From contig CACYGB010000010.1 in assembly GCA_902773895.1 (NCBI GenBank), forward strand, positions 24,582 through 67,172: a DNA stretch of 42,591 nt. Reading direction: 5' to 3'. A program made the position numbers and the translations under genes. The first letter of the stretch is position 1; each line of letters begins with the position of its first letter. The notes beneath the pieces were generated by a model, which worked only from the letters and a program-made list of their open reading frames with translations, had not been told where the DNA came from and did no database searches. The stretch is from an uncultured Eubacteriales bacterium. GTDB lineage: Bacteria > Bacillota > Clostridia > Christensenellales > Aristaeellaceae. Below are positions 1-42,591 of the stretch, piece by piece.

Positions 1-771
1 GCGCCAGCCGCATTTCCGCCGCCGATACGCTTTTCCCGTTCAGCAGCAGCGTCACCGCCCGGCCGCTTTCGCCCCGTTCCCCCACGGAAACGGTGTCGAT
101 GCCCCGCAGGCCCGGCAGCCCGGCCTCCTCCGCCGCGCGGATCACCTGCTCCGCGGAAAAGGACGTGCGCCACGCCCGGGCGTCCTCCGGGGCGTCGGCG
201 CTGTCCAGTCCCTCCACCGAACGGGCGTAGCCCGGCTCCTCCTTTTCGTAGTGCAGCCCTTCCCCGGCCCGGGCCGTGACCCCGCCGGAATAGGCGTGGA
301 ACCAGGCGCAGGGCAGCTGTCCCCCATAGGACAGCACCAGCCCCCGGGTTTCCTGCACGGCCTGCTCGATGCGCTCGTTCACCCCGGTGGCGTCATACGC
401 CTGGGCCTCCTCCACGTCGGTGGAAATATCGGCGCTGGGGTACCGGCTTTCCTTTTCCGCGCAGAATTCCAGCACGAAGGTGCGGGCCAGGCCTGGGCCT
501 TCAGCGCCTCCAGGGCGTTTTTCATTTCCCCGGCCAGCACCCCTTTCAGGCAGGTTTCCAGGTCCATGACACGGTTTTCCTCGTCATCCGTCACGTACAC
601 CGTCAGCTCCGGCACGCCGTCGGCGCTGCGGCGCAGCCTGTCCGGCAAAGCGGGCGCTTTCCCGGCCCGCTGGGTTTCCCGCAGCGTCGTTTCCTCCGTC
701 CCTTTGGCGGCGCAGCCGCACAGCAGCAGGGCGCACAGCGCCAGGCAGAAAAACAGCCTGATTTTCCGCAT
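1..771 (-). pseudogene. spoIID: SpoIID-like stage II sporulation protein, frameshifted and cut by the window edge
   Basis: SpoIID is a lytic transglycosylase that trims peptidoglycan during forespore engulfment. Start is the ATG at 771 with a purine-rich AAGGGGGG site upstream. Residues 1-25 form a hydrophobic signal/anchor with a possible lipobox (LCGC). The SpoIID/LytB core follows: LKGVLAGEM, which carries the expected catalytic Glu, then EALKAQA. Immediately after KAQA, at about 487-492, the reading frame breaks. One missing base (a gcc-ctg read as gcctg) restores ARTFVLEF and an open frame to the left edge containing AWFHAYSGGVTAR and LLLNGKSVSAAEMRLA, all typical of the family. The mapped part is about 257 residues of a family usually near 340. 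Whether the frameshift is genuine or a sequencing error cannot be told here; the yqfC/yqfD remnant shows the same type of lesion. Confidence 0.82.
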
Positions 772-917
772 AAAAAACCCCCCTTCACGGCACTTCGCTT
801 GGCCCAAACGGGCCTGTGCCATGCAGGGGGAAAATTCACCAGGCAAAAAGCGTTTCATCGGAAACCGCGGTCAATCAATCGGGCCGTTTTCCGGAGCTTC
901 GCCCGTCAGCGTGTTGA

Positions 918-2561
918 TCAGGATTCGGAATCGGTGCCCAGGTTGGCGGCGGTATCATCCTCGCCATCCAGCACCAGCTGCAGCCGGGCCAGGGTCTGGG
1001 TGCCCACCACGCCGTCTTCCTTGATGCCCATGTAGCGCTGGAAGGCGATCACGGCGGCGGCCGTCTTGGGGCCGTACTTGCCGTCGTCCTCGCCGGAGGC
1101 CAGGAAGCCGGCCTGGATCAGCATCTGCTGCAGCTTCTGCACCTGGATACCGCGGCTGCCTCTGCGCAGCTTGGTGTTGATGGCGCCCACGTAGGACTTC
1201 TTGGCGTCCACTTCTTCGGGCTCCGCGTCTTCCGCGGTCAGCAGGTAACGGATCACGATCCAGGTTTCGGTGCCCACAATGCCGTCCACCTTCAGGCCGT
1301 AGTCCTTCTGCAGCTTCATCACGGCCGCGGCGGTGCTTTCGCCGAATTTGCCGTCGCCCGCATCCAGCAGATAGCCGGCGGACTTCAGCTTCATCTGGGC
1401 GTAGGACACTTCTTCGCCCTTGGAGCCCACCTTCAGGGTGTTGCCCAGGTAAGCGTCGTATTCGGTGCTCTTTTCATAAGCGTCCCGGTCATCCAGGGAA
1501 GCCATGCCGGTGGGCCACAGATGGCGGCGCACCAGGGTGCCGAAAATGCCGTCTTCCGTCAGCTTGTTGGCCTTTTCCACCTTTTTCACGGCGTTGGCGG
1601 TGGCGGTGTCATAATAGCCGCGGGTATACCGGCCGGACAGGTAGTTCTTGCTGGCCAGCTTCATCTGCAGGATCAGCACGTCGTAGCCGCGGTTGCCGGC
1701 GCGCAGGGTGCGCTTGGGATACGCCAGGCCCACATTCGCGGGATGATCGACGTCCACGCCGTCAATATCGCCAATGGCTTCCGCGAACTTCTGCAGGGTC
1801 TTCTGGGTGCTGGCGCCGGCCTTGCCGTCCACGGGCAGGCCCACAGCCGCCTGGAATTCCCGCACGGCGCGGGCCACGTTGGCGCCGTACACGCCGTCGA
1901 TCTTGCCGGCATAGAACAGGGATTTGCGCAGCATCAGCTGCAGTTCCTCCACCTGGGAGCCGCTGCTGCCGGTGGCCAGGGTGTAGATGGGCTTGATCTT
2001 ATCGGTGGCCTTCACCACGTTTTCGGTGTCGTACAGCATATTCCAGGTTTTGGCGCCCACCTTGCCGTCGGCGGTCAGGCCGTTGCGGCTCTGGAACTTT
2101 TTCACGGCCGCTTCGGTGTCGGACCCGAAATTGCCGTCCACCGCGCCGGTGAAATAGCCGTAGGTGGTCAGCAGGTTCTGCAGCTCCATCACTTCGCCGC
2201 CGGTGGTGCCTACCACCAGGCTGCCGTTGTCACTTACGCCCTGGGTTTCGCCGGAGGCTTCGATGACCTTGTCGGATTTGAGCACCTTCAGGGTCTTTTC
2301 GCCGATGGCGCCGTCCACCTTCAGGCCGTTGCGGGCCTGGAATTTGCGCACGGCATTCACCATGCCGCTGCCATATTTGCCGTCAATGGGGCCGCTGTAA
2401 TAACCGTACAGCTTCAAAAGCTCCTGGGCTTCTTTCACGGCGTCGCCCTGGGACCCGCGCACCATGCTGCCGTTGGCAGACAGGCCCGTGGTCTTGGCCA
2501 GGCCGGCCGCCGGCACCATCAGCGCCAGCGCCAGCAATAACGCAACGATTCGTTTCAACAT
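918..2561 (-). CDS. Secreted protein with six peptidoglycan-binding (PG_binding_1) repeats
   Basis: Predicted 547-residue exported protein. The ATG at 2561 follows an AGAGGAGGT site at good spacing, and the first ~25 residues are a classical signal peptide ending VPAAGLAK. The rest is six consecutive PG_binding_1 modules of about 65-75 residues, recognisable from repeated features: RGSxGxxVxxLQ, an L..GYYSGPIDGKYG-like stretch, AVxxFQxxNGLxVDG and a closing GxxT. No amidase, NlpC/P60, YkuD or other catalytic domain is present, so it probably coats or cross-links the wall, or targets partners to it, rather than cutting it. Module 4 is the most diverged. The tail is acidic (DGEDDTAANLGTDSES). 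Its upstream region has an extended -10 promoter and several GTAA-type half-sites. Confidence 0.9.
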   Translation of the reverse strand: MLKRIVALLLALALMVPAAGLAKTTGLSANGSMVRGSQGDAVKEAQELLKLYGYYSGPIDGKYGSGMVNAVRKFQARNGLKVDGAIGEKTLKVLKSDKVIEASGETQGVSDNGSLVVGTTGGEVMELQNLLTTYGYFTGAVDGNFGSDTEAAVKKFQSRNGLTADGKVGAKTWNMLYDTENVVKATDKIKPIYTLATGSSGSQVEELQLMLRKSLFYAGKIDGVYGANVARAVREFQAAVGLPVDGKAGASTQKTLQKFAEAIGDIDGVDVDHPANVGLAYPKRTLRAGNRGYDVLILQMKLASKNYLSGRYTRGYYDTATANAVKKVEKANKLTEDGIFGTLVRRHLWPTGMASLDDRDAYEKSTEYDAYLGNTLKVGSKGEEVSYAQMKLKSAGYLLDAGDGKFGESTAAAVMKLQKDYGLKVDGIVGTETWIVIRYLLTAEDAEPEEVDAKKSYVGAINTKLRRGSRGIQVQKLQQMLIQAGFLASGEDDGKYGPKTAAAVIAFQRYMGIKEDGVVGTQTLARLQLVLDGEDDTAANLGTDSES

Positions 2562-2623
2562 AACAGGGACCTCCTCTCGTCGGATGCGGTCGGCAAGAAA
2601 AATGCTTCCCGCATTACGGGAAC

Positions 2624-2634
2624 ATTGTACCACA
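2624..2634 (-). promoter_or_regulatory. Extended -10 promoter of the peptidoglycan-binding protein gene
   Basis: On the minus strand TGTGG directly precedes TACAAT (2629-2624), giving an extended -10 (TGn-TACAAT) about 60 bases upstream of the start codon. The -35 position is poor. The 299-base gap 2562-2860 holds no gene. It is comparatively AT-rich and carries several GTAA half-sites: TGTAAT 2685-2690, TGTAAA 2694-2699, the inverted repeat GGTAA-cat-TTACC 2718-2730, and TGTAAC-N5-CGTAAC 2820-2836. Confidence 0.5.
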
Positions 2635-2860
2635 ATCCCCGGAAAATTCCTATTGAAGAATTGTTGCAAAACGCCGAATTTCCCTGTAATAACTGTAAAC
2701 AATGGCCGGGCTTTTTCGGTAACATTTACCAAATTCCCTTCCACCAAGGGTTGTGGACCGGCGATCCGGCCATGCCAAATGAAGGGGGTCAAAGGCTCTT
2801 CAAAATGGAAAAACAAGGATGTAACTTTCGCGTAACAAATGGACAGCGGTCTATTTCCCG

Positions 2861-3267
2861 TCACATCGCCGCGTGGCTTTCAGCGGGCGGAACGCGGCTG
2901 ATGATCATGCGGCCCGCGCTGGTCTGCAGCACGGTGGTCACTTCCACCGCCACGGTGCCGCCCACGCACCGCCGCCCGTTTTCCACCACCACCATGGTGC
3001 CGTCCTCCAGGCAGCCCACGCCCTGGCCCGGCTCCTTGCCTTCCCGGATCACGTGCACCCGCATGTCCTCCCCGGGCGTCACCACCGGGCGCAGCGCCCC
3101 GGCCAGCCCGTCCCCATCAGCAATCCGTAAAGCAAAAGCGCGCACAAGGAAGCGGCCCGTCCCCCCGGCAGCAGACGCAGCGGCTGCATCAGCAGCGCCG
3201 ACAGGACCGCACCGGCAAACAGGCCGCCAAAAGCATACGGACGGGAATAGAACGAAAAACGCTCCAT
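2861..3267 (-). pseudogene. yacL: YacL-type membrane PIN/TRAM protein lacking its PIN domain
   Basis: Intact YacL-family proteins have N-terminal membrane helices, a PIN nuclease domain and a C-terminal TRAM RNA-binding domain. Here the start at 3267 is well formed (CAGGAGG then ATG, MERFSFYSRPY) and two membrane segments follow (AFGGLFAGAVLSALL and SLCALLLYGLLMGTG). At about 3108-3120 the sequence jumps, out of frame, straight into the end of the protein: LRPVVTPGEDMRVHVIREGK, GQGVGCLEDGTMVVVENG and VLQTSAGRMIISR, a textbook TRAM domain. The remaining membrane helices and the whole PIN domain, on the order of 200 residues, are missing and the two pieces are in different frames. It lies just downstream of radA, as in the radA-disA-yacL order of many Firmicutes; disA is absent. 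A genuine deletion or an assembly collapse are both possible. Confidence 0.8.
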
Positions 3268-3354
3268 CTTCGTGATCTTCCTCCTGATTGAATTCATCCT
3301 CCATAAGGATGCGCAGGTCCGCCCGCTTCCATGCGCCGGAGGATGAAAACGCCG

Positions 3355-4737
3355 TCAGGAAGAAGGCAGCAGATCCAGCACCGCCATGGCCTGGGCCACC
3401 GTATCGACCCCGTGCAGGGACACGCCCTCCGGCGCCTTCAGGTGCCGGGCGCTGTCCCGGGGGCAAAGGATGTGGGTAAAGCCCAGCCGCTGACATTCGG
3501 TGACCCGGCGCTCCAGCTGGGAAATGCCGCGCACTTCGCCGGCCAGGCCCACTTCGCCCATCACGGCCCAGTCACCGGGCACAGGCCGGTCGGCGTAGGA
3601 CGAGGCCACCGCCATGCAGAACGCCAGGTCCGCCGCCGGCTCGTTGAGGGACAGGCCGCCGGCCACGTTGATGTAGGCGTCCCGGTTGTACATTTTCAGC
3701 CGGGCGCGCTTTTCCATCACCGCCAGCAGCAGCATCACGCGGGACGTGTCGAAGCCGTCCACCGTGCGCCGGGGAACGGCCAGGAAGGACTGGGTCACCA
3801 GCGCCTGGATGTCCACCAGCATGGGCCGGCTGCCCTCGATGCCGCAGAAAACGCAGCTGCCGCTGGCCCCCTTGGCCCGCTGGGACAGCAATGTTTCGCT
3901 GGCGTTGAGCACCGCCTTCATGCCGGCGGAGGTCATTTCAAAAATCCCCAGCTCGTTCACCGAGCCGAAGCGGTTTTTCGCCGCCCGCAGCAGGCGGTAT
4001 TCGTGCTGGTGGTCCCCTTCAAAGTACAGCACCACATCCACCATGTGCTCCAGCACCCGGGGCCCCGCCAGGGACCCTTCCTTGGTGACGTGGCCCACCA
4101 GGAAAATGGCGCAGCCGGTGGTTTTGGCGTAGCGCATCAGGATCGACGCGCTCTCCCGCACCTGGCTCACACTGCCCGGGGCGCTGCCCATTTCGGGGCG
4201 GTACATGGTCTGGATGGAGTCGATGACGCAAAAATCCGGCTGGATGTCCCGCAGCTTTTCCTCCACCGCGTCCATGGCGTTTTCCGTCAGCACAATCATA
4301 GAGCTGCCCGCGGCGGAAAGGCGCTGGGCCCGCAGCTTGATCTGCCGGGCGCTTTCCTCGCCGCTGACGTACAGCACCCGCTTCCCCGTGGACGCCAGGT
4401 GATTGCACACCTGCAGCAGCAGGGTGGATTTGCCGATGCCGGGGTCGCCCCCCACCAGGATCAGCGCGCCTTCCACGATGCCGCCGCCCAGCACCCGGTC
4501 CAATTCCGGCAGCCCCGAGGGCGTGTACACCTGGCCGGCCGTTTCAATATCCTTCATGGCCCGGGCCGTGTCGCCGGTGCCGCCCTGGCGCTTGTACGCC
4601 TTGGGCGCCGCCTCCTCCGGCTGGGCCAGGATCTCCTCCAGCGTGTTCCACGCGCCGCACTCCGGGCATTTGCCCATCCAGCGGGGCGTTTCATAGCCGC
4701 AGGCGTTACATTGGAAGCTGCTTTTCTTCTTGGGCAC
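3355..4737 (-). CDS. radA: DNA repair protein RadA
   Basis: RadA (Sms) is a RecA-like ATPase that drives branch migration of recombination intermediates. A GTG start at 4737 is chosen because AAAGGAGG lies at ideal distance and residue 1 then leads directly into PKKKSSF and the zinc finger (Cys10, 13, 24, 27: CxxC-x10-CxxC). This gives 460 residues, the usual family length; the open frame upstream of it does not look like RadA. Walker A GGDPGIGKSTLL, a Walker B-like FCVIDS, the RadA-specific KNRFG motif (AAKNRFGSVNELGIFEM) and a C-terminal Lon-like domain (NVAGGLSLNEPAADLA) are all present. It appears intact. The yacL remnant follows on the same strand. Confidence 0.97.
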   Translation of the reverse strand: MPKKKSSFQCNACGYETPRWMGKCPECGAWNTLEEILAQPEEAAPKAYKRQGGTGDTARAMKDIETAGQVYTPSGLPELDRVLGGGIVEGALILVGGDPGIGKSTLLLQVCNHLASTGKRVLYVSGEESARQIKLRAQRLSAAGSSMIVLTENAMDAVEEKLRDIQPDFCVIDSIQTMYRPEMGSAPGSVSQVRESASILMRYAKTTGCAIFLVGHVTKEGSLAGPRVLEHMVDVVLYFEGDHQHEYRLLRAAKNRFGSVNELGIFEMTSAGMKAVLNASETLLSQRAKGASGSCVFCGIEGSRPMLVDIQALVTQSFLAVPRRTVDGFDTSRVMLLLAVMEKRARLKMYNRDAYINVAGGLSLNEPAADLAFCMAVASSYADRPVPGDWAVMGEVGLAGEVRGISQLERRVTECQRLGFTHILCPRDSARHLKAPEGVSLHGVDTVAQAMAVLDLLPSS

Positions 4738-4945
4738 GGTATCCTCCTTTGGCAGGGCCTGTCCCTGCCTGTATGGTATCATCATCGGCCCGGCAAAGCC
4801 ATGGGAACCTTTGCTGAAGCCTGTCGAACGCTCCAAAAATCCTTCGTCAAAAAAGCCCAAATTCCTGCATCCCGCGTTTTTTTCTGCCTTCGGGGACAAA
4901 AAACGGTTTTTCCCGCGTAAATTTTCCGGAACCGGCTTTTTCGCA

Positions 4946-4974
4946 TTGCGAAATGGGGTTTTTTCATATATAAT
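4946..4974 (+). promoter_or_regulatory. Sigma-A-type promoter for the metallophosphoesterase-ppk operon
   Basis: TTGCGA (4946-4951), a 17-base spacer and a perfect TATAAT (4969-4974), ending 42 bases before the start codon at 5017. The surrounding 4738-5016 interval is non-coding and holds the divergent upstream regions of radA and of this operon. Confidence 0.7.
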
Positions 4975-5016
4975 AAGAATTCAGCGATTCGATGACGGAA
5001 CCGGAAAGGAGCCTGC

Positions 5017-6093
5017 ATGAAAAGGTATCGGGATCCTCTGTTTGCCGAAGCGCCCCGGAAGCACACAACGCTGGTGTTCCTGGTGATGGTGCTGACGATC
5101 CTTTTGTCCACGGTGCTGGTGCTGAACCACATCAACAACAGCCGGGTGAACCTGGTCACCCAGTCGGTGACGGTGCCGGCCCTGGCGTCGGACATGAACA
5201 ATTTCCGCATCCTGCATATCAGCGATCTGCACGGCCGGTTTTTCGGCGCGCACCAGGAGCGGCTTCAATTGGCGCTGAGCCAGGCCAAATACGACATCGT
5301 GGTGGTGACCGGCGATATTACCGGCCGGGACGGAAACTGCGACGCGTTCCTGGCGCTGCTGGATTTATTTGACGCCAAGACCCCGGTGTATTTCATCCCC
5401 GGGGACGAGGACCCGTCCCCCATCCTGGCCACGCCCCACGCCGGCAAATCCGCCAAGGCGGAATACATCCAGGCCGCGGAAGCTAAGGGCGCCGTTTACC
5501 TGGACGCGCCCATCCGCATTTCCTTCAGCCGCAACGCCATTTGGCTGTGGCCGGAAAGCCTGTACACCCTGGACCTGGACAGCAGCGAAGCCTCCGTGGC
5601 CACCAGGCAGGAGGAACTGAAAAACGAGCCCAAATCGAAAGAACGCACCGCCATGGTGCAGGCCGCCGCGTACCGGCAGGATCAATTGGCCCGCATCCGG
5701 GCGGCCCGGCGCATCACGAAATCCAGCGACATTCACATCGCCGTCACCCATCATCCCCTGTCCCTGGACGCCCTGACCACCCTGCGGGAATAGACGGACA
5801 GCGAAAACGACGCGTACGTTTCCTCCGTTTCCCTGGTGCTGGCCGGGCATTACAACGGCGGCCAATGGCGGCTGCCGTTCCTGGGCGCGGTGAAGGTGCC
5901 TGCCTCCGCCGGCAAGGGCAGCGGCTGGTTCCCCGGCGATATGGGGGTCGTGGGCCTGAGTTCCTACCAGGGCATTCCCCAGTACATCAGCCCGGGCCTG
6001 GGCGCCTCCAACGCCATCGGTCTGCCGGCCTTCCGCCTGTTCAACACCCCGCAGATCACCCAGATCACCCTGACCACCCGCATGACAGAATAA
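5017..6093 (+). pseudogene. Membrane-anchored calcineurin-like metallophosphoesterase with an in-frame amber stop
   Basis: A GGAAAGGAG site precedes the ATG at 5017. Residues 17-37 form one membrane anchor, so the enzyme domain would lie outside the membrane. Metallophosphoesterase motifs appear in order: LHISDLHG (Asp70, His72), VVTGDITG (Asp100), a GNH[DE] position that reads GDED (129-132), and VTHHPLS. A single TAG at 5791-5793 then interrupts the frame, which continues without any shift to 6093 and includes the last motif as AGHYNGG, where the family has GHxH. The total would be 358 residues. Both the GNH and GHxH motifs have lost key residues, so activity was probably already weak or altered before the nonsense change. 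It could be a CAG-to-TAG point mutation, a sequencing error or suppressed readthrough. It is the first gene of an operon with ppk. Confidence 0.8.
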
Positions 6094-6139
6094 AGCAATC
6101 CGAAAGAATAAAACAATCCGAAAAGGATGGGATTCGTTT

Positions 6140-8200
6140 ATGGCCAAGAAGTATGACGTTTACAACCGGGAACTGAGCTGGCTGCAATTCAACCGCCGCG
6201 TGCTGGAAGAAGCGGCCAACCCCGACAATCCGCTGCTGGAAAAGGGCAAATTCCTGTCCATCTGCTCCAGCAACCTGGATGAGTTCTTCATGGTGCGCGT
6301 GGGCGCGCTGTACCGGGATCTGTCCGCAGGAGGAAAAAGCACCGATCCTGCCGGCATGACGCCCCGGCAGCAGCTGGACGCCATTTTCCCCGCAGTGCGC
6401 GCCCAGGTGAAGCGGCAGTACGAACTGCTGAACACCGAATACCTGCCCGCGTTGGCCCAGGCCGGCATCCACCTGCTGCGGCCGGAGGAACTGCGCGCGG
6501 AACAGCGCGACTGGCTGGAGCAGTTTTTCGACGCCCAGCTGCATCCGCTGCTGACCCCCCGGGCCATTGACGACAAGCGTCCCTTCCCCCTGCTGGCCGC
6601 CAAGCATCTGCACCTGGCGCTGCTGCTGCCTTCCCGGGTGCGCACCGGCGCGCCGCGCATGGCGCTGATCCCGCTGCCCACTTCCCTTCCCCGGGTCACC
6701 TTGCTGCCCATGGGCGCAGGCCGCGCCCGGGGTGTGCTGCTGGAAGACGTGGTGGCCCTGTTTGCCCACAAGCTGTTCGGCGGCGCCAAGCCCATTGCCG
6801 CCATGCCCTTCCGCATCACCAGGAACACCGACTTCCTGTACAACGACAGCGACGCGGACGCCCTGATCATCGAAATGCGCAAGAACCTGAAAAAGCGCAA
6901 GTGGGGCCGCGTGGTGCGCATGGAAGTGCCCGTGGGCGGCGACGCCCGGCTGGTGGCCCGGCTGAAAAAATACCTGGACGTGGCGGAGGAAGGCATTTTC
7001 GCCGTGCCCGGCCCCCTGAACCTGGATTTCTTCATGAAGCAATTGTCCTCCCTGGAGGGGTTCGACGATTTGCGTTTCCTGCCCTTTACCCCCCGCATCG
7101 ACCCGCGCCTGAAGGCCGAGGGCAGCATTTTCCGCGCCATCCGCGGCGGCGACATCCTGCTGAACCATCCCTACGACAGCTTTGACCCCGTGGTGCGCTT
7201 CATCTGCGAAGCGGCCGAGGATTCAAACGTGCTGGCCATCAAGCAGACGCTGTACCGCGTCAGCGGCAAAAGCCCCATCGTGGCCGCCCTGATCCGCGCC
7301 GCCCAAAGCGGCAAGGAAGTGACGGCGATGGTGGAGGTGCGCGCCCGGTTTGACGAAGAAAACAACATCAACTGGTGCCTGGCGCTGGAAAAGGCCGGCT
7401 GCCATGTGTTCTACGGCGTGCCCAAGCTGAAAACCCACAGCAAGATCACCCTGGTGATCCGCCGGGAGGAAACGGGCCTGCGCCGCTATGTGCATCTGGC
7501 CACCGGCAACTACAACGACGTCACCGCCAGGCTGTACACCGATATGGGCCTGTTTACCTGCGACGAGGCCATCGGCCGGGACGCCGGCGCCTTCTTCAAC
7601 ACCGTCACCAGCTACGGCGAAGCGGAGCCCATGGAAAAGCTGGTCAGCGCTCCCGTTTACCTGCGGGACCGGCTGAAGCAATTGATCAAGCGGGAACGCC
7701 ACAACGCAGAAAACGGCCTGCCGGCCCGGATCACCGCCAAGATGAATTCCCTGGTGGACCCCAAAATCATCCACCAGCTGTACAAGGCCGCCGACGCCGG
7801 CGTGGAAATCGACCTGATCGTGCGCGGCATCTGCTGCCTGAAAACCGGCGGCCGGGAAAACCTGCGGGTGCGGTCCATCGTGGGCAGGATGCTGGAGCAT
7901 ACCCGCGCCTTCGTGTTTGAAAACGGCGGCGAAAAGGAAGTGTACCTGTCCTCCGCCGACTGGATGCCAAGGAACCTGGACAAGCGGGTGGAATTGATGT
8001 TCCCGGTGGAGGACCCGGCTCTGCAGGACCGCGTCATCGCCTCCCTGAAGGATGAACTGAACGACAACATGAAAGCCTGGGAAATGAAAAAGAGCGGCAA
8101 ATACAAGCGTGTGCCCCGGGAAGCGCCCCTGCTCAACAGCCAGGAAGCCCGCATCCTGGGCCCGGCCGCCCTGCAGTGGGAGGAAGAGGTGCAGGCATGA
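6140..8200 (+). CDS. ppk1: Polyphosphate kinase
   Basis: Reversibly polymerises the gamma-phosphate of ATP into polyphosphate. At 686 residues it matches the PPK1 family. The N domain begins YDVYNRELSWLQFNRRVLEEA, a PPK1 hallmark. The autophosphorylated and catalytic histidines are visible as THSK (His433) and YVHLATGNYND (His452), 19 residues apart as in the characterised E. coli enzyme. VEVRARFDEENNINW and TARLYTDMGLFT complete the active-site region, and the C-terminal RGICCLKTG is present. It starts 46 bases after the metallophosphoesterase, preceded by a small direct repeat (AACAATCCGAAA-like), and overlaps the next gene by an ATGA, so the three are likely one transcript. Confidence 0.98.
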   Translation: MAKKYDVYNRELSWLQFNRRVLEEAANPDNPLLEKGKFLSICSSNLDEFFMVRVGALYRDLSAGGKSTDPAGMTPRQQLDAIFPAVRAQVKRQYELLNTEYLPALAQAGIHLLRPEELRAEQRDWLEQFFDAQLHPLLTPRAIDDKRPFPLLAAKHLHLALLLPSRVRTGAPRMALIPLPTSLPRVTLLPMGAGRARGVLLEDVVALFAHKLFGGAKPIAAMPFRITRNTDFLYNDSDADALIIEMRKNLKKRKWGRVVRMEVPVGGDARLVARLKKYLDVAEEGIFAVPGPLNLDFFMKQLSSLEGFDDLRFLPFTPRIDPRLKAEGSIFRAIRGGDILLNHPYDSFDPVVRFICEAAEDSNVLAIKQTLYRVSGKSPIVAALIRAAQSGKEVTAMVEVRARFDEENNINWCLALEKAGCHVFYGVPKLKTHSKITLVIRREETGLRRYVHLATGNYNDVTARLYTDMGLFTCDEAIGRDAGAFFNTVTSYGEAEPMEKLVSAPVYLRDRLKQLIKRERHNAENGLPARITAKMNSLVDPKIIHQLYKAADAGVEIDLIVRGICCLKTGGRENLRVRSIVGRMLEHTRAFVFENGGEKEVYLSSADWMPRNLDKRVELMFPVEDPALQDRVIASLKDELNDNMKAWEMKKSGKYKRVPREAPLLNSQEARILGPAALQWEEEVQA

Positions 8201-9384
8201 GACGCCGGCGGGACCTGACCCCGTGGATCCTGACTGCCGCGCTGCTGGCGGTGTGGATCGTGCTGGCCCAGCTGACGGAGGCCGGCTTTTTTGCCCATGC
8301 CTATTACGACAGTTATACCCGGCAGGCCCTGGCCTGGCGTCAGGGGTCGCTGCACCTTTCCCAGAACATACCCCATCTGGAGCTGGCCATCTACGAAGGG
8401 GATTACTACGTATCCTTTCCCCCGGTGCCGTCCCTGGTGCTGCTGCCGCTGACCTTCCTTTTTGGCGCGGAAACGCCGGATAACCTGCTGGTGAAGCTGT
8501 ACGCCCTGGGCGCGTGCCTGCTCATGTACCGGGCGCTGCGCCGGGCCGGATACGGGAAATGCTCCGGCGGCCTGATCGCCTTCCTGTTCTGCATGGGCTC
8601 CTCCCTGCTGCCCATGACGCTGGACGGCTCGGTGTGGTACCACGCCCAGACGCTGGCCTTTTTCCTGATGGTCGCTTCCATCTGCCTGCTGGCCATGGAC
8701 CGCATGACCCCGTGCCTGTTTCTGTACGCGCTGTCCGTGGGCTGCCGGCCCTTCAACGCGCTGTACGCCGCGCCGCTGTTCGGCGTCTGGTTTTTCATCA
8801 ATCACCGGGACGGCGTCCCCGTACGCGCCATGGCGCGCGCGCTGCTGCCCGGCATCGGCCTGGGGCTGCTGGTGGCCTTGGACCTGGGACTGTACAATTT
8901 CATCCGTTTCGGCAATCCCCTGGAATTCGGCCACAATTACCTGCCGGAATTCTCCTTCCAGGGCGGCGTGCAGTTTTCGCTGGATCACGTGAAGGACAAC
9001 GCGGAAACTTTTCTGCTGGGCCTGCCGCTGGAGAAGACGGAGGAAGGCTGGGCTTTCCGTCGTTTCGGCTATTCCATGCTCATCGCCTGCCCTGCGCTGA
9101 CGCTGATGCTGGCCGGGTTTGCCGTCGACGCGGTGAAGAAACAGCTGCGCTGGGAAAAGGTGCTGGTGCTTGCCTGCTGCGTCCTGCACGCCTTCCTGCT
9201 GCTGCTGCACCGCACCTTCGGCGGCTTCCAGCTGGGCGCCCGCTACGCGGTGGACCTGATGCCCTACGCCTTCTTCTACCTGCTCCTGACCCCGGAAAAG
9301 CGCAAGGCCGGCGCAGCGGAAATCCTGGTGCTGGCCGCCGTTTTCCTTATGACCTGCGTAGGCGTGGTGCAGGTGCACATTTAG
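8197..9384 (+). CDS. Multi-pass membrane protein, probable GT-C-type glycosyltransferase
   Basis: 395 residues. The start is fixed by the ATGA overlap with the ppk stop and an AGGAAGAGG site. About nine to ten hydrophobic segments are spread over the whole length. The first extracytoplasmic loop carries HAYYDSYTRQALAW, then YEGDYYVSFPPVPSL before the second helix. An acidic residue in the first loop and a YYxxFPPxPSL stretch are seen in many GT-C fold, lipid-phospho-sugar dependent glycosyltransferases, which is the reason for the call. No specific family could be named. If correct, it would add a sugar to a surface or lipid acceptor on the outside of the membrane. Its link to polyphosphate is only operonic. 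Confidence 0.6.
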   Translation: MRRRRDLTPWILTAALLAVWIVLAQLTEAGFFAHAYYDSYTRQALAWRQGSLHLSQNIPHLELAIYEGDYYVSFPPVPSLVLLPLTFLFGAETPDNLLVKLYALGACLLMYRALRRAGYGKCSGGLIAFLFCMGSSLLPMTLDGSVWYHAQTLAFFLMVASICLLAMDRMTPCLFLYALSVGCRPFNALYAAPLFGVWFFINHRDGVPVRAMARALLPGIGLGLLVALDLGLYNFIRFGNPLEFGHNYLPEFSFQGGVQFSLDHVKDNAETFLLGLPLEKTEEGWAFRRFGYSMLIACPALTLMLAGFAVDAVKKQLRWEKVLVLACCVLHAFLLLLHRTFGGFQLGARYAVDLMPYAFFYLLLTPEKRKAGAAEILVLAAVFLMTCVGVVQVHI

Positions 9385-9407
9385 TCGTTTGTTTTTCGGA
9401 AAAACCA

Positions 9408-9436
9408 TTGACATATTGGGCGAAAAAGGCTACAAT
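9408..9436 (+). promoter_or_regulatory. Consensus sigma-A promoter of the GntP/glycerate kinase operon
   Basis: A perfect TTGACA (9408-9413), a 17-base spacer and TACAAT (9431-9436), 38 bases upstream of the permease start. No operator-like palindrome was seen next to it. Confidence 0.85.
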
Positions 9437-9474
9437 AAGCACAAAACAACGGAATATAAAAAGGAGGGTTTTCC

Positions 9475-10833
9475 ATGACTGGTGTTCCGCTCATTATTGC
9501 GTTCGTTGTCGCCATCGTCCTCATGATCCTGCTGATCTCCAAGCTGAAGGTTCATCCCTTCCTGTCCATCATGGGCGTGTCCCTGCTGCTGGCCATCGTG
9601 GCCGGCATCCCGCTGACCCAGATCCCCGGCATCATCGGCGCGGGCTTCTCGGGCACCTTCACCTCCATCGGTATCGTGATCATCCTGGGCGCCTTCATCG
9701 GCACCGTGCTGGAGAAAACCGGCGCCGCGCTGAAGCTGGCCGACATGGTGATCCGCCTGGTGGGCGAAAAGCATCCGGAGCTGGCCATTGAACTGATGGG
9801 CTGGGTGGTATCCATCCCCGTGTTCTGCGACAGCGGCTTCGTGATCCTGAACCCCATCCGCAAGGCCCTGGTGAAGCGCACCGGCGTGTCCAGCGTGGCC
9901 ATGACGGTGTGCCTGTCCTGCGGCCTGTACATCTCCCACGTCTTCATTCCCCCGACCCCCGGCCCCATCGCCGCGGCCCAGACCCTGGGCGCCGGCGAGA
10001 ACCTGCTGCTGGTCATCGGCATGGGCGTGCTGTGCTCCATCTTCCCCCTGATTGCCGGCCTGATCTATGCCAGGATCATCGGCAAAAAGATCAAGAGCGC
10101 CGATGAAAAGACCGACAAGGGCGAAGTGGTCAAGACCTACGAGGAACTGAAGGCCGAATACGGCAAGCTGCCCGGCGGCCTGAACGCCCTGGCGCCCCTG
10201 ATCGTTCCCATCCTGCTGATGGCCCTGTCCTCCATCGCGTCCATGGCGCACTGGACCGGCGCCGTCGCCGATTTCCTCACCTTCCTGGGCACGCCCATCA
10301 TGGCTCTGGCCGTGGGCTCCGTGCTGGCCATCGTGCAGCTGTTCCTGGCTGACAAGAAAAAGGATTTCTACAACCTGACCAACGAAACCCTGAAAACCGT
10401 GGGCCCCATCCTGTTCGTCACCGCCGCCGGCGGCGTGCTGGGCAAGGTCATTTCCTCCTCCGACATGGTGAACTTCATCACCGCGCATGCCGACGCCCTG
10501 CAGGCCATGGGCATCTTCTTCCCCTTCCTGCTGGCCGCCATCCTCAAGAGCGCGCAGGGCTCTTCCACCGTGGCCATCACCACCACGGCCGGCATCGTGG
10601 CCCCGCTGCTGCCGGTGCTGGGCTTCACTGCGCCGGTTGAAATCGCCCTGGTGGTCATGGCCATCGGCGCCGGCGCCATGACCGTGTCCCACGCCAACGA
10701 CAGCTACTTCTGGGTGGTAACCAACTTCGGCGAAATGCAGCCGGAAGAAGGCTACAAGTCCCAGACGCTGATGACCCTGGTGATCGGCCTGGCCTCCATG
10801 GTGGAAATCTTCATTCTCAGCCTGATCTTCTGA
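9475..10833 (+). CDS. GntP-family gluconate/glycerate:H+ permease
   Basis: 452-residue integral membrane protein of the gluconate permease family, which imports sugar acids with protons. It starts with an AAGGAGGG site 7 bases ahead of the ATG. About twelve hydrophobic segments are evident. Family-typical stretches include LGAFIGTVLEKTGAA, SIPVFCDSGFVIL, SHVFIPPTPGPIAAA, GSSTVAITTTAG and SHANDSYFWVV. The next gene encodes glycerate 2-kinase, so D-glycerate is a reasonable substrate; gluconate or another short sugar acid cannot be excluded. Confidence 0.93.
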   Translation: MTGVPLIIAFVVAIVLMILLISKLKVHPFLSIMGVSLLLAIVAGIPLTQIPGIIGAGFSGTFTSIGIVIILGAFIGTVLEKTGAALKLADMVIRLVGEKHPELAIELMGWVVSIPVFCDSGFVILNPIRKALVKRTGVSSVAMTVCLSCGLYISHVFIPPTPGPIAAAQTLGAGENLLLVIGMGVLCSIFPLIAGLIYARIIGKKIKSADEKTDKGEVVKTYEELKAEYGKLPGGLNALAPLIVPILLMALSSIASMAHWTGAVADFLTFLGTPIMALAVGSVLAIVQLFLADKKKDFYNLTNETLKTVGPILFVTAAGGVLGKVISSSDMVNFITAHADALQAMGIFFPFLLAAILKSAQGSSTVAITTTAGIVAPLLPVLGFTAPVEIALVVMAIGAGAMTVSHANDSYFWVVTNFGEMQPEEGYKSQTLMTLVIGLASMVEIFILSLIF

Positions 10834-10844
10834 CGCAAACGGAA

Positions 10845-10881
10845 GGCGCGCTGTACCCCATCGTGCAGCGCGCCCATTTTT
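10845..10881 (+). terminator. Intercistronic hairpin/terminator between permease and glycerate kinase genes
   Basis: A 9-bp perfect stem GGCGCGCTG (10845-10853) / CAGCGCGCC (10866-10874) is followed by CATTTTTATT. It lies 11 bases after the permease stop and only a few bases before the AGGAGG site of the kinase gene. No promoter fits between the hairpin and the kinase start, so the kinase is probably expressed by readthrough, making this a dosage-setting partial terminator. Confidence 0.7.
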
Positions 10882-10900
10882 ATTGACAGGAGGAAAACCC

Positions 10901-12136
10901 ATGAATCCATTGCTCCGTGACCATGCAGACCGCATCGTGAAAGAAGCCATCGCCGCCGTGCAGCCGGACGCCGCCGTGCAGCGCGCCCTGGAAAGCATGT
11001 CCTTCGGCGGGCGCGTGCTGCTGGTGGCTGCCGGCAAGGCCGCCTGGCAGATGGCCAAGGCTGCTTCCGACTGCCTGGGCAGCCGCATCGAAAAAGGCGT
11101 GGTGGTGACCAAATACGACCACGTGATGGGCCCCATCGCCAATTTCGACTGCTTTGAGGCCGGCCATCCGGTGCCGGACGAGAATTCCTTCAAAGGCACC
11201 CAGGCCGCCCTGGACCTGGTGGCGGATCTGAGCGAAAAGGATACTGTGCTGTTCCTTTTGTCCGGCGGCGGCAGCGCGCTGTTTGAAAAGCCCCTGGTGC
11301 CCGCCGAGGAATTGCAGGACATTACCGGCCAGCTGCTGGCCTGCGGCGCGGACATCACGGAAATCAACACCATCCGCAAACGCCTGAGCCAGGTCAAGGG
11401 CGGCCGCTTCGCCCAGCTGTGCTGGCCTGCCAAGGTAGAAGCGGTGATCCTGTCCGATATTCTGGGCGACCCCCTGGATATGATCGCCTCCGGCCCGGCG
11501 TGCCCCGATTCCTCCACCGCGGAGGACGCCCGGCGCATCGCCGAAAAATACAGCCTGCGCATGACCGACAGCGCCCGCGCCCTGCTGGACGTGGAAACCC
11601 CCAAGACGCTGGATAACGTGCGCTCCCAGATCAACGGCAGCGTCCGGGAACTGTGCGCCGCCGCGGCCCGCACCTGCCGGGAACTGGGGTATGAGCCCGT
11701 GCTGCTGACCGACCAGCTGTGCTGCCAGGCCAAAGAGGCGGGCAGCTTCCTGGCCTCCATCCTGAAAACCCACGCGAACGAAGGCAAGTCCCTGGCGTTC
11801 ATCGCCGGCGGCGAAACCGTGGTGAAGCTCACCGGCCACGGCCTGGGCGGCCGCAACCAGGAATTGGCGCTGGCGGCCGGTACCGGCATCCGGGGCATGA
11901 AAAACGCCGCCGTCTTCTCCGTGGGCAGCGACGGCACGGACGGCCCCACCGACGCTGCCGGCGGCTACGCGGACGGCGATACCTGCGACGCGCTGCTGGC
12001 CCGGAACCTGACCATTGACGGCGTGCTGCAGGATAACGACGCGTACCACGCGCTGCAGCAGGTGGGCGGCCTGATCATGACCGGCCCTACCGGCACCAAC
12101 GTCAACGACGTGGCGGTGGCGCTGCTGCGGGCGTAA
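10901..12136 (+). CDS. Glycerate 2-kinase (DUF4147/MOFRL family)
   Basis: Phosphorylates D-glycerate to 2-phosphoglycerate, feeding lower glycolysis. The ATG at 10901 has AGGAGG at ideal distance and gives 411 residues, normal for the class II (TtuD/GckA-like) enzymes. Family marks include VLLVAAGKAAWQMAKAA near residues 33-50, a glycine-rich LLSGGGSALFEKP, TINTIRKRLSQVKGGR-like TEINTIRKRLSQVKGG, SDILGDPLDMIASGP, and a C-terminal MOFRL domain with IAGGETVVKLTGHGLGGRNQE, SVGSDGTDGPTDAAGG and TGPTGTNVNDV. These proteins are often mis-annotated as hydroxypyruvate reductase. Pairing with a GntP-type permease supports a glycerate uptake and use module. Confidence 0.93.
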   Translation: MNPLLRDHADRIVKEAIAAVQPDAAVQRALESMSFGGRVLLVAAGKAAWQMAKAASDCLGSRIEKGVVVTKYDHVMGPIANFDCFEAGHPVPDENSFKGTQAALDLVADLSEKDTVLFLLSGGGSALFEKPLVPAEELQDITGQLLACGADITEINTIRKRLSQVKGGRFAQLCWPAKVEAVILSDILGDPLDMIASGPACPDSSTAEDARRIAEKYSLRMTDSARALLDVETPKTLDNVRSQINGSVRELCAAAARTCRELGYEPVLLTDQLCCQAKEAGSFLASILKTHANEGKSLAFIAGGETVVKLTGHGLGGRNQELALAAGTGIRGMKNAAVFSVGSDGTDGPTDAAGGYADGDTCDALLARNLTIDGVLQDNDAYHALQQVGGLIMTGPTGTNVNDVAVALLRA

Positions 12137-12177
12137 GGCAAACCGCACAGCCGGGGGCCAAGGACAATCCGCATGAA

Positions 12178-12207
12178 ACAAGGGGCCGGGTATTCCCGGC
12201 CCCTTGT
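12178..12207 (+). terminator. Hairpin terminator after glycerate kinase
   Basis: A perfect 13-bp stem, ACAAGGGGCCGGG (12178-12190) with its complement at 12195-12207 and loop TATT, is followed by TGTGTG. The T-tract is weak, but stem strength and place (about 40 bases after the stop) fit a terminator. Confidence 0.65.
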
Positions 12208-12519
12208 TGTGTGCCGGCAAAGCCAATGCGCAGCAAGGAATGTTTTTCTTCGGACATTTTGCCCGGCAGCCTCCTCATCCGCCCTGCCGCGCACGATGCT
12301 TTCCCCCATGGAGAAGGAAAAAGACTTCCCCTGGAGAGGGAAAGCTGCGCCAAAGGCGGCGATGAAGCGGAACGGCAGATCCTGCACCCGAATTCTCCGT
12401 AAAGAAGCAAAAGCGCGCGTTCCGATCCTCCTGAAGGATGGAAGCGCACTTTGATTATTGATGATAGTTTCTAAGGCCGAAACGCTTTGCTGTTTCCGGG
12501 GACGCGATTCCCCGGTTTT
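12208..12519. other. Non-coding, hairpin-rich gap between convergent genes
   Basis: No convincing gene here. It holds a stem built of GCGC/TTCC/ATCC arms (about 12413-12449) followed by ACTTTGATTATT, and a CCGGGGA/TCCCCGG stem (12496-12515) followed by TTTTT (12516-12520), which reads as a plus-strand terminator although the nearest plus-strand gene already ends with its own hairpin. A weak CTTCCC/GGGAAAG inverted repeat lies near 12325-12345. The two extra plus-strand terminator-like hairpins could close an unrecognised short transcript. Confidence 0.4.
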
Positions 12520-13512
12520 TCAGTCCTCGCCGCGAAGGAACGCAAGCACCCCGTGCCACCAGGGGAACAGGACGTCGTCCGGGGAACGGTAGATTTCGTG
12601 CCGGGATCCGGGCACCAGGGTCCTTTGGCCGTCCTTCAGGCGGCGGACGAACATTTCCTGGGCCTGGGGCAGCACGCTGTTATCCGTTTCCGCCGTGAAA
12701 ACGCGCACGGGAACGCGGATTTTTTCAACGGCTCCGGGCGCCAGCAGCATCTGGCTCACCCGCAGGGACTGCAGCGTCCAGTTGTAAGTGGGGCCGTTGT
12801 TGTGGAATTCGGGGTGCGCCGCCTTTACGGCGTCGTACCAGTCAAACCGCTCCCGGCTGGTGGCGCAGGAGGTGTCAAAATCCTCCGGCCCGTCGTAGGG
12901 CTTGCTCATGAAAATGCGCCGGGCGCCTTTGTTGGCCCATTTGGCCGTGCGGCAGATCAGTTTGCCGATAAAGAACGGGATGCCGCCGCGGTTGGCCGCA
13001 ATCATGGGCGCGCATAAGGCCGCCCGGTCGAAGTACCCGGGATACCGCTCCAGGAACAGGCCGGTCACCGCGCCGCCCATGGAATGGGCAAACACCACCC
13101 AGGGCTTGGGGCTGCCCGGCAGCAGGGTATCGCAGACGATTTTCAAATCGTTCACGTACTCATTGAAATCCTGCACGTGGGTCAGGGACGGATCGTCCTT
13201 GACCCGGTCGTCCCGCCAGGAACGGCCGTGGCCCCGCTGGTCGTACGCGCAGACATTGAAGCCGCTGAGCAGCAGGGAATGGATCAATTCGGAAAACTTG
13301 AACGCGTTTTCGGTAAACCCGTGCACGATCACCGCAGTGGCCTTGGGCGCGTCCGCGGTGAAAAAGGAGCAGAACAGGGGTTTTCCCCCGTCGCCCTGCA
13401 CGGTGGTATCCCGCTGCCTTTGCCGAAGCGCAGGCAGCACCGTCTGGTCCATGGTTTCCTGATAGTGGGCGGAGAGAATCAGCCCGTCCTCGTTCAGCCG
13501 CTGTTCGGTCAC
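12520..13512 (-). CDS. Alpha/beta hydrolase, lysophospholipase/monoacylglycerol lipase type
   Basis: 330 residues from a GTG start; AAGGAGGG overlaps the stop region of the upstream transporter gene and lies at good distance. It belongs to the serine-aminopeptidase S33/Hydrolase_4 class: VIVHGFTEN oxyanion loop (about 62-69), YDQRGHGRS (90-98), nucleophile elbow FAHSMGG with Ser144, acid ETDN with Asp277 and SRHEI with His305. No signal peptide, so probably cytoplasmic. It is co-transcribed with a GPH-family sugar symporter 12 bases upstream. The natural substrate may therefore be an acylated or esterified sugar rather than a lipid, but this is context-based inference. Confidence 0.9.
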   Translation of the reverse strand: MTEQRLNEDGLILSAHYQETMDQTVLPALRQRQRDTTVQGDGGKPLFCSFFTADAPKATAVIVHGFTENAFKFSELIHSLLLSGFNVCAYDQRGHGRSWRDDRVKDDPSLTHVQDFNEYVNDLKIVCDTLLPGSPKPWVVFAHSMGGAVTGLFLERYPGYFDRAALCAPMIAANRGGIPFFIGKLICRTAKWANKGARRIFMSKPYDGPEDFDTSCATSRERFDWYDAVKAAHPEFHNNGPTYNWTLQSLRVSQMLLAPGAVEKIRVPVRVFTAETDNSVLPQAQEMFVRRLKDGQRTLVPGSRHEIYRSPDDVLFPWWHGVLAFLRGED

Positions 13513-13524
13513 GCTGGGCCCTCC

Positions 13525-14892
13525 TTACTTTTTCAGGATCTTGCTGTACACCCGTTTTTCGTTGTACATCATGAACAGCACGCCGCCCAGCACGCACACG
13601 CAGGCCGCGGCGATGGCGATGATGCGGTAGCCCAGGCCGATATCCTGGCGGATGGTGCCCAGGGAGGTGACCAGCAGCATGGCCACGGCCTGGCCCATTT
13701 TCATGGAGAAGGTGCGGGCCGCGTAGAACATGCCGCTGCGGTTTTCGTTGGTTTCGATTTCATCGCACTCGGCGATATCGGCCACTACCGCCTGGGGCAG
13801 GATGCCGAAAATGGCCATGGCCGGCGCCGCCAGGACGCACAGGATGTAGCCCTGGATTTCCGGCGCAACCGGCAGGAAGGTGCCCAGGGTGGCGGTATAG
13901 GCAAAGGCCACGGTGAAAATGCCGAAGGCGATCAGGATCAGCTTCTTTTTGCCGAATTTGGGGGTCAGCTTGCTCACCAGGGGGTAGAACAGCACGCTCA
14001 GCGCCGTCATGCCCACGAAATACAGGGTGCTCATGCCCTCTTCCAGCTTCAGCAGGGAGGTGACGAAATAAAGCATGGCGTTCTGGAACATGGTAATGCC
14101 CAGGAAATACACGATATCCGACGCCACAAAGATGCGGAAATCCTTGTTGCGGAAGGTGGCCGCCAGGGATTTCATGGCGGTGGACTGGCTGGGCGCAGCG
14201 TGCACGTAATCCGTTTCCTTGATGGTGAATACAGGCACGAACATGCACACCAGGCCGATCAGGCTCATCACCGTGAAGGTGACCCGGATAGCCATTACCC
14301 GGCTGCCCAGGGGGCCCTCCAGCATGCCCCAGATCATCGGCGCCATGTACGCCACCGCCATGCCGGCAATGAACGTGAAGGAAATGGAGGTGGAAATGCT
14401 CATGCGGGTTTTCTGGTCGGTGCCCAGTTCCGGGATCAGGGCGTTATAGGGCGTGCAGTACATGGTCATGAACAGGTAGAACAGCGTCAGCATCACAAAC
14501 AGGAACGCCGCGTTGATCCAGCTTTCGCCGTTGACGGGGCTCCAGAAGGTGAAGATGGTGGCCAGGGAGAAGGGAATGGCCGCCGCCTTCATGAAGGGGA
14601 TGCGCCGGCCCGCCTTGCTCCTGCACCGGTCGGACATGGAGGCGATCCAGGGATCGGTAACCGCGTCAAAGATACGGCCGAACCAGGTGATGGCGCCCAG
14701 AATAGTCAAAATGCCGAAAATCACCAGGCCCTGGGGAATGAAAATGGGCTGGCCCGCCTGCTGGGTGGCCAGATCAGGCTGGTAATAGCTGACCAGGAAG
14801 CTGGAAATCAGCGCGCTGAGGATGGACCAGCCGAACTGGCCGATGGCAAAGCACCATACCTTCCCCTTGGTAAGTTTTTTGGTTTCGCTCAT
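13525..14892 (-). CDS. GPH-family (MelB-like) sugar:cation symporter
   Basis: 455-residue twelve-helix transporter of the glycoside-pentoside-hexuronide:cation symporter family. The ATG at 14892 follows GGGAGGAG. The diagnostic loop GRIFDAVTDPWIASMSDR-x-RSKAGRR lies between helices 2 and 3, and the central CTPYNALIPEL is also typical. The family usually moves melibiose, xylosides, glucuronides or similar sugars with Na+ or H+; the substrate cannot be read from sequence. First gene of a two-gene operon with the alpha/beta hydrolase. Confidence 0.93.
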   Translation of the reverse strand: MSETKKLTKGKVWCFAIGQFGWSILSALISSFLVSYYQPDLATQQAGQPIFIPQGLVIFGILTILGAITWFGRIFDAVTDPWIASMSDRCRSKAGRRIPFMKAAAIPFSLATIFTFWSPVNGESWINAAFLFVMLTLFYLFMTMYCTPYNALIPELGTDQKTRMSISTSISFTFIAGMAVAYMAPMIWGMLEGPLGSRVMAIRVTFTVMSLIGLVCMFVPVFTIKETDYVHAAPSQSTAMKSLAATFRNKDFRIFVASDIVYFLGITMFQNAMLYFVTSLLKLEEGMSTLYFVGMTALSVLFYPLVSKLTPKFGKKKLILIAFGIFTVAFAYTATLGTFLPVAPEIQGYILCVLAAPAMAIFGILPQAVVADIAECDEIETNENRSGMFYAARTFSMKMGQAVAMLLVTSLGTIRQDIGLGYRIIAIAAACVCVLGGVLFMMYNEKRVYSKILKK

Positions 14893-14946
14893 AAGAACAT
14901 ACTCCTCCCGTTAGGCGGTTGCCTTTCATTTGTTATTGCTGGAAGC

Positions 14947-14975
14947 ATTTTACCACGATTTCCATGCGGCTGCAA
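14947..14975 (-). promoter_or_regulatory. Promoter of the GPH transporter-hydrolase operon
   Basis: Minus strand: TTGCAG (14975-14970), 17-base spacer, then TAAAAT (14952-14947) preceded by TGG, an extended -10. It sits 55 bases before the start codon, in the gap after the preceding membrane-protein gene. Confidence 0.65.
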
Positions 14976-14981
14976 GAAGGA

Positions 14982-16094
14982 TCAGCCCCGGTTCGATCGG
15001 AGCTTCTTCAGGAGAGCAGTCAGGGCAGCTTCATCCAGTTTATCCACGTCAAACACGTTTTCCAGCCTGATCCCCAGCTGCCTGCAGGCCGCAAAAATCT
15101 CCGTGCCGCGGAAATCCCCCACAGCTTCGGCCAGGGCTTCCCTGCCCCGGGGAAGCGGTTCTTCAGCGGCCGTCTTTTGCGCGGCAGGCTTTGCCGGCGC
15201 AAATTGCACCGGCGCGCCGAAATCCACCTCCACCCGGCGGGCGCCTTTCCGGATCTCCGCCATATCGTAGCTGATCCCGCGGCCCTTCTGGCTGGGAATG
15301 GCAAAAATATCCGCGTACCGGCAGGTGTCCGCCGCGTAGTCCACATACACCACGTCCAGGAAGTTGGCGCGCTTGTCGTCCTCGGAAACCATACCGGCCA
15401 TGGCGGCCAGGGGACGGTCCAGCAGCGGGCTGCCCGCGAAAGCCTCGTCCAGCACGGCCCGCTTCATGCGCATGAACAGCTCCCTGTCGAACCGGAAGCC
15501 CGGCCGGGTGGGCGCTTCCTCCGTGCCGCGGCAAATCCTGTTGGTCAGTCCCGGTCCCCCCACCACGTAAGCAAAGGGCACGGGCGGATCCTGCGGACGG
15601 GACTGATAACAGAAAACGCAGATTGCCTTTCCGCCGTCCTTCTTATTCAGTTTCCACATTTTGATGACCTCTTTTATCATGATGATCCCATTGACCGCAA
15701 GGCCCAGGGACGCGGCAAACAGGGCCAGGGCGTCCACGGTATAAGGCAGGCGGATGGGGATTTCACCCCGAACCAGGCAGTAAAACCCGAACCCTCCCAA
15801 CAGCACCGCCAGGACCGCCAGCACCAGATACCGCACGCCCTTCCGGGATGGGCAGATCCTTTGGCATGTAGTAAAAAGAAACCGCCACAAGCCGTAAACC
15901 AGGGCCATGTTCAGCAGGCCCAGCAATCCGTCGTCGATCAGGGTGTTTCCTGTCAGGAAGGAGGCGACTTTTTCCGGCAGTGCTTTCTCCGCCCAGCCCA
16001 GGACGGCGATCATCGCCAGGTTCCAGAAATACAGCGCCAGCAGGATGCCGGCAAGCTCCAGCACCATGACCGCCCACGCGCACAAGCGCTTCAT
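14982..16094 (-). CDS. Unknown protein with four N-terminal membrane helices and a large soluble part
   Basis: Family not recognised. The ATG at 16094 follows GGGGAGGAAG and gives 370 residues. Hydrophobic segments lie near residues 5-30, 48-72, 88-105 and 117-143. The C-terminal ~220 residues are soluble and, after the last helix, contain a KAICVFCYQSR stretch with two cysteines, then VVGGPGLTNRICRG and alternating beta-rich sequence ending in LKKLRSNRG. The tail LDEAALTALLKKLRS resembles short-domain (SHOCT-like) C termini, but this is weak. It begins 45 bases after the era stop codon and could be the last gene of the era operon. Confidence 0.75.
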   Translation of the reverse strand: MKRLCAWAVMVLELAGILLALYFWNLAMIAVLGWAEKALPEKVASFLTGNTLIDDGLLGLLNMALVYGLWRFLFTTCQRICPSRKGVRYLVLAVLAVLLGGFGFYCLVRGEIPIRLPYTVDALALFAASLGLAVNGIIMIKEVIKMWKLNKKDGGKAICVFCYQSRPQDPPVPFAYVVGGPGLTNRICRGTEEAPTRPGFRFDRELFMRMKRAVLDEAFAGSPLLDRPLAAMAGMVSEDDKRANFLDVVYVDYAADTCRYADIFAIPSQKGRGISYDMAEIRKGARRVEVDFGAPVQFAPAKPAAQKTAAEEPLPRGREALAEAVGDFRGTEIFAACRQLGIRLENVFDVDKLDEAALTALLKKLRSNRG

Positions 16095-16139
16095 GATCTT
16101 CCTCCCCTTTTCCGGTTCTGAAACAGCCACGGCCTCCGG

Positions 16140-17039
16140 TCACCGGTTCTGCACGTAGCCCAGGGTTTTCAGGTCCTCGGCGCTGTCCCGCCAGCCGGGA
16201 CGCACCTTCACCCACAATTGCAGGTTCACGTGCATGCCCAGCAATTGCTCGATGTCCGTCCGGGCTTCCGCCCCGATCTTTTGCAGCATGCTGCCCTTTT
16301 TGCCGATGATGATGCCCTTGTGGGAATCCCGCTCGCAATAGATGGTGGCGTCGATTTCCATGAAATTGTCGTTCAGCTTTTTCATGGCCATCATTTCCAC
16401 GCCGATGCCGTGGGGCACCTCGTCCCGCAGGTTGCGCAGGGCCTTTTCCCGGATCAGCTCGGCGCAGATGTCCCTTTCCGGCTGATCGGTGAGCATGTCG
16501 TCGGGAAAATACTGGGGGCCGACGGGCAGATGGGATGCCAGCTCCTGCTTCAACTGCTCCACGCCGTCGCCGGTCCTGGCGCTGACGGGCACGATGCCGT
16601 CGTATTTCGCGTCCTTGAAGGAGTCGATGATGCCCAGCAATTTTGACGGCTCCACCAGGTCGATCTTGTTGAGCACCAGCAGCTTGTACACCTTTTTATG
16701 GCTCATTTCCTCCACGATACTGCGGTCGTGGGGCCCGATGGCGGTGACGTCCACCAGCACCAGCAGGGCGTCGATGCCCTCCATGGCTTCCTCAATGGAC
16801 TGCACCATGAATTCCCCCAGCTTGGTGCGGGGACGGTGGATGCCCGGCGTATCCACAAACACGATCTGGCATTTTTCGCCGCCCATCACGCCCATCACCC
16901 GGTTCCGGGTGGTTTGGGGCCTGGCGGAGGTGATGGCCACCTTTTCGCCCACCAGGGTGTTCAGCAGGGTGGATTTGCCCACGTTGGGCCGCCCTACGAT
17001 GGTGGCAAAGCCGGAATGAAAATCACTTTTGGTCTGCAT
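16140..17039 (-). CDS. era: GTPase Era
   Basis: Ribosome-assembly GTPase that binds the 3' end of 16S rRNA and 30S precursors. 299 residues, the normal length. G1 GRPNVGKSTLLN (about 17-28), G2 region SARPQTTRNR, G3 DTPGIH, G4 NKIDLV and G5 SARTGDG are followed by the KH domain with GIIIGKKGSMLQKIG. An AAAGGAAC site precedes the ATG. It is 17 bases downstream of the ybeY::cdd fusion, in the standard phoH-pgpH-ybeY-(cdd)-era order. Confidence 0.98.
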   Translation of the reverse strand: MQTKSDFHSGFATIVGRPNVGKSTLLNTLVGEKVAITSARPQTTRNRVMGVMGGEKCQIVFVDTPGIHRPRTKLGEFMVQSIEEAMEGIDALLVLVDVTAIGPHDRSIVEEMSHKKVYKLLVLNKIDLVEPSKLLGIIDSFKDAKYDGIVPVSARTGDGVEQLKQELASHLPVGPQYFPDDMLTDQPERDICAELIREKALRNLRDEVPHGIGVEMMAMKKLNDNFMEIDATIYCERDSHKGIIIGKKGSMLQKIGAEARTDIEQLLGMHVNLQLWVKVRPGWRDSAEDLKTLGYVQNR

Positions 17040-17056
17040 ACGCTTGTTCCTTTTCT

Positions 17057-17953
17057 TTATTCTTTGCCCAGGAATTCCAGGGTGCCCTGCTTGGGGCCGA
17101 AGCCGTGGGGCAGCAATTCCGGCAGCGTGGCCTCGTCCCGTTCGTCCCCGCAGGCCACGATCACCCGCAGGTCCGGGGCGAACTCGTTCAGCGCCTGGCG
17201 GCAGATACCGCAGGGCCAGGGCATGGATTTTTCCGCCGCGATGGCGATCACGGTGAATTCCGTCACCCCTTCGCTGACGGCCTTGAACAGCGCCGTGCGC
17301 TCCGCGCAGTTGGCGGCGCCGTAGGAGCCGTTTTCGATGTTGCAGCCCTTGAACACCCGGCCGTCCTTGGAAAGCAGGGCCGCCCCAACCTTAAAGTGGG
17401 AGTAAGGAGAGTAAGAAAACTGCATGGCCTCTTTGGCCAGGGCGATCAATTCCTCGTCGGTGATCCGGTTTACGCCGGCCCGGTTCAGTGCTTTTTCTTC
17501 CATGGCGCGCATCCTTTCCTTGTCTGCTTCCCGCATATGGTCGTATCCCATCAGGTGAAATAAAGCGTGGGCCGTCAGGTAGCCCATTTCCCGCTGCAGG
17601 CTGTGGCCGTATTCGGCGGCCTGCTCCCGGGCGCGCTCCAGGGAAAGGATAATGTCCCCCAGGAAGCACAGGCCCGTTTCATCCCGCTCCCGCAGCAGCT
17701 TTTCCGGACAATGGCCCAGGGTGTTCTGCGGTTTGGCGTGGGTGGAGGGAAACGACAGCACGTCCGTCGCCCGGTCCGTCTGCCGGTATTCCCGGTTGAT
17801 GCGCCGGATCGTTTCGTCGTCGGTGACGCGCACCTGGGCGTACACCGGCAGCGTCACGCCCTCCGCCTCCACGCAGGCCCGGGCGATCCTTTGCAGCATT
17901 TCCTCCGCCCCCGGCAGCGCTTCCCCGTCCCACTCCAGCATCAGGCGGATCAT
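17057..17953 (-). CDS. YbeY endoribonuclease fused to cytidine deaminase
   Basis: One continuous 298-residue frame carries two enzymes. Residues 1-155 are YbeY, the zinc endoribonuclease of rRNA maturation and quality control, with RATDVLSFP, GDIILS and the zinc motif H129-x3-H133-x5-H139 (HALFHLMGYDH). Residues 160-298 are a homotetramer-type cytidine deaminase (pyrimidine salvage) with YSHFKVGAAL, the CAE motif (Cys216, Glu218) and PCGICRQ (Cys248, Cys251), all catalytic and zinc residues kept. The start codon overlaps the pgpH stop as ATGA. In many Firmicutes ybeY, dgkA, cdd and era are separate consecutive genes; here dgkA is missing and the other two are joined without a stop, so the fusion probably arose by loss of dgkA. 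The frame is clean and both halves look functional. Confidence 0.95.
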   Translation of the reverse strand: MIRLMLEWDGEALPGAEEMLQRIARACVEAEGVTLPVYAQVRVTDDETIRRINREYRQTDRATDVLSFPSTHAKPQNTLGHCPEKLLRERDETGLCFLGDIILSLERAREQAAEYGHSLQREMGYLTAHALFHLMGYDHMREADKERMRAMEEKALNRAGVNRITDEELIALAKEAMQFSYSPYSHFKVGAALLSKDGRVFKGCNIENGSYGAANCAERTALFKAVSEGVTEFTVIAIAAEKSMPWPCGICRQALNEFAPDLRVIVACGDERDEATLPELLPHGFGPKQGTLEFLGKE

Positions 17954-20328
17954 GGCGCATCCTCCCCGTCCGGCGTTTCCTCCTGCTTCACGGGCAGCGG
18001 CTCGATGTTGACCAGTTCGTCGATCTCCACCGGCTTGATGGTGGGCGGCACTTCAATTTCCACCGGCATATCCGGCGCCTGGGGCATCACCACAGGCATG
18101 GGGTCCCCGGCCTGCAGTTCCACCACGTTCACGCCTTCCGGCGTGGGCTCCGGCACCGTCAGGCTTTCCTCTTCCGCCTCCACCGGATGGATCACCCGCT
18201 GCTTGGGCTCCTCCACGTCCGGGTATTCGATGCGCTCATGGAACACGCCCACCAGCACCGTGGTGGCCGCGGCGCAGATTTTGTCAATGTCCCGCAGCGT
18301 CAGGGGACAGTCGCTCAGTTGGCCGTCCTCCAGTTTCCCCCGCACCAGCTTCACGATGAAATCCTCGATGCCCTCGGTGGTGGGGTTTTTCATGGTGCGC
18401 ACGGCGGCCTCGATGGTGTCGCACAGCAGCACGATGGCGCCTTCCTTGGTGCGGGGCGGCCGGCCGTCGTAGCGGAAGGCGTCAATATCCACCGGATTGC
18501 CGTTGGCCTGCTGCAGCGCCTTGTGGTAAAAGTACATCACCGGCGTATCGCCGTGGTGCTCGCCAATGATGGTCTGCACCGCCTGGGGCAGCCGGTAGGC
18601 CTTGGCCAGGGCCACGCCGTCCCGGGTATGGGCGGTGATGATGGCGGCGGACACATGGGGATCGGTATGGTCATGGGCGTTAACGCCGCCCAGCTGGTTT
18701 TCCGTAAAATATGAGGGGCGCTTCAGCTTGCCGATGTCATGGTACAAGCCGCCCACGCGGGCCAAAAGCGGGTTGGCGCCCACCGCTTCCGCCGCGGCCT
18801 CCGACAGATTGGACACGATGGTGGAGTGGTGATAGGTGCCCGGCGCTTCCAGCAGCAGCCTGCGCAGCAGCGGCTGGTTGGGGTTGGACAGTTCCAGCAG
18901 CTTCATGGGCGTAGGCAGATTGAACACCATTTCCAGCAGCGGCTGCAGCCCGATGCACAGAAGCGTCGCCAGCACAGAGCCGCCGGCCTTCCACAGCCCG
19001 TTTTCGATAAAGCCGTGCAGGTCGCTGGCCGTCATCAGGCCCAGGGCCAGGATCACCAGGAAATCCACCGCCGCGCCGGTCAGGCCGCTGATCATCATCC
19101 ACGTGCGGCTGACCTTCACGTTGGCCATCAGCGCCGCCGCGGTGCCGGACAGCAGGCCGGAAATAATGAGCAGCACCATGGTTTCAGTATATTCCTGGCT
19201 GCTGCCGGCAGCCAGCGCGGCCACCAGCACCGTCAGCGCCGCGCTGCAGATCATGCCCGTGCGGCGGCCCAGCAGCGACGTCATCAGCAAGGGGCACAGA
19301 AGCAGCGGCGACAGGTACACGTTCACCAGCCTGGCCGCCATGCAAAGGCCCAGGGAAATCAGCAGCACCGTGAACATCAGGATCAGCATGGCGGTGTCGT
19401 CCAGCACGCTGTTTTCCCGGCGGCGCAGCATCAGCAGCATGCACCCCATCGTCAGGATCACCAGCAGCGCCGCGCCCAGATACATGGACAGGTCCACTTC
19501 GCCGCCGGAAAGCAGCCCCAGGGTGGACAGCATGGCCAGCTGGTTGGCGCTGATGCGCCCTTCGCCGCGCACCACGATGTTCTGCCCCTGCTTGTACACC
19601 ACCGGTTCCACCGCTTCCCGGGCCGCTTCCCGGGCTGCTTCCGTGGCCTCCTGGTCAATGACCATATTGGCCTGGATGCAGGCGGACAGCACCGCCGGCA
19701 CGATGTTCTGCCCCAGGGGCAGGGAGATGCGGAAATCCACGATCTGGCGGATGCTGGCGGCGGCGGCGGCCTCCTGGCCCTCTGTCACATAGCCCAGCAT
19801 GGCACTTTGCACCGCGGCATACACCAGGGAATAAGCGTCCTCCAATTCCTCCTGGGTGGAATGCAGCAGGCTGGTCAGCTGGTAATCCCGCAGTGACAGA
19901 AGCGTCAGCATATCCCGGGCGTACTGCATCTCTTCCTTGGTATACAGCCGGGTGGCCGATTGGTCCGGCAGCGTTTCGCCGTACTGGCGCACGGCCCGCA
20001 GCTGGGTAAACACCTGATCCAAATGGGAAAGCACCTGCTCCGTCACGCCTTCCTGATAGCGATAGGTGGGCGTGACCTGGGCGGCCGCTTCCTCGCGCTT
20101 TTGCTGGGTGCTGATTTCGTCCACCACGTCCTTGGTGGCGGCGATGGTGCTGGTGGGCACCATGCCCACCTGCAGGTTATAGCGCACCGGCACGATGGCC
20201 ACCACGAACATGGCCAGCAGCAGAGTGATGCCCAGCACCGAAATCAGCAGTCTGAGCGCCCCGGGGGAACGCAGGTAAGCCCCCGCGCTTTTGCGGCGCT
20301 TCGCGGGCTTTTTGCCTTCCATGCTCAT
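17950..20328 (-). CDS. pgpH: PgpH-type HD-domain c-di-AMP phosphodiesterase, membrane bound
   Basis: 792 residues. Cleaves cyclic-di-AMP in characterised relatives. Order: short basic cytoplasmic N terminus, helix (about 25-47), large extracytoplasmic 7TMR-HDED domain (to about 275), a block of six to seven membrane helices (about 280-475), then the HD domain with HHSTIVSNLSEAAAEAVGAN, YHDIGK, HDHTDPHVSAAII and GEHHG. After the HD domain there is an unusual proline- and acid-rich tail of about 85 residues (from VIHPVEAEEE to the end), absent from typical homologues. The start (20328, or ATG 20322 two codons on) follows AAAGGAGG and overlaps the phoH stop. Co-transcribed with phoH, ybeY::cdd and era. 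Confidence 0.95.
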   Translation of the reverse strand: MSMEGKKPAKRRKSAGAYLRSPGALRLLISVLGITLLLAMFVVAIVPVRYNLQVGMVPTSTIAATKDVVDEISTQQKREEAAAQVTPTYRYQEGVTEQVLSHLDQVFTQLRAVRQYGETLPDQSATRLYTKEEMQYARDMLTLLSLRDYQLTSLLHSTQEELEDAYSLVYAAVQSAMLGYVTEGQEAAAAASIRQIVDFRISLPLGQNIVPAVLSACIQANMVIDQEATEAAREAAREAVEPVVYKQGQNIVVRGEGRISANQLAMLSTLGLLSGGEVDLSMYLGAALLVILTMGCMLLMLRRRENSVLDDTAMLILMFTVLLISLGLCMAARLVNVYLSPLLLCPLLMTSLLGRRTGMICSAALTVLVAALAAGSSQEYTETMVLLIISGLLSGTAAALMANVKVSRTWMMISGLTGAAVDFLVILALGLMTASDLHGFIENGLWKAGGSVLATLLCIGLQPLLEMVFNLPTPMKLLELSNPNQPLLRRLLLEAPGTYHHSTIVSNLSEAAAEAVGANPLLARVGGLYHDIGKLKRPSYFTENQLGGVNAHDHTDPHVSAAIITAHTRDGVALAKAYRLPQAVQTIIGEHHGDTPVMYFYHKALQQANGNPVDIDAFRYDGRPPRTKEGAIVLLCDTIEAAVRTMKNPTTEGIEDFIVKLVRGKLEDGQLSDCPLTLRDIDKICAAATTVLVGVFHERIEYPDVEEPKQRVIHPVEAEEESLTVPEPTPEGVNVVELQAGDPMPVVMPQAPDMPVEIEVPPTIKPVEIDELVNIEPLPVKQEETPDGEDAP

Positions 20329-21278
20329 GCTTCCTCCTTTGCTTCATACGCTTCGTAGGCCCGCACGATTTTCTGCACCAGCTCGTGGCGCACCACGTCC
20401 TTGGCCGTCAGTTCCACAATATGCACGCCTTCCACGCCCCGCAGCACCTCGACGGCCTCCATCAGGCCGCTCTTTTTGCCTTTGGGCAGGTCGATCTGGC
20501 TCACGTCCCCGGTCACGATGCACCGGGAGCCGGCGCCCAGGCGGGTCAGGAACATTTTCATTTGCTCCGGCGTGGTGTTCTGCGCTTCATCCAGGATGAT
20601 GAACGCGTCGCTCAGCGTGCGTCCCCGCATGAAGGCCAGGGGCGCCACCTCCAGCGTGCCCCGCTCCAGCAGGCGCTGGTAGCTTTCCACGCCCATGATT
20701 TCGTACAGCGCGTCGTACAGGGGCCGCAGGTACGGGTCCACCTTCTGGGTCATATCGCCCGGCAGGAAGCCCAGTCTTTCCCCTGCTTCCACGGCGGGCC
20801 TGGTCAGCACGATGCGCTCCACTTCCTTGTTTTTCAGTGCCACCACCGCCAGCGCCATGGCCAGGTACGTTTTGCCCGTGCCGGCAGGGCCTACGGCCAG
20901 CGTCAGTTCCCCGTCCCGCACAGCGTTCACGTATTCCCGCTGGCCCAGGGTTTTGCACTGGATCCGGCGGCCCCGGTGGGTTATGGCCACCACGTCGCCC
21001 AGGATCTCCTGGATCTCCTCCAGCCGGCCTTCCCGGGCCAGGGCCACGGCGTAGCGGATGCGGCTGGCATCGATGATTTCCCCGTGGCGCAGCATGTCGA
21101 TCATTTTGCCGATCACCTGCTCCGCCAGGGCCACGTCCTCCGCCGCCCCGTCGATTTTCAGTTCCTGGCCGCGCAGGGTGATGGACACGTTCAATTCCTG
21201 CTCCAGCACGGCCATGTGCCGGTCGTTCATGCCAAATAAAGTCATATAGGATTCCATGTTTTCAAGTGATAACAGCAA
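20325..21278 (-). CDS. phoH: PhoH-like ATPase
   Basis: About 317 residues. PhoH-family P-loop ATPase, probably acting on RNA alongside YbeY. N-terminal KH-like segment (LEQELNVSITLRGQELKIDG), then Walker A GPAGTGKTYLA, TRPAVEAGERLGFLPGDM, Walker B AFIILDEAQN and TGDVSQIDLP. The start is uncertain: an AAGGAG lies directly against an ATG at 21290 (no spacing), whereas a TTG at 21278 is 12 bases from it and yields LLLSLENMESY, which matches how homologues begin; TTG is preferred here. The stop overlaps the pgpH start. It lies just after the yqfC/yqfD remnant, in the usual order. Confidence 0.92.
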   Translation of the reverse strand: MLLSLENMESYMTLFGMNDRHMAVLEQELNVSITLRGQELKIDGAAEDVALAEQVIGKMIDMLRHGEIIDASRIRYAVALAREGRLEEIQEILGDVVAITHRGRRIQCKTLGQREYVNAVRDGELTLAVGPAGTGKTYLAMALAVVALKNKEVERIVLTRPAVEAGERLGFLPGDMTQKVDPYLRPLYDALYEIMGVESYQRLLERGTLEVAPLAFMRGRTLSDAFIILDEAQNTTPEQMKMFLTRLGAGSRCIVTGDVSQIDLPKGKKSGLMEAVEVLRGVEGVHIVELTAKDVVRHELVQKIVRAYEAYEAKEEA

Positions 21279-21306
21279 GCCCCAGCGCATCTCCTTAAAC
21301 GGCGGA

Positions 21307-22043
21307 TCATCCGCCCGCGTTTTTCCGGCATCGTCCGATGGAAACCACTGTTTCCCCCGCGGCCTCCACCACGATAGTATCCCCTTCTATCATACGGAAA
21401 TTAATCCATTTGTCAACTGTTTCCGCATTTTTCAGCCGTTCATTCAGCAGGCCGCCTGCTCCGCCTCCCGCAGCACCTGGGATGCGTCCCGCCGCTCCGT
21501 TTCCACCCGCGCTTCCGCATAAACTTCCCTTTGCAGCATCACCGGGAACCACACCCCTGCCACCGGCACGCGCCGGCACTGATAATCCCAGGTCAGGTAA
21601 TCCGGCGTATCCTTTGCCGTCCAGGAAAAAAGGGCGTTTCCAGCACATCCCGTTTGGTTTCCCGGCCGGTGGGCTCCGTCCGCCACCCCGTCAGCGGCAG
21701 CCGTACCCGGGCCAGCGTCCACACCCGGGCCGCCGCTTCGCCCCGGGCCTTCACGGCCTTCCCCATTTCCTGTCCTTCGATCAGCACCTGCCCGGCCCGG
21801 ACAAATTCGCCGATGTGATCTTTCCGCGGATCAGCAGATCCCGCACGCCGAACCACGCGATAACCAGGTTTTCCCCCGTGACTGCACACAGGCCCGCGCT
21901 GGTTCTTACCCGGACGCACCGGGTTTCATAGGAAACAGGCCGGCGTGCTGTTCGATCAGCAGTTCCTCCCGGCCGGTCAGCACCAGCCTGGGCGTATCGG
22001 AGCGCGTTTCCGGCGGTGCCAGGGACAGCAGATGCATGTTCAT
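21307..22043 (-). pseudogene. Collapsed yqfC-yqfD sporulation locus
   Basis: Pieces of two sporulation genes in successive frames. From 22043 (or ATG 22037): LAPPETRSDTPRLVLTGREE then LLIEQHAGLF is the start of YqfC. One base is missing in a T run near 21933, after which YETRCVRVRTSAGLCAVTGE and LVIAWFGVRDLLIRGK finish YqfC. At about 21800-21810 it runs directly into the C-terminal part of YqfD (EFVRAGQVLIEG, VKARGEAAARVW), so the first two-thirds of yqfD is absent. YqfD then suffers two more one-base losses: in a T run at 21626-21631 (restoring ETPFFSWTAKDTPDYLTWDY) and near 21450 (restoring LLNERLKNAETVDKW), and ends IEGDTIVVEAAGETVVSIGR. YqfC and YqfD are mother-cell proteins of spore formation. 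Location directly before phoH is standard. Confidence 0.8.
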
Positions 22044-22054
22044 CACCTCGGCCC

Positions 22055-22069
22055 ATTGTATGCCGCCGC
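22055..22069 (-). promoter_or_regulatory. Possible sigma-E-type -10 element before yqfC
   Basis: The minus strand reads CATACAAT (22062-22055), a full match to the CATACAnT -10 of mother-cell sigma-E promoters; a GCATTTC 15 bases upstream is an imperfect -35. yqfCD is a sigma-E operon in Bacillus. The element lies very close to the start codon (11 bases), which weakens the call. Confidence 0.3.
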
Positions 22070-22084
22070 CGTCCCCGGAAATGC

Positions 22085-22115
22085 AAAACCCCGCGCAGCT
22101 TGGCGCTGAGCGGGG
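22085..22115 (-). terminator. Terminator of the HPr-like gene
   Basis: Minus strand: CCCCGC...GCGGGG stem with an inner CAGC/GCTG pairing, followed by TTTTG. It starts about 20 bases after the stop of the HPr-like gene and isolates it from the yqfC remnant. Confidence 0.75.
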
Positions 22116-22137
22116 CATGATCCTGCACAAGGACGGT

Positions 22138-22368
22138 TTATTTGATGGTGAACTGCTGGATATCGGCGATCAGGTCGTCACAGGTGTCGCTGTAAATATC
22201 CAAGGTGATGGGCTTGCTCAGGTCCAGGGAGAAAATGCCCAGGATGGACTTGGCATCCACCACGTGGCGGCCGGCCCGCAGGTCCACTTCATAGGGATAA
22301 CGATTGACGGTGTTCACGAAGGTTTTCACTTCTTCGGCAAAGTTCAGCTTGATCGGAACGGATTTCAT
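22138..22368 (-). CDS. HPr-family protein lacking the phosphorylated histidine (Crh-like)
   Basis: 76 residues. The ATG at 22368 has GAGGAGG 11 bases upstream; a GTG nearer the site is less likely. The fold signature is clear in VDAKSILGIFSL (HPr: KSIMGVMSLG), including the serine (Ser41) that corresponds to the HPr-kinase site Ser46. The N-terminal GxHARPA motif is replaced by LNFAEEVKTF, so there is no His15 equivalent and it cannot carry phosphate in the sugar PTS. Bacillus Crh has the same pattern (no His15, Ser46 kept) and acts only in catabolite control, so a regulatory role is the best inference. It is a single-gene unit with its own promoter and terminator. Confidence 0.85.
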   Translation of the reverse strand: MKSVPIKLNFAEEVKTFVNTVNRYPYEVDLRAGRHVVDAKSILGIFSLDLSKPITLDIYSDTCDDLIADIQQFTIK

Positions 22369-22400
22369 CGGGAAACGCACCTCCTCGTATTCATGGCTTG

Positions 22401-22429
22401 ATTATACCGTGAAAACAGCAAAATTGCAA
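22401..22429 (-). promoter_or_regulatory. Sigma-A promoter of the HPr-like gene
   Basis: Minus strand TTGCAA (22429-22424), 17-base spacer, TATAAT (22406-22401), 32 bases before the start codon. Confidence 0.8.
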
Positions 22430-22454
22430 GAGGAAATCAACCAAAAAACACAAA

Positions 22455-22487
22455 GAAAAAGGAAGGGCGCTTCCCCTTCCCTTTTTC
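22455..22487 (-). terminator. Terminator of gltX
   Basis: Directly after the gltX stop, the minus strand reads AAAAAGGGAAGGG, a GAAGCG loop and CCCTTCCTTTTT, then CTTTGTGTTTTTT: a strong A/T-flanked hairpin with a T-tract. Confidence 0.85.
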
Positions 22488-22488
22488 C

Positions 22489-23940
22489 TTACCTGCCCAG
22501 TTTTTCCAGGGCAACGCCGATGCGGCGCAGGGTTTCCTCCCTGCCCAGCAGGTACGCGATTTCAAACGCGCCGCCGGGGGTGGATTCCTGGCCGGAAATG
22601 GCGATGCGCATGGGCCAGAGCACCTGGCCGTTCTTTTTGCCCCACGTGGGGATCGCGACCATCACGGTGTCGTGGATGTTCTGCTCCGTCCACTCCCCGA
22701 TGCCCTCCAGCACCGGCAGCAGCAGGGGCAGCACTTCCCGGGCCACGCTTTCGTCGCTCTTTTGCTTTTTGTTGAAGAATATGGCGGTGTCGTAATCCGG
22801 CAATTCCGCCAGGAAGCGGATCTTTTCCGGAATACGGCTGAAGATGTCCGTGCGGCTCTGCATCAATTCGGCCAGGCGGCGGTAGTCGATATTTTTGCCG
22901 GCCAATTCCCGGTCAAACCAGGGCTTCGCCATTTCCAGGTATTTGTCCGCGTCCATCCGGGCCACGTACTGGCTGTTCATCCAGTCCAGCTTGGTCACGT
23001 CGAAAATGCCGGGGGAATTGTTCAGCCGGTGGATATCGAACGCGTCGATCAGCTCGTCCATGGTGAAGAATTCCTGATCGGTGCCGGGATTCCAGCCAAC
23101 CAGCGCCAGGTAGTTGATCAGCGCTTCGGTGAGGTAGCCCTTGCTGATGAAATCGCTGTAATAGGCGTCGCCGTCCCGCTTGCTCAATTTGTGCTGGGCG
23201 TCCCGCATCACGGTGGTCAGGTGGATATACTGGGGAATTTCCCAGCCGAAGGCGTTGTACAGCAGATTGTATTTCGGGGTGGAAGAAAGATACTCCATGC
23301 CCCGCATCACGTGGGTGATGCCCATCAGATGGTCGTCGATGACGTTGGCGAAGTTATAGGTGGGCATACCGTCCTGCTTGATCAATACCATATCGTCCAG
23401 GTCGCTGTTGGGGAAAGCGATATGGCCGAACACCACGTCGTCATAGCTGGATTCCCCTTCCGTGGGGCAGTTCAGCCGGATCACGTAGGGCACGCCGGCA
23501 TCCAGCTTCCGCTGGATTTCTTCCTGGGAAAGACGCAGGCAGTGCTTGTCATATTTGAACACCTCGCCCCGGGCTTCCGCGGCGGACCGCCGCTCATCCA
23601 GCTCCTCCTTGGTGCAGAAGCAGTAGTAAGCCGCGCCTTTCTTCACCAGTTCCTGGGCGTAAGGCAGGTACAGGCTTTTGCGCTCGCTTTGCACGTAGGG
23701 GCCGTAATCGCCGCCCACGTCGGGGCCTTCGTCCCAATTCATGCCGCAGGCCTTCAGCGTATCGTAAATCACTTCAGTGGCGCCTTCCACGAAACGCTCC
23801 TGGTCGGTATCCTCGATGCGCAGGATGAATTTGCCGCCCATTTTCTTAGCGAACAGATAGTTATACAGCGCCGTGCGCACGCCGCCCAGGTGCATGAACC
23901 CGGTGGGCGACGGCGCAAAGCGGGTGCGAACTTGCGTCAT
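22489..23940 (-). CDS. gltX: Glutamyl-tRNA synthetase
   Basis: Charges tRNA-Glu with glutamate. 483 residues from the ATG at 23940, which has AAAGGAGGAG upstream; the longer open frame before it is leader sequence. Class I signatures: FAPSPTGFMHLGG (HIGH motif as HLGG, residues 17-20), KFILRIEDTDQERF, and the KMSKS equivalent KLSKRDGDAYY. The C-terminal anticodon-binding half is complete. An intact glnS lies immediately upstream, so this enzyme is probably discriminating (tRNA-Glu only), by inference. Confidence 0.97.
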   Translation of the reverse strand: MTQVRTRFAPSPTGFMHLGGVRTALYNYLFAKKMGGKFILRIEDTDQERFVEGATEVIYDTLKACGMNWDEGPDVGGDYGPYVQSERKSLYLPYAQELVKKGAAYYCFCTKEELDERRSAAEARGEVFKYDKHCLRLSQEEIQRKLDAGVPYVIRLNCPTEGESSYDDVVFGHIAFPNSDLDDMVLIKQDGMPTYNFANVIDDHLMGITHVMRGMEYLSSTPKYNLLYNAFGWEIPQYIHLTTVMRDAQHKLSKRDGDAYYSDFISKGYLTEALINYLALVGWNPGTDQEFFTMDELIDAFDIHRLNNSPGIFDVTKLDWMNSQYVARMDADKYLEMAKPWFDRELAGKNIDYRRLAELMQSRTDIFSRIPEKIRFLAELPDYDTAIFFNKKQKSDESVAREVLPLLLPVLEGIGEWTEQNIHDTVMVAIPTWGKKNGQVLWPMRIAISGQESTPGGAFEIAYLLGREETLRRIGVALEKLGR

Positions 23941-23963
23941 AAAAGCTCCTCCTTTGAAATATT

Positions 23964-24007
23964 GCGGGGGAAACCGTTCTTTGAAGCCAAAGAACGGTTT
24001 CCCCCGC
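23964..24007. repeat. 20-bp perfect inverted repeat between glnS and gltX
   Basis: Two 20-base arms, GCGGGGGAAACCGTTCTTTG (23964-23983) and its exact complement (23988-24007), separated by AAGC. On the minus strand it is followed by AATATTT and, nine bases later, the gltX ribosome site. The stem is longer and more perfect than the other terminators in the window. It could terminate glnS, attenuate gltX, or be a dispersed palindromic element; no second copy was seen here. Confidence 0.75.
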
Positions 24008-24077
24008 ACCCCCTTCCAAGAAAGCTGCCTGGGAAAGGGAATGGATTCGTCCTTTGCTGCTTGCGTGTCCGTGCTGC

Positions 24078-25778
24078 TTATTTCTGGGGCTTGTAGCCGT
24101 CCTTCAGGCTGACCACGCGGTTGTACACGCTCTTTTCCGCCGTGGAATCCTTATCCTTGCAGAAATACCCCATCCGCAGGAACTGGAACACGTCGCCCAC
24201 GTTGGCGTTCACCAGCGTATGCTCGCACCAGCCGTTGGCCACGATCAGGGATTCCGGGTTCAGGAAGCGGCGGAACTGGTCAAAGTCCTTCTTTTCCTCG
24301 GGGGCTGCGCTGTCCCATTCCTCAGTCATGATCTGGTCGTACAGCCGGGCCTCGAACGCGGCGCAGTCCCGGGCGTTGACCCAGTGGATGGTGCCCTTCA
24401 CCTTGCGGTTGGCGCCTTCGCTGCCGGAGCGGGAGGTCAAATCGACCGTGCATTCCAGGTGGTCGATGCTGCCGTCCGCGGCGTGCACCACGTTTTCGCA
24501 TTTGATGATGTACGCGCCCTTCAGCCGCACCTCGCCCTCGGGCTTCAGGCGGAAGAATTTCTTGGGCGGATCTTCTTCAAAGTCTTCCTTCTCGATCCAG
24601 ATTTCCCGGCTGATGGTCACGTCCCTTTCGCCCATTTCGGGGTGATCGGGATGGTTTTCCATGGTCAGGGTGTCGTGCCAGTCCTCCGGCACGTTGGTCA
24701 GGATCACCTTCATGGGGTTCAGCACCGCCATCACCCGGGGCGCCGTTTCGCCCACGGCGGAGCGCACGCAGGCGTCCAGCATCTGCACGTCCACGGTGGA
24801 ATCGGCCTTGGCCAGGCCCACCTGATCCACGAAAGCGCGGATGGCGCTGCCGGGATAGCCGCGCCTGCGCATGGCGCACAGGGTAGGCATCCGGGGGTCG
24901 TCCCAGCCGGACACGAAGCCCTGCTCCACCAGGTAGCGCAGGTACCGCTTGCTCATCAGCGTGCGGGTGATGTTCAGCCGGGCGAACTCGATCTGCCGGG
25001 GGCCGAAATACCCCTTGCCGTCGCCCTTGCGGAACCCGGCCTTTTCCACGAACCAGTCGTACAGCGGCCGGTGGTCCTCAAACTCCAGGCTGCACAGGGA
25101 GTGGGTGATGCCCTCGAACGCGTCGGACAGCGGATGCGCGAAGTCGTACATGGGATAGATGCACCACTTCTTCCCCATCCGCCAGTGTTCCTTGTACAAA
25201 ATGCGGTACATGGCCGGGTCGCGCATGTTCATGTTGGGCGACGCCATGTCGATCTTGGCCCGCAGGATGTACTTGCCCTCGGGGAATTCGCCGTTTTTCA
25301 TGCGGCGGAACAGGGAAAGGTTTTCTTCCGCGGGGCGGTCGCGCCAGGGGCTGTTTTTGCCGGGCGTGGTCAGGGTGCCGCGGTATTCGCGCATTTCGTC
25401 GGCGGACAGTTCGTCCACGTACGCCAGGCCGCGGTTGATGAAATCCTCGGCGATGTCGTACAGCCGCTGGTAATAATCGCTGGCGTAGTACAGTCCGCCG
25501 TTCCAGTGGAAGCCCAGCCATTCGATGTCGCGCTGGATGCCTTCGGCGTACTCGTTGTCCTCCTTGGCGGGGTTGGTGTCGTCAAAGCGCAGGTTGCACA
25601 AACCGCCGTACTTTTCCGCGGTGCCGAAATCCGTCACCAGCGCCTTGCAGTGGCCGATGTGCAGATAGCCGTTGGGTTCGGGCGGAAAACGGGTGTGCAC
25701 CTGCTGGGCACGCCCCTCCGAAAGATCCTGGTCGATGGCGTCCCAGATAAAATTGCTGCGTGCGGCTTCGTTCTCCAT
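24078..25778 (-). CDS. glnS: Glutaminyl-tRNA synthetase
   Basis: Charges tRNA-Gln directly with glutamine. The ATG at 25778 follows GAAGGAGG and gives 566 residues, the usual size. HIGH motif as PPEPNGYLHIGH (His40-His43), NLRFDDTNP, the KMSKS-like LMSKRYL, and the C-terminal beta-barrel anticodon domain (VRLKGAYIIKCENV, LECTVDLTSRSG). Many Firmicutes lack GlnRS and instead use GatCAB transamidation, so its presence is informative about this lineage. Expressed from its own promoter. Confidence 0.97.
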   Translation of the reverse strand: MENEAARSNFIWDAIDQDLSEGRAQQVHTRFPPEPNGYLHIGHCKALVTDFGTAEKYGGLCNLRFDDTNPAKEDNEYAEGIQRDIEWLGFHWNGGLYYASDYYQRLYDIAEDFINRGLAYVDELSADEMREYRGTLTTPGKNSPWRDRPAEENLSLFRRMKNGEFPEGKYILRAKIDMASPNMNMRDPAMYRILYKEHWRMGKKWCIYPMYDFAHPLSDAFEGITHSLCSLEFEDHRPLYDWFVEKAGFRKGDGKGYFGPRQIEFARLNITRTLMSKRYLRYLVEQGFVSGWDDPRMPTLCAMRRRGYPGSAIRAFVDQVGLAKADSTVDVQMLDACVRSAVGETAPRVMAVLNPMKVILTNVPEDWHDTLTMENHPDHPEMGERDVTISREIWIEKEDFEEDPPKKFFRLKPEGEVRLKGAYIIKCENVVHAADGSIDHLECTVDLTSRSGSEGANRKVKGTIHWVNARDCAAFEARLYDQIMTEEWDSAAPEEKKDFDQFRRFLNPESLIVANGWCEHTLVNANVGDVFQFLRMGYFCKDKDSTAEKSVYNRVVSLKDGYKPQK

Positions 25779-25836
25779 AGCCCATCCTCCTTCAAAAATC
25801 CATACGGGAATATGCGCCCTTGCAGGCGCTTGCAAC

Positions 25837-25865
25837 ATTATAGCCGGATTTGGGGAAAAATACAA
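25837..25865 (-). promoter_or_regulatory. Sigma-A promoter of glnS
   Basis: Minus strand TTGTAT (25865-25860), 17-base spacer, TATAAT (25842-25837), about 58 bases before the glnS start. Confidence 0.75.
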
Positions 25866-25883
25866 GAAAAAAATCCGCTTTCG

Positions 25884-25912
25884 TTGCCTGCCGGCGCATT
25901 TTATGGTATATT
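25884..25912 (+). promoter_or_regulatory. Promoter of the first propeller-repeat protein
   Basis: TTGCCT (25884-25889), 17-base spacer and TATATT (25907-25912) preceded by TGG (extended -10), 45 bases before the start codon. It is nearly back-to-back with the glnS promoter. Confidence 0.7.
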
Positions 25913-25957
25913 GGAAAGGAACCCGATATTTTCATAGGATGAAGGAGGTTTTTCTCC

Positions 25958-28072
25958 ATGAAGCGCGTGCTGTGCCTGCTCCTTTGCTGGGTGATGCTCC
26001 TTTCCTGCTGTCCCGGCCTGGCCGAAAGCGCCACCGCCACCTACGTCCTTCGGGAAAGATACGCCCAGGCGGAATTGCAGCTGGCGAATAAGAACTATGC
26101 CGAAGCCGCCGCCCAGTTCGAAGCCCTGGGGGCCTATTCCGATTCTTCCCAGATGGCCATGTACTGCAAAGGCATGATGGCGGCGGAAACCCTTCATCAA
26201 TACGAGCTGGCTATCCAGACCTTTCAGATGCTGGATGATTACAGGGACTGCAAACAGCTGGTGAACTATTACCGCGGGCGCAGCAGCGAAGCCTCCGGCG
26301 ACGATATCAATCTGGAAACGGACAGCGATTTCATGCTGCAATACGCGGTTTCCATGTATGAGGATGCGGAAAAATACTATTCTGCTTTGGCCATGTTCAA
26401 AGACTGCCTGACCCGCTATTCGGATTGCGGCACGAAAATCATCACCATCAAAGCGGAACTGACGCGCCGGGATTTGGCCCGGAAAGAAGAAAAATACCAG
26501 CAGGCGCTGGCCTTGGAAACCGAAGGAAAATTTGAGGACGCCATTAGCGTCTATCAATCCATTTCCGGTTACAAAGACAGCGCAGACCGTATTGCCGCGT
26601 GCCGGACCGGGATCAAAGAACGAACCTATCAACAGGCGCTGGCCTTGGAAACCGAGGGAAAATTTGAGGACGCCATCAGCGTCTATCAATCCATTTCCGG
26701 TTACAAAGACAGCGCAGACCGTATTGCCGCGTGCCGGACCGGGATCAAGGAACGAACCTATCAGCAGGCGCTGGCCTTTGAAACCGTGGGAGAATTTGAG
26801 GATGCCATCCGCACCTATCAATCCATTTTCGGTTATAAGGACAGCGCAGACCGTATTGCCGCGTGCCGGATCGGGATCAAGGAACGAACCTATCAGCAGG
26901 CTTTGGCACTGGAGAATGAAGGCAAGTATCAGGATGCAATCAAAACTTACGAAGATATTAAAGAGTATAAAGACAGCAAAGACCGCATCGCAGCCTGCAA
27001 AACCGCCATCTTGGAAGGGATTTATCAGCAGGCTTTGGCACTGGAGAACGAAGGCAAGTATCAGGAAGCCATTGACATCTATGAAACAATCAAAGACTAT
27101 CAAGACAGCCAAGACCGCATCAAAGTATGCAGCTATACTTTGGCTGTTGCGTATCAAAAAAAGAAGGACTATTCCCATGCCATTCCCTTATTGACGGCCG
27201 CCAAGGGATATAAGGATGCAGATAAACGCCACGATGCCTGCATTCAGGCCATGGCAAAGCTTATGCAGGGCTGCATCGTGGCAGGAGGTTATCATACTGT
27301 CGGATTAAGAAAAAATGGCACGGTCATTGCGGTTGGTGATAATGATGAAAAGCAATGCAACACCGCCAATTGGAAGAACATTGCCGCCATTGCTGCAGGA
27401 CATGAGCACACTGTCGGATTGAGGAAAAACGGCACGGTCGTTGCAACCGGCTGGAATAAATACAAGCAATGCAACACCGCCAATTGGAAGAACATTACTG
27501 CCATTGTGGCTGGCCGCTATCATACAGTCGGATTGAGGAAAAACGGAACGGTCGCTGCTACCGGCGATAATGCCTACAAGCAGTGCAACACCGCCAATTG
27601 GAAGAACATTACCGCCATTGCGGCAGGCGACGTTCATACTGTCGGATTAAGGAAAAATGGCACAGTCGTTGCAATCGGCTTGAATGATGACAAGCAATGC
27701 AACACCGCCAATTGGAAGAGCATTACTGCCATTGCGGCAGGATGCTATCATACTGTCGGATTGAGGAAAAACGGCACGGTCGTTGCGATTGGTAATAATG
27801 ATGAAAAGCAATGCAACACATCTGGTTGGAAAAACATCATTGCCATCGCGGCAGGATTCCATCATACAGTCGGCTTAAGAAAAGACGGAACTGTGGTTGC
27901 CGTAGGGAGCTACAGTTATGGCCAATGCGACGTATCTTCCTGGCACGACATCGTTGCCATTGCCGCAGGAGGATCTGATACTGTCGGTCTGAAAGCAGAC
28001 GGAACGGTCGTCGCAACGGGTAGGAATGACTACGGCCAATGTAACGTTGATGACTGGAACCTGCTGAAATAA
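25958..28072 (+). CDS. Secreted protein: YKDS helical repeats plus seven-bladed RCC1/BLIP-II-like propeller (copy 1)
   Basis: 704 residues; ATG after GGAGG. A signal peptide (about residues 1-24, ending GLAES) is followed by helical TPR-like units: two or three diverged ones, then five consecutive 44-residue units from residue 180 to about 399, each of the form YQQALALExEGKxxDAIxxYxxIxxYKDSxDRIAAC. The C-terminal ~265 residues are seven 38-residue units beginning HTVGLRKNGTVVAxG and ending QCNTANWKNIxAIAAG; the last stops at WNLLK. Seven short blades of this type match RCC1_2/BLIP-II-like beta-propellers. The function is unknown; a secreted binding protein is the natural reading. The propeller half is distinctly less GC-rich than its neighbour copy (28 G+C in the 60 bases from 27481). 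Confidence 0.9.
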   Translation: MKRVLCLLLCWVMLLSCCPGLAESATATYVLRERYAQAELQLANKNYAEAAAQFEALGAYSDSSQMAMYCKGMMAAETLHQYELAIQTFQMLDDYRDCKQLVNYYRGRSSEASGDDINLETDSDFMLQYAVSMYEDAEKYYSALAMFKDCLTRYSDCGTKIITIKAELTRRDLARKEEKYQQALALETEGKFEDAISVYQSISGYKDSADRIAACRTGIKERTYQQALALETEGKFEDAISVYQSISGYKDSADRIAACRTGIKERTYQQALAFETVGEFEDAIRTYQSIFGYKDSADRIAACRIGIKERTYQQALALENEGKYQDAIKTYEDIKEYKDSKDRIAACKTAILEGIYQQALALENEGKYQEAIDIYETIKDYQDSQDRIKVCSYTLAVAYQKKKDYSHAIPLLTAAKGYKDADKRHDACIQAMAKLMQGCIVAGGYHTVGLRKNGTVIAVGDNDEKQCNTANWKNIAAIAAGHEHTVGLRKNGTVVATGWNKYKQCNTANWKNITAIVAGRYHTVGLRKNGTVAATGDNAYKQCNTANWKNITAIAAGDVHTVGLRKNGTVVAIGLNDDKQCNTANWKSITAIAAGCYHTVGLRKNGTVVAIGNNDEKQCNTSGWKNIIAIAAGFHHTVGLRKDGTVVAVGSYSYGQCDVSSWHDIVAIAAGGSDTVGLKADGTVVATGRNDYGQCNVDDWNLLK
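26495..27154 (+). repeat. Five in-gene tandem repeats of 132 bp
   Basis: Five 132-base (44-codon) units. Units 1 and 2 differ at only a handful of bases and encode identical peptides; unit 3 is close; units 4 and 5 are more diverged but share YQQALALENEGKY. The pattern indicates recent in-frame amplification. The neighbouring paralogue has a single clear unit at the same place. Confidence 0.9.
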
Positions 28073-28139
28073 TCCCATCCCCCGGCCATCGGCGCCGGGG
28101 CGCGGCGTTCCCCAACGAATCACGAAAGCGAGGGCTTCC

Positions 28140-29603
28140 ATGAAACGGACTCTATGTCTCCTGCTGGCGCTGGCGCTGCTTTTGGGCGCGGCGTTCGCGG
28201 AGGAAACGGACACGGCCAACGCCGCGGCCTATGCCCAGGCGGAGCAGCTGATGCGGGACGGCCGTTACAGCGAAGCGTCGGCCCGGTTTGAAGCCCTGGG
28301 GGCTTACGCCGACGCGGCGCAGATGGCGGTGTACTGCAAAGGCCTGTCCGCGGCGGAGGACCTGCTGCTGTACGACACGGCGGTGGAGCTGTTCCTGTCC
28401 CTTTCCGATTTCCGGGACAGCGCCCGGCAGGCCGAATATTACCAGGCCCGGGGCCAGGAAGCCGCCGGCGACGCCGTCAACGCCGCCACCGCCTCCGACC
28501 AGGCCCTTTCCGACGGCCGGGAGGCCTATGCCCGGGCCCAGGCCCTGTACGCCGGCCTGGAGGATTTCCGGGACAGCCCGCAGCGCCTGGCCGAATGTCA
28601 GCGGAAAAGCGGCGTCCTGGACGCCGAAATCGCCCAGCGCACCGAGGAATGGAAGGAAAGCACGTACCAGCGGGCCGTCCAGCTGCAAAAAAGCGGCAAG
28701 TACCTGGACGCCATGGCGCTGTACCGCCTGATCCCGGAATACAAGGACAGCGCGGAGCGCGTGGACGACTGCCGCGCCGGCCTGGCCGACAGCCTGCGCT
28801 TCGTCATGGCCGCCGGGCCCAGGCACACCGTGGGCCTTCGCAAAAATGGCTCCGTCGTCGCCGTAGGTTCCAAGCGTTATCTGCGCTGCAACACCGCCGG
28901 GTGGAAGGGCATCGCCGCCGTGGCCGCCGGCTGGGCCCACACCGTGGGCCTGCGCAAAAGCGGCACGGTGGTAGCCGTGGGCGACAACAGCCAGAAGCAG
29001 TGCGCCACCCGCGGCTGGAGCGGCATCACCGCCGTGGCCGCCGGCGACTACCACACCGTGGGCCTGCGCAAAAACGGCACGGTGGTGGCCGTGGGCTGGA
29101 ACAACGAAAAACAATGCAGCACCGGCAAATGGAGGAACATCGCCGCCATCGCCGCCGGGGGCTGCCACACCGTGGGCCTGCGCAAAAACGGCACCGTGGC
29201 CGCCGTGGGCTGGAACGACCAGAAGCAGTGCGCCACCGGCAGCTGGAAAAACATCGCCGCCATCGCCGCCGGCTGGAAGCACACCGTGGGCCTGCGCAAG
29301 GACGGCACCGTGGTAGCCACCGGCTGGAACGCCAAAAAGCAGTGCGCCACCGGCAGCTGGAAAAACATCATCGCCATCGCCGCCGGCCGCGCGCACACCG
29401 TAGGCCTGCGCAGGGACGGCACCGTGATCGCCGCCGGCAGCAACGACTGCGGCCAATGCGACGTGCAGGGCTGGACCGACATCGTGGCCGTCGCCGCCGG
29501 CTGGGACCACACCATCGGCCTGAAATCCGACGGCACCGTGGTGGCCGCCGGCGACAATACCTCCGGCCAATGCAACGTCGGCAAATGGAACCTGCTGAAA
29601 TAA
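28140..29603 (+). CDS. Secreted YKDS-repeat/seven-bladed propeller protein (copy 2)
   Basis: 487 residues, tandem paralogue of the preceding gene, starting 67 bases after it with a GAAAGCGAGGG-type site. Signal peptide residues 1-20 (LLGAAFAEE). N-terminal helical units (YAQAEQLMRDGRYSEASARF, then YDTAVELFLSLSDFRDSA) correspond one to one with copy 1, but only one unit of the 44-residue amplified type (YQRAVQLQKSGKYLDAM...EYKDSAERV) is present. Seven 38-residue blades follow (HTVGLRKNGTVVAVGW...QCATGSWKNIAAIAAG), again ending WNLLK. Codon use is strongly GC-rich (40 G+C in the 60 bases from 29221), unlike copy 1, so the pair has diverged for some time or copy 1 has a different history. No catalytic motif was seen. 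Confidence 0.9.
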   Translation: MKRTLCLLLALALLLGAAFAEETDTANAAAYAQAEQLMRDGRYSEASARFEALGAYADAAQMAVYCKGLSAAEDLLLYDTAVELFLSLSDFRDSARQAEYYQARGQEAAGDAVNAATASDQALSDGREAYARAQALYAGLEDFRDSPQRLAECQRKSGVLDAEIAQRTEEWKESTYQRAVQLQKSGKYLDAMALYRLIPEYKDSAERVDDCRAGLADSLRFVMAAGPRHTVGLRKNGSVVAVGSKRYLRCNTAGWKGIAAVAAGWAHTVGLRKSGTVVAVGDNSQKQCATRGWSGITAVAAGDYHTVGLRKNGTVVAVGWNNEKQCSTGKWRNIAAIAAGGCHTVGLRKNGTVAAVGWNDQKQCATGSWKNIAAIAAGWKHTVGLRKDGTVVATGWNAKKQCATGSWKNIIAIAAGRAHTVGLRRDGTVIAAGSNDCGQCDVQGWTDIVAVAAGWDHTIGLKSDGTVVAAGDNTSGQCNVGKWNLLK

Positions 29604-29616
29604 TTCCCGTCAAAAA

Positions 29617-29650
29617 AAAACGGCAAACGCCATGCTGCGTCTGCCGTTTT
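29617..29650. terminator. Bidirectional terminator between convergent genes
   Basis: CGGCAaACGC (29621-29630) pairs with GCGTcTGCCG (29637-29646), flanked by an A run on the left and TTTT on the right, so it can terminate the propeller gene on the plus strand and the phospholipase-like gene on the minus strand. Confidence 0.85.
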
Positions 29651-30314
29651 ATTCTTTTGTTTCCATCTCCTGCCGGATCGCCGCCACGGCCTCCCCCACG
29701 AATTCCTCCGCGCGCTGCGGCGTCAGGTAAGGATAGGCCCGGTTCAGGTTTCCGCGTTCCTCCGCGTAAAACGCCAGGATATGCCGCCGCTTGGCGGTGA
29801 AAGCGTCCGGCGGGAAAAACGGAAGGAAGGTGTTTTCAAACGCCTCCGTCCGTCGGTAGATTTCGAAGGCCCGCAGGGGCGGCTGATCCCGCAGGTACAG
29901 AAAGTCAACATCGTACCAGTCCCGCTTGAACAATAGCACCAGGGCGTAGGGGTCCCGCTTCCACGCGTCCAGGTTCCGGTGAATGGCCGGGCGGTGGATG
30001 CGCTGGGCCCACAGGCTGTCGGTGATCAGGTGCATCAGGTAGCCCAGGAAAAAGGAGTCCGTCCGCCGGTCGTAAGCGGCGCGCTGCTGCAGGGTGAAAT
30101 ATTGGCTGATAAAATCCCCGTAGCGGAACACGAAGCGCCCGTTTTCATCCCGGCCCAGGCAATGGGAAACGGACTTGGGCGGATCAAAGCTATCCCCCGC
30201 GGGCACGCCGCTGTCCGGCGCCAGATGGCCGAACACAAAGGCCGTTTCATCCACATCCGGAAGCGACTGCAAAAACCGCTCCGCGATGCGCAGGTGCATG
30301 ATCCAGGACGCCAT
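29649..30314 (-). CDS. Zinc-dependent phospholipase C-like protein
   Basis: 221 residues. Matches the Zn_dep_PLPC-type family by its start MASWIMHLRIAERFL, FVFGHLAPDSGVP and FFLGYLMHLITDSLWAQRIH. The spaced His/Asp residues (His7, HLAPD, SHCL, HLITD, RIHR) are candidate metal ligands. No signal peptide, unlike secreted clostridial phospholipase C, so a cytoplasmic role is likelier and phospholipase activity is unproven for these short members. The ATG has GAAGGAGA upstream. It is last in an apparent vanW-tetR-plc operon. Confidence 0.75.
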   Translation of the reverse strand: MASWIMHLRIAERFLQSLPDVDETAFVFGHLAPDSGVPAGDSFDPPKSVSHCLGRDENGRFVFRYGDFISQYFTLQQRAAYDRRTDSFFLGYLMHLITDSLWAQRIHRPAIHRNLDAWKRDPYALVLLFKRDWYDVDFLYLRDQPPLRAFEIYRRTEAFENTFLPFFPPDAFTAKRRHILAFYAEERGNLNRAYPYLTPQRAEEFVGEAVAAIRQEMETKE

Positions 30315-30332
30315 CTTTCGTCTCCTTCTGTG

Positions 30333-31019
30333 TTACTCCGTCCCCATCCGCTTCAGGCGGCTGACAGCGTGGCTGATGGTTTGCAGCGCTTCGTCGCCGC
30401 GGATGATTTCCATGCTGCCAAAGGGCGCGTCCAGCAGCCGCTCCCACAAAAACCGCTCCGCCTCCAGGATCTGGATCACCCCGGCGGTAGGGCCGCCCGA
30501 TTGGATCAGCGCCGCCTCCTGCATCATGCGCTGGTAGCAGGCGGAATAGCTGTCCCACAGCAATTCCGGCAGCATAGGCAGGTGATAATGGAACTCCCCT
30601 TTTTCCTTCAGGAATTCCACCAGCCGCAGCATCTCGGGAAAGAAGGCCTCCTTCCGCCCGTCGATCATGGCTTCCATCACCATTTTGCCGTCGCTGATCC
30701 CCTGCAGGGGCAGCAGCAGCGCCACGGTTTTCTCCTCGCCGCTGCGGAAGGGCATGGCGTAGTAAATCAGGCCGTTCAGGCGGCTGACGGCGTCGTCGTA
30801 CACCTGCTGCTGGAACGCCTGGTAGGCCCGGGCCGCCTGCTGGCGGCAGATTTCCAGCAGCACCTGCAGTTTGGATTCGTAATGATGGTAAAAGCTGCCC
30901 TTGCTGCAGTTCAGCCTGTCCAGGAAATCCTGAATGGTAGCGCCGGCATAGCCCTTTTCAAAGAACAGCGCTTCCCCCGCGTCCAGAATGGCCTGCTTGC
31001 GTAAATCTCCCTTGAGCAT
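30333..31019 (-). CDS. TetR/AcrR-family transcriptional regulator
   Basis: 228 residues. N-terminal TetR helix-turn-helix at about residues 6-52: RKQAILDAGEALFFEKGYAG, then TIQDFLDRLNCSKGSFYHHY with the standard recognition helix. The C-terminal ligand and dimer domain is unrecognised. It starts 10 bases after the vanW-type gene and ends 18 bases before the phospholipase-like gene, so it probably controls its own operon or an exporter elsewhere. No adjacent efflux pump is present. Confidence 0.93.
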   Translation of the reverse strand: MLKGDLRKQAILDAGEALFFEKGYAGATIQDFLDRLNCSKGSFYHHYESKLQVLLEICRQQAARAYQAFQQQVYDDAVSRLNGLIYYAMPFRSGEEKTVALLLPLQGISDGKMVMEAMIDGRKEAFFPEMLRLVEFLKEKGEFHYHLPMLPELLWDSYSACYQRMMQEAALIQSGGPTAGVIQILEAERFLWERLLDAPFGSMEIIRGDEALQTISHAVSRLKRMGTE

Positions 31020-31029
31020 GGTATCCCCT

Positions 31030-32799
31030 TCATTCGTTGTACTCGATGACCTGCTGGATCATCTGATAGGTGGAGGTGCACAGCAATTCCCGGCTGGTTT
31101 CCCGGCCGTTGCGCTTGTACACCTTGTAGGTTTCCACCAGATAGCCGGTCCGGGCCTTTTTCTTTTCCTGCATGGTGCCCGGCTCCAGGGCCGGGTTCAG
31201 TTCGTAAATGGCTTCCTCCGGCGGCTCCATGGCGTACACCAGCTTGGTGGCCAGGCTGATGCTGCGGCCGGTGCCCAGGCTGGCGCCGTACAGTTCCACC
31301 GTGCACGTACGCTTTTCGTACCAGGCCACGATGAAGATGGGCGTCGATTTATCGTTGCGGAAGGTGAAATCCAGGTTCGGCCAGTTCACGGTGGCGTCCC
31401 GGCCCTTGTCCACGTAGTTGCTGGGCCAGGCGTGGGGCGTGCGGGAAAGGATGGTCAGATCCGCCATGGCCGCGGCGTTGAACAGCGTGCTGCTCACCTG
31501 GCACACGCCGCCGCCGATCTCGTCCACCGTGGCGCCGCCCTGAATGGCCGCCGCCGGCAGGTAGCCCTTTTCGATGGTGCGCTGGCCGGTGGCCTTGTTG
31601 AAGGAGAAGGTTTCCCCCGGCATCACCACCGTGCCGGATACCGCCCTGGCCGCCAGGTCAATGTTGGTATTGCGGTTGGCGTTGCTGGTGGTTTCCGTGG
31701 AATAGGAGGACACCAGGGAAAAGCTGTTCATCAGCTCCGCTTTCGTCACCGAGGGCGTGATCACCTGGGAGGACATCGTGATGGTGGCGCTGAAATCCCG
31801 GCGGTTCAGGGCGTCCACGATTTTGTTGTACAGCGCGTCGCCGTCGATCTTCGCCCCTGCCTGGTCCTGGGTGAAGGTGAAGGAACGGGTGTTGAAATCG
31901 AAGGTGGCCACCTGGGCGTCCACGGCGTCCCGGTTGATGTTGGCCTCGATGATGCCAACCAGCGACCGCACCGTGGCCGGGTCATATGTCACCACCGTGT
32001 GCAGATCCACGTGGGAAGCCACGGTGTGATACAAATGCTGATAGCGGTATTCAAAGGGCGTGGTGCCGGAAGCGATGGTTTCCACGGAGCCCTGCCGGCC
32101 GATGGCGTACGCCGTATCCAGCACCGACTGGGTGTTGCGCACGAAGGGCAGCTCCGCCGGCGTCAGGATCCAGGTCTTGTCGTCCACCCGCAGGGTCATG
32201 TGCAGTTCGCCGGCGGTCTGGGTAAAATCGGTTTTCAGCGCCTGCTCCGCCTGGGCCCGGGTCATGCCGCCCACATGGATGCCGTCCACCAGCACACCCT
32301 GGGCGATGGTATCCTGGCTCACGATGGCCACCTTCTGCCGGAACGGCGCGTAAGCCCGGTGCCAGCGCGACACGCCGTACAGGATCAGCACGATCAGCGC
32401 CAGGCAGGAAAACGCGATGCCCATCCAGATTCCCCGGTTCCTTTCCGGCGGATCGTAGACGGCGTCGGCGTCATAGGGCGGCGGCGTATGCTGAAAGGAT
32501 TCGGGATGCCTTTCCGCCCGGCGCCGCGGCTGGTACACCATGTCGGGGTACAAGCTGTCCTCCGGCGCCGTGCCGCTCCAGGGTTCACTTTCGGCATCAG
32601 GCGCTGCGGGAGAATCGTCCTGAAACAGCCTGCGGCGGGCCGGCGCGTCCCAATCCGTCTGTCCGTCCGCCGTTTCGTCTGCGTCCTGCGGGGCAAAGCC
32701 GTCCTGTTGGGCAAAGCTGTCCTGCTGAAAGGAGGCGTGCAGCGGCGTCAGGTCCGCTTCGTCCTGCCATTGCAGCTTGATGTGCTGGGTTCTCGCCAC
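31030..32799 (-). CDS. VanW-family membrane-anchored protein with peptidoglycan-binding-like domain
   Basis: 589 residues from a GTG start 7 bases after GAGGAGG. Residues 1-120 are a disordered, Asp/Gln/Pro-rich cytoplasmic stretch; residues 123-143 form the single membrane helix; an extracytoplasmic part follows. Residues about 165-355 resemble two PG_binding_4-type domains (GVLVDGIHVGGMTRAQAEQAL; KIDGDALYNKIVDAL). The VanW domain spans about 365-505: LAARAVSGTVVMPGETFSFN, GGGVCQVSSTLFNAA and PNLDFTFRNDKSTPIFI. The YoaR/VanW class is common in Clostridia and its role in wall metabolism is undefined; this gene does not by itself indicate glycopeptide resistance. Strong dedicated promoter upstream. 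Confidence 0.93.
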   Translation of the reverse strand: MARTQHIKLQWQDEADLTPLHASFQQDSFAQQDGFAPQDADETADGQTDWDAPARRRLFQDDSPAAPDAESEPWSGTAPEDSLYPDMVYQPRRRAERHPESFQHTPPPYDADAVYDPPERNRGIWMGIAFSCLALIVLILYGVSRWHRAYAPFRQKVAIVSQDTIAQGVLVDGIHVGGMTRAQAEQALKTDFTQTAGELHMTLRVDDKTWILTPAELPFVRNTQSVLDTAYAIGRQGSVETIASGTTPFEYRYQHLYHTVASHVDLHTVVTYDPATVRSLVGIIEANINRDAVDAQVATFDFNTRSFTFTQDQAGAKIDGDALYNKIVDALNRRDFSATITMSSQVITPSVTKAELMNSFSLVSSYSTETTSNANRNTNIDLAARAVSGTVVMPGETFSFNKATGQRTIEKGYLPAAAIQGGATVDEIGGGVCQVSSTLFNAAAMADLTILSRTPHAWPSNYVDKGRDATVNWPNLDFTFRNDKSTPIFIVAWYEKRTCTVELYGASLGTGRSISLATKLVYAMEPPEEAIYELNPALEPGTMQEKKKARTGYLVETYKVYKRNGRETSRELLCTSTYQMIQQVIEYNE

Positions 32800-32839
32800 A
32801 CGACCGCCTCCTCTTCGTAAACATACCTGATTCTAATTC

Positions 32840-32868
32840 ATTTTATCCCGGATTCAATGTTTTGTCAA
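32840..32868 (-). promoter_or_regulatory. Consensus sigma-A promoter of the vanW-tetR-plc operon
   Basis: Minus strand TTGACA (32868-32863), 17-base spacer, TAAAAT (32845-32840), about 40 bases before the GTG start. The region 32825-32920 is a short AT-rich patch; an AGGCTTTcCGAC/GTCGaAAAGCCT stem lies at 32918-32954. Confidence 0.85.
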
Positions 32869-33023
32869 TCTTTCTGTATTTTATTTTACAAATTTTCTTA
32901 ACATTTTCGAAATAAATAGGCTTTCCGACAGATTTTCCTTCCGTCGAAAAGCCTTCCGCGTTTCCGGTCGGTCGCCCCGGAACCGGTATGCGGATTCCGG
33001 TCCGGTTCCGCCGTACTTTCGTT

Positions 33024-33347
33024 TTATTCCGGTATGTTTACCTGCTCCAGCACAATCCGGTCCGCGAAGCCGCCGCGTTCCTGCGCCTTCCGCGCCCGGA
33101 TCTTTTCGATTTCTTCCATCGCGACGCCGCTTTCCGCCGCGATGGCCCGGATCACCTCCAGCACGTCGGCCAGTTCTTCCGCCTCCCGGGACGCTGCGTA
33201 CTCCGCCGCTTCCTCCTGCAGCTTTTTTGCCAGGTAATCCAGCACTTCCTCCCGGCTGACGGCGGCAAACACCGGCTCCTTGCCGCTTTTCCGGATGATC
33301 TGCGGGATCTTATCCCGCACCAGTTTTTGATACCGCACGGTTTTCAT
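33024..33347 (-). CDS. MazG-like nucleotide pyrophosphohydrolase
   Basis: 107 residues; ATG at 33347 after TTGGAGGAA. It opens YQKLVRDKIPQII, the mark of the small phosphoribosyl-ATP-pyrophosphohydrolase-like / house-cleaning NTPase class. Metal-binding acidic motifs are present: LQEEAAEY and EELADVLEVIRAIA (EExxE...ExxD). It probably hydrolyses (d)NTPs or related nucleotides to monophosphates. A histidine-pathway role is unlikely because no his gene is near. Expressed from a promoter that overlaps the divergent one of the MFS gene. Confidence 0.88.
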   Translation of the reverse strand: MKTVRYQKLVRDKIPQIIRKSGKEPVFAAVSREEVLDYLAKKLQEEAAEYAASREAEELADVLEVIRAIAAESGVAMEEIEKIRARKAQERGGFADRIVLEQVNIPE

Positions 33348-33404
33348 GGATTTTTCCTCCAAAAGAAAGGCTGAAATGCTATCGCCTTTTTCCCTGTTTT
33401 CCGC

Positions 33405-33437
33405 TATAATATACCGCAGGCCCGCCGGGCCTGTCAA
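33405..33437. promoter_or_regulatory. Overlapping divergent promoters with a 7-3-7 palindrome
   Basis: Plus strand: TATAAT (33405-33410) for the MFS gene, -35 weak. Minus strand: TTGACA (33437-33432), 18-base spacer, TATATT (33413-33408) for the MazG-like gene. CAGGCCC-GCC-GGGCCTG (33417-33433) lies in the minus-strand spacer and at the expected plus-strand transcription start, the place of a repressor operator. The palindrome could instead be a 5' hairpin. Confidence 0.55.
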
Positions 33438-33466
33438 TCAATCTTGCGCAAGGAGCTGCTGTCATC

Positions 33467-34639
33467 ATGGTTTCGCTGCTCATCGTCATCATTTACCTGG
33501 CCTTTATCAGCCTGGGGCTTCCGGATTCCCTGCTGGGTTCCGCCTGGCCGGTGATGCGGCTGGATTTCGGCGCGTCGATTTCCTTTGCCGGCGTCATTTC
33601 CATGATCATTTCCGCCGGCACCATCCTGTCCAGCCTGATGAGCGAAAGGCTGAACAAAAAGCTGGGCACCGGGCTGGTGACCGCCGTCAGCGTGGCCATG
33701 ACCGCCGGGGCGCTGTTTGGCTTTTCCGTTTCCCGGTCCACTGTGCTGCTGTGCCTGTTCGCCGTCCCCTACGGCCTGGGTGCCGGCGCGGTGGATTCGG
33801 CGCTGAACAACTACGTGGCGCTGCACTATTCCAGCCGGCACATGAGCTGGCTGCACTGCTTCTGGGGCGTGGGCTGCTCCGTCAGCCCGGCCATCATGGG
33901 CGCCTGCCTGACCCGCGGCCTGGGCTGGCAAAGCGGCTACCGCACGGTGTCGCTGCTGCAGGTGGCGCTGACGGCGGTGCTGTTTTTCTCGCTTCCGCTG
34001 TGGAAAAAGAAGGCGGCGGAAACAGCGGACGGCGCGGAGACAGGCGACCGTCCCCTGCTGGGCCTGCGGGGCGCGGTCAGCATCCCCGGCGTTCCCTGGA
34101 TCCTGCTGGCCTTTTTCGGCTACTGCGCCGCGGAAAGCACCTGCGGCCTGTGGGCCAGCACCTACCTGGTGGAATACCGGGGCGTGGCCGCGGAAACCGC
34201 CGCGCGCTTTGCCTCCCTGTTTTATCTGGGCATCACCTTCGGCCGGTTCCTGAACGGGTTCGTGGCGGACCGGATCGGCGACAGGAACCTGATCCGCGCA
34301 GGCGTTGCCGGCATGCTGCTGGGGTGCGTCCTGATCGCCCTGCCTGTCCGGGGCAACATCCCGGCCCTGGCCGGGCTGATCGTGTTCGGCTTCGGCTGCG
34401 CGCCGGTGTACCCCTCCGTCATTCACGCCACGCCGGCCAATTTCGGCGCGGAAAATTCCCAGGCCATCATCGGCATCCAGATGGCCAGCGCCTACACCGG
34501 CACCACGCTGATGCCGCCGCTGTTCGGGCTCATCGCCAACCACATCGCCGTGGGCGTTTATCCCTTTTTCCTGGCGCTGTTCACCATCCTGCTGCTGGTG
34601 ATGACGGAAAAAATCAACTGCCTCAAAGAAGCGAAGTAA
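33467..34639 (+). CDS. MFS transporter (FucP/sugar-like)
   Basis: 390 residues, about twelve membrane helices. Start follows AAGGAG at 9-10 bases. Major-facilitator features: GLPDSLLGSAWPVM in helix 1, a basic loop MSERLNKKLGTGL between helices 2 and 3, helix 4/5 VPYGLGAGAVDSALNNYVALHY, and GRFLNGFVADRIGDRNLI in the second half. The DSALNNY and HCFWGVGCSVSP stretches resemble sugar-type MFS proteins of the FucP/YbjJ group; the substrate is unknown. Confidence 0.88.
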   Translation: MVSLLIVIIYLAFISLGLPDSLLGSAWPVMRLDFGASISFAGVISMIISAGTILSSLMSERLNKKLGTGLVTAVSVAMTAGALFGFSVSRSTVLLCLFAVPYGLGAGAVDSALNNYVALHYSSRHMSWLHCFWGVGCSVSPAIMGACLTRGLGWQSGYRTVSLLQVALTAVLFFSLPLWKKKAAETADGAETGDRPLLGLRGAVSIPGVPWILLAFFGYCAAESTCGLWASTYLVEYRGVAAETAARFASLFYLGITFGRFLNGFVADRIGDRNLIRAGVAGMLLGCVLIALPVRGNIPALAGLIVFGFGCAPVYPSVIHATPANFGAENSQAIIGIQMASAYTGTTLMPPLFGLIANHIAVGVYPFFLALFTILLLVMTEKINCLKEAK

Positions 34640-34656
34640 GTATCAGTATTCAGTTG

Positions 34657-36978
34657 TTACTTGTATGTCCAAGAAGCGTAATCGATATTATCCAATTCCA
34701 CAATTTCACCGTTTGAATACATAATCTTATGAATACCGCAATAGACCTTTGATATATTGTTCCGATTCGGCAAAGTGACATAATCCGAGTATATCTTACC
34801 ACCGGACTTGACGTTTTTATTCGTTGTCCAATAGTACACATTCCCATTATAAATATTATTTCCCCACACGTCAGTTGCATATGCGTATAATTCAAACGCT
34901 TTTATCTGCAAACCGCTATTGTAATTTGACACTTGGAAGCGTATCCTCAGTTTATTGTTTTTCAAGTCTTCCCATTCTGCCATTGAACCGTTGGGGAAAT
35001 AAAGGGTCACCCTATTCTCCGGAACGACGTGGAAAGTTAATGTTGCGCTCTTTTTGCTGCCATCTGTAGTTGTGGCGGTTAACTTATAGATCCCTGGATA
35101 ATAGAATTTTATACTTTCATCTTCACCAAGCTTAAACTGCTTTGACAATGACGGCTTTTCATTGTTGCTTTTTACTTTCCAGTTAAGCTTTTTGTTAATA
35201 CCGGAAGACGGATTAAACTGAATAGCGTTGGACAGATTCTTCAATTCTTCATTCACACGTGCTATAAATTCTTTTCCATTTATGAGTTTTATACTTTTGA
35301 TTTTATTGTACACAACGATTGAATACTGCAAAGATACTCCACCCTCATCCGCAGCAGTACAGGTGACGGTGCATTTCCCCGCTTTTTTAGCTTTTATATT
35401 TCCTTTTCCATCAATCGCTATGATCGTTGAATTGGATGAATTCCACTTCACTTTTTTGTTTTTAATATCCTTTGGAATGATCGTTGGTGCAAGTTTCTTA
35501 GATTCCCCAACATACAGTGTTAATTGGGTTTTTTTGTCAGTGATTTTGCTAATACATTCTTTTACGGTCACTTCACACGACGCAGATAATTCCTTGCCGT
35601 CTTTCTGCTTTGCAGTAACGGTAACAATTGCTTTTCCCGCTTTCAGCGCTTTTACTCTTCCGTTGTCAGAAACAGAAACGACCTGCGGATTGTTTGCTGA
35701 CCATACAAGCTTTGAAATTGTCGCGTTTCCCGGCTTGATTCTCAATGAAATACTAAATGAATCTTTTGAATCCACATTCAACAACAATTGTTTTGAAGCA
35801 TAATTCATTTCAATTTTTTCGAGCGGAACAAAAGCTATATCCGTTTTTGCGGTTTCTTTTTTTGCATCGTCTGTCACAGCAACTTCACAATATGCCATTT
35901 TGGGTTTTACATCATTTTCCTGATAAACAAAAACATATATGAGGGCTTTTCCTTCCTTTAGCGCATGAATGCTGCCATCCTGCTCTACTGAAACCACATT
36001 CGGATTACCGGAAGTCCACTTTACTGAAACATTCCCTTTCTGCACAGGAAAAATCCTGACATTCAATTTCAAAACAGCGCCGGTTTTCAGCGATGCTGAT
36101 GATGGCTCTATGGTGACTTTGAATGGATTTTGTTTTGCGGTTGGTTTTTTGGTTGAAGACACGGTCGGCCTTGGTGACGGAGAAACAGTTGGCGTACTTT
36201 TTACAGGATTTGGTTTCGCAGTTCTTCTTCCGTTTCGCGATGTTCCTGCGATATCCCAGGACCTGGCTGTTCCCAACTGTTCATAATGTTTTTGGTCCCA
36301 CTGATTATATAATTCGACCACTTCTTGAATCGGAATGGCTAATCCGACGTTTTCCGCATCTCTACCGACGGCGCTTGTAACTCCAATTACTTGTCCGTCA
36401 TCATCAAATAAGGCGCCGCCGCTGCTTCCTTGTGAGATCGGCGCAGTAAACTGAATGAATTTCTTCCCATCCATTTCTGGAAAAGCACTTATATTTCCAA
36501 AAGCGACTGTGTTTTTCCACAATCCCTTAGGTGAACCAATCGTTGTAACCCTCTGCCCCCTTCGAAGCGATGCATTCATATCGATTTGCAATGCTTCAAA
36601 CATTTTCCCCTCGGGAAAAGCCAGTATGGCAAGATCTTTTGCTTTGTCAGACATCAGCACCTGATCCAGACTATACTGCCTATTATCATCACTTTCAATC
36701 ACCAAATATTGAGCCTGATCAATCACATGCTGATTTGTAATAAAAACATGTTCATTGAACGCAACAAATCCGCTTCCATAACCAAGAACAATATCGTTTA
36801 AGCCAATAATATGTACGAGAAAAACCGATTTCGTTTTTCTTTCAATTGCGTCATAGTCTTGCTGGAATGAGTAATCGGGAGCGCTGTTTAGCTTATATGG
36901 CAATACTGCCTCGGCATATCCCCCGATTGCAGAATAGCATAAAAGAATCACAAGAAGAAAATAAGCTATTTTTTTCAT
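34657..36978 (-). CDS. Secreted HtrA-like serine protease with four Ig-like (Big_2-type) domains
   Basis: 773 residues; ATG at 36978 after GGAGG. Signal peptide about 1-24. Residues 45-225 are a trypsin/DegP-type domain with the triad His84 (ITNQHVID), Asp115 (DLAILAFP) and Ser186 (QGSSGGALFDD). A Pro/Ser/Thr/Lys-rich linker (about 240-280) follows, then four domains of about 85-90 residues of Big_2 character (for example SxNPxVVSVxxxGxxxALKxGKAxVxV) and a C-terminal beta domain of about 100 residues rich in Tyr, Asn and Trp. No PDZ domain. The gene and its promoter form an AT-rich block (21 G+C in the 60 bases from 35401) inside GC-rich DNA, with Lys, Asn and Ile use unlike its neighbours, suggesting horizontal origin. 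Likely surface-exposed. Confidence 0.92.
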   Translation of the reverse strand: MKKIAYFLLVILLCYSAIGGYAEAVLPYKLNSAPDYSFQQDYDAIERKTKSVFLVHIIGLNDIVLGYGSGFVAFNEHVFITNQHVIDQAQYLVIESDDNRQYSLDQVLMSDKAKDLAILAFPEGKMFEALQIDMNASLRRGQRVTTIGSPKGLWKNTVAFGNISAFPEMDGKKFIQFTAPISQGSSGGALFDDDGQVIGVTSAVGRDAENVGLAIPIQEVVELYNQWDQKHYEQLGTARSWDIAGTSRNGRRTAKPNPVKSTPTVSPSPRPTVSSTKKPTAKQNPFKVTIEPSSASLKTGAVLKLNVRIFPVQKGNVSVKWTSGNPNVVSVEQDGSIHALKEGKALIYVFVYQENDVKPKMAYCEVAVTDDAKKETAKTDIAFVPLEKIEMNYASKQLLLNVDSKDSFSISLRIKPGNATISKLVWSANNPQVVSVSDNGRVKALKAGKAIVTVTAKQKDGKELSASCEVTVKECISKITDKKTQLTLYVGESKKLAPTIIPKDIKNKKVKWNSSNSTIIAIDGKGNIKAKKAGKCTVTCTAADEGGVSLQYSIVVYNKIKSIKLINGKEFIARVNEELKNLSNAIQFNPSSGINKKLNWKVKSNNEKPSLSKQFKLGEDESIKFYYPGIYKLTATTTDGSKKSATLTFHVVPENRVTLYFPNGSMAEWEDLKNNKLRIRFQVSNYNSGLQIKAFELYAYATDVWGNNIYNGNVYYWTTNKNVKSGGKIYSDYVTLPNRNNISKVYCGIHKIMYSNGEIVELDNIDYASWTYK

Positions 36979-37031
36979 AAGTAGCCTCCGCGTTCGGTAT
37001 TTGCTTATGACAGACAATTCTTTCCAAAAGT

Positions 37032-37060
37032 ATTATAGCGGAGCCCACGAAAAAGATCAA
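37032..37060 (-). promoter_or_regulatory. Promoter of the HtrA-like protease
   Basis: Minus strand TTGATC (37060-37055), 17-base spacer, TATAAT (37037-37032), 53 bases before the start codon. The gap 37061-37196 shows nothing else recognisable. Confidence 0.75.
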
Positions 37061-37196
37061 TAGCGTGAATACAGATTTACCGAATTCGTTTGCCCGGCCC
37101 ATTCATTCCTTGGCATACGGCATTTCCCGAAAAAAACGATTAGGTCCTTCCTGATTGAATCGTCTCAGCGTTTTATGGTGGCTCCAAGTGAAATAA

Positions 37197-37220
37197 GCCG
37201 CAGCAAACGCTGCGGCTTTT
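37197..37220 (-). terminator. Terminator after the 37.2-38.9 kb secreted-protein gene
   Basis: Perfect 8-bp stem GCCGCAGC (37197-37204) / GCTGCGGC (37209-37216) with loop AAAC. Minus strand continues TTATTT; plus strand continues TTTT, so it could act both ways. It starts 30 bases after the stop of the gene at 37250. Confidence 0.8.
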
Positions 37221-37249
37221 GGCATGGAGCCGGGGTTCGTCCGGCGTTT

Positions 37250-38911
37250 TCAGTCGTTTCCCTGCAGGGGAAGATACACCTGCTCCGCCACCGCGGTCAA
37301 ATCCAGGCCGTCCGGATTAACGGTGGAAACCGACAGGGAATACATGAGCCCCGGCGCGGCGTCATACCACTGGCACAGCTCCACCCAGTCCCGGCTGCCG
37401 GTTTGGGCCTGGCCGATCGTGCCGCGGCAGGGGCCGATGTTCACGCTCTCTTCGTTCTCCCAGGCAAAGTACATGCCGGAAATGTTCATCCATTCCCCTT
37501 CCTCCAGGGCGGCAGGCTGGATGCGGGCGCAGTACGAATCATCGTCCAGGGTAAACTGCATTTCCGCCAGATGCGCGCTTTCCAGCCAGCGGTACAGGAC
37601 GTTTTCCGCGCCGTCCGGCACGCGGAAGGCCAGGCCGGCGGCCTGCTTCAGTTCTTCCGCCGTCAGCGTCACCCACGGATTGGCCAGGGAAACGAAATCC
37701 TCCGGGGCATACGGGGCGCTGCCCACGAAGCCGCTTTCATTCTTTTCGCTGTACAGGAACCAATCCTCCAACGCGGAAAGAGATTCCTCCCGCTCAAACA
37801 GATGCGCCCAGAAACGCATGTCCTCCGTCAGCCGTTCCACCGGCGTTCCGGGCAGGTACAGCCGCAGAGTGTCGCCTTCGCTGAGGCCGTAGGGCTCCGC
37901 CGTCACAAAGCGAGCGCCGTCCTGGATCGTTTCCTGCTCCGGGGCGTCGCCCAGGGTCAGGCGGTCGATATGCACCAGCCAGGTATATTCATCTTCCTGG
38001 GCAAGCAGCGCCATCTGCCCGCTGAAGGAGCAGACGTACACCGTGCCGTCGGGGTAGGCATCCGCCGCGTCGCCCATTTCGCTGTCGTGGAATTCCCCGG
38101 TAAACGTGCCATCCGCGGCGATGCGCATATCCGTGGACCAGGCGCCGGCGCCGCTGCTGAAGCTCCATTCCAGGGAAGATAGATCCGCAAAGGACAGGCC
38201 TTGCTTTTCAAACGCGACCGGCACGTCCCCCGCGTCGTCCCGCCACACGAGGCTGCCGTCCGCCTCCATCGTGAAGCTGCCCGCGGTGCCGTCCGCCGTG
38301 GGCTCGCCCAGGTCTTCTCCCTCCGCAGGAAGCGCAAAGAACGTGCCCTTTTCATACAGGAAGGCACCCTCCGCGCAGTCATAGAAAACCGTGGCCCGGA
38401 ACACATACGCGCCGTGGGTCATGGGCGAAACGGCTTCCACGTCCCAGCCCCTGTCCTCATTTCGGACTATGGTCAGTTTGGTGAACTGCGTTTCCTTCTC
38501 CAGCCAGGCGCCGCTGATAAAGGCGTCCATTTCGTCCTCCGAAGGATTGGCCGTATGGGAGCCGCCGGTACATTCCACGATCCGGCCGTCCTTCACCAGC
38601 AGATCCCAGGTCAGCGCCTGGTCGCAGGCAGCGGCGCAGTAAAAATGGCGCACTTGAACGGTGGCGGCGCCGTCCGCCGCAGGCGCATACCGCACCACAA
38701 AGCAGCCGTCCTGCTTTTCGGCGCCGGCCAGCTTCACCGCGGCCGAATCCGCCGTTTCATCGGCATGCCAGCCTTCGTCGTTTTCCTCCACGGGGATCCG
38801 GATCACATAACCATCCTCCTGGATTTCACACAGGATCTCATTTTCCGCCAGGGCGGCGCTGGTCAGCAGCGCCATCAGGCACATCAAAACAATCGCCAGG
38901 GTTTTCTTCAT
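37250..38911 (-). CDS. Secreted protein of unknown function
   Basis: 553 residues; ATG at 38911 after AAAGGAGG. Signal peptide about 1-22 (LLTSAALAEN). The rest is an acidic, beta-rich sequence with repeated Trp/Tyr/Gly motifs and no membrane anchor. Two cysteines lie close in FYCAAACDQALTW, just before the stretch DLLVKDGRIVEC. Internal similarity between ADGSLVWRDDAGD and ADGTFTGEFHDSEMGD suggests repeated beta-sandwich or lipocalin-like units, but no family was recognised. Confidence 0.8.
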   Translation of the reverse strand: MKKTLAIVLMCLMALLTSAALAENEILCEIQEDGYVIRIPVEENDEGWHADETADSAAVKLAGAEKQDGCFVVRYAPAADGAATVQVRHFYCAAACDQALTWDLLVKDGRIVECTGGSHTANPSEDEMDAFISGAWLEKETQFTKLTIVRNEDRGWDVEAVSPMTHGAYVFRATVFYDCAEGAFLYEKGTFFALPAEGEDLGEPTADGTAGSFTMEADGSLVWRDDAGDVPVAFEKQGLSFADLSSLEWSFSSGAGAWSTDMRIAADGTFTGEFHDSEMGDAADAYPDGTVYVCSFSGQMALLAQEDEYTWLVHIDRLTLGDAPEQETIQDGARFVTAEPYGLSEGDTLRLYLPGTPVERLTEDMRFWAHLFEREESLSALEDWFLYSEKNESGFVGSAPYAPEDFVSLANPWVTLTAEELKQAAGLAFRVPDGAENVLYRWLESAHLAEMQFTLDDDSYCARIQPAALEEGEWMNISGMYFAWENEESVNIGPCRGTIGQAQTGSRDWVELCQWYDAAPGLMYSLSVSTVNPDGLDLTAVAEQVYLPLQGND

Positions 38912-39194
38912 CCGTTTTTCCTCCTTTACCGGGGGCGCTTTGTTATCCCGCCGGGGCCGTCCGCTTCATCAAAAGGACGGTTTCCCATCGCTGTGGGGTC
39001 TGTCCGTCATATAGACGGCGCGCGGCGCGGGTTTCTTCCCGTATTCAAAACTTTTCTGCATTTTCACAAAAACAGCCTTCCCCACAGTCCCTGCCGGCGC
39101 GCCGCGGACCGGAATGCCCCATTCGATAAAGAAACCGTACCGCCGGCCAATGCCGGCAGGATCCCCACGATACAGCGAAAGCGAGAAGAACCGT

Positions 39195-39706
39195 ATGATC
39201 AAACAACTGCGCCGGATCAAGGTGTGGATTTCCGGATACAGCCGGGCCGCCGCCGTATCCAACGTGACGGCGGGCACCCTGGTGAACACGGGATTTTTGC
39301 CCAAGGAGGACGTGTACGCGTACACCTTCGCCACCCCCGCCGCTATCCTGGAGCCGCCCAAGGAAGGCTACGAGAATATTTTCAACATCATTGACCCCGC
39401 CGACCTGGTGCCCCAGGTGATGCCTGCCGAATGGGGCTATGGCCGCTACGGCGCCGACCTCTTCCTGCCGGTGCAGGAGTTTTCCTCCTATTCCGGGTTT
39501 CTGGGCAGCCTGATGCGCAACGCCGCCAACCGGAAACAGTACGCGTGGAATACCATTACAGCCCCGCGCTGACCCTGCGGACGCGGCTATTGATGTCCCT
39601 GGTGCTGAACCTGGCGGATAATCCTGCCGGCCCCATACCGGGGATAGCTTTTCAGCCAGATGTTTTGGGGCCAGACGATTCTTTTATTATGAAAACGGCG
39701 CTTTGA
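39195..39706 (+). pseudogene. Remnant of a class 3-like lipase
   Basis: From ATG 39195 the frame encodes KVWISGYSRAAAVSNVTAGT (nucleophile elbow GYSRA with the catalytic serine), VYAYTFATPAAILEPP, IFNIIDPADLVPQV and WGYGRYGADLFLP. This is the middle part of a lipase-family protein of the kind that normally has more than 150 residues before the elbow. The N terminus is absent, no signal peptide or good ribosome site precedes the start, and the first frame stops at 39572. A second frame continues with SPALTLRTRLLMSLVLNLAD to a stop at 39706, suggesting a further frameshift near 39555. The upstream gap 38912-39194 shows only GC-rich unassigned sequence. Confidence 0.65.
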
Positions 39707-40570
39707 TTATCCAATACAGCCGGACGCTGCCTGGTCCTCGGTATGCAGCGGCGGCAGCTCGTGAATATCGTAGGTGTCGTAATAGATTTCAAAGGCTGTT
39801 TCCACGTCGCCGGACAGCTCGATCAGCGCGCCGGCCTGGAACATGACGGACAGCGTCCCGCTGGGCGCGTGCCAGGCGGCGTTGCTGACCACGGCGGCGG
39901 CACTGCCCCGCAGGATGGCTTCCGCGCCGAACAGCAGCGTGCCGGTAGCGATGTGATAGTCGCTGGAAATGATGGCGATCCGGTTCACCTGCGGGCAGTG
40001 CTGCGCCAGGATGTCAAAGGTAAAGATGGCGTTCTGCGCCGTGGTAAGGGACTTGTCCTCCACATAGATGCGGGCAGGGTCCACGCCCTGTTCCCGGAGC
40101 CAGTCCGCCATCCTGCCGGCCTCCGTGGCAGTGGGGTCGTTGGCCGCCGTGCCGCCGCCGGTGCACACGATAACGGCGTTGGGATACTGCTGCGAAGCGG
40201 CCAGGAGCACCTTCAGCCGCTCCACCAGTTCCTCCCGCATCGTTCCGTCGGGGTTCAGCTGGAACCCCAGGGCCACCAGGCACAAAGTGTCATCCCGGGG
40301 CAGATCGTCCGGAAGGGCCGCATTGACCGCCGCCGGCGCTTCCCACAAATCCAGGATGCGCGTCCAGGCAGCCGCGGACGCGGGGTCCAGGGCTGCCAGC
40401 TCCTCCAGGGCCCGGCTGTCCCGTTCCCCGTAAGCGGCCCAGGACATCACCAGCCGCTCCACCAGCGCCTGGGCGGCAGGTTTTTCTTCCGCCTTCTCCG
40501 CCAGGCCGGGCAGCGCGGCGCAAAGGATCATCACCGCCGCCAGCAGGATGCATTCAAAGTGTTTTGCCAT
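39707..40570 (-). CDS. Exported YdcF/SanA (DUF218) family protein
   Basis: 287 residues; ATG at 40570 after AAAAGGGGG. Signal peptide about 1-24 (ALPGLAEK). The DUF218 core starts near residue 94: TLCLVALGFQLNPDGTMREE, the loop VIVCTGGGTAANDPTATEA, WLREQGVDPARIYVEDKS, TTAQNAIFTFDIL and ISSDYHIATG, all typical. The family (YdcF, SanA, ElyC) is linked to envelope integrity but its reaction is not settled. It differs from SanA in being preceded by a ~70-residue helical region. It ends one base after the lipase remnant on the other strand. Confidence 0.88.
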   Translation of the reverse strand: MAKHFECILLAAVMILCAALPGLAEKAEEKPAAQALVERLVMSWAAYGERDSRALEELAALDPASAAAWTRILDLWEAPAAVNAALPDDLPRDDTLCLVALGFQLNPDGTMREELVERLKVLLAASQQYPNAVIVCTGGGTAANDPTATEAGRMADWLREQGVDPARIYVEDKSLTTAQNAIFTFDILAQHCPQVNRIAIISSDYHIATGTLLFGAEAILRGSAAAVVSNAAWHAPSGTLSVMFQAGALIELSGDVETAFEIYYDTYDIHELPPLHTEDQAASGCIG

Positions 40571-40651
40571 CTGTATTCCCCCTTTTCAGTCTATTGATCG
40601 TTCAGGCCAAAGTCAGCCTGCATGTTCATTTCCCGTCTGCGCCCTGAATCG

Positions 40652-41977
40652 TTACTTCCGGACGGAGTAGTAGACGATCCGGCCGCCCAGTTCGCTGAAG
40701 CTCCTGGCGAAGGCATCGGCGCCCATCACCACGGTGGCGCCGGCGTTGGGGTCCCGGTAGGTGAGGGTATCGCCTTCGTAGCCGCAGATCACCACCGCGT
40801 GCTCGCCGCCGGGCCAATGCACCGTTTCGCCGTTTTCATCCAGCCAGCTCCAGCGGTACATGATGTCCCGCATGGGCGCGGAAACGTACCACGCCAGCAC
40901 GGGGTTGCCGGTGTCCAGGATGGCCCTGATGTCGTCCACGGCGGCGCCTTCCCGGGTCTGGACGCCCGGCATGAGCTGCTCCGCCACCCGGGCGATGGGG
41001 CGGTTGAACACGCCGTAGGAATTCTCGCTGCGGGGATCGCCCACAAACTCCCTTTCCGGGTTGGCGCCGCGGCGAACGCCCGTCTCGTCGTCATAGGGCT
41101 GGGCGCCCATGGGCAGCAAATCGTAGATCCGTTCCACCGTCCCATCGGCGACGCCGTAGTAATTCAGCAGCATATACAGGGACACGCTTTCGCAGCCGGT
41201 GGGATAATCGGGATACTGGCAGAACTCGATCACGTCCAGCAGCACGCCGGAGCCTTCTGTTTTCTCCTGAACCGAGCCGTCGGGCCTCGTTTCCCCCTCG
41301 TCCCACTGGTTCAGCCGCACGGGAATCAAAACACCGGTAAAGGCGTACAGCTTCCGGGAAAACGCCTTGGCTGCCTTCCTGGTAAAGAGGGGATTGTAAT
41401 AATGCTCCTGCACGGCCAGCACCATGTCCGGCGTGATGCCCGCGGCGGCCCATTCCCCGATGGTGTGATCGTACATCCATTTTTCGCTGTAGCCCTTCTC
41501 CCCCAGCACAATGGTGCCGGGCGAGGCAAAATGGCGGATGGCCGCCGCCCGGTCGTCCCCCAGCAGCAAATCGATCTCCTCCCGGGTGAACGCCTTGCGG
41601 TGCACCATCCGGTCCGCGTCGGAAAGGACCCGGCGCAGCGCGTCACGATCCAGGGCATGGGTGTGGATAAAGGAGTAGATATTGGCGTAATCCATCAGGG
41701 CCAGGGCGTATGCGGGCTTGTCAGCCGCGTATTCATATTCCCAGGCATAGCCGCCCTCCGCCATCTGCATCAGCGCTTCTGGCAGGGAGGATAGCCGCTC
41801 GTTGCAGGGCATGGCATAATACGGCGCAGTGGTGCTGGCGGTGCCAAAGGGATCGCCGGGCATAGCCGCGTCCGGATCCGGAAGATTTCCCAGCACATCC
41901 GTCTTCAGCAGGTTCTTCGTCCTATCCGCCGCGGCGCCCTGGTTTCGGGCCGCTCCGTCCCGGAAATCTCCATCCAC
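40652..41977 (-). CDS. C39-like cysteine peptidase-family protein (C-terminal part of a probable frameshifted gene)
   Basis: About 441 residues from a GTG at 41977 placed 11 bases after GAGGAGG; a GTG at 41989 is too close to it. The C-terminal ~190 residues form a Peptidase_C39_2-like domain: DYPTGCESVSLYMLLNYYG with the candidate nucleophile Cys, GGEHAVVICGYEGD with the His, and TYRDPNAG with the Asp. The N-terminal half is helical and unrecognised. There is no signal peptide with this start. The sequence just upstream, KGSPAGEEVYTGVDGDF, continues the protein-like reading but meets a TGA; a single missing G near 42009 would join it to the upstream frame. The gene is therefore probably longer and broken, or this is an internal reinitiation. 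Confidence 0.7.
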   Translation of the reverse strand: MDGDFRDGAARNQGAAADRTKNLLKTDVLGNLPDPDAAMPGDPFGTASTTAPYYAMPCNERLSSLPEALMQMAEGGYAWEYEYAADKPAYALALMDYANIYSFIHTHALDRDALRRVLSDADRMVHRKAFTREEIDLLLGDDRAAAIRHFASPGTIVLGEKGYSEKWMYDHTIGEWAAAGITPDMVLAVQEHYYNPLFTRKAAKAFSRKLYAFTGVLIPVRLNQWDEGETRPDGSVQEKTEGSGVLLDVIEFCQYPDYPTGCESVSLYMLLNYYGVADGTVERIYDLLPMGAQPYDDETGVRRGANPEREFVGDPRSENSYGVFNRPIARVAEQLMPGVQTREGAAVDDIRAILDTGNPVLAWYVSAPMRDIMYRWSWLDENGETVHWPGGEHAVVICGYEGDTLTYRDPNAGATVVMGADAFARSFSELGGRIVYYSVRK

Positions 41978-42222
41978 GCCTGTGTACACCTCCTCGCCCG
42001 CAGGGCTGCCTTTTCATGCGTCGCACCGTCGCCCGCATCGGCAAGGCCCTCCTGCGTCCTGCCGGGCTCCGGCTTTCCCGCGATCCGCCACAGCATTTCC
42101 GCCGCTTCGGCCACAGAAGCGCCGCGCAGCGGCAGGAAACAGCCGGTGGAACAAGCGTCCATCAGGCCCTTTTCCAGGCGAAAAGCGGCGGCGTCATGAT
42201 AAACGGGTAATTCTGCAAACAT
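41905..42222 (-). pseudogene. N-terminal part of the frameshifted C39-like gene (or a separate small gene)
   Basis: From ATG 42222 (GAAGAAGGA about 9 bases upstream): MFAELPVYHDAAAFRLEKGL, DACSTGCFLPLRGASVAEAA, EMLWRIAGKPEPG, then DGATHEK. The frame then departs into basic, low-quality sequence (RARRCTQAW...) exactly where one added base would carry it into the C39-like frame (HEKGSPAGEEVYTG). Protein-like sequence extends upstream of the ATG (TLNIKRPNGRTWMQAPNKAH), so the true start may be as far as 42381. The family is not recognised. Confidence 0.45.
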
Positions 42223-42394
42223 ACCGTTTTTTCCTTCTTCCAGCTGTTGCCGGGGCACATGCGCCTTGTTCGGCGCCTGCATCCAGGTCCTGCCATTGGG
42301 GCGCTTGATATTCAGGGTGCTGATCTGTACGTTCCCGGTGCGCTGCCGGGGCTTTTCTTTTCCCGCCGTCCTCCTTCCCATCCCTTCTTTTCCG

Positions 42395-42403
42395 TGGTAT
42401 AAT
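42395..42403 (+). promoter_or_regulatory. Extended -10 promoter for the right-edge gene
   Basis: TGG-TATAAT (42395-42403) is an extended -10; no good -35. It lies about 80 bases before the ATG at 42484. Confidence 0.5.
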
Positions 42404-42483
42404 GGCAGCGGAAAGAAAGCGGCGCAGCAAGGAAAAACAAGGAATTTTTTTTCATAATGAACAGGATGAAAGGAGCGTTTTTG

Positions 42484-42591
42484 ATGAGACTGATTGATAA
42501 AGTGATTGCCGTCAGTCTGGTGTTGACCGCAATGATTTGTCTTTTGAACACCAAAGCCCCCGCAGGGTTTGCCGGCAATCTGACTATGTTT
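42484..42591 (+). CDS. Start of an exported or membrane protein, cut by the window edge
   Basis: The last 36 codons of the window: ATG at 42484 with AAAGGAG at good spacing, then MRLIDKVIAVSLVLTAMICL and further residues to the edge. One hydrophobic segment (about 6-21) suggests a signal peptide or membrane anchor. Too short to identify. Confidence 0.6.
   Translation, partial: MRLIDKVIAVSLVLTAMICLLNTKAPAGFAGNLTMF

Follow-up and report, generated by a model that had tools for sequence, protein, structure and literature searches.

The lineage represented by this draft genome, to judge from its gene content, very probably lost endospore formation after diverging from the other species sampled in its genus, because the dedicated sporulation genes examined are all broken, cut short or missing while its relatives keep theirs. 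The genes examined were spo0A, the spoIIAB-sigF-like pair, sigE, sigG, sigK, spoIVA, spoIID, yqfC, yqfD, the spoIIIA operon and spoVAD, and none of them is intact. The case came to light in a stretch of 42,591 nucleotides (the window) from an uncultured Eubacteriales bacterium of the family Aristaeellaceae (assembly GCA_902773895.1, contig CACYGB010000010.1). It concerns a single draft genome of 2.43 Mb in 137 contigs (84% complete, estimated contamination 1.01%), which we compared with 28 other genomes of the same genus (1.9-3.8 Mb, 65-96% complete). The preliminary description of the window had proposed that the lineage recently lost sporulation, with remnants still readable. The loss is supported, but "recently" holds only in a relative sense, since the nearest sampled sisters differ from this species by approximately 17% of bases. 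The loss is placed on the species' own branch, after the split from these sisters.

Sporulation genes and their neighbors in the window

The window holds remnants of three known sporulation genes among largely intact neighbors (Table 1). In the sporulation-type spoIID, positions 9-38 and then 41-97 of the domain PF08486 are matched in order by two pieces in different frames, the first below and the second above the Pfam cut-off, and the frame switch lies where it had been reported, after LKAQA. The 3' end of the gene lies beyond the start of the window and continues on the contig. Using the sister gene (L159:302-1321) as a tblastn query, we recovered SpoIID residues 2-109 and 111-339, likewise in two frames. 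The genome holds three SpoIID-domain genes, among which the sporulation-type gene alone is broken; in the genome-wide domain search it was represented by PF08486 positions 41-97 only. The predicted break in yqfC was also observed, with the PF07873 match divided between positions 1-18 (below the cut-off) and 21-61.

The remnant of yqfD is more heavily damaged. A tblastn search with the sister protein recovered residues 210-382 of 383 only, and approximately 720 bases that lie between two aligned blocks in the sister locus L004 correspond to approximately 55 bases here. Aligned to its sister, the surviving part shows a shortfall of 15 bases together with contractions of one base and of seven bases. 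The N-terminal loss and the further frame breaks described previously were thus found, whereas the second contraction, given as one base, measures seven in the alignment. YqfD is open end to end in all 28 other genomes of the genus and broken in this species alone. Among eight relatives in which the phoH neighborhood was inspected, yqfC and yqfD are both open in seven (L004-L010), and the eighth (L013) has other genes at this place.

Table 1. Sporulation gene remnants and compared neighboring genes in the window.
Feature	Position	Strand	Remark
spoIID remnant, sporulation-type SpoIID	1..770 (about 770)	minus	split across two frames, switch near 487-492
PIN/TRAM-domain gene remnant, no known sporulation gene	2870..3267	minus	adjoins radA
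radA	3355..4899	minus	intact control
era	16140..17039	minus	intact control
ybeY::cdd fusion	17057..17953	minus	intact control
pgpH (7TM-HD hydrolase)	17950..20328	minus	intact control
phoH	20325..21290	minus	intact control
yqfD remnant	21316..21811	minus	last part only, in three frames; 5' part lost as far as the end of yqfC
yqfC remnant	21790..22045 (approx.)	minus	two frames, break near 21933; PF07873 match
gltX	22489..24009	minus	intact control
glnS	24078..25865	minus	intact control

We compared 12 non-sporulation loci of the window with sister ORFs located away from sequence ends, after setting aside the rows at sequence ends and one antisense row (22042-22392). Ten of these loci (radA, era, ybeY::cdd, pgpH, phoH, an 87-aa gene, gltX, glnS, a TetR gene and a VanW gene) have a single open frame across at least 96% of the sister protein, in agreement with the earlier statement that phoH, pgpH, ybeY::cdd, era, radA, gltX and glnS are clean. 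A 117-aa neighbor is a single frame over 87% of its sister protein, and one locus, the PIN/TRAM gene, is broken, its N-terminal and TRAM parts being kept in different frames and its PIN part gone. The decay is therefore tilted toward sporulation genes, as had been proposed, but it is not exclusive to them, since it has also reached the PIN/TRAM gene and, on contig C37, a noc-like gene, both of which are broken. The PIN/TRAM lesion beside radA had not been listed in the preliminary description.

Sporulation genes elsewhere in the genome

Spo0A, SigF-like, SigE, SigG, SigK, SpoIVA, SpoIIIAE and SpoVAD were traced across the genome and among the congeners. The rest of the genome agrees with the window: Spo0A, SigF-like, SigE, SigG, SigK and SpoIVA are absent, deleted or present only as fragments, and most of the 28 congeners retain each sporulation gene traced. 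Compared with intact orthologs, broken frames or domain losses were observed in spoIID, yqfC, yqfD, spoIVA, sigG, sigE, sigK and spoIIIAH. The congeners thus carry a sporulation gene set and would be expected to form spores.

On contig C37 the anchors of the spo0A region lie 731 bases apart, against 2,790 in the sister, with the neighboring genes kept. Canonical Spo0A, defined by a score over 130 bits and present in 22 of 28 congeners, was not found in a genome-wide search, which returned only a weak partial match on contig C8. We weighed whether this match might be a Spo0A that had survived and decided against it, as it is what is left of a diverged second Spo0A_C gene, itself broken. A seemingly broken 367-aa minus-strand ORF beside spo0A was also dropped; it was judged antisense because two plus-strand ORFs overlapping it are conserved and open here. 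These plus-strand ORFs are open apart from a stop upstream of the likely start.

The sigma factors of the spore compartments have fared similarly. The spoIIAB-sigF-like pair is deleted on contig C17 (1,204 sister bases reduced to 161, neighbors kept), while SigF-like proteins are found in 24 of 28 congeners. SigE, which exceeds the family cut-off in all 28 congeners, is matched here over positions 184-232 only, by a remnant of 52 C-terminal codons with 94% identity, and sigK is reduced to 56 C-terminal codons. SigG exceeds the cut-off in 27/28 congeners; here codons 1-190 of 260 are open and run into unrelated sequence, the last 70 codons being lost. Most of the spoIIIA operon is deleted on contig C13, where 4,416 sister bases are reduced to 592; what is left of it is the C-terminal 51 residues of SpoIIIAH and a piece of SpoIIIAB that carries a stop. 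When sister G011 is the reference, the flanks of this region fall on three contigs (C22, C13 and C5), and only relative to sister G010 are both on one contig. SpoIIIAE (27/28 congeners) and SpoVAD (26/28) gave no family match in this genome; missing contigs could account for these two absences, and housekeeping SigA is also not among the matches listed for this genome.

SpoIVA, present in 23 congeners (22 near full length), is represented here by two damaged pieces on contigs C36 and C89, which share 79% identity in their overlap. Two pieces this divergent are hard to reconcile with one clean genome, and no congener has two SpoIVA genes, so the bin might mix contigs of two related species and present a composite picture rather than the decay of one genome. 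We consider such a mixture very improbable, given that estimated contamination is 1.01% and that the C36 and C89 pieces otherwise hold different parts of one sister neighborhood. Moreover, damage affects both pieces, and it is several further contigs that carry the key deletions; a mixture would therefore join two non-sporulating species.

Relaxed selection on the pooled remnants

To measure selection on each branch, we counted changes at codon positions 1 and 2 relative to position 3, with N excluded; the PIN/TRAM gene was left out, only one sister copy being aligned. Five core remnants pooled gave a ratio of 0.64 on this branch. On two sister branches they gave 0.37 and 0.29 (p = 1e-6), while ten control genes, counted on this species' branch, gave 0.35 (p = 6e-7). 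Relaxation was found for spoIID (ratio 0.90), sigG, spoIVA and the pooled set, and was not significant for yqfC (p = 0.43) and yqfD (p = 0.87) taken alone. The control genes were slightly raised on this branch as well (p = 0.009), and one intact control, MATE, strongly so. These ratios suggest that selection was absent for part of this species' branch.

The result also bears on whether the organism sporulates and the lesions stem from a poor metagenome bin, as errors of sequencing or assembly. The draft is fragmented and incomplete, and the small frame breaks of the window, taken alone, could be indel errors. However, sporulation genes on separate contigs have lost hundreds to thousands of bases while their neighbors are open, the two unrelated SpoIID-domain genes stayed open, and random error would not lift position 1 and 2 changes in the pooled remnants over the controls, making this explanation very improbable. 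In Epulopiscium-type relatives, sporulation genes are reused for offspring formation; that a reduced or rewired developmental program of this kind persists here, as open frames such as sigG codons 1-190 could hint, is hardly credible with the master regulator Spo0A and all four compartment sigma factors examined missing or truncated, sigG itself lacking its end.

The window comes from a clostridial species of the gut or rumen. Once spores had ceased to pay in its lineage, any early lesion would have left the other steps of the pathway without use, and each gene would then have decayed on its own, collecting small indels and stops as well as internal deletions and rearrangements.

Known losses and candidate sporulation genes

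Loss of sporulation in gut Firmicutes is documented for the "Former-Spore-Formers" (Browne et al., 2021; PMC8340488), where 66 genes were scored as present or absent in human-gut families and loss was linked to genome reduction. As in those lineages, described in the portion of the paper available as of spore-former descent with smaller-scale losses within families, spo0A is gone and most of the sporulation genes examined are absent or broken. In contrast, the loss described here falls within one genus and left many recognizable remnants; the available text of PMC8340488 uses neither "pseudogene" nor "remnant". The Spo0A-positive non-spore-formers include asporogenous strains that, according to the available part of the report, lack sigma factors, spoIIIA, spoIID and spoIVA (Galperin et al., 2012; PMC3533761). 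The same genes are lost or broken here, but those strains retain spo0A, which is deleted in this genome. For Mycoplasmatales and related orders, losses that arose independently are described (PMC10868615), which similarly point to repeated loss in host-associated Firmicutes; as far as the available text goes, they were followed between orders within Bacilli, whereas this one lies inside one genus of Clostridia.

The genome is thus a new, well-preserved case of a known kind of event, its remains still readable. Sporulation loss is usually inferred from gene absence; here, damaged remains and clean deletions inside a conserved gene order mean that the order of gene loss can be asked. The genome may also help to test tools that call sporulation in metagenome bins, since fragments may still count as matches. 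Finally, the loss would act as a natural subtraction experiment: genes that the sisters keep intact and that decay here alongside the spore genes might be unrecognized parts of the sporulation program of the genus, a possibility that we hold only tentatively and regard as rather doubtful. The candidates are a 394-aa protein adjoining spo0A with no Pfam or NCBIfam match, the second Spo0A_C-domain regulator, its neighbor (a LysM protein whose weak matches are SafA/SpoVID-like), the Noc-family protein, and the PIN/TRAM protein beside radA. Having decayed in step with the known genes, they would make up a small set of new candidates for a role in sporulation.

spoIID, yqfC and yqfD in the window

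The window is part of contig C10 in a 2.43-Mb draft (the study genome, G000; 137 contigs, 84% complete, 1% contaminated), which we compared with 28 further genomes of the same genus. The nearest named relative in a PhoH scan (92% identity) was L004, from the roe deer rumen MAG RGIG4910; this stretch belongs to sister genome G011 (YqfD 100% identical). The genes spoIID, yqfC and yqfD, all called broken in the preliminary description, were translated in every frame and profile-scanned in pieces. The breaks in the first two were confirmed: the SpoIID-domain profile (positions 9-38 and 41-97) and the YqfC family profile (positions 1-18 and 21-61) were each matched consecutively but in two frames, the first piece of each, taken alone, scoring below the Pfam cut-off. 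The YqfD family profile was matched from position 210 onward only. Alignment with L004 showed that the 5' part of yqfD is missing, as proposed; in the remainder, one shortfall measures 15 bases and two contractions measure one and seven bases, the seven-base contraction having been described as a single-base one. Both yqfC and yqfD are open at the equivalent place in L004 and likewise in the genome stretches L005-L010; L013 has different genes there. With the sister YqfD as query, a single full-length, stop-free match was obtained in each of the 28 congeners, and only fragments in the study genome. SpoIID-domain genes number two or three per congener; in the study genome the two non-sporulation members have open frames of 579 and 853 aa, leaving the SpoIID-type gene as the only broken one.

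Sporulation genes elsewhere in the genome

Searching the rest of the genome and the sister genomes showed that spo0A, the sigma factors and spoIVA are fragmentary or missing here, while the congeners mostly keep them. SigE exceeded the cut-off in 28/28 congeners and SigG-type factors in 27/28, compared with profile positions 184-232 only and 2-163, respectively, in the study genome. Spo0A_C scored above 130 bits in 22 congeners and reached 41.5 bits in the study genome, in a single partial match. In 24 of the 28, a SigF-like factor scored 166-195 bits, short of the family cut-off; none was among the matches listed for the study genome. The same searches found SpoIIIAE in 27 and SpoVAD in 26 congeners and neither in the study genome. 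SpoIVA was present in 23, near full length in 22; the study genome has pieces on contigs C89 and C36.

Stretches of G011 and of a second sister, G010, were set against those of the study genome. On C37, the spo0A flanks are collinear with G011, but the anchor-to-anchor distance falls from 2,790 to 731 bases; spo0A is lost (the G011 copy scores 293 bits to TIGR02875), and the following gene, encoding a 394-aa protein, is reduced to its C-terminal part. On C17, the dnaE and mnmE sides are both retained around 161 bases in place of 1,204, a deletion removing a SigF-like gene and a SpoIIAB-like ATPase, identities that rest on position and weak matches. On C13, a stretch of the spoIIIA operon that measures 4,416 bases in G010 is reduced to 592, leaving 51 residues of SpoIIIAH and a SpoIIIAB piece with a stop; relative to G011, the operon's flanks are spread across C22, C13 and C5. 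SigE is reduced to 52 C-terminal residues on C3 (94% identical to G010), adjoining an inverted block, and SigK to 56 C-terminal residues on C22. On C40, SigG codons 1-190 are open (91% identity) and unrelated sequence follows. The C89 spoIVA piece comprises codons 1-100 and 201-287 in a single frame, again followed by unrelated sequence; contig C36 opens within the gene, at codon 210, and its piece carries a single in-frame stop. Two SpoIVA genes were seen in none of the 28 congeners searched, and the double pieces may reflect a partial duplication or a mixed bin.

As a separate observation, sigK is split in several congeners, with halves ~12.4 kb apart in G013 and ~8 kb apart in G016; we take the split gene with its intervening DNA to be a skin-like element. 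SigK-like matches bearing one in-frame stop occur in three congeners (G005:C39, G015:C183 and G028:C10).

Coordinates of features discussed in the text
Feature	Location	Strand	Remarks
spoIVA pieces	L140:1918-2479 (C89); L141:1-870 (C36)		79% identical over overlap
Split sigK	L178:2061-15052 (G013 contig C6)		large serine recombinase gene adjoins 3' half
Two adjacent RCC1-repeat proteins	window 25958-29603	+	704 and 487 aa
PIN/TRAM-domain gene beside radA	window 2870-3267	-	frame differs between N-terminal and TRAM parts, PIN part lost; G010 copy intact
noc/ParB-like gene	L166:2630-3452 (G000 contig C37)		split over two frames; open in G011 and G010; codon-position pattern relaxed
Second Spo0A_C-domain regulator and adjoining LysM protein	L003:4431-5552 (G000 contig C8)		both broken here, open in sisters

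Control genes and selection by codon position

Of 12 non-sporulation loci compared in the window, 10 are open over at least 96% of the sister protein, one small gene is open over 87%, and the PIN/TRAM gene is broken. The four neighbours of the C17 deletion (ribosome hibernation factor, DnaE, histidine kinase and MnmE) are open over 97-99%; a glycosyltransferase (96%) and a DegV gene (98%) on C37 are also open. The proposed bias of decay toward sporulation genes holds, but decay is not confined to them: the PIN/TRAM and noc-like genes are also broken. Independently, the RCC1-repeat pair sits within a ~4.5-kb stretch absent from L004 at the same place.

Branch-unique changes were tallied per codon position on three branches, leaving out columns near gaps or N. 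For five pooled remnants (spoIID, yqfC, yqfD, sigG and the C36 spoIVA), the ratio of changes at positions 1+2 to those at position 3 was 0.64 on the study branch versus 0.37 for G011 and 0.29 for G010 (p = 1e-6); ten controls gave 0.35, 0.30 and 0.27 (p = 0.009), with a MATE gene the sole individually significant control. Taken singly, shifts were significant for spoIID (0.90, p = 4e-5), sigG (0.40, p = 0.007), spoIVA (0.50, p = 0.006), the second Spo0A_C gene (1.16, p = 0.03) and noc (0.66, p = 0.002), and not for yqfC (p = 0.43), yqfD (p = 0.87) or the LysM gene (p = 0.4). Ratios below 1 in most remnants fit a loss of selection part-way along the branch, and the values fit spoIID being among the earlier losses; this timing is read from few sites.

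Probable loss of sporulation

The widely conserved sporulation genes listed by Galperin et al. (2012; PMC3533761) include spo0A, sigma factors, spoIIIA, spoIID, spoIVA, yqfC and yqfD, and Former-Spore-Formers, mostly without spo0A, have been described among gut Firmicutes (Browne et al. 2021; PMC8340488). In one data set of metagenome bins scored for sporulation, most Christensenellales bins were predicted to be non-sporulating, a result that may not cover the present genus (PMC12536801). Our literature searches, not made by accession, returned no account of the study species.

Lesions of varied kinds lie on at least eight contigs and are concentrated in one pathway that the congeners conserve, and therefore this pathway is no longer maintained. 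From established sporulation knowledge, we know of no route to a spore without Spo0A, SigF, SigE and SigG. Together, these points support the reading of the preliminary description that the lineage has lost sporulation, with its "recently" taken as after the divergence from the sampled sisters.
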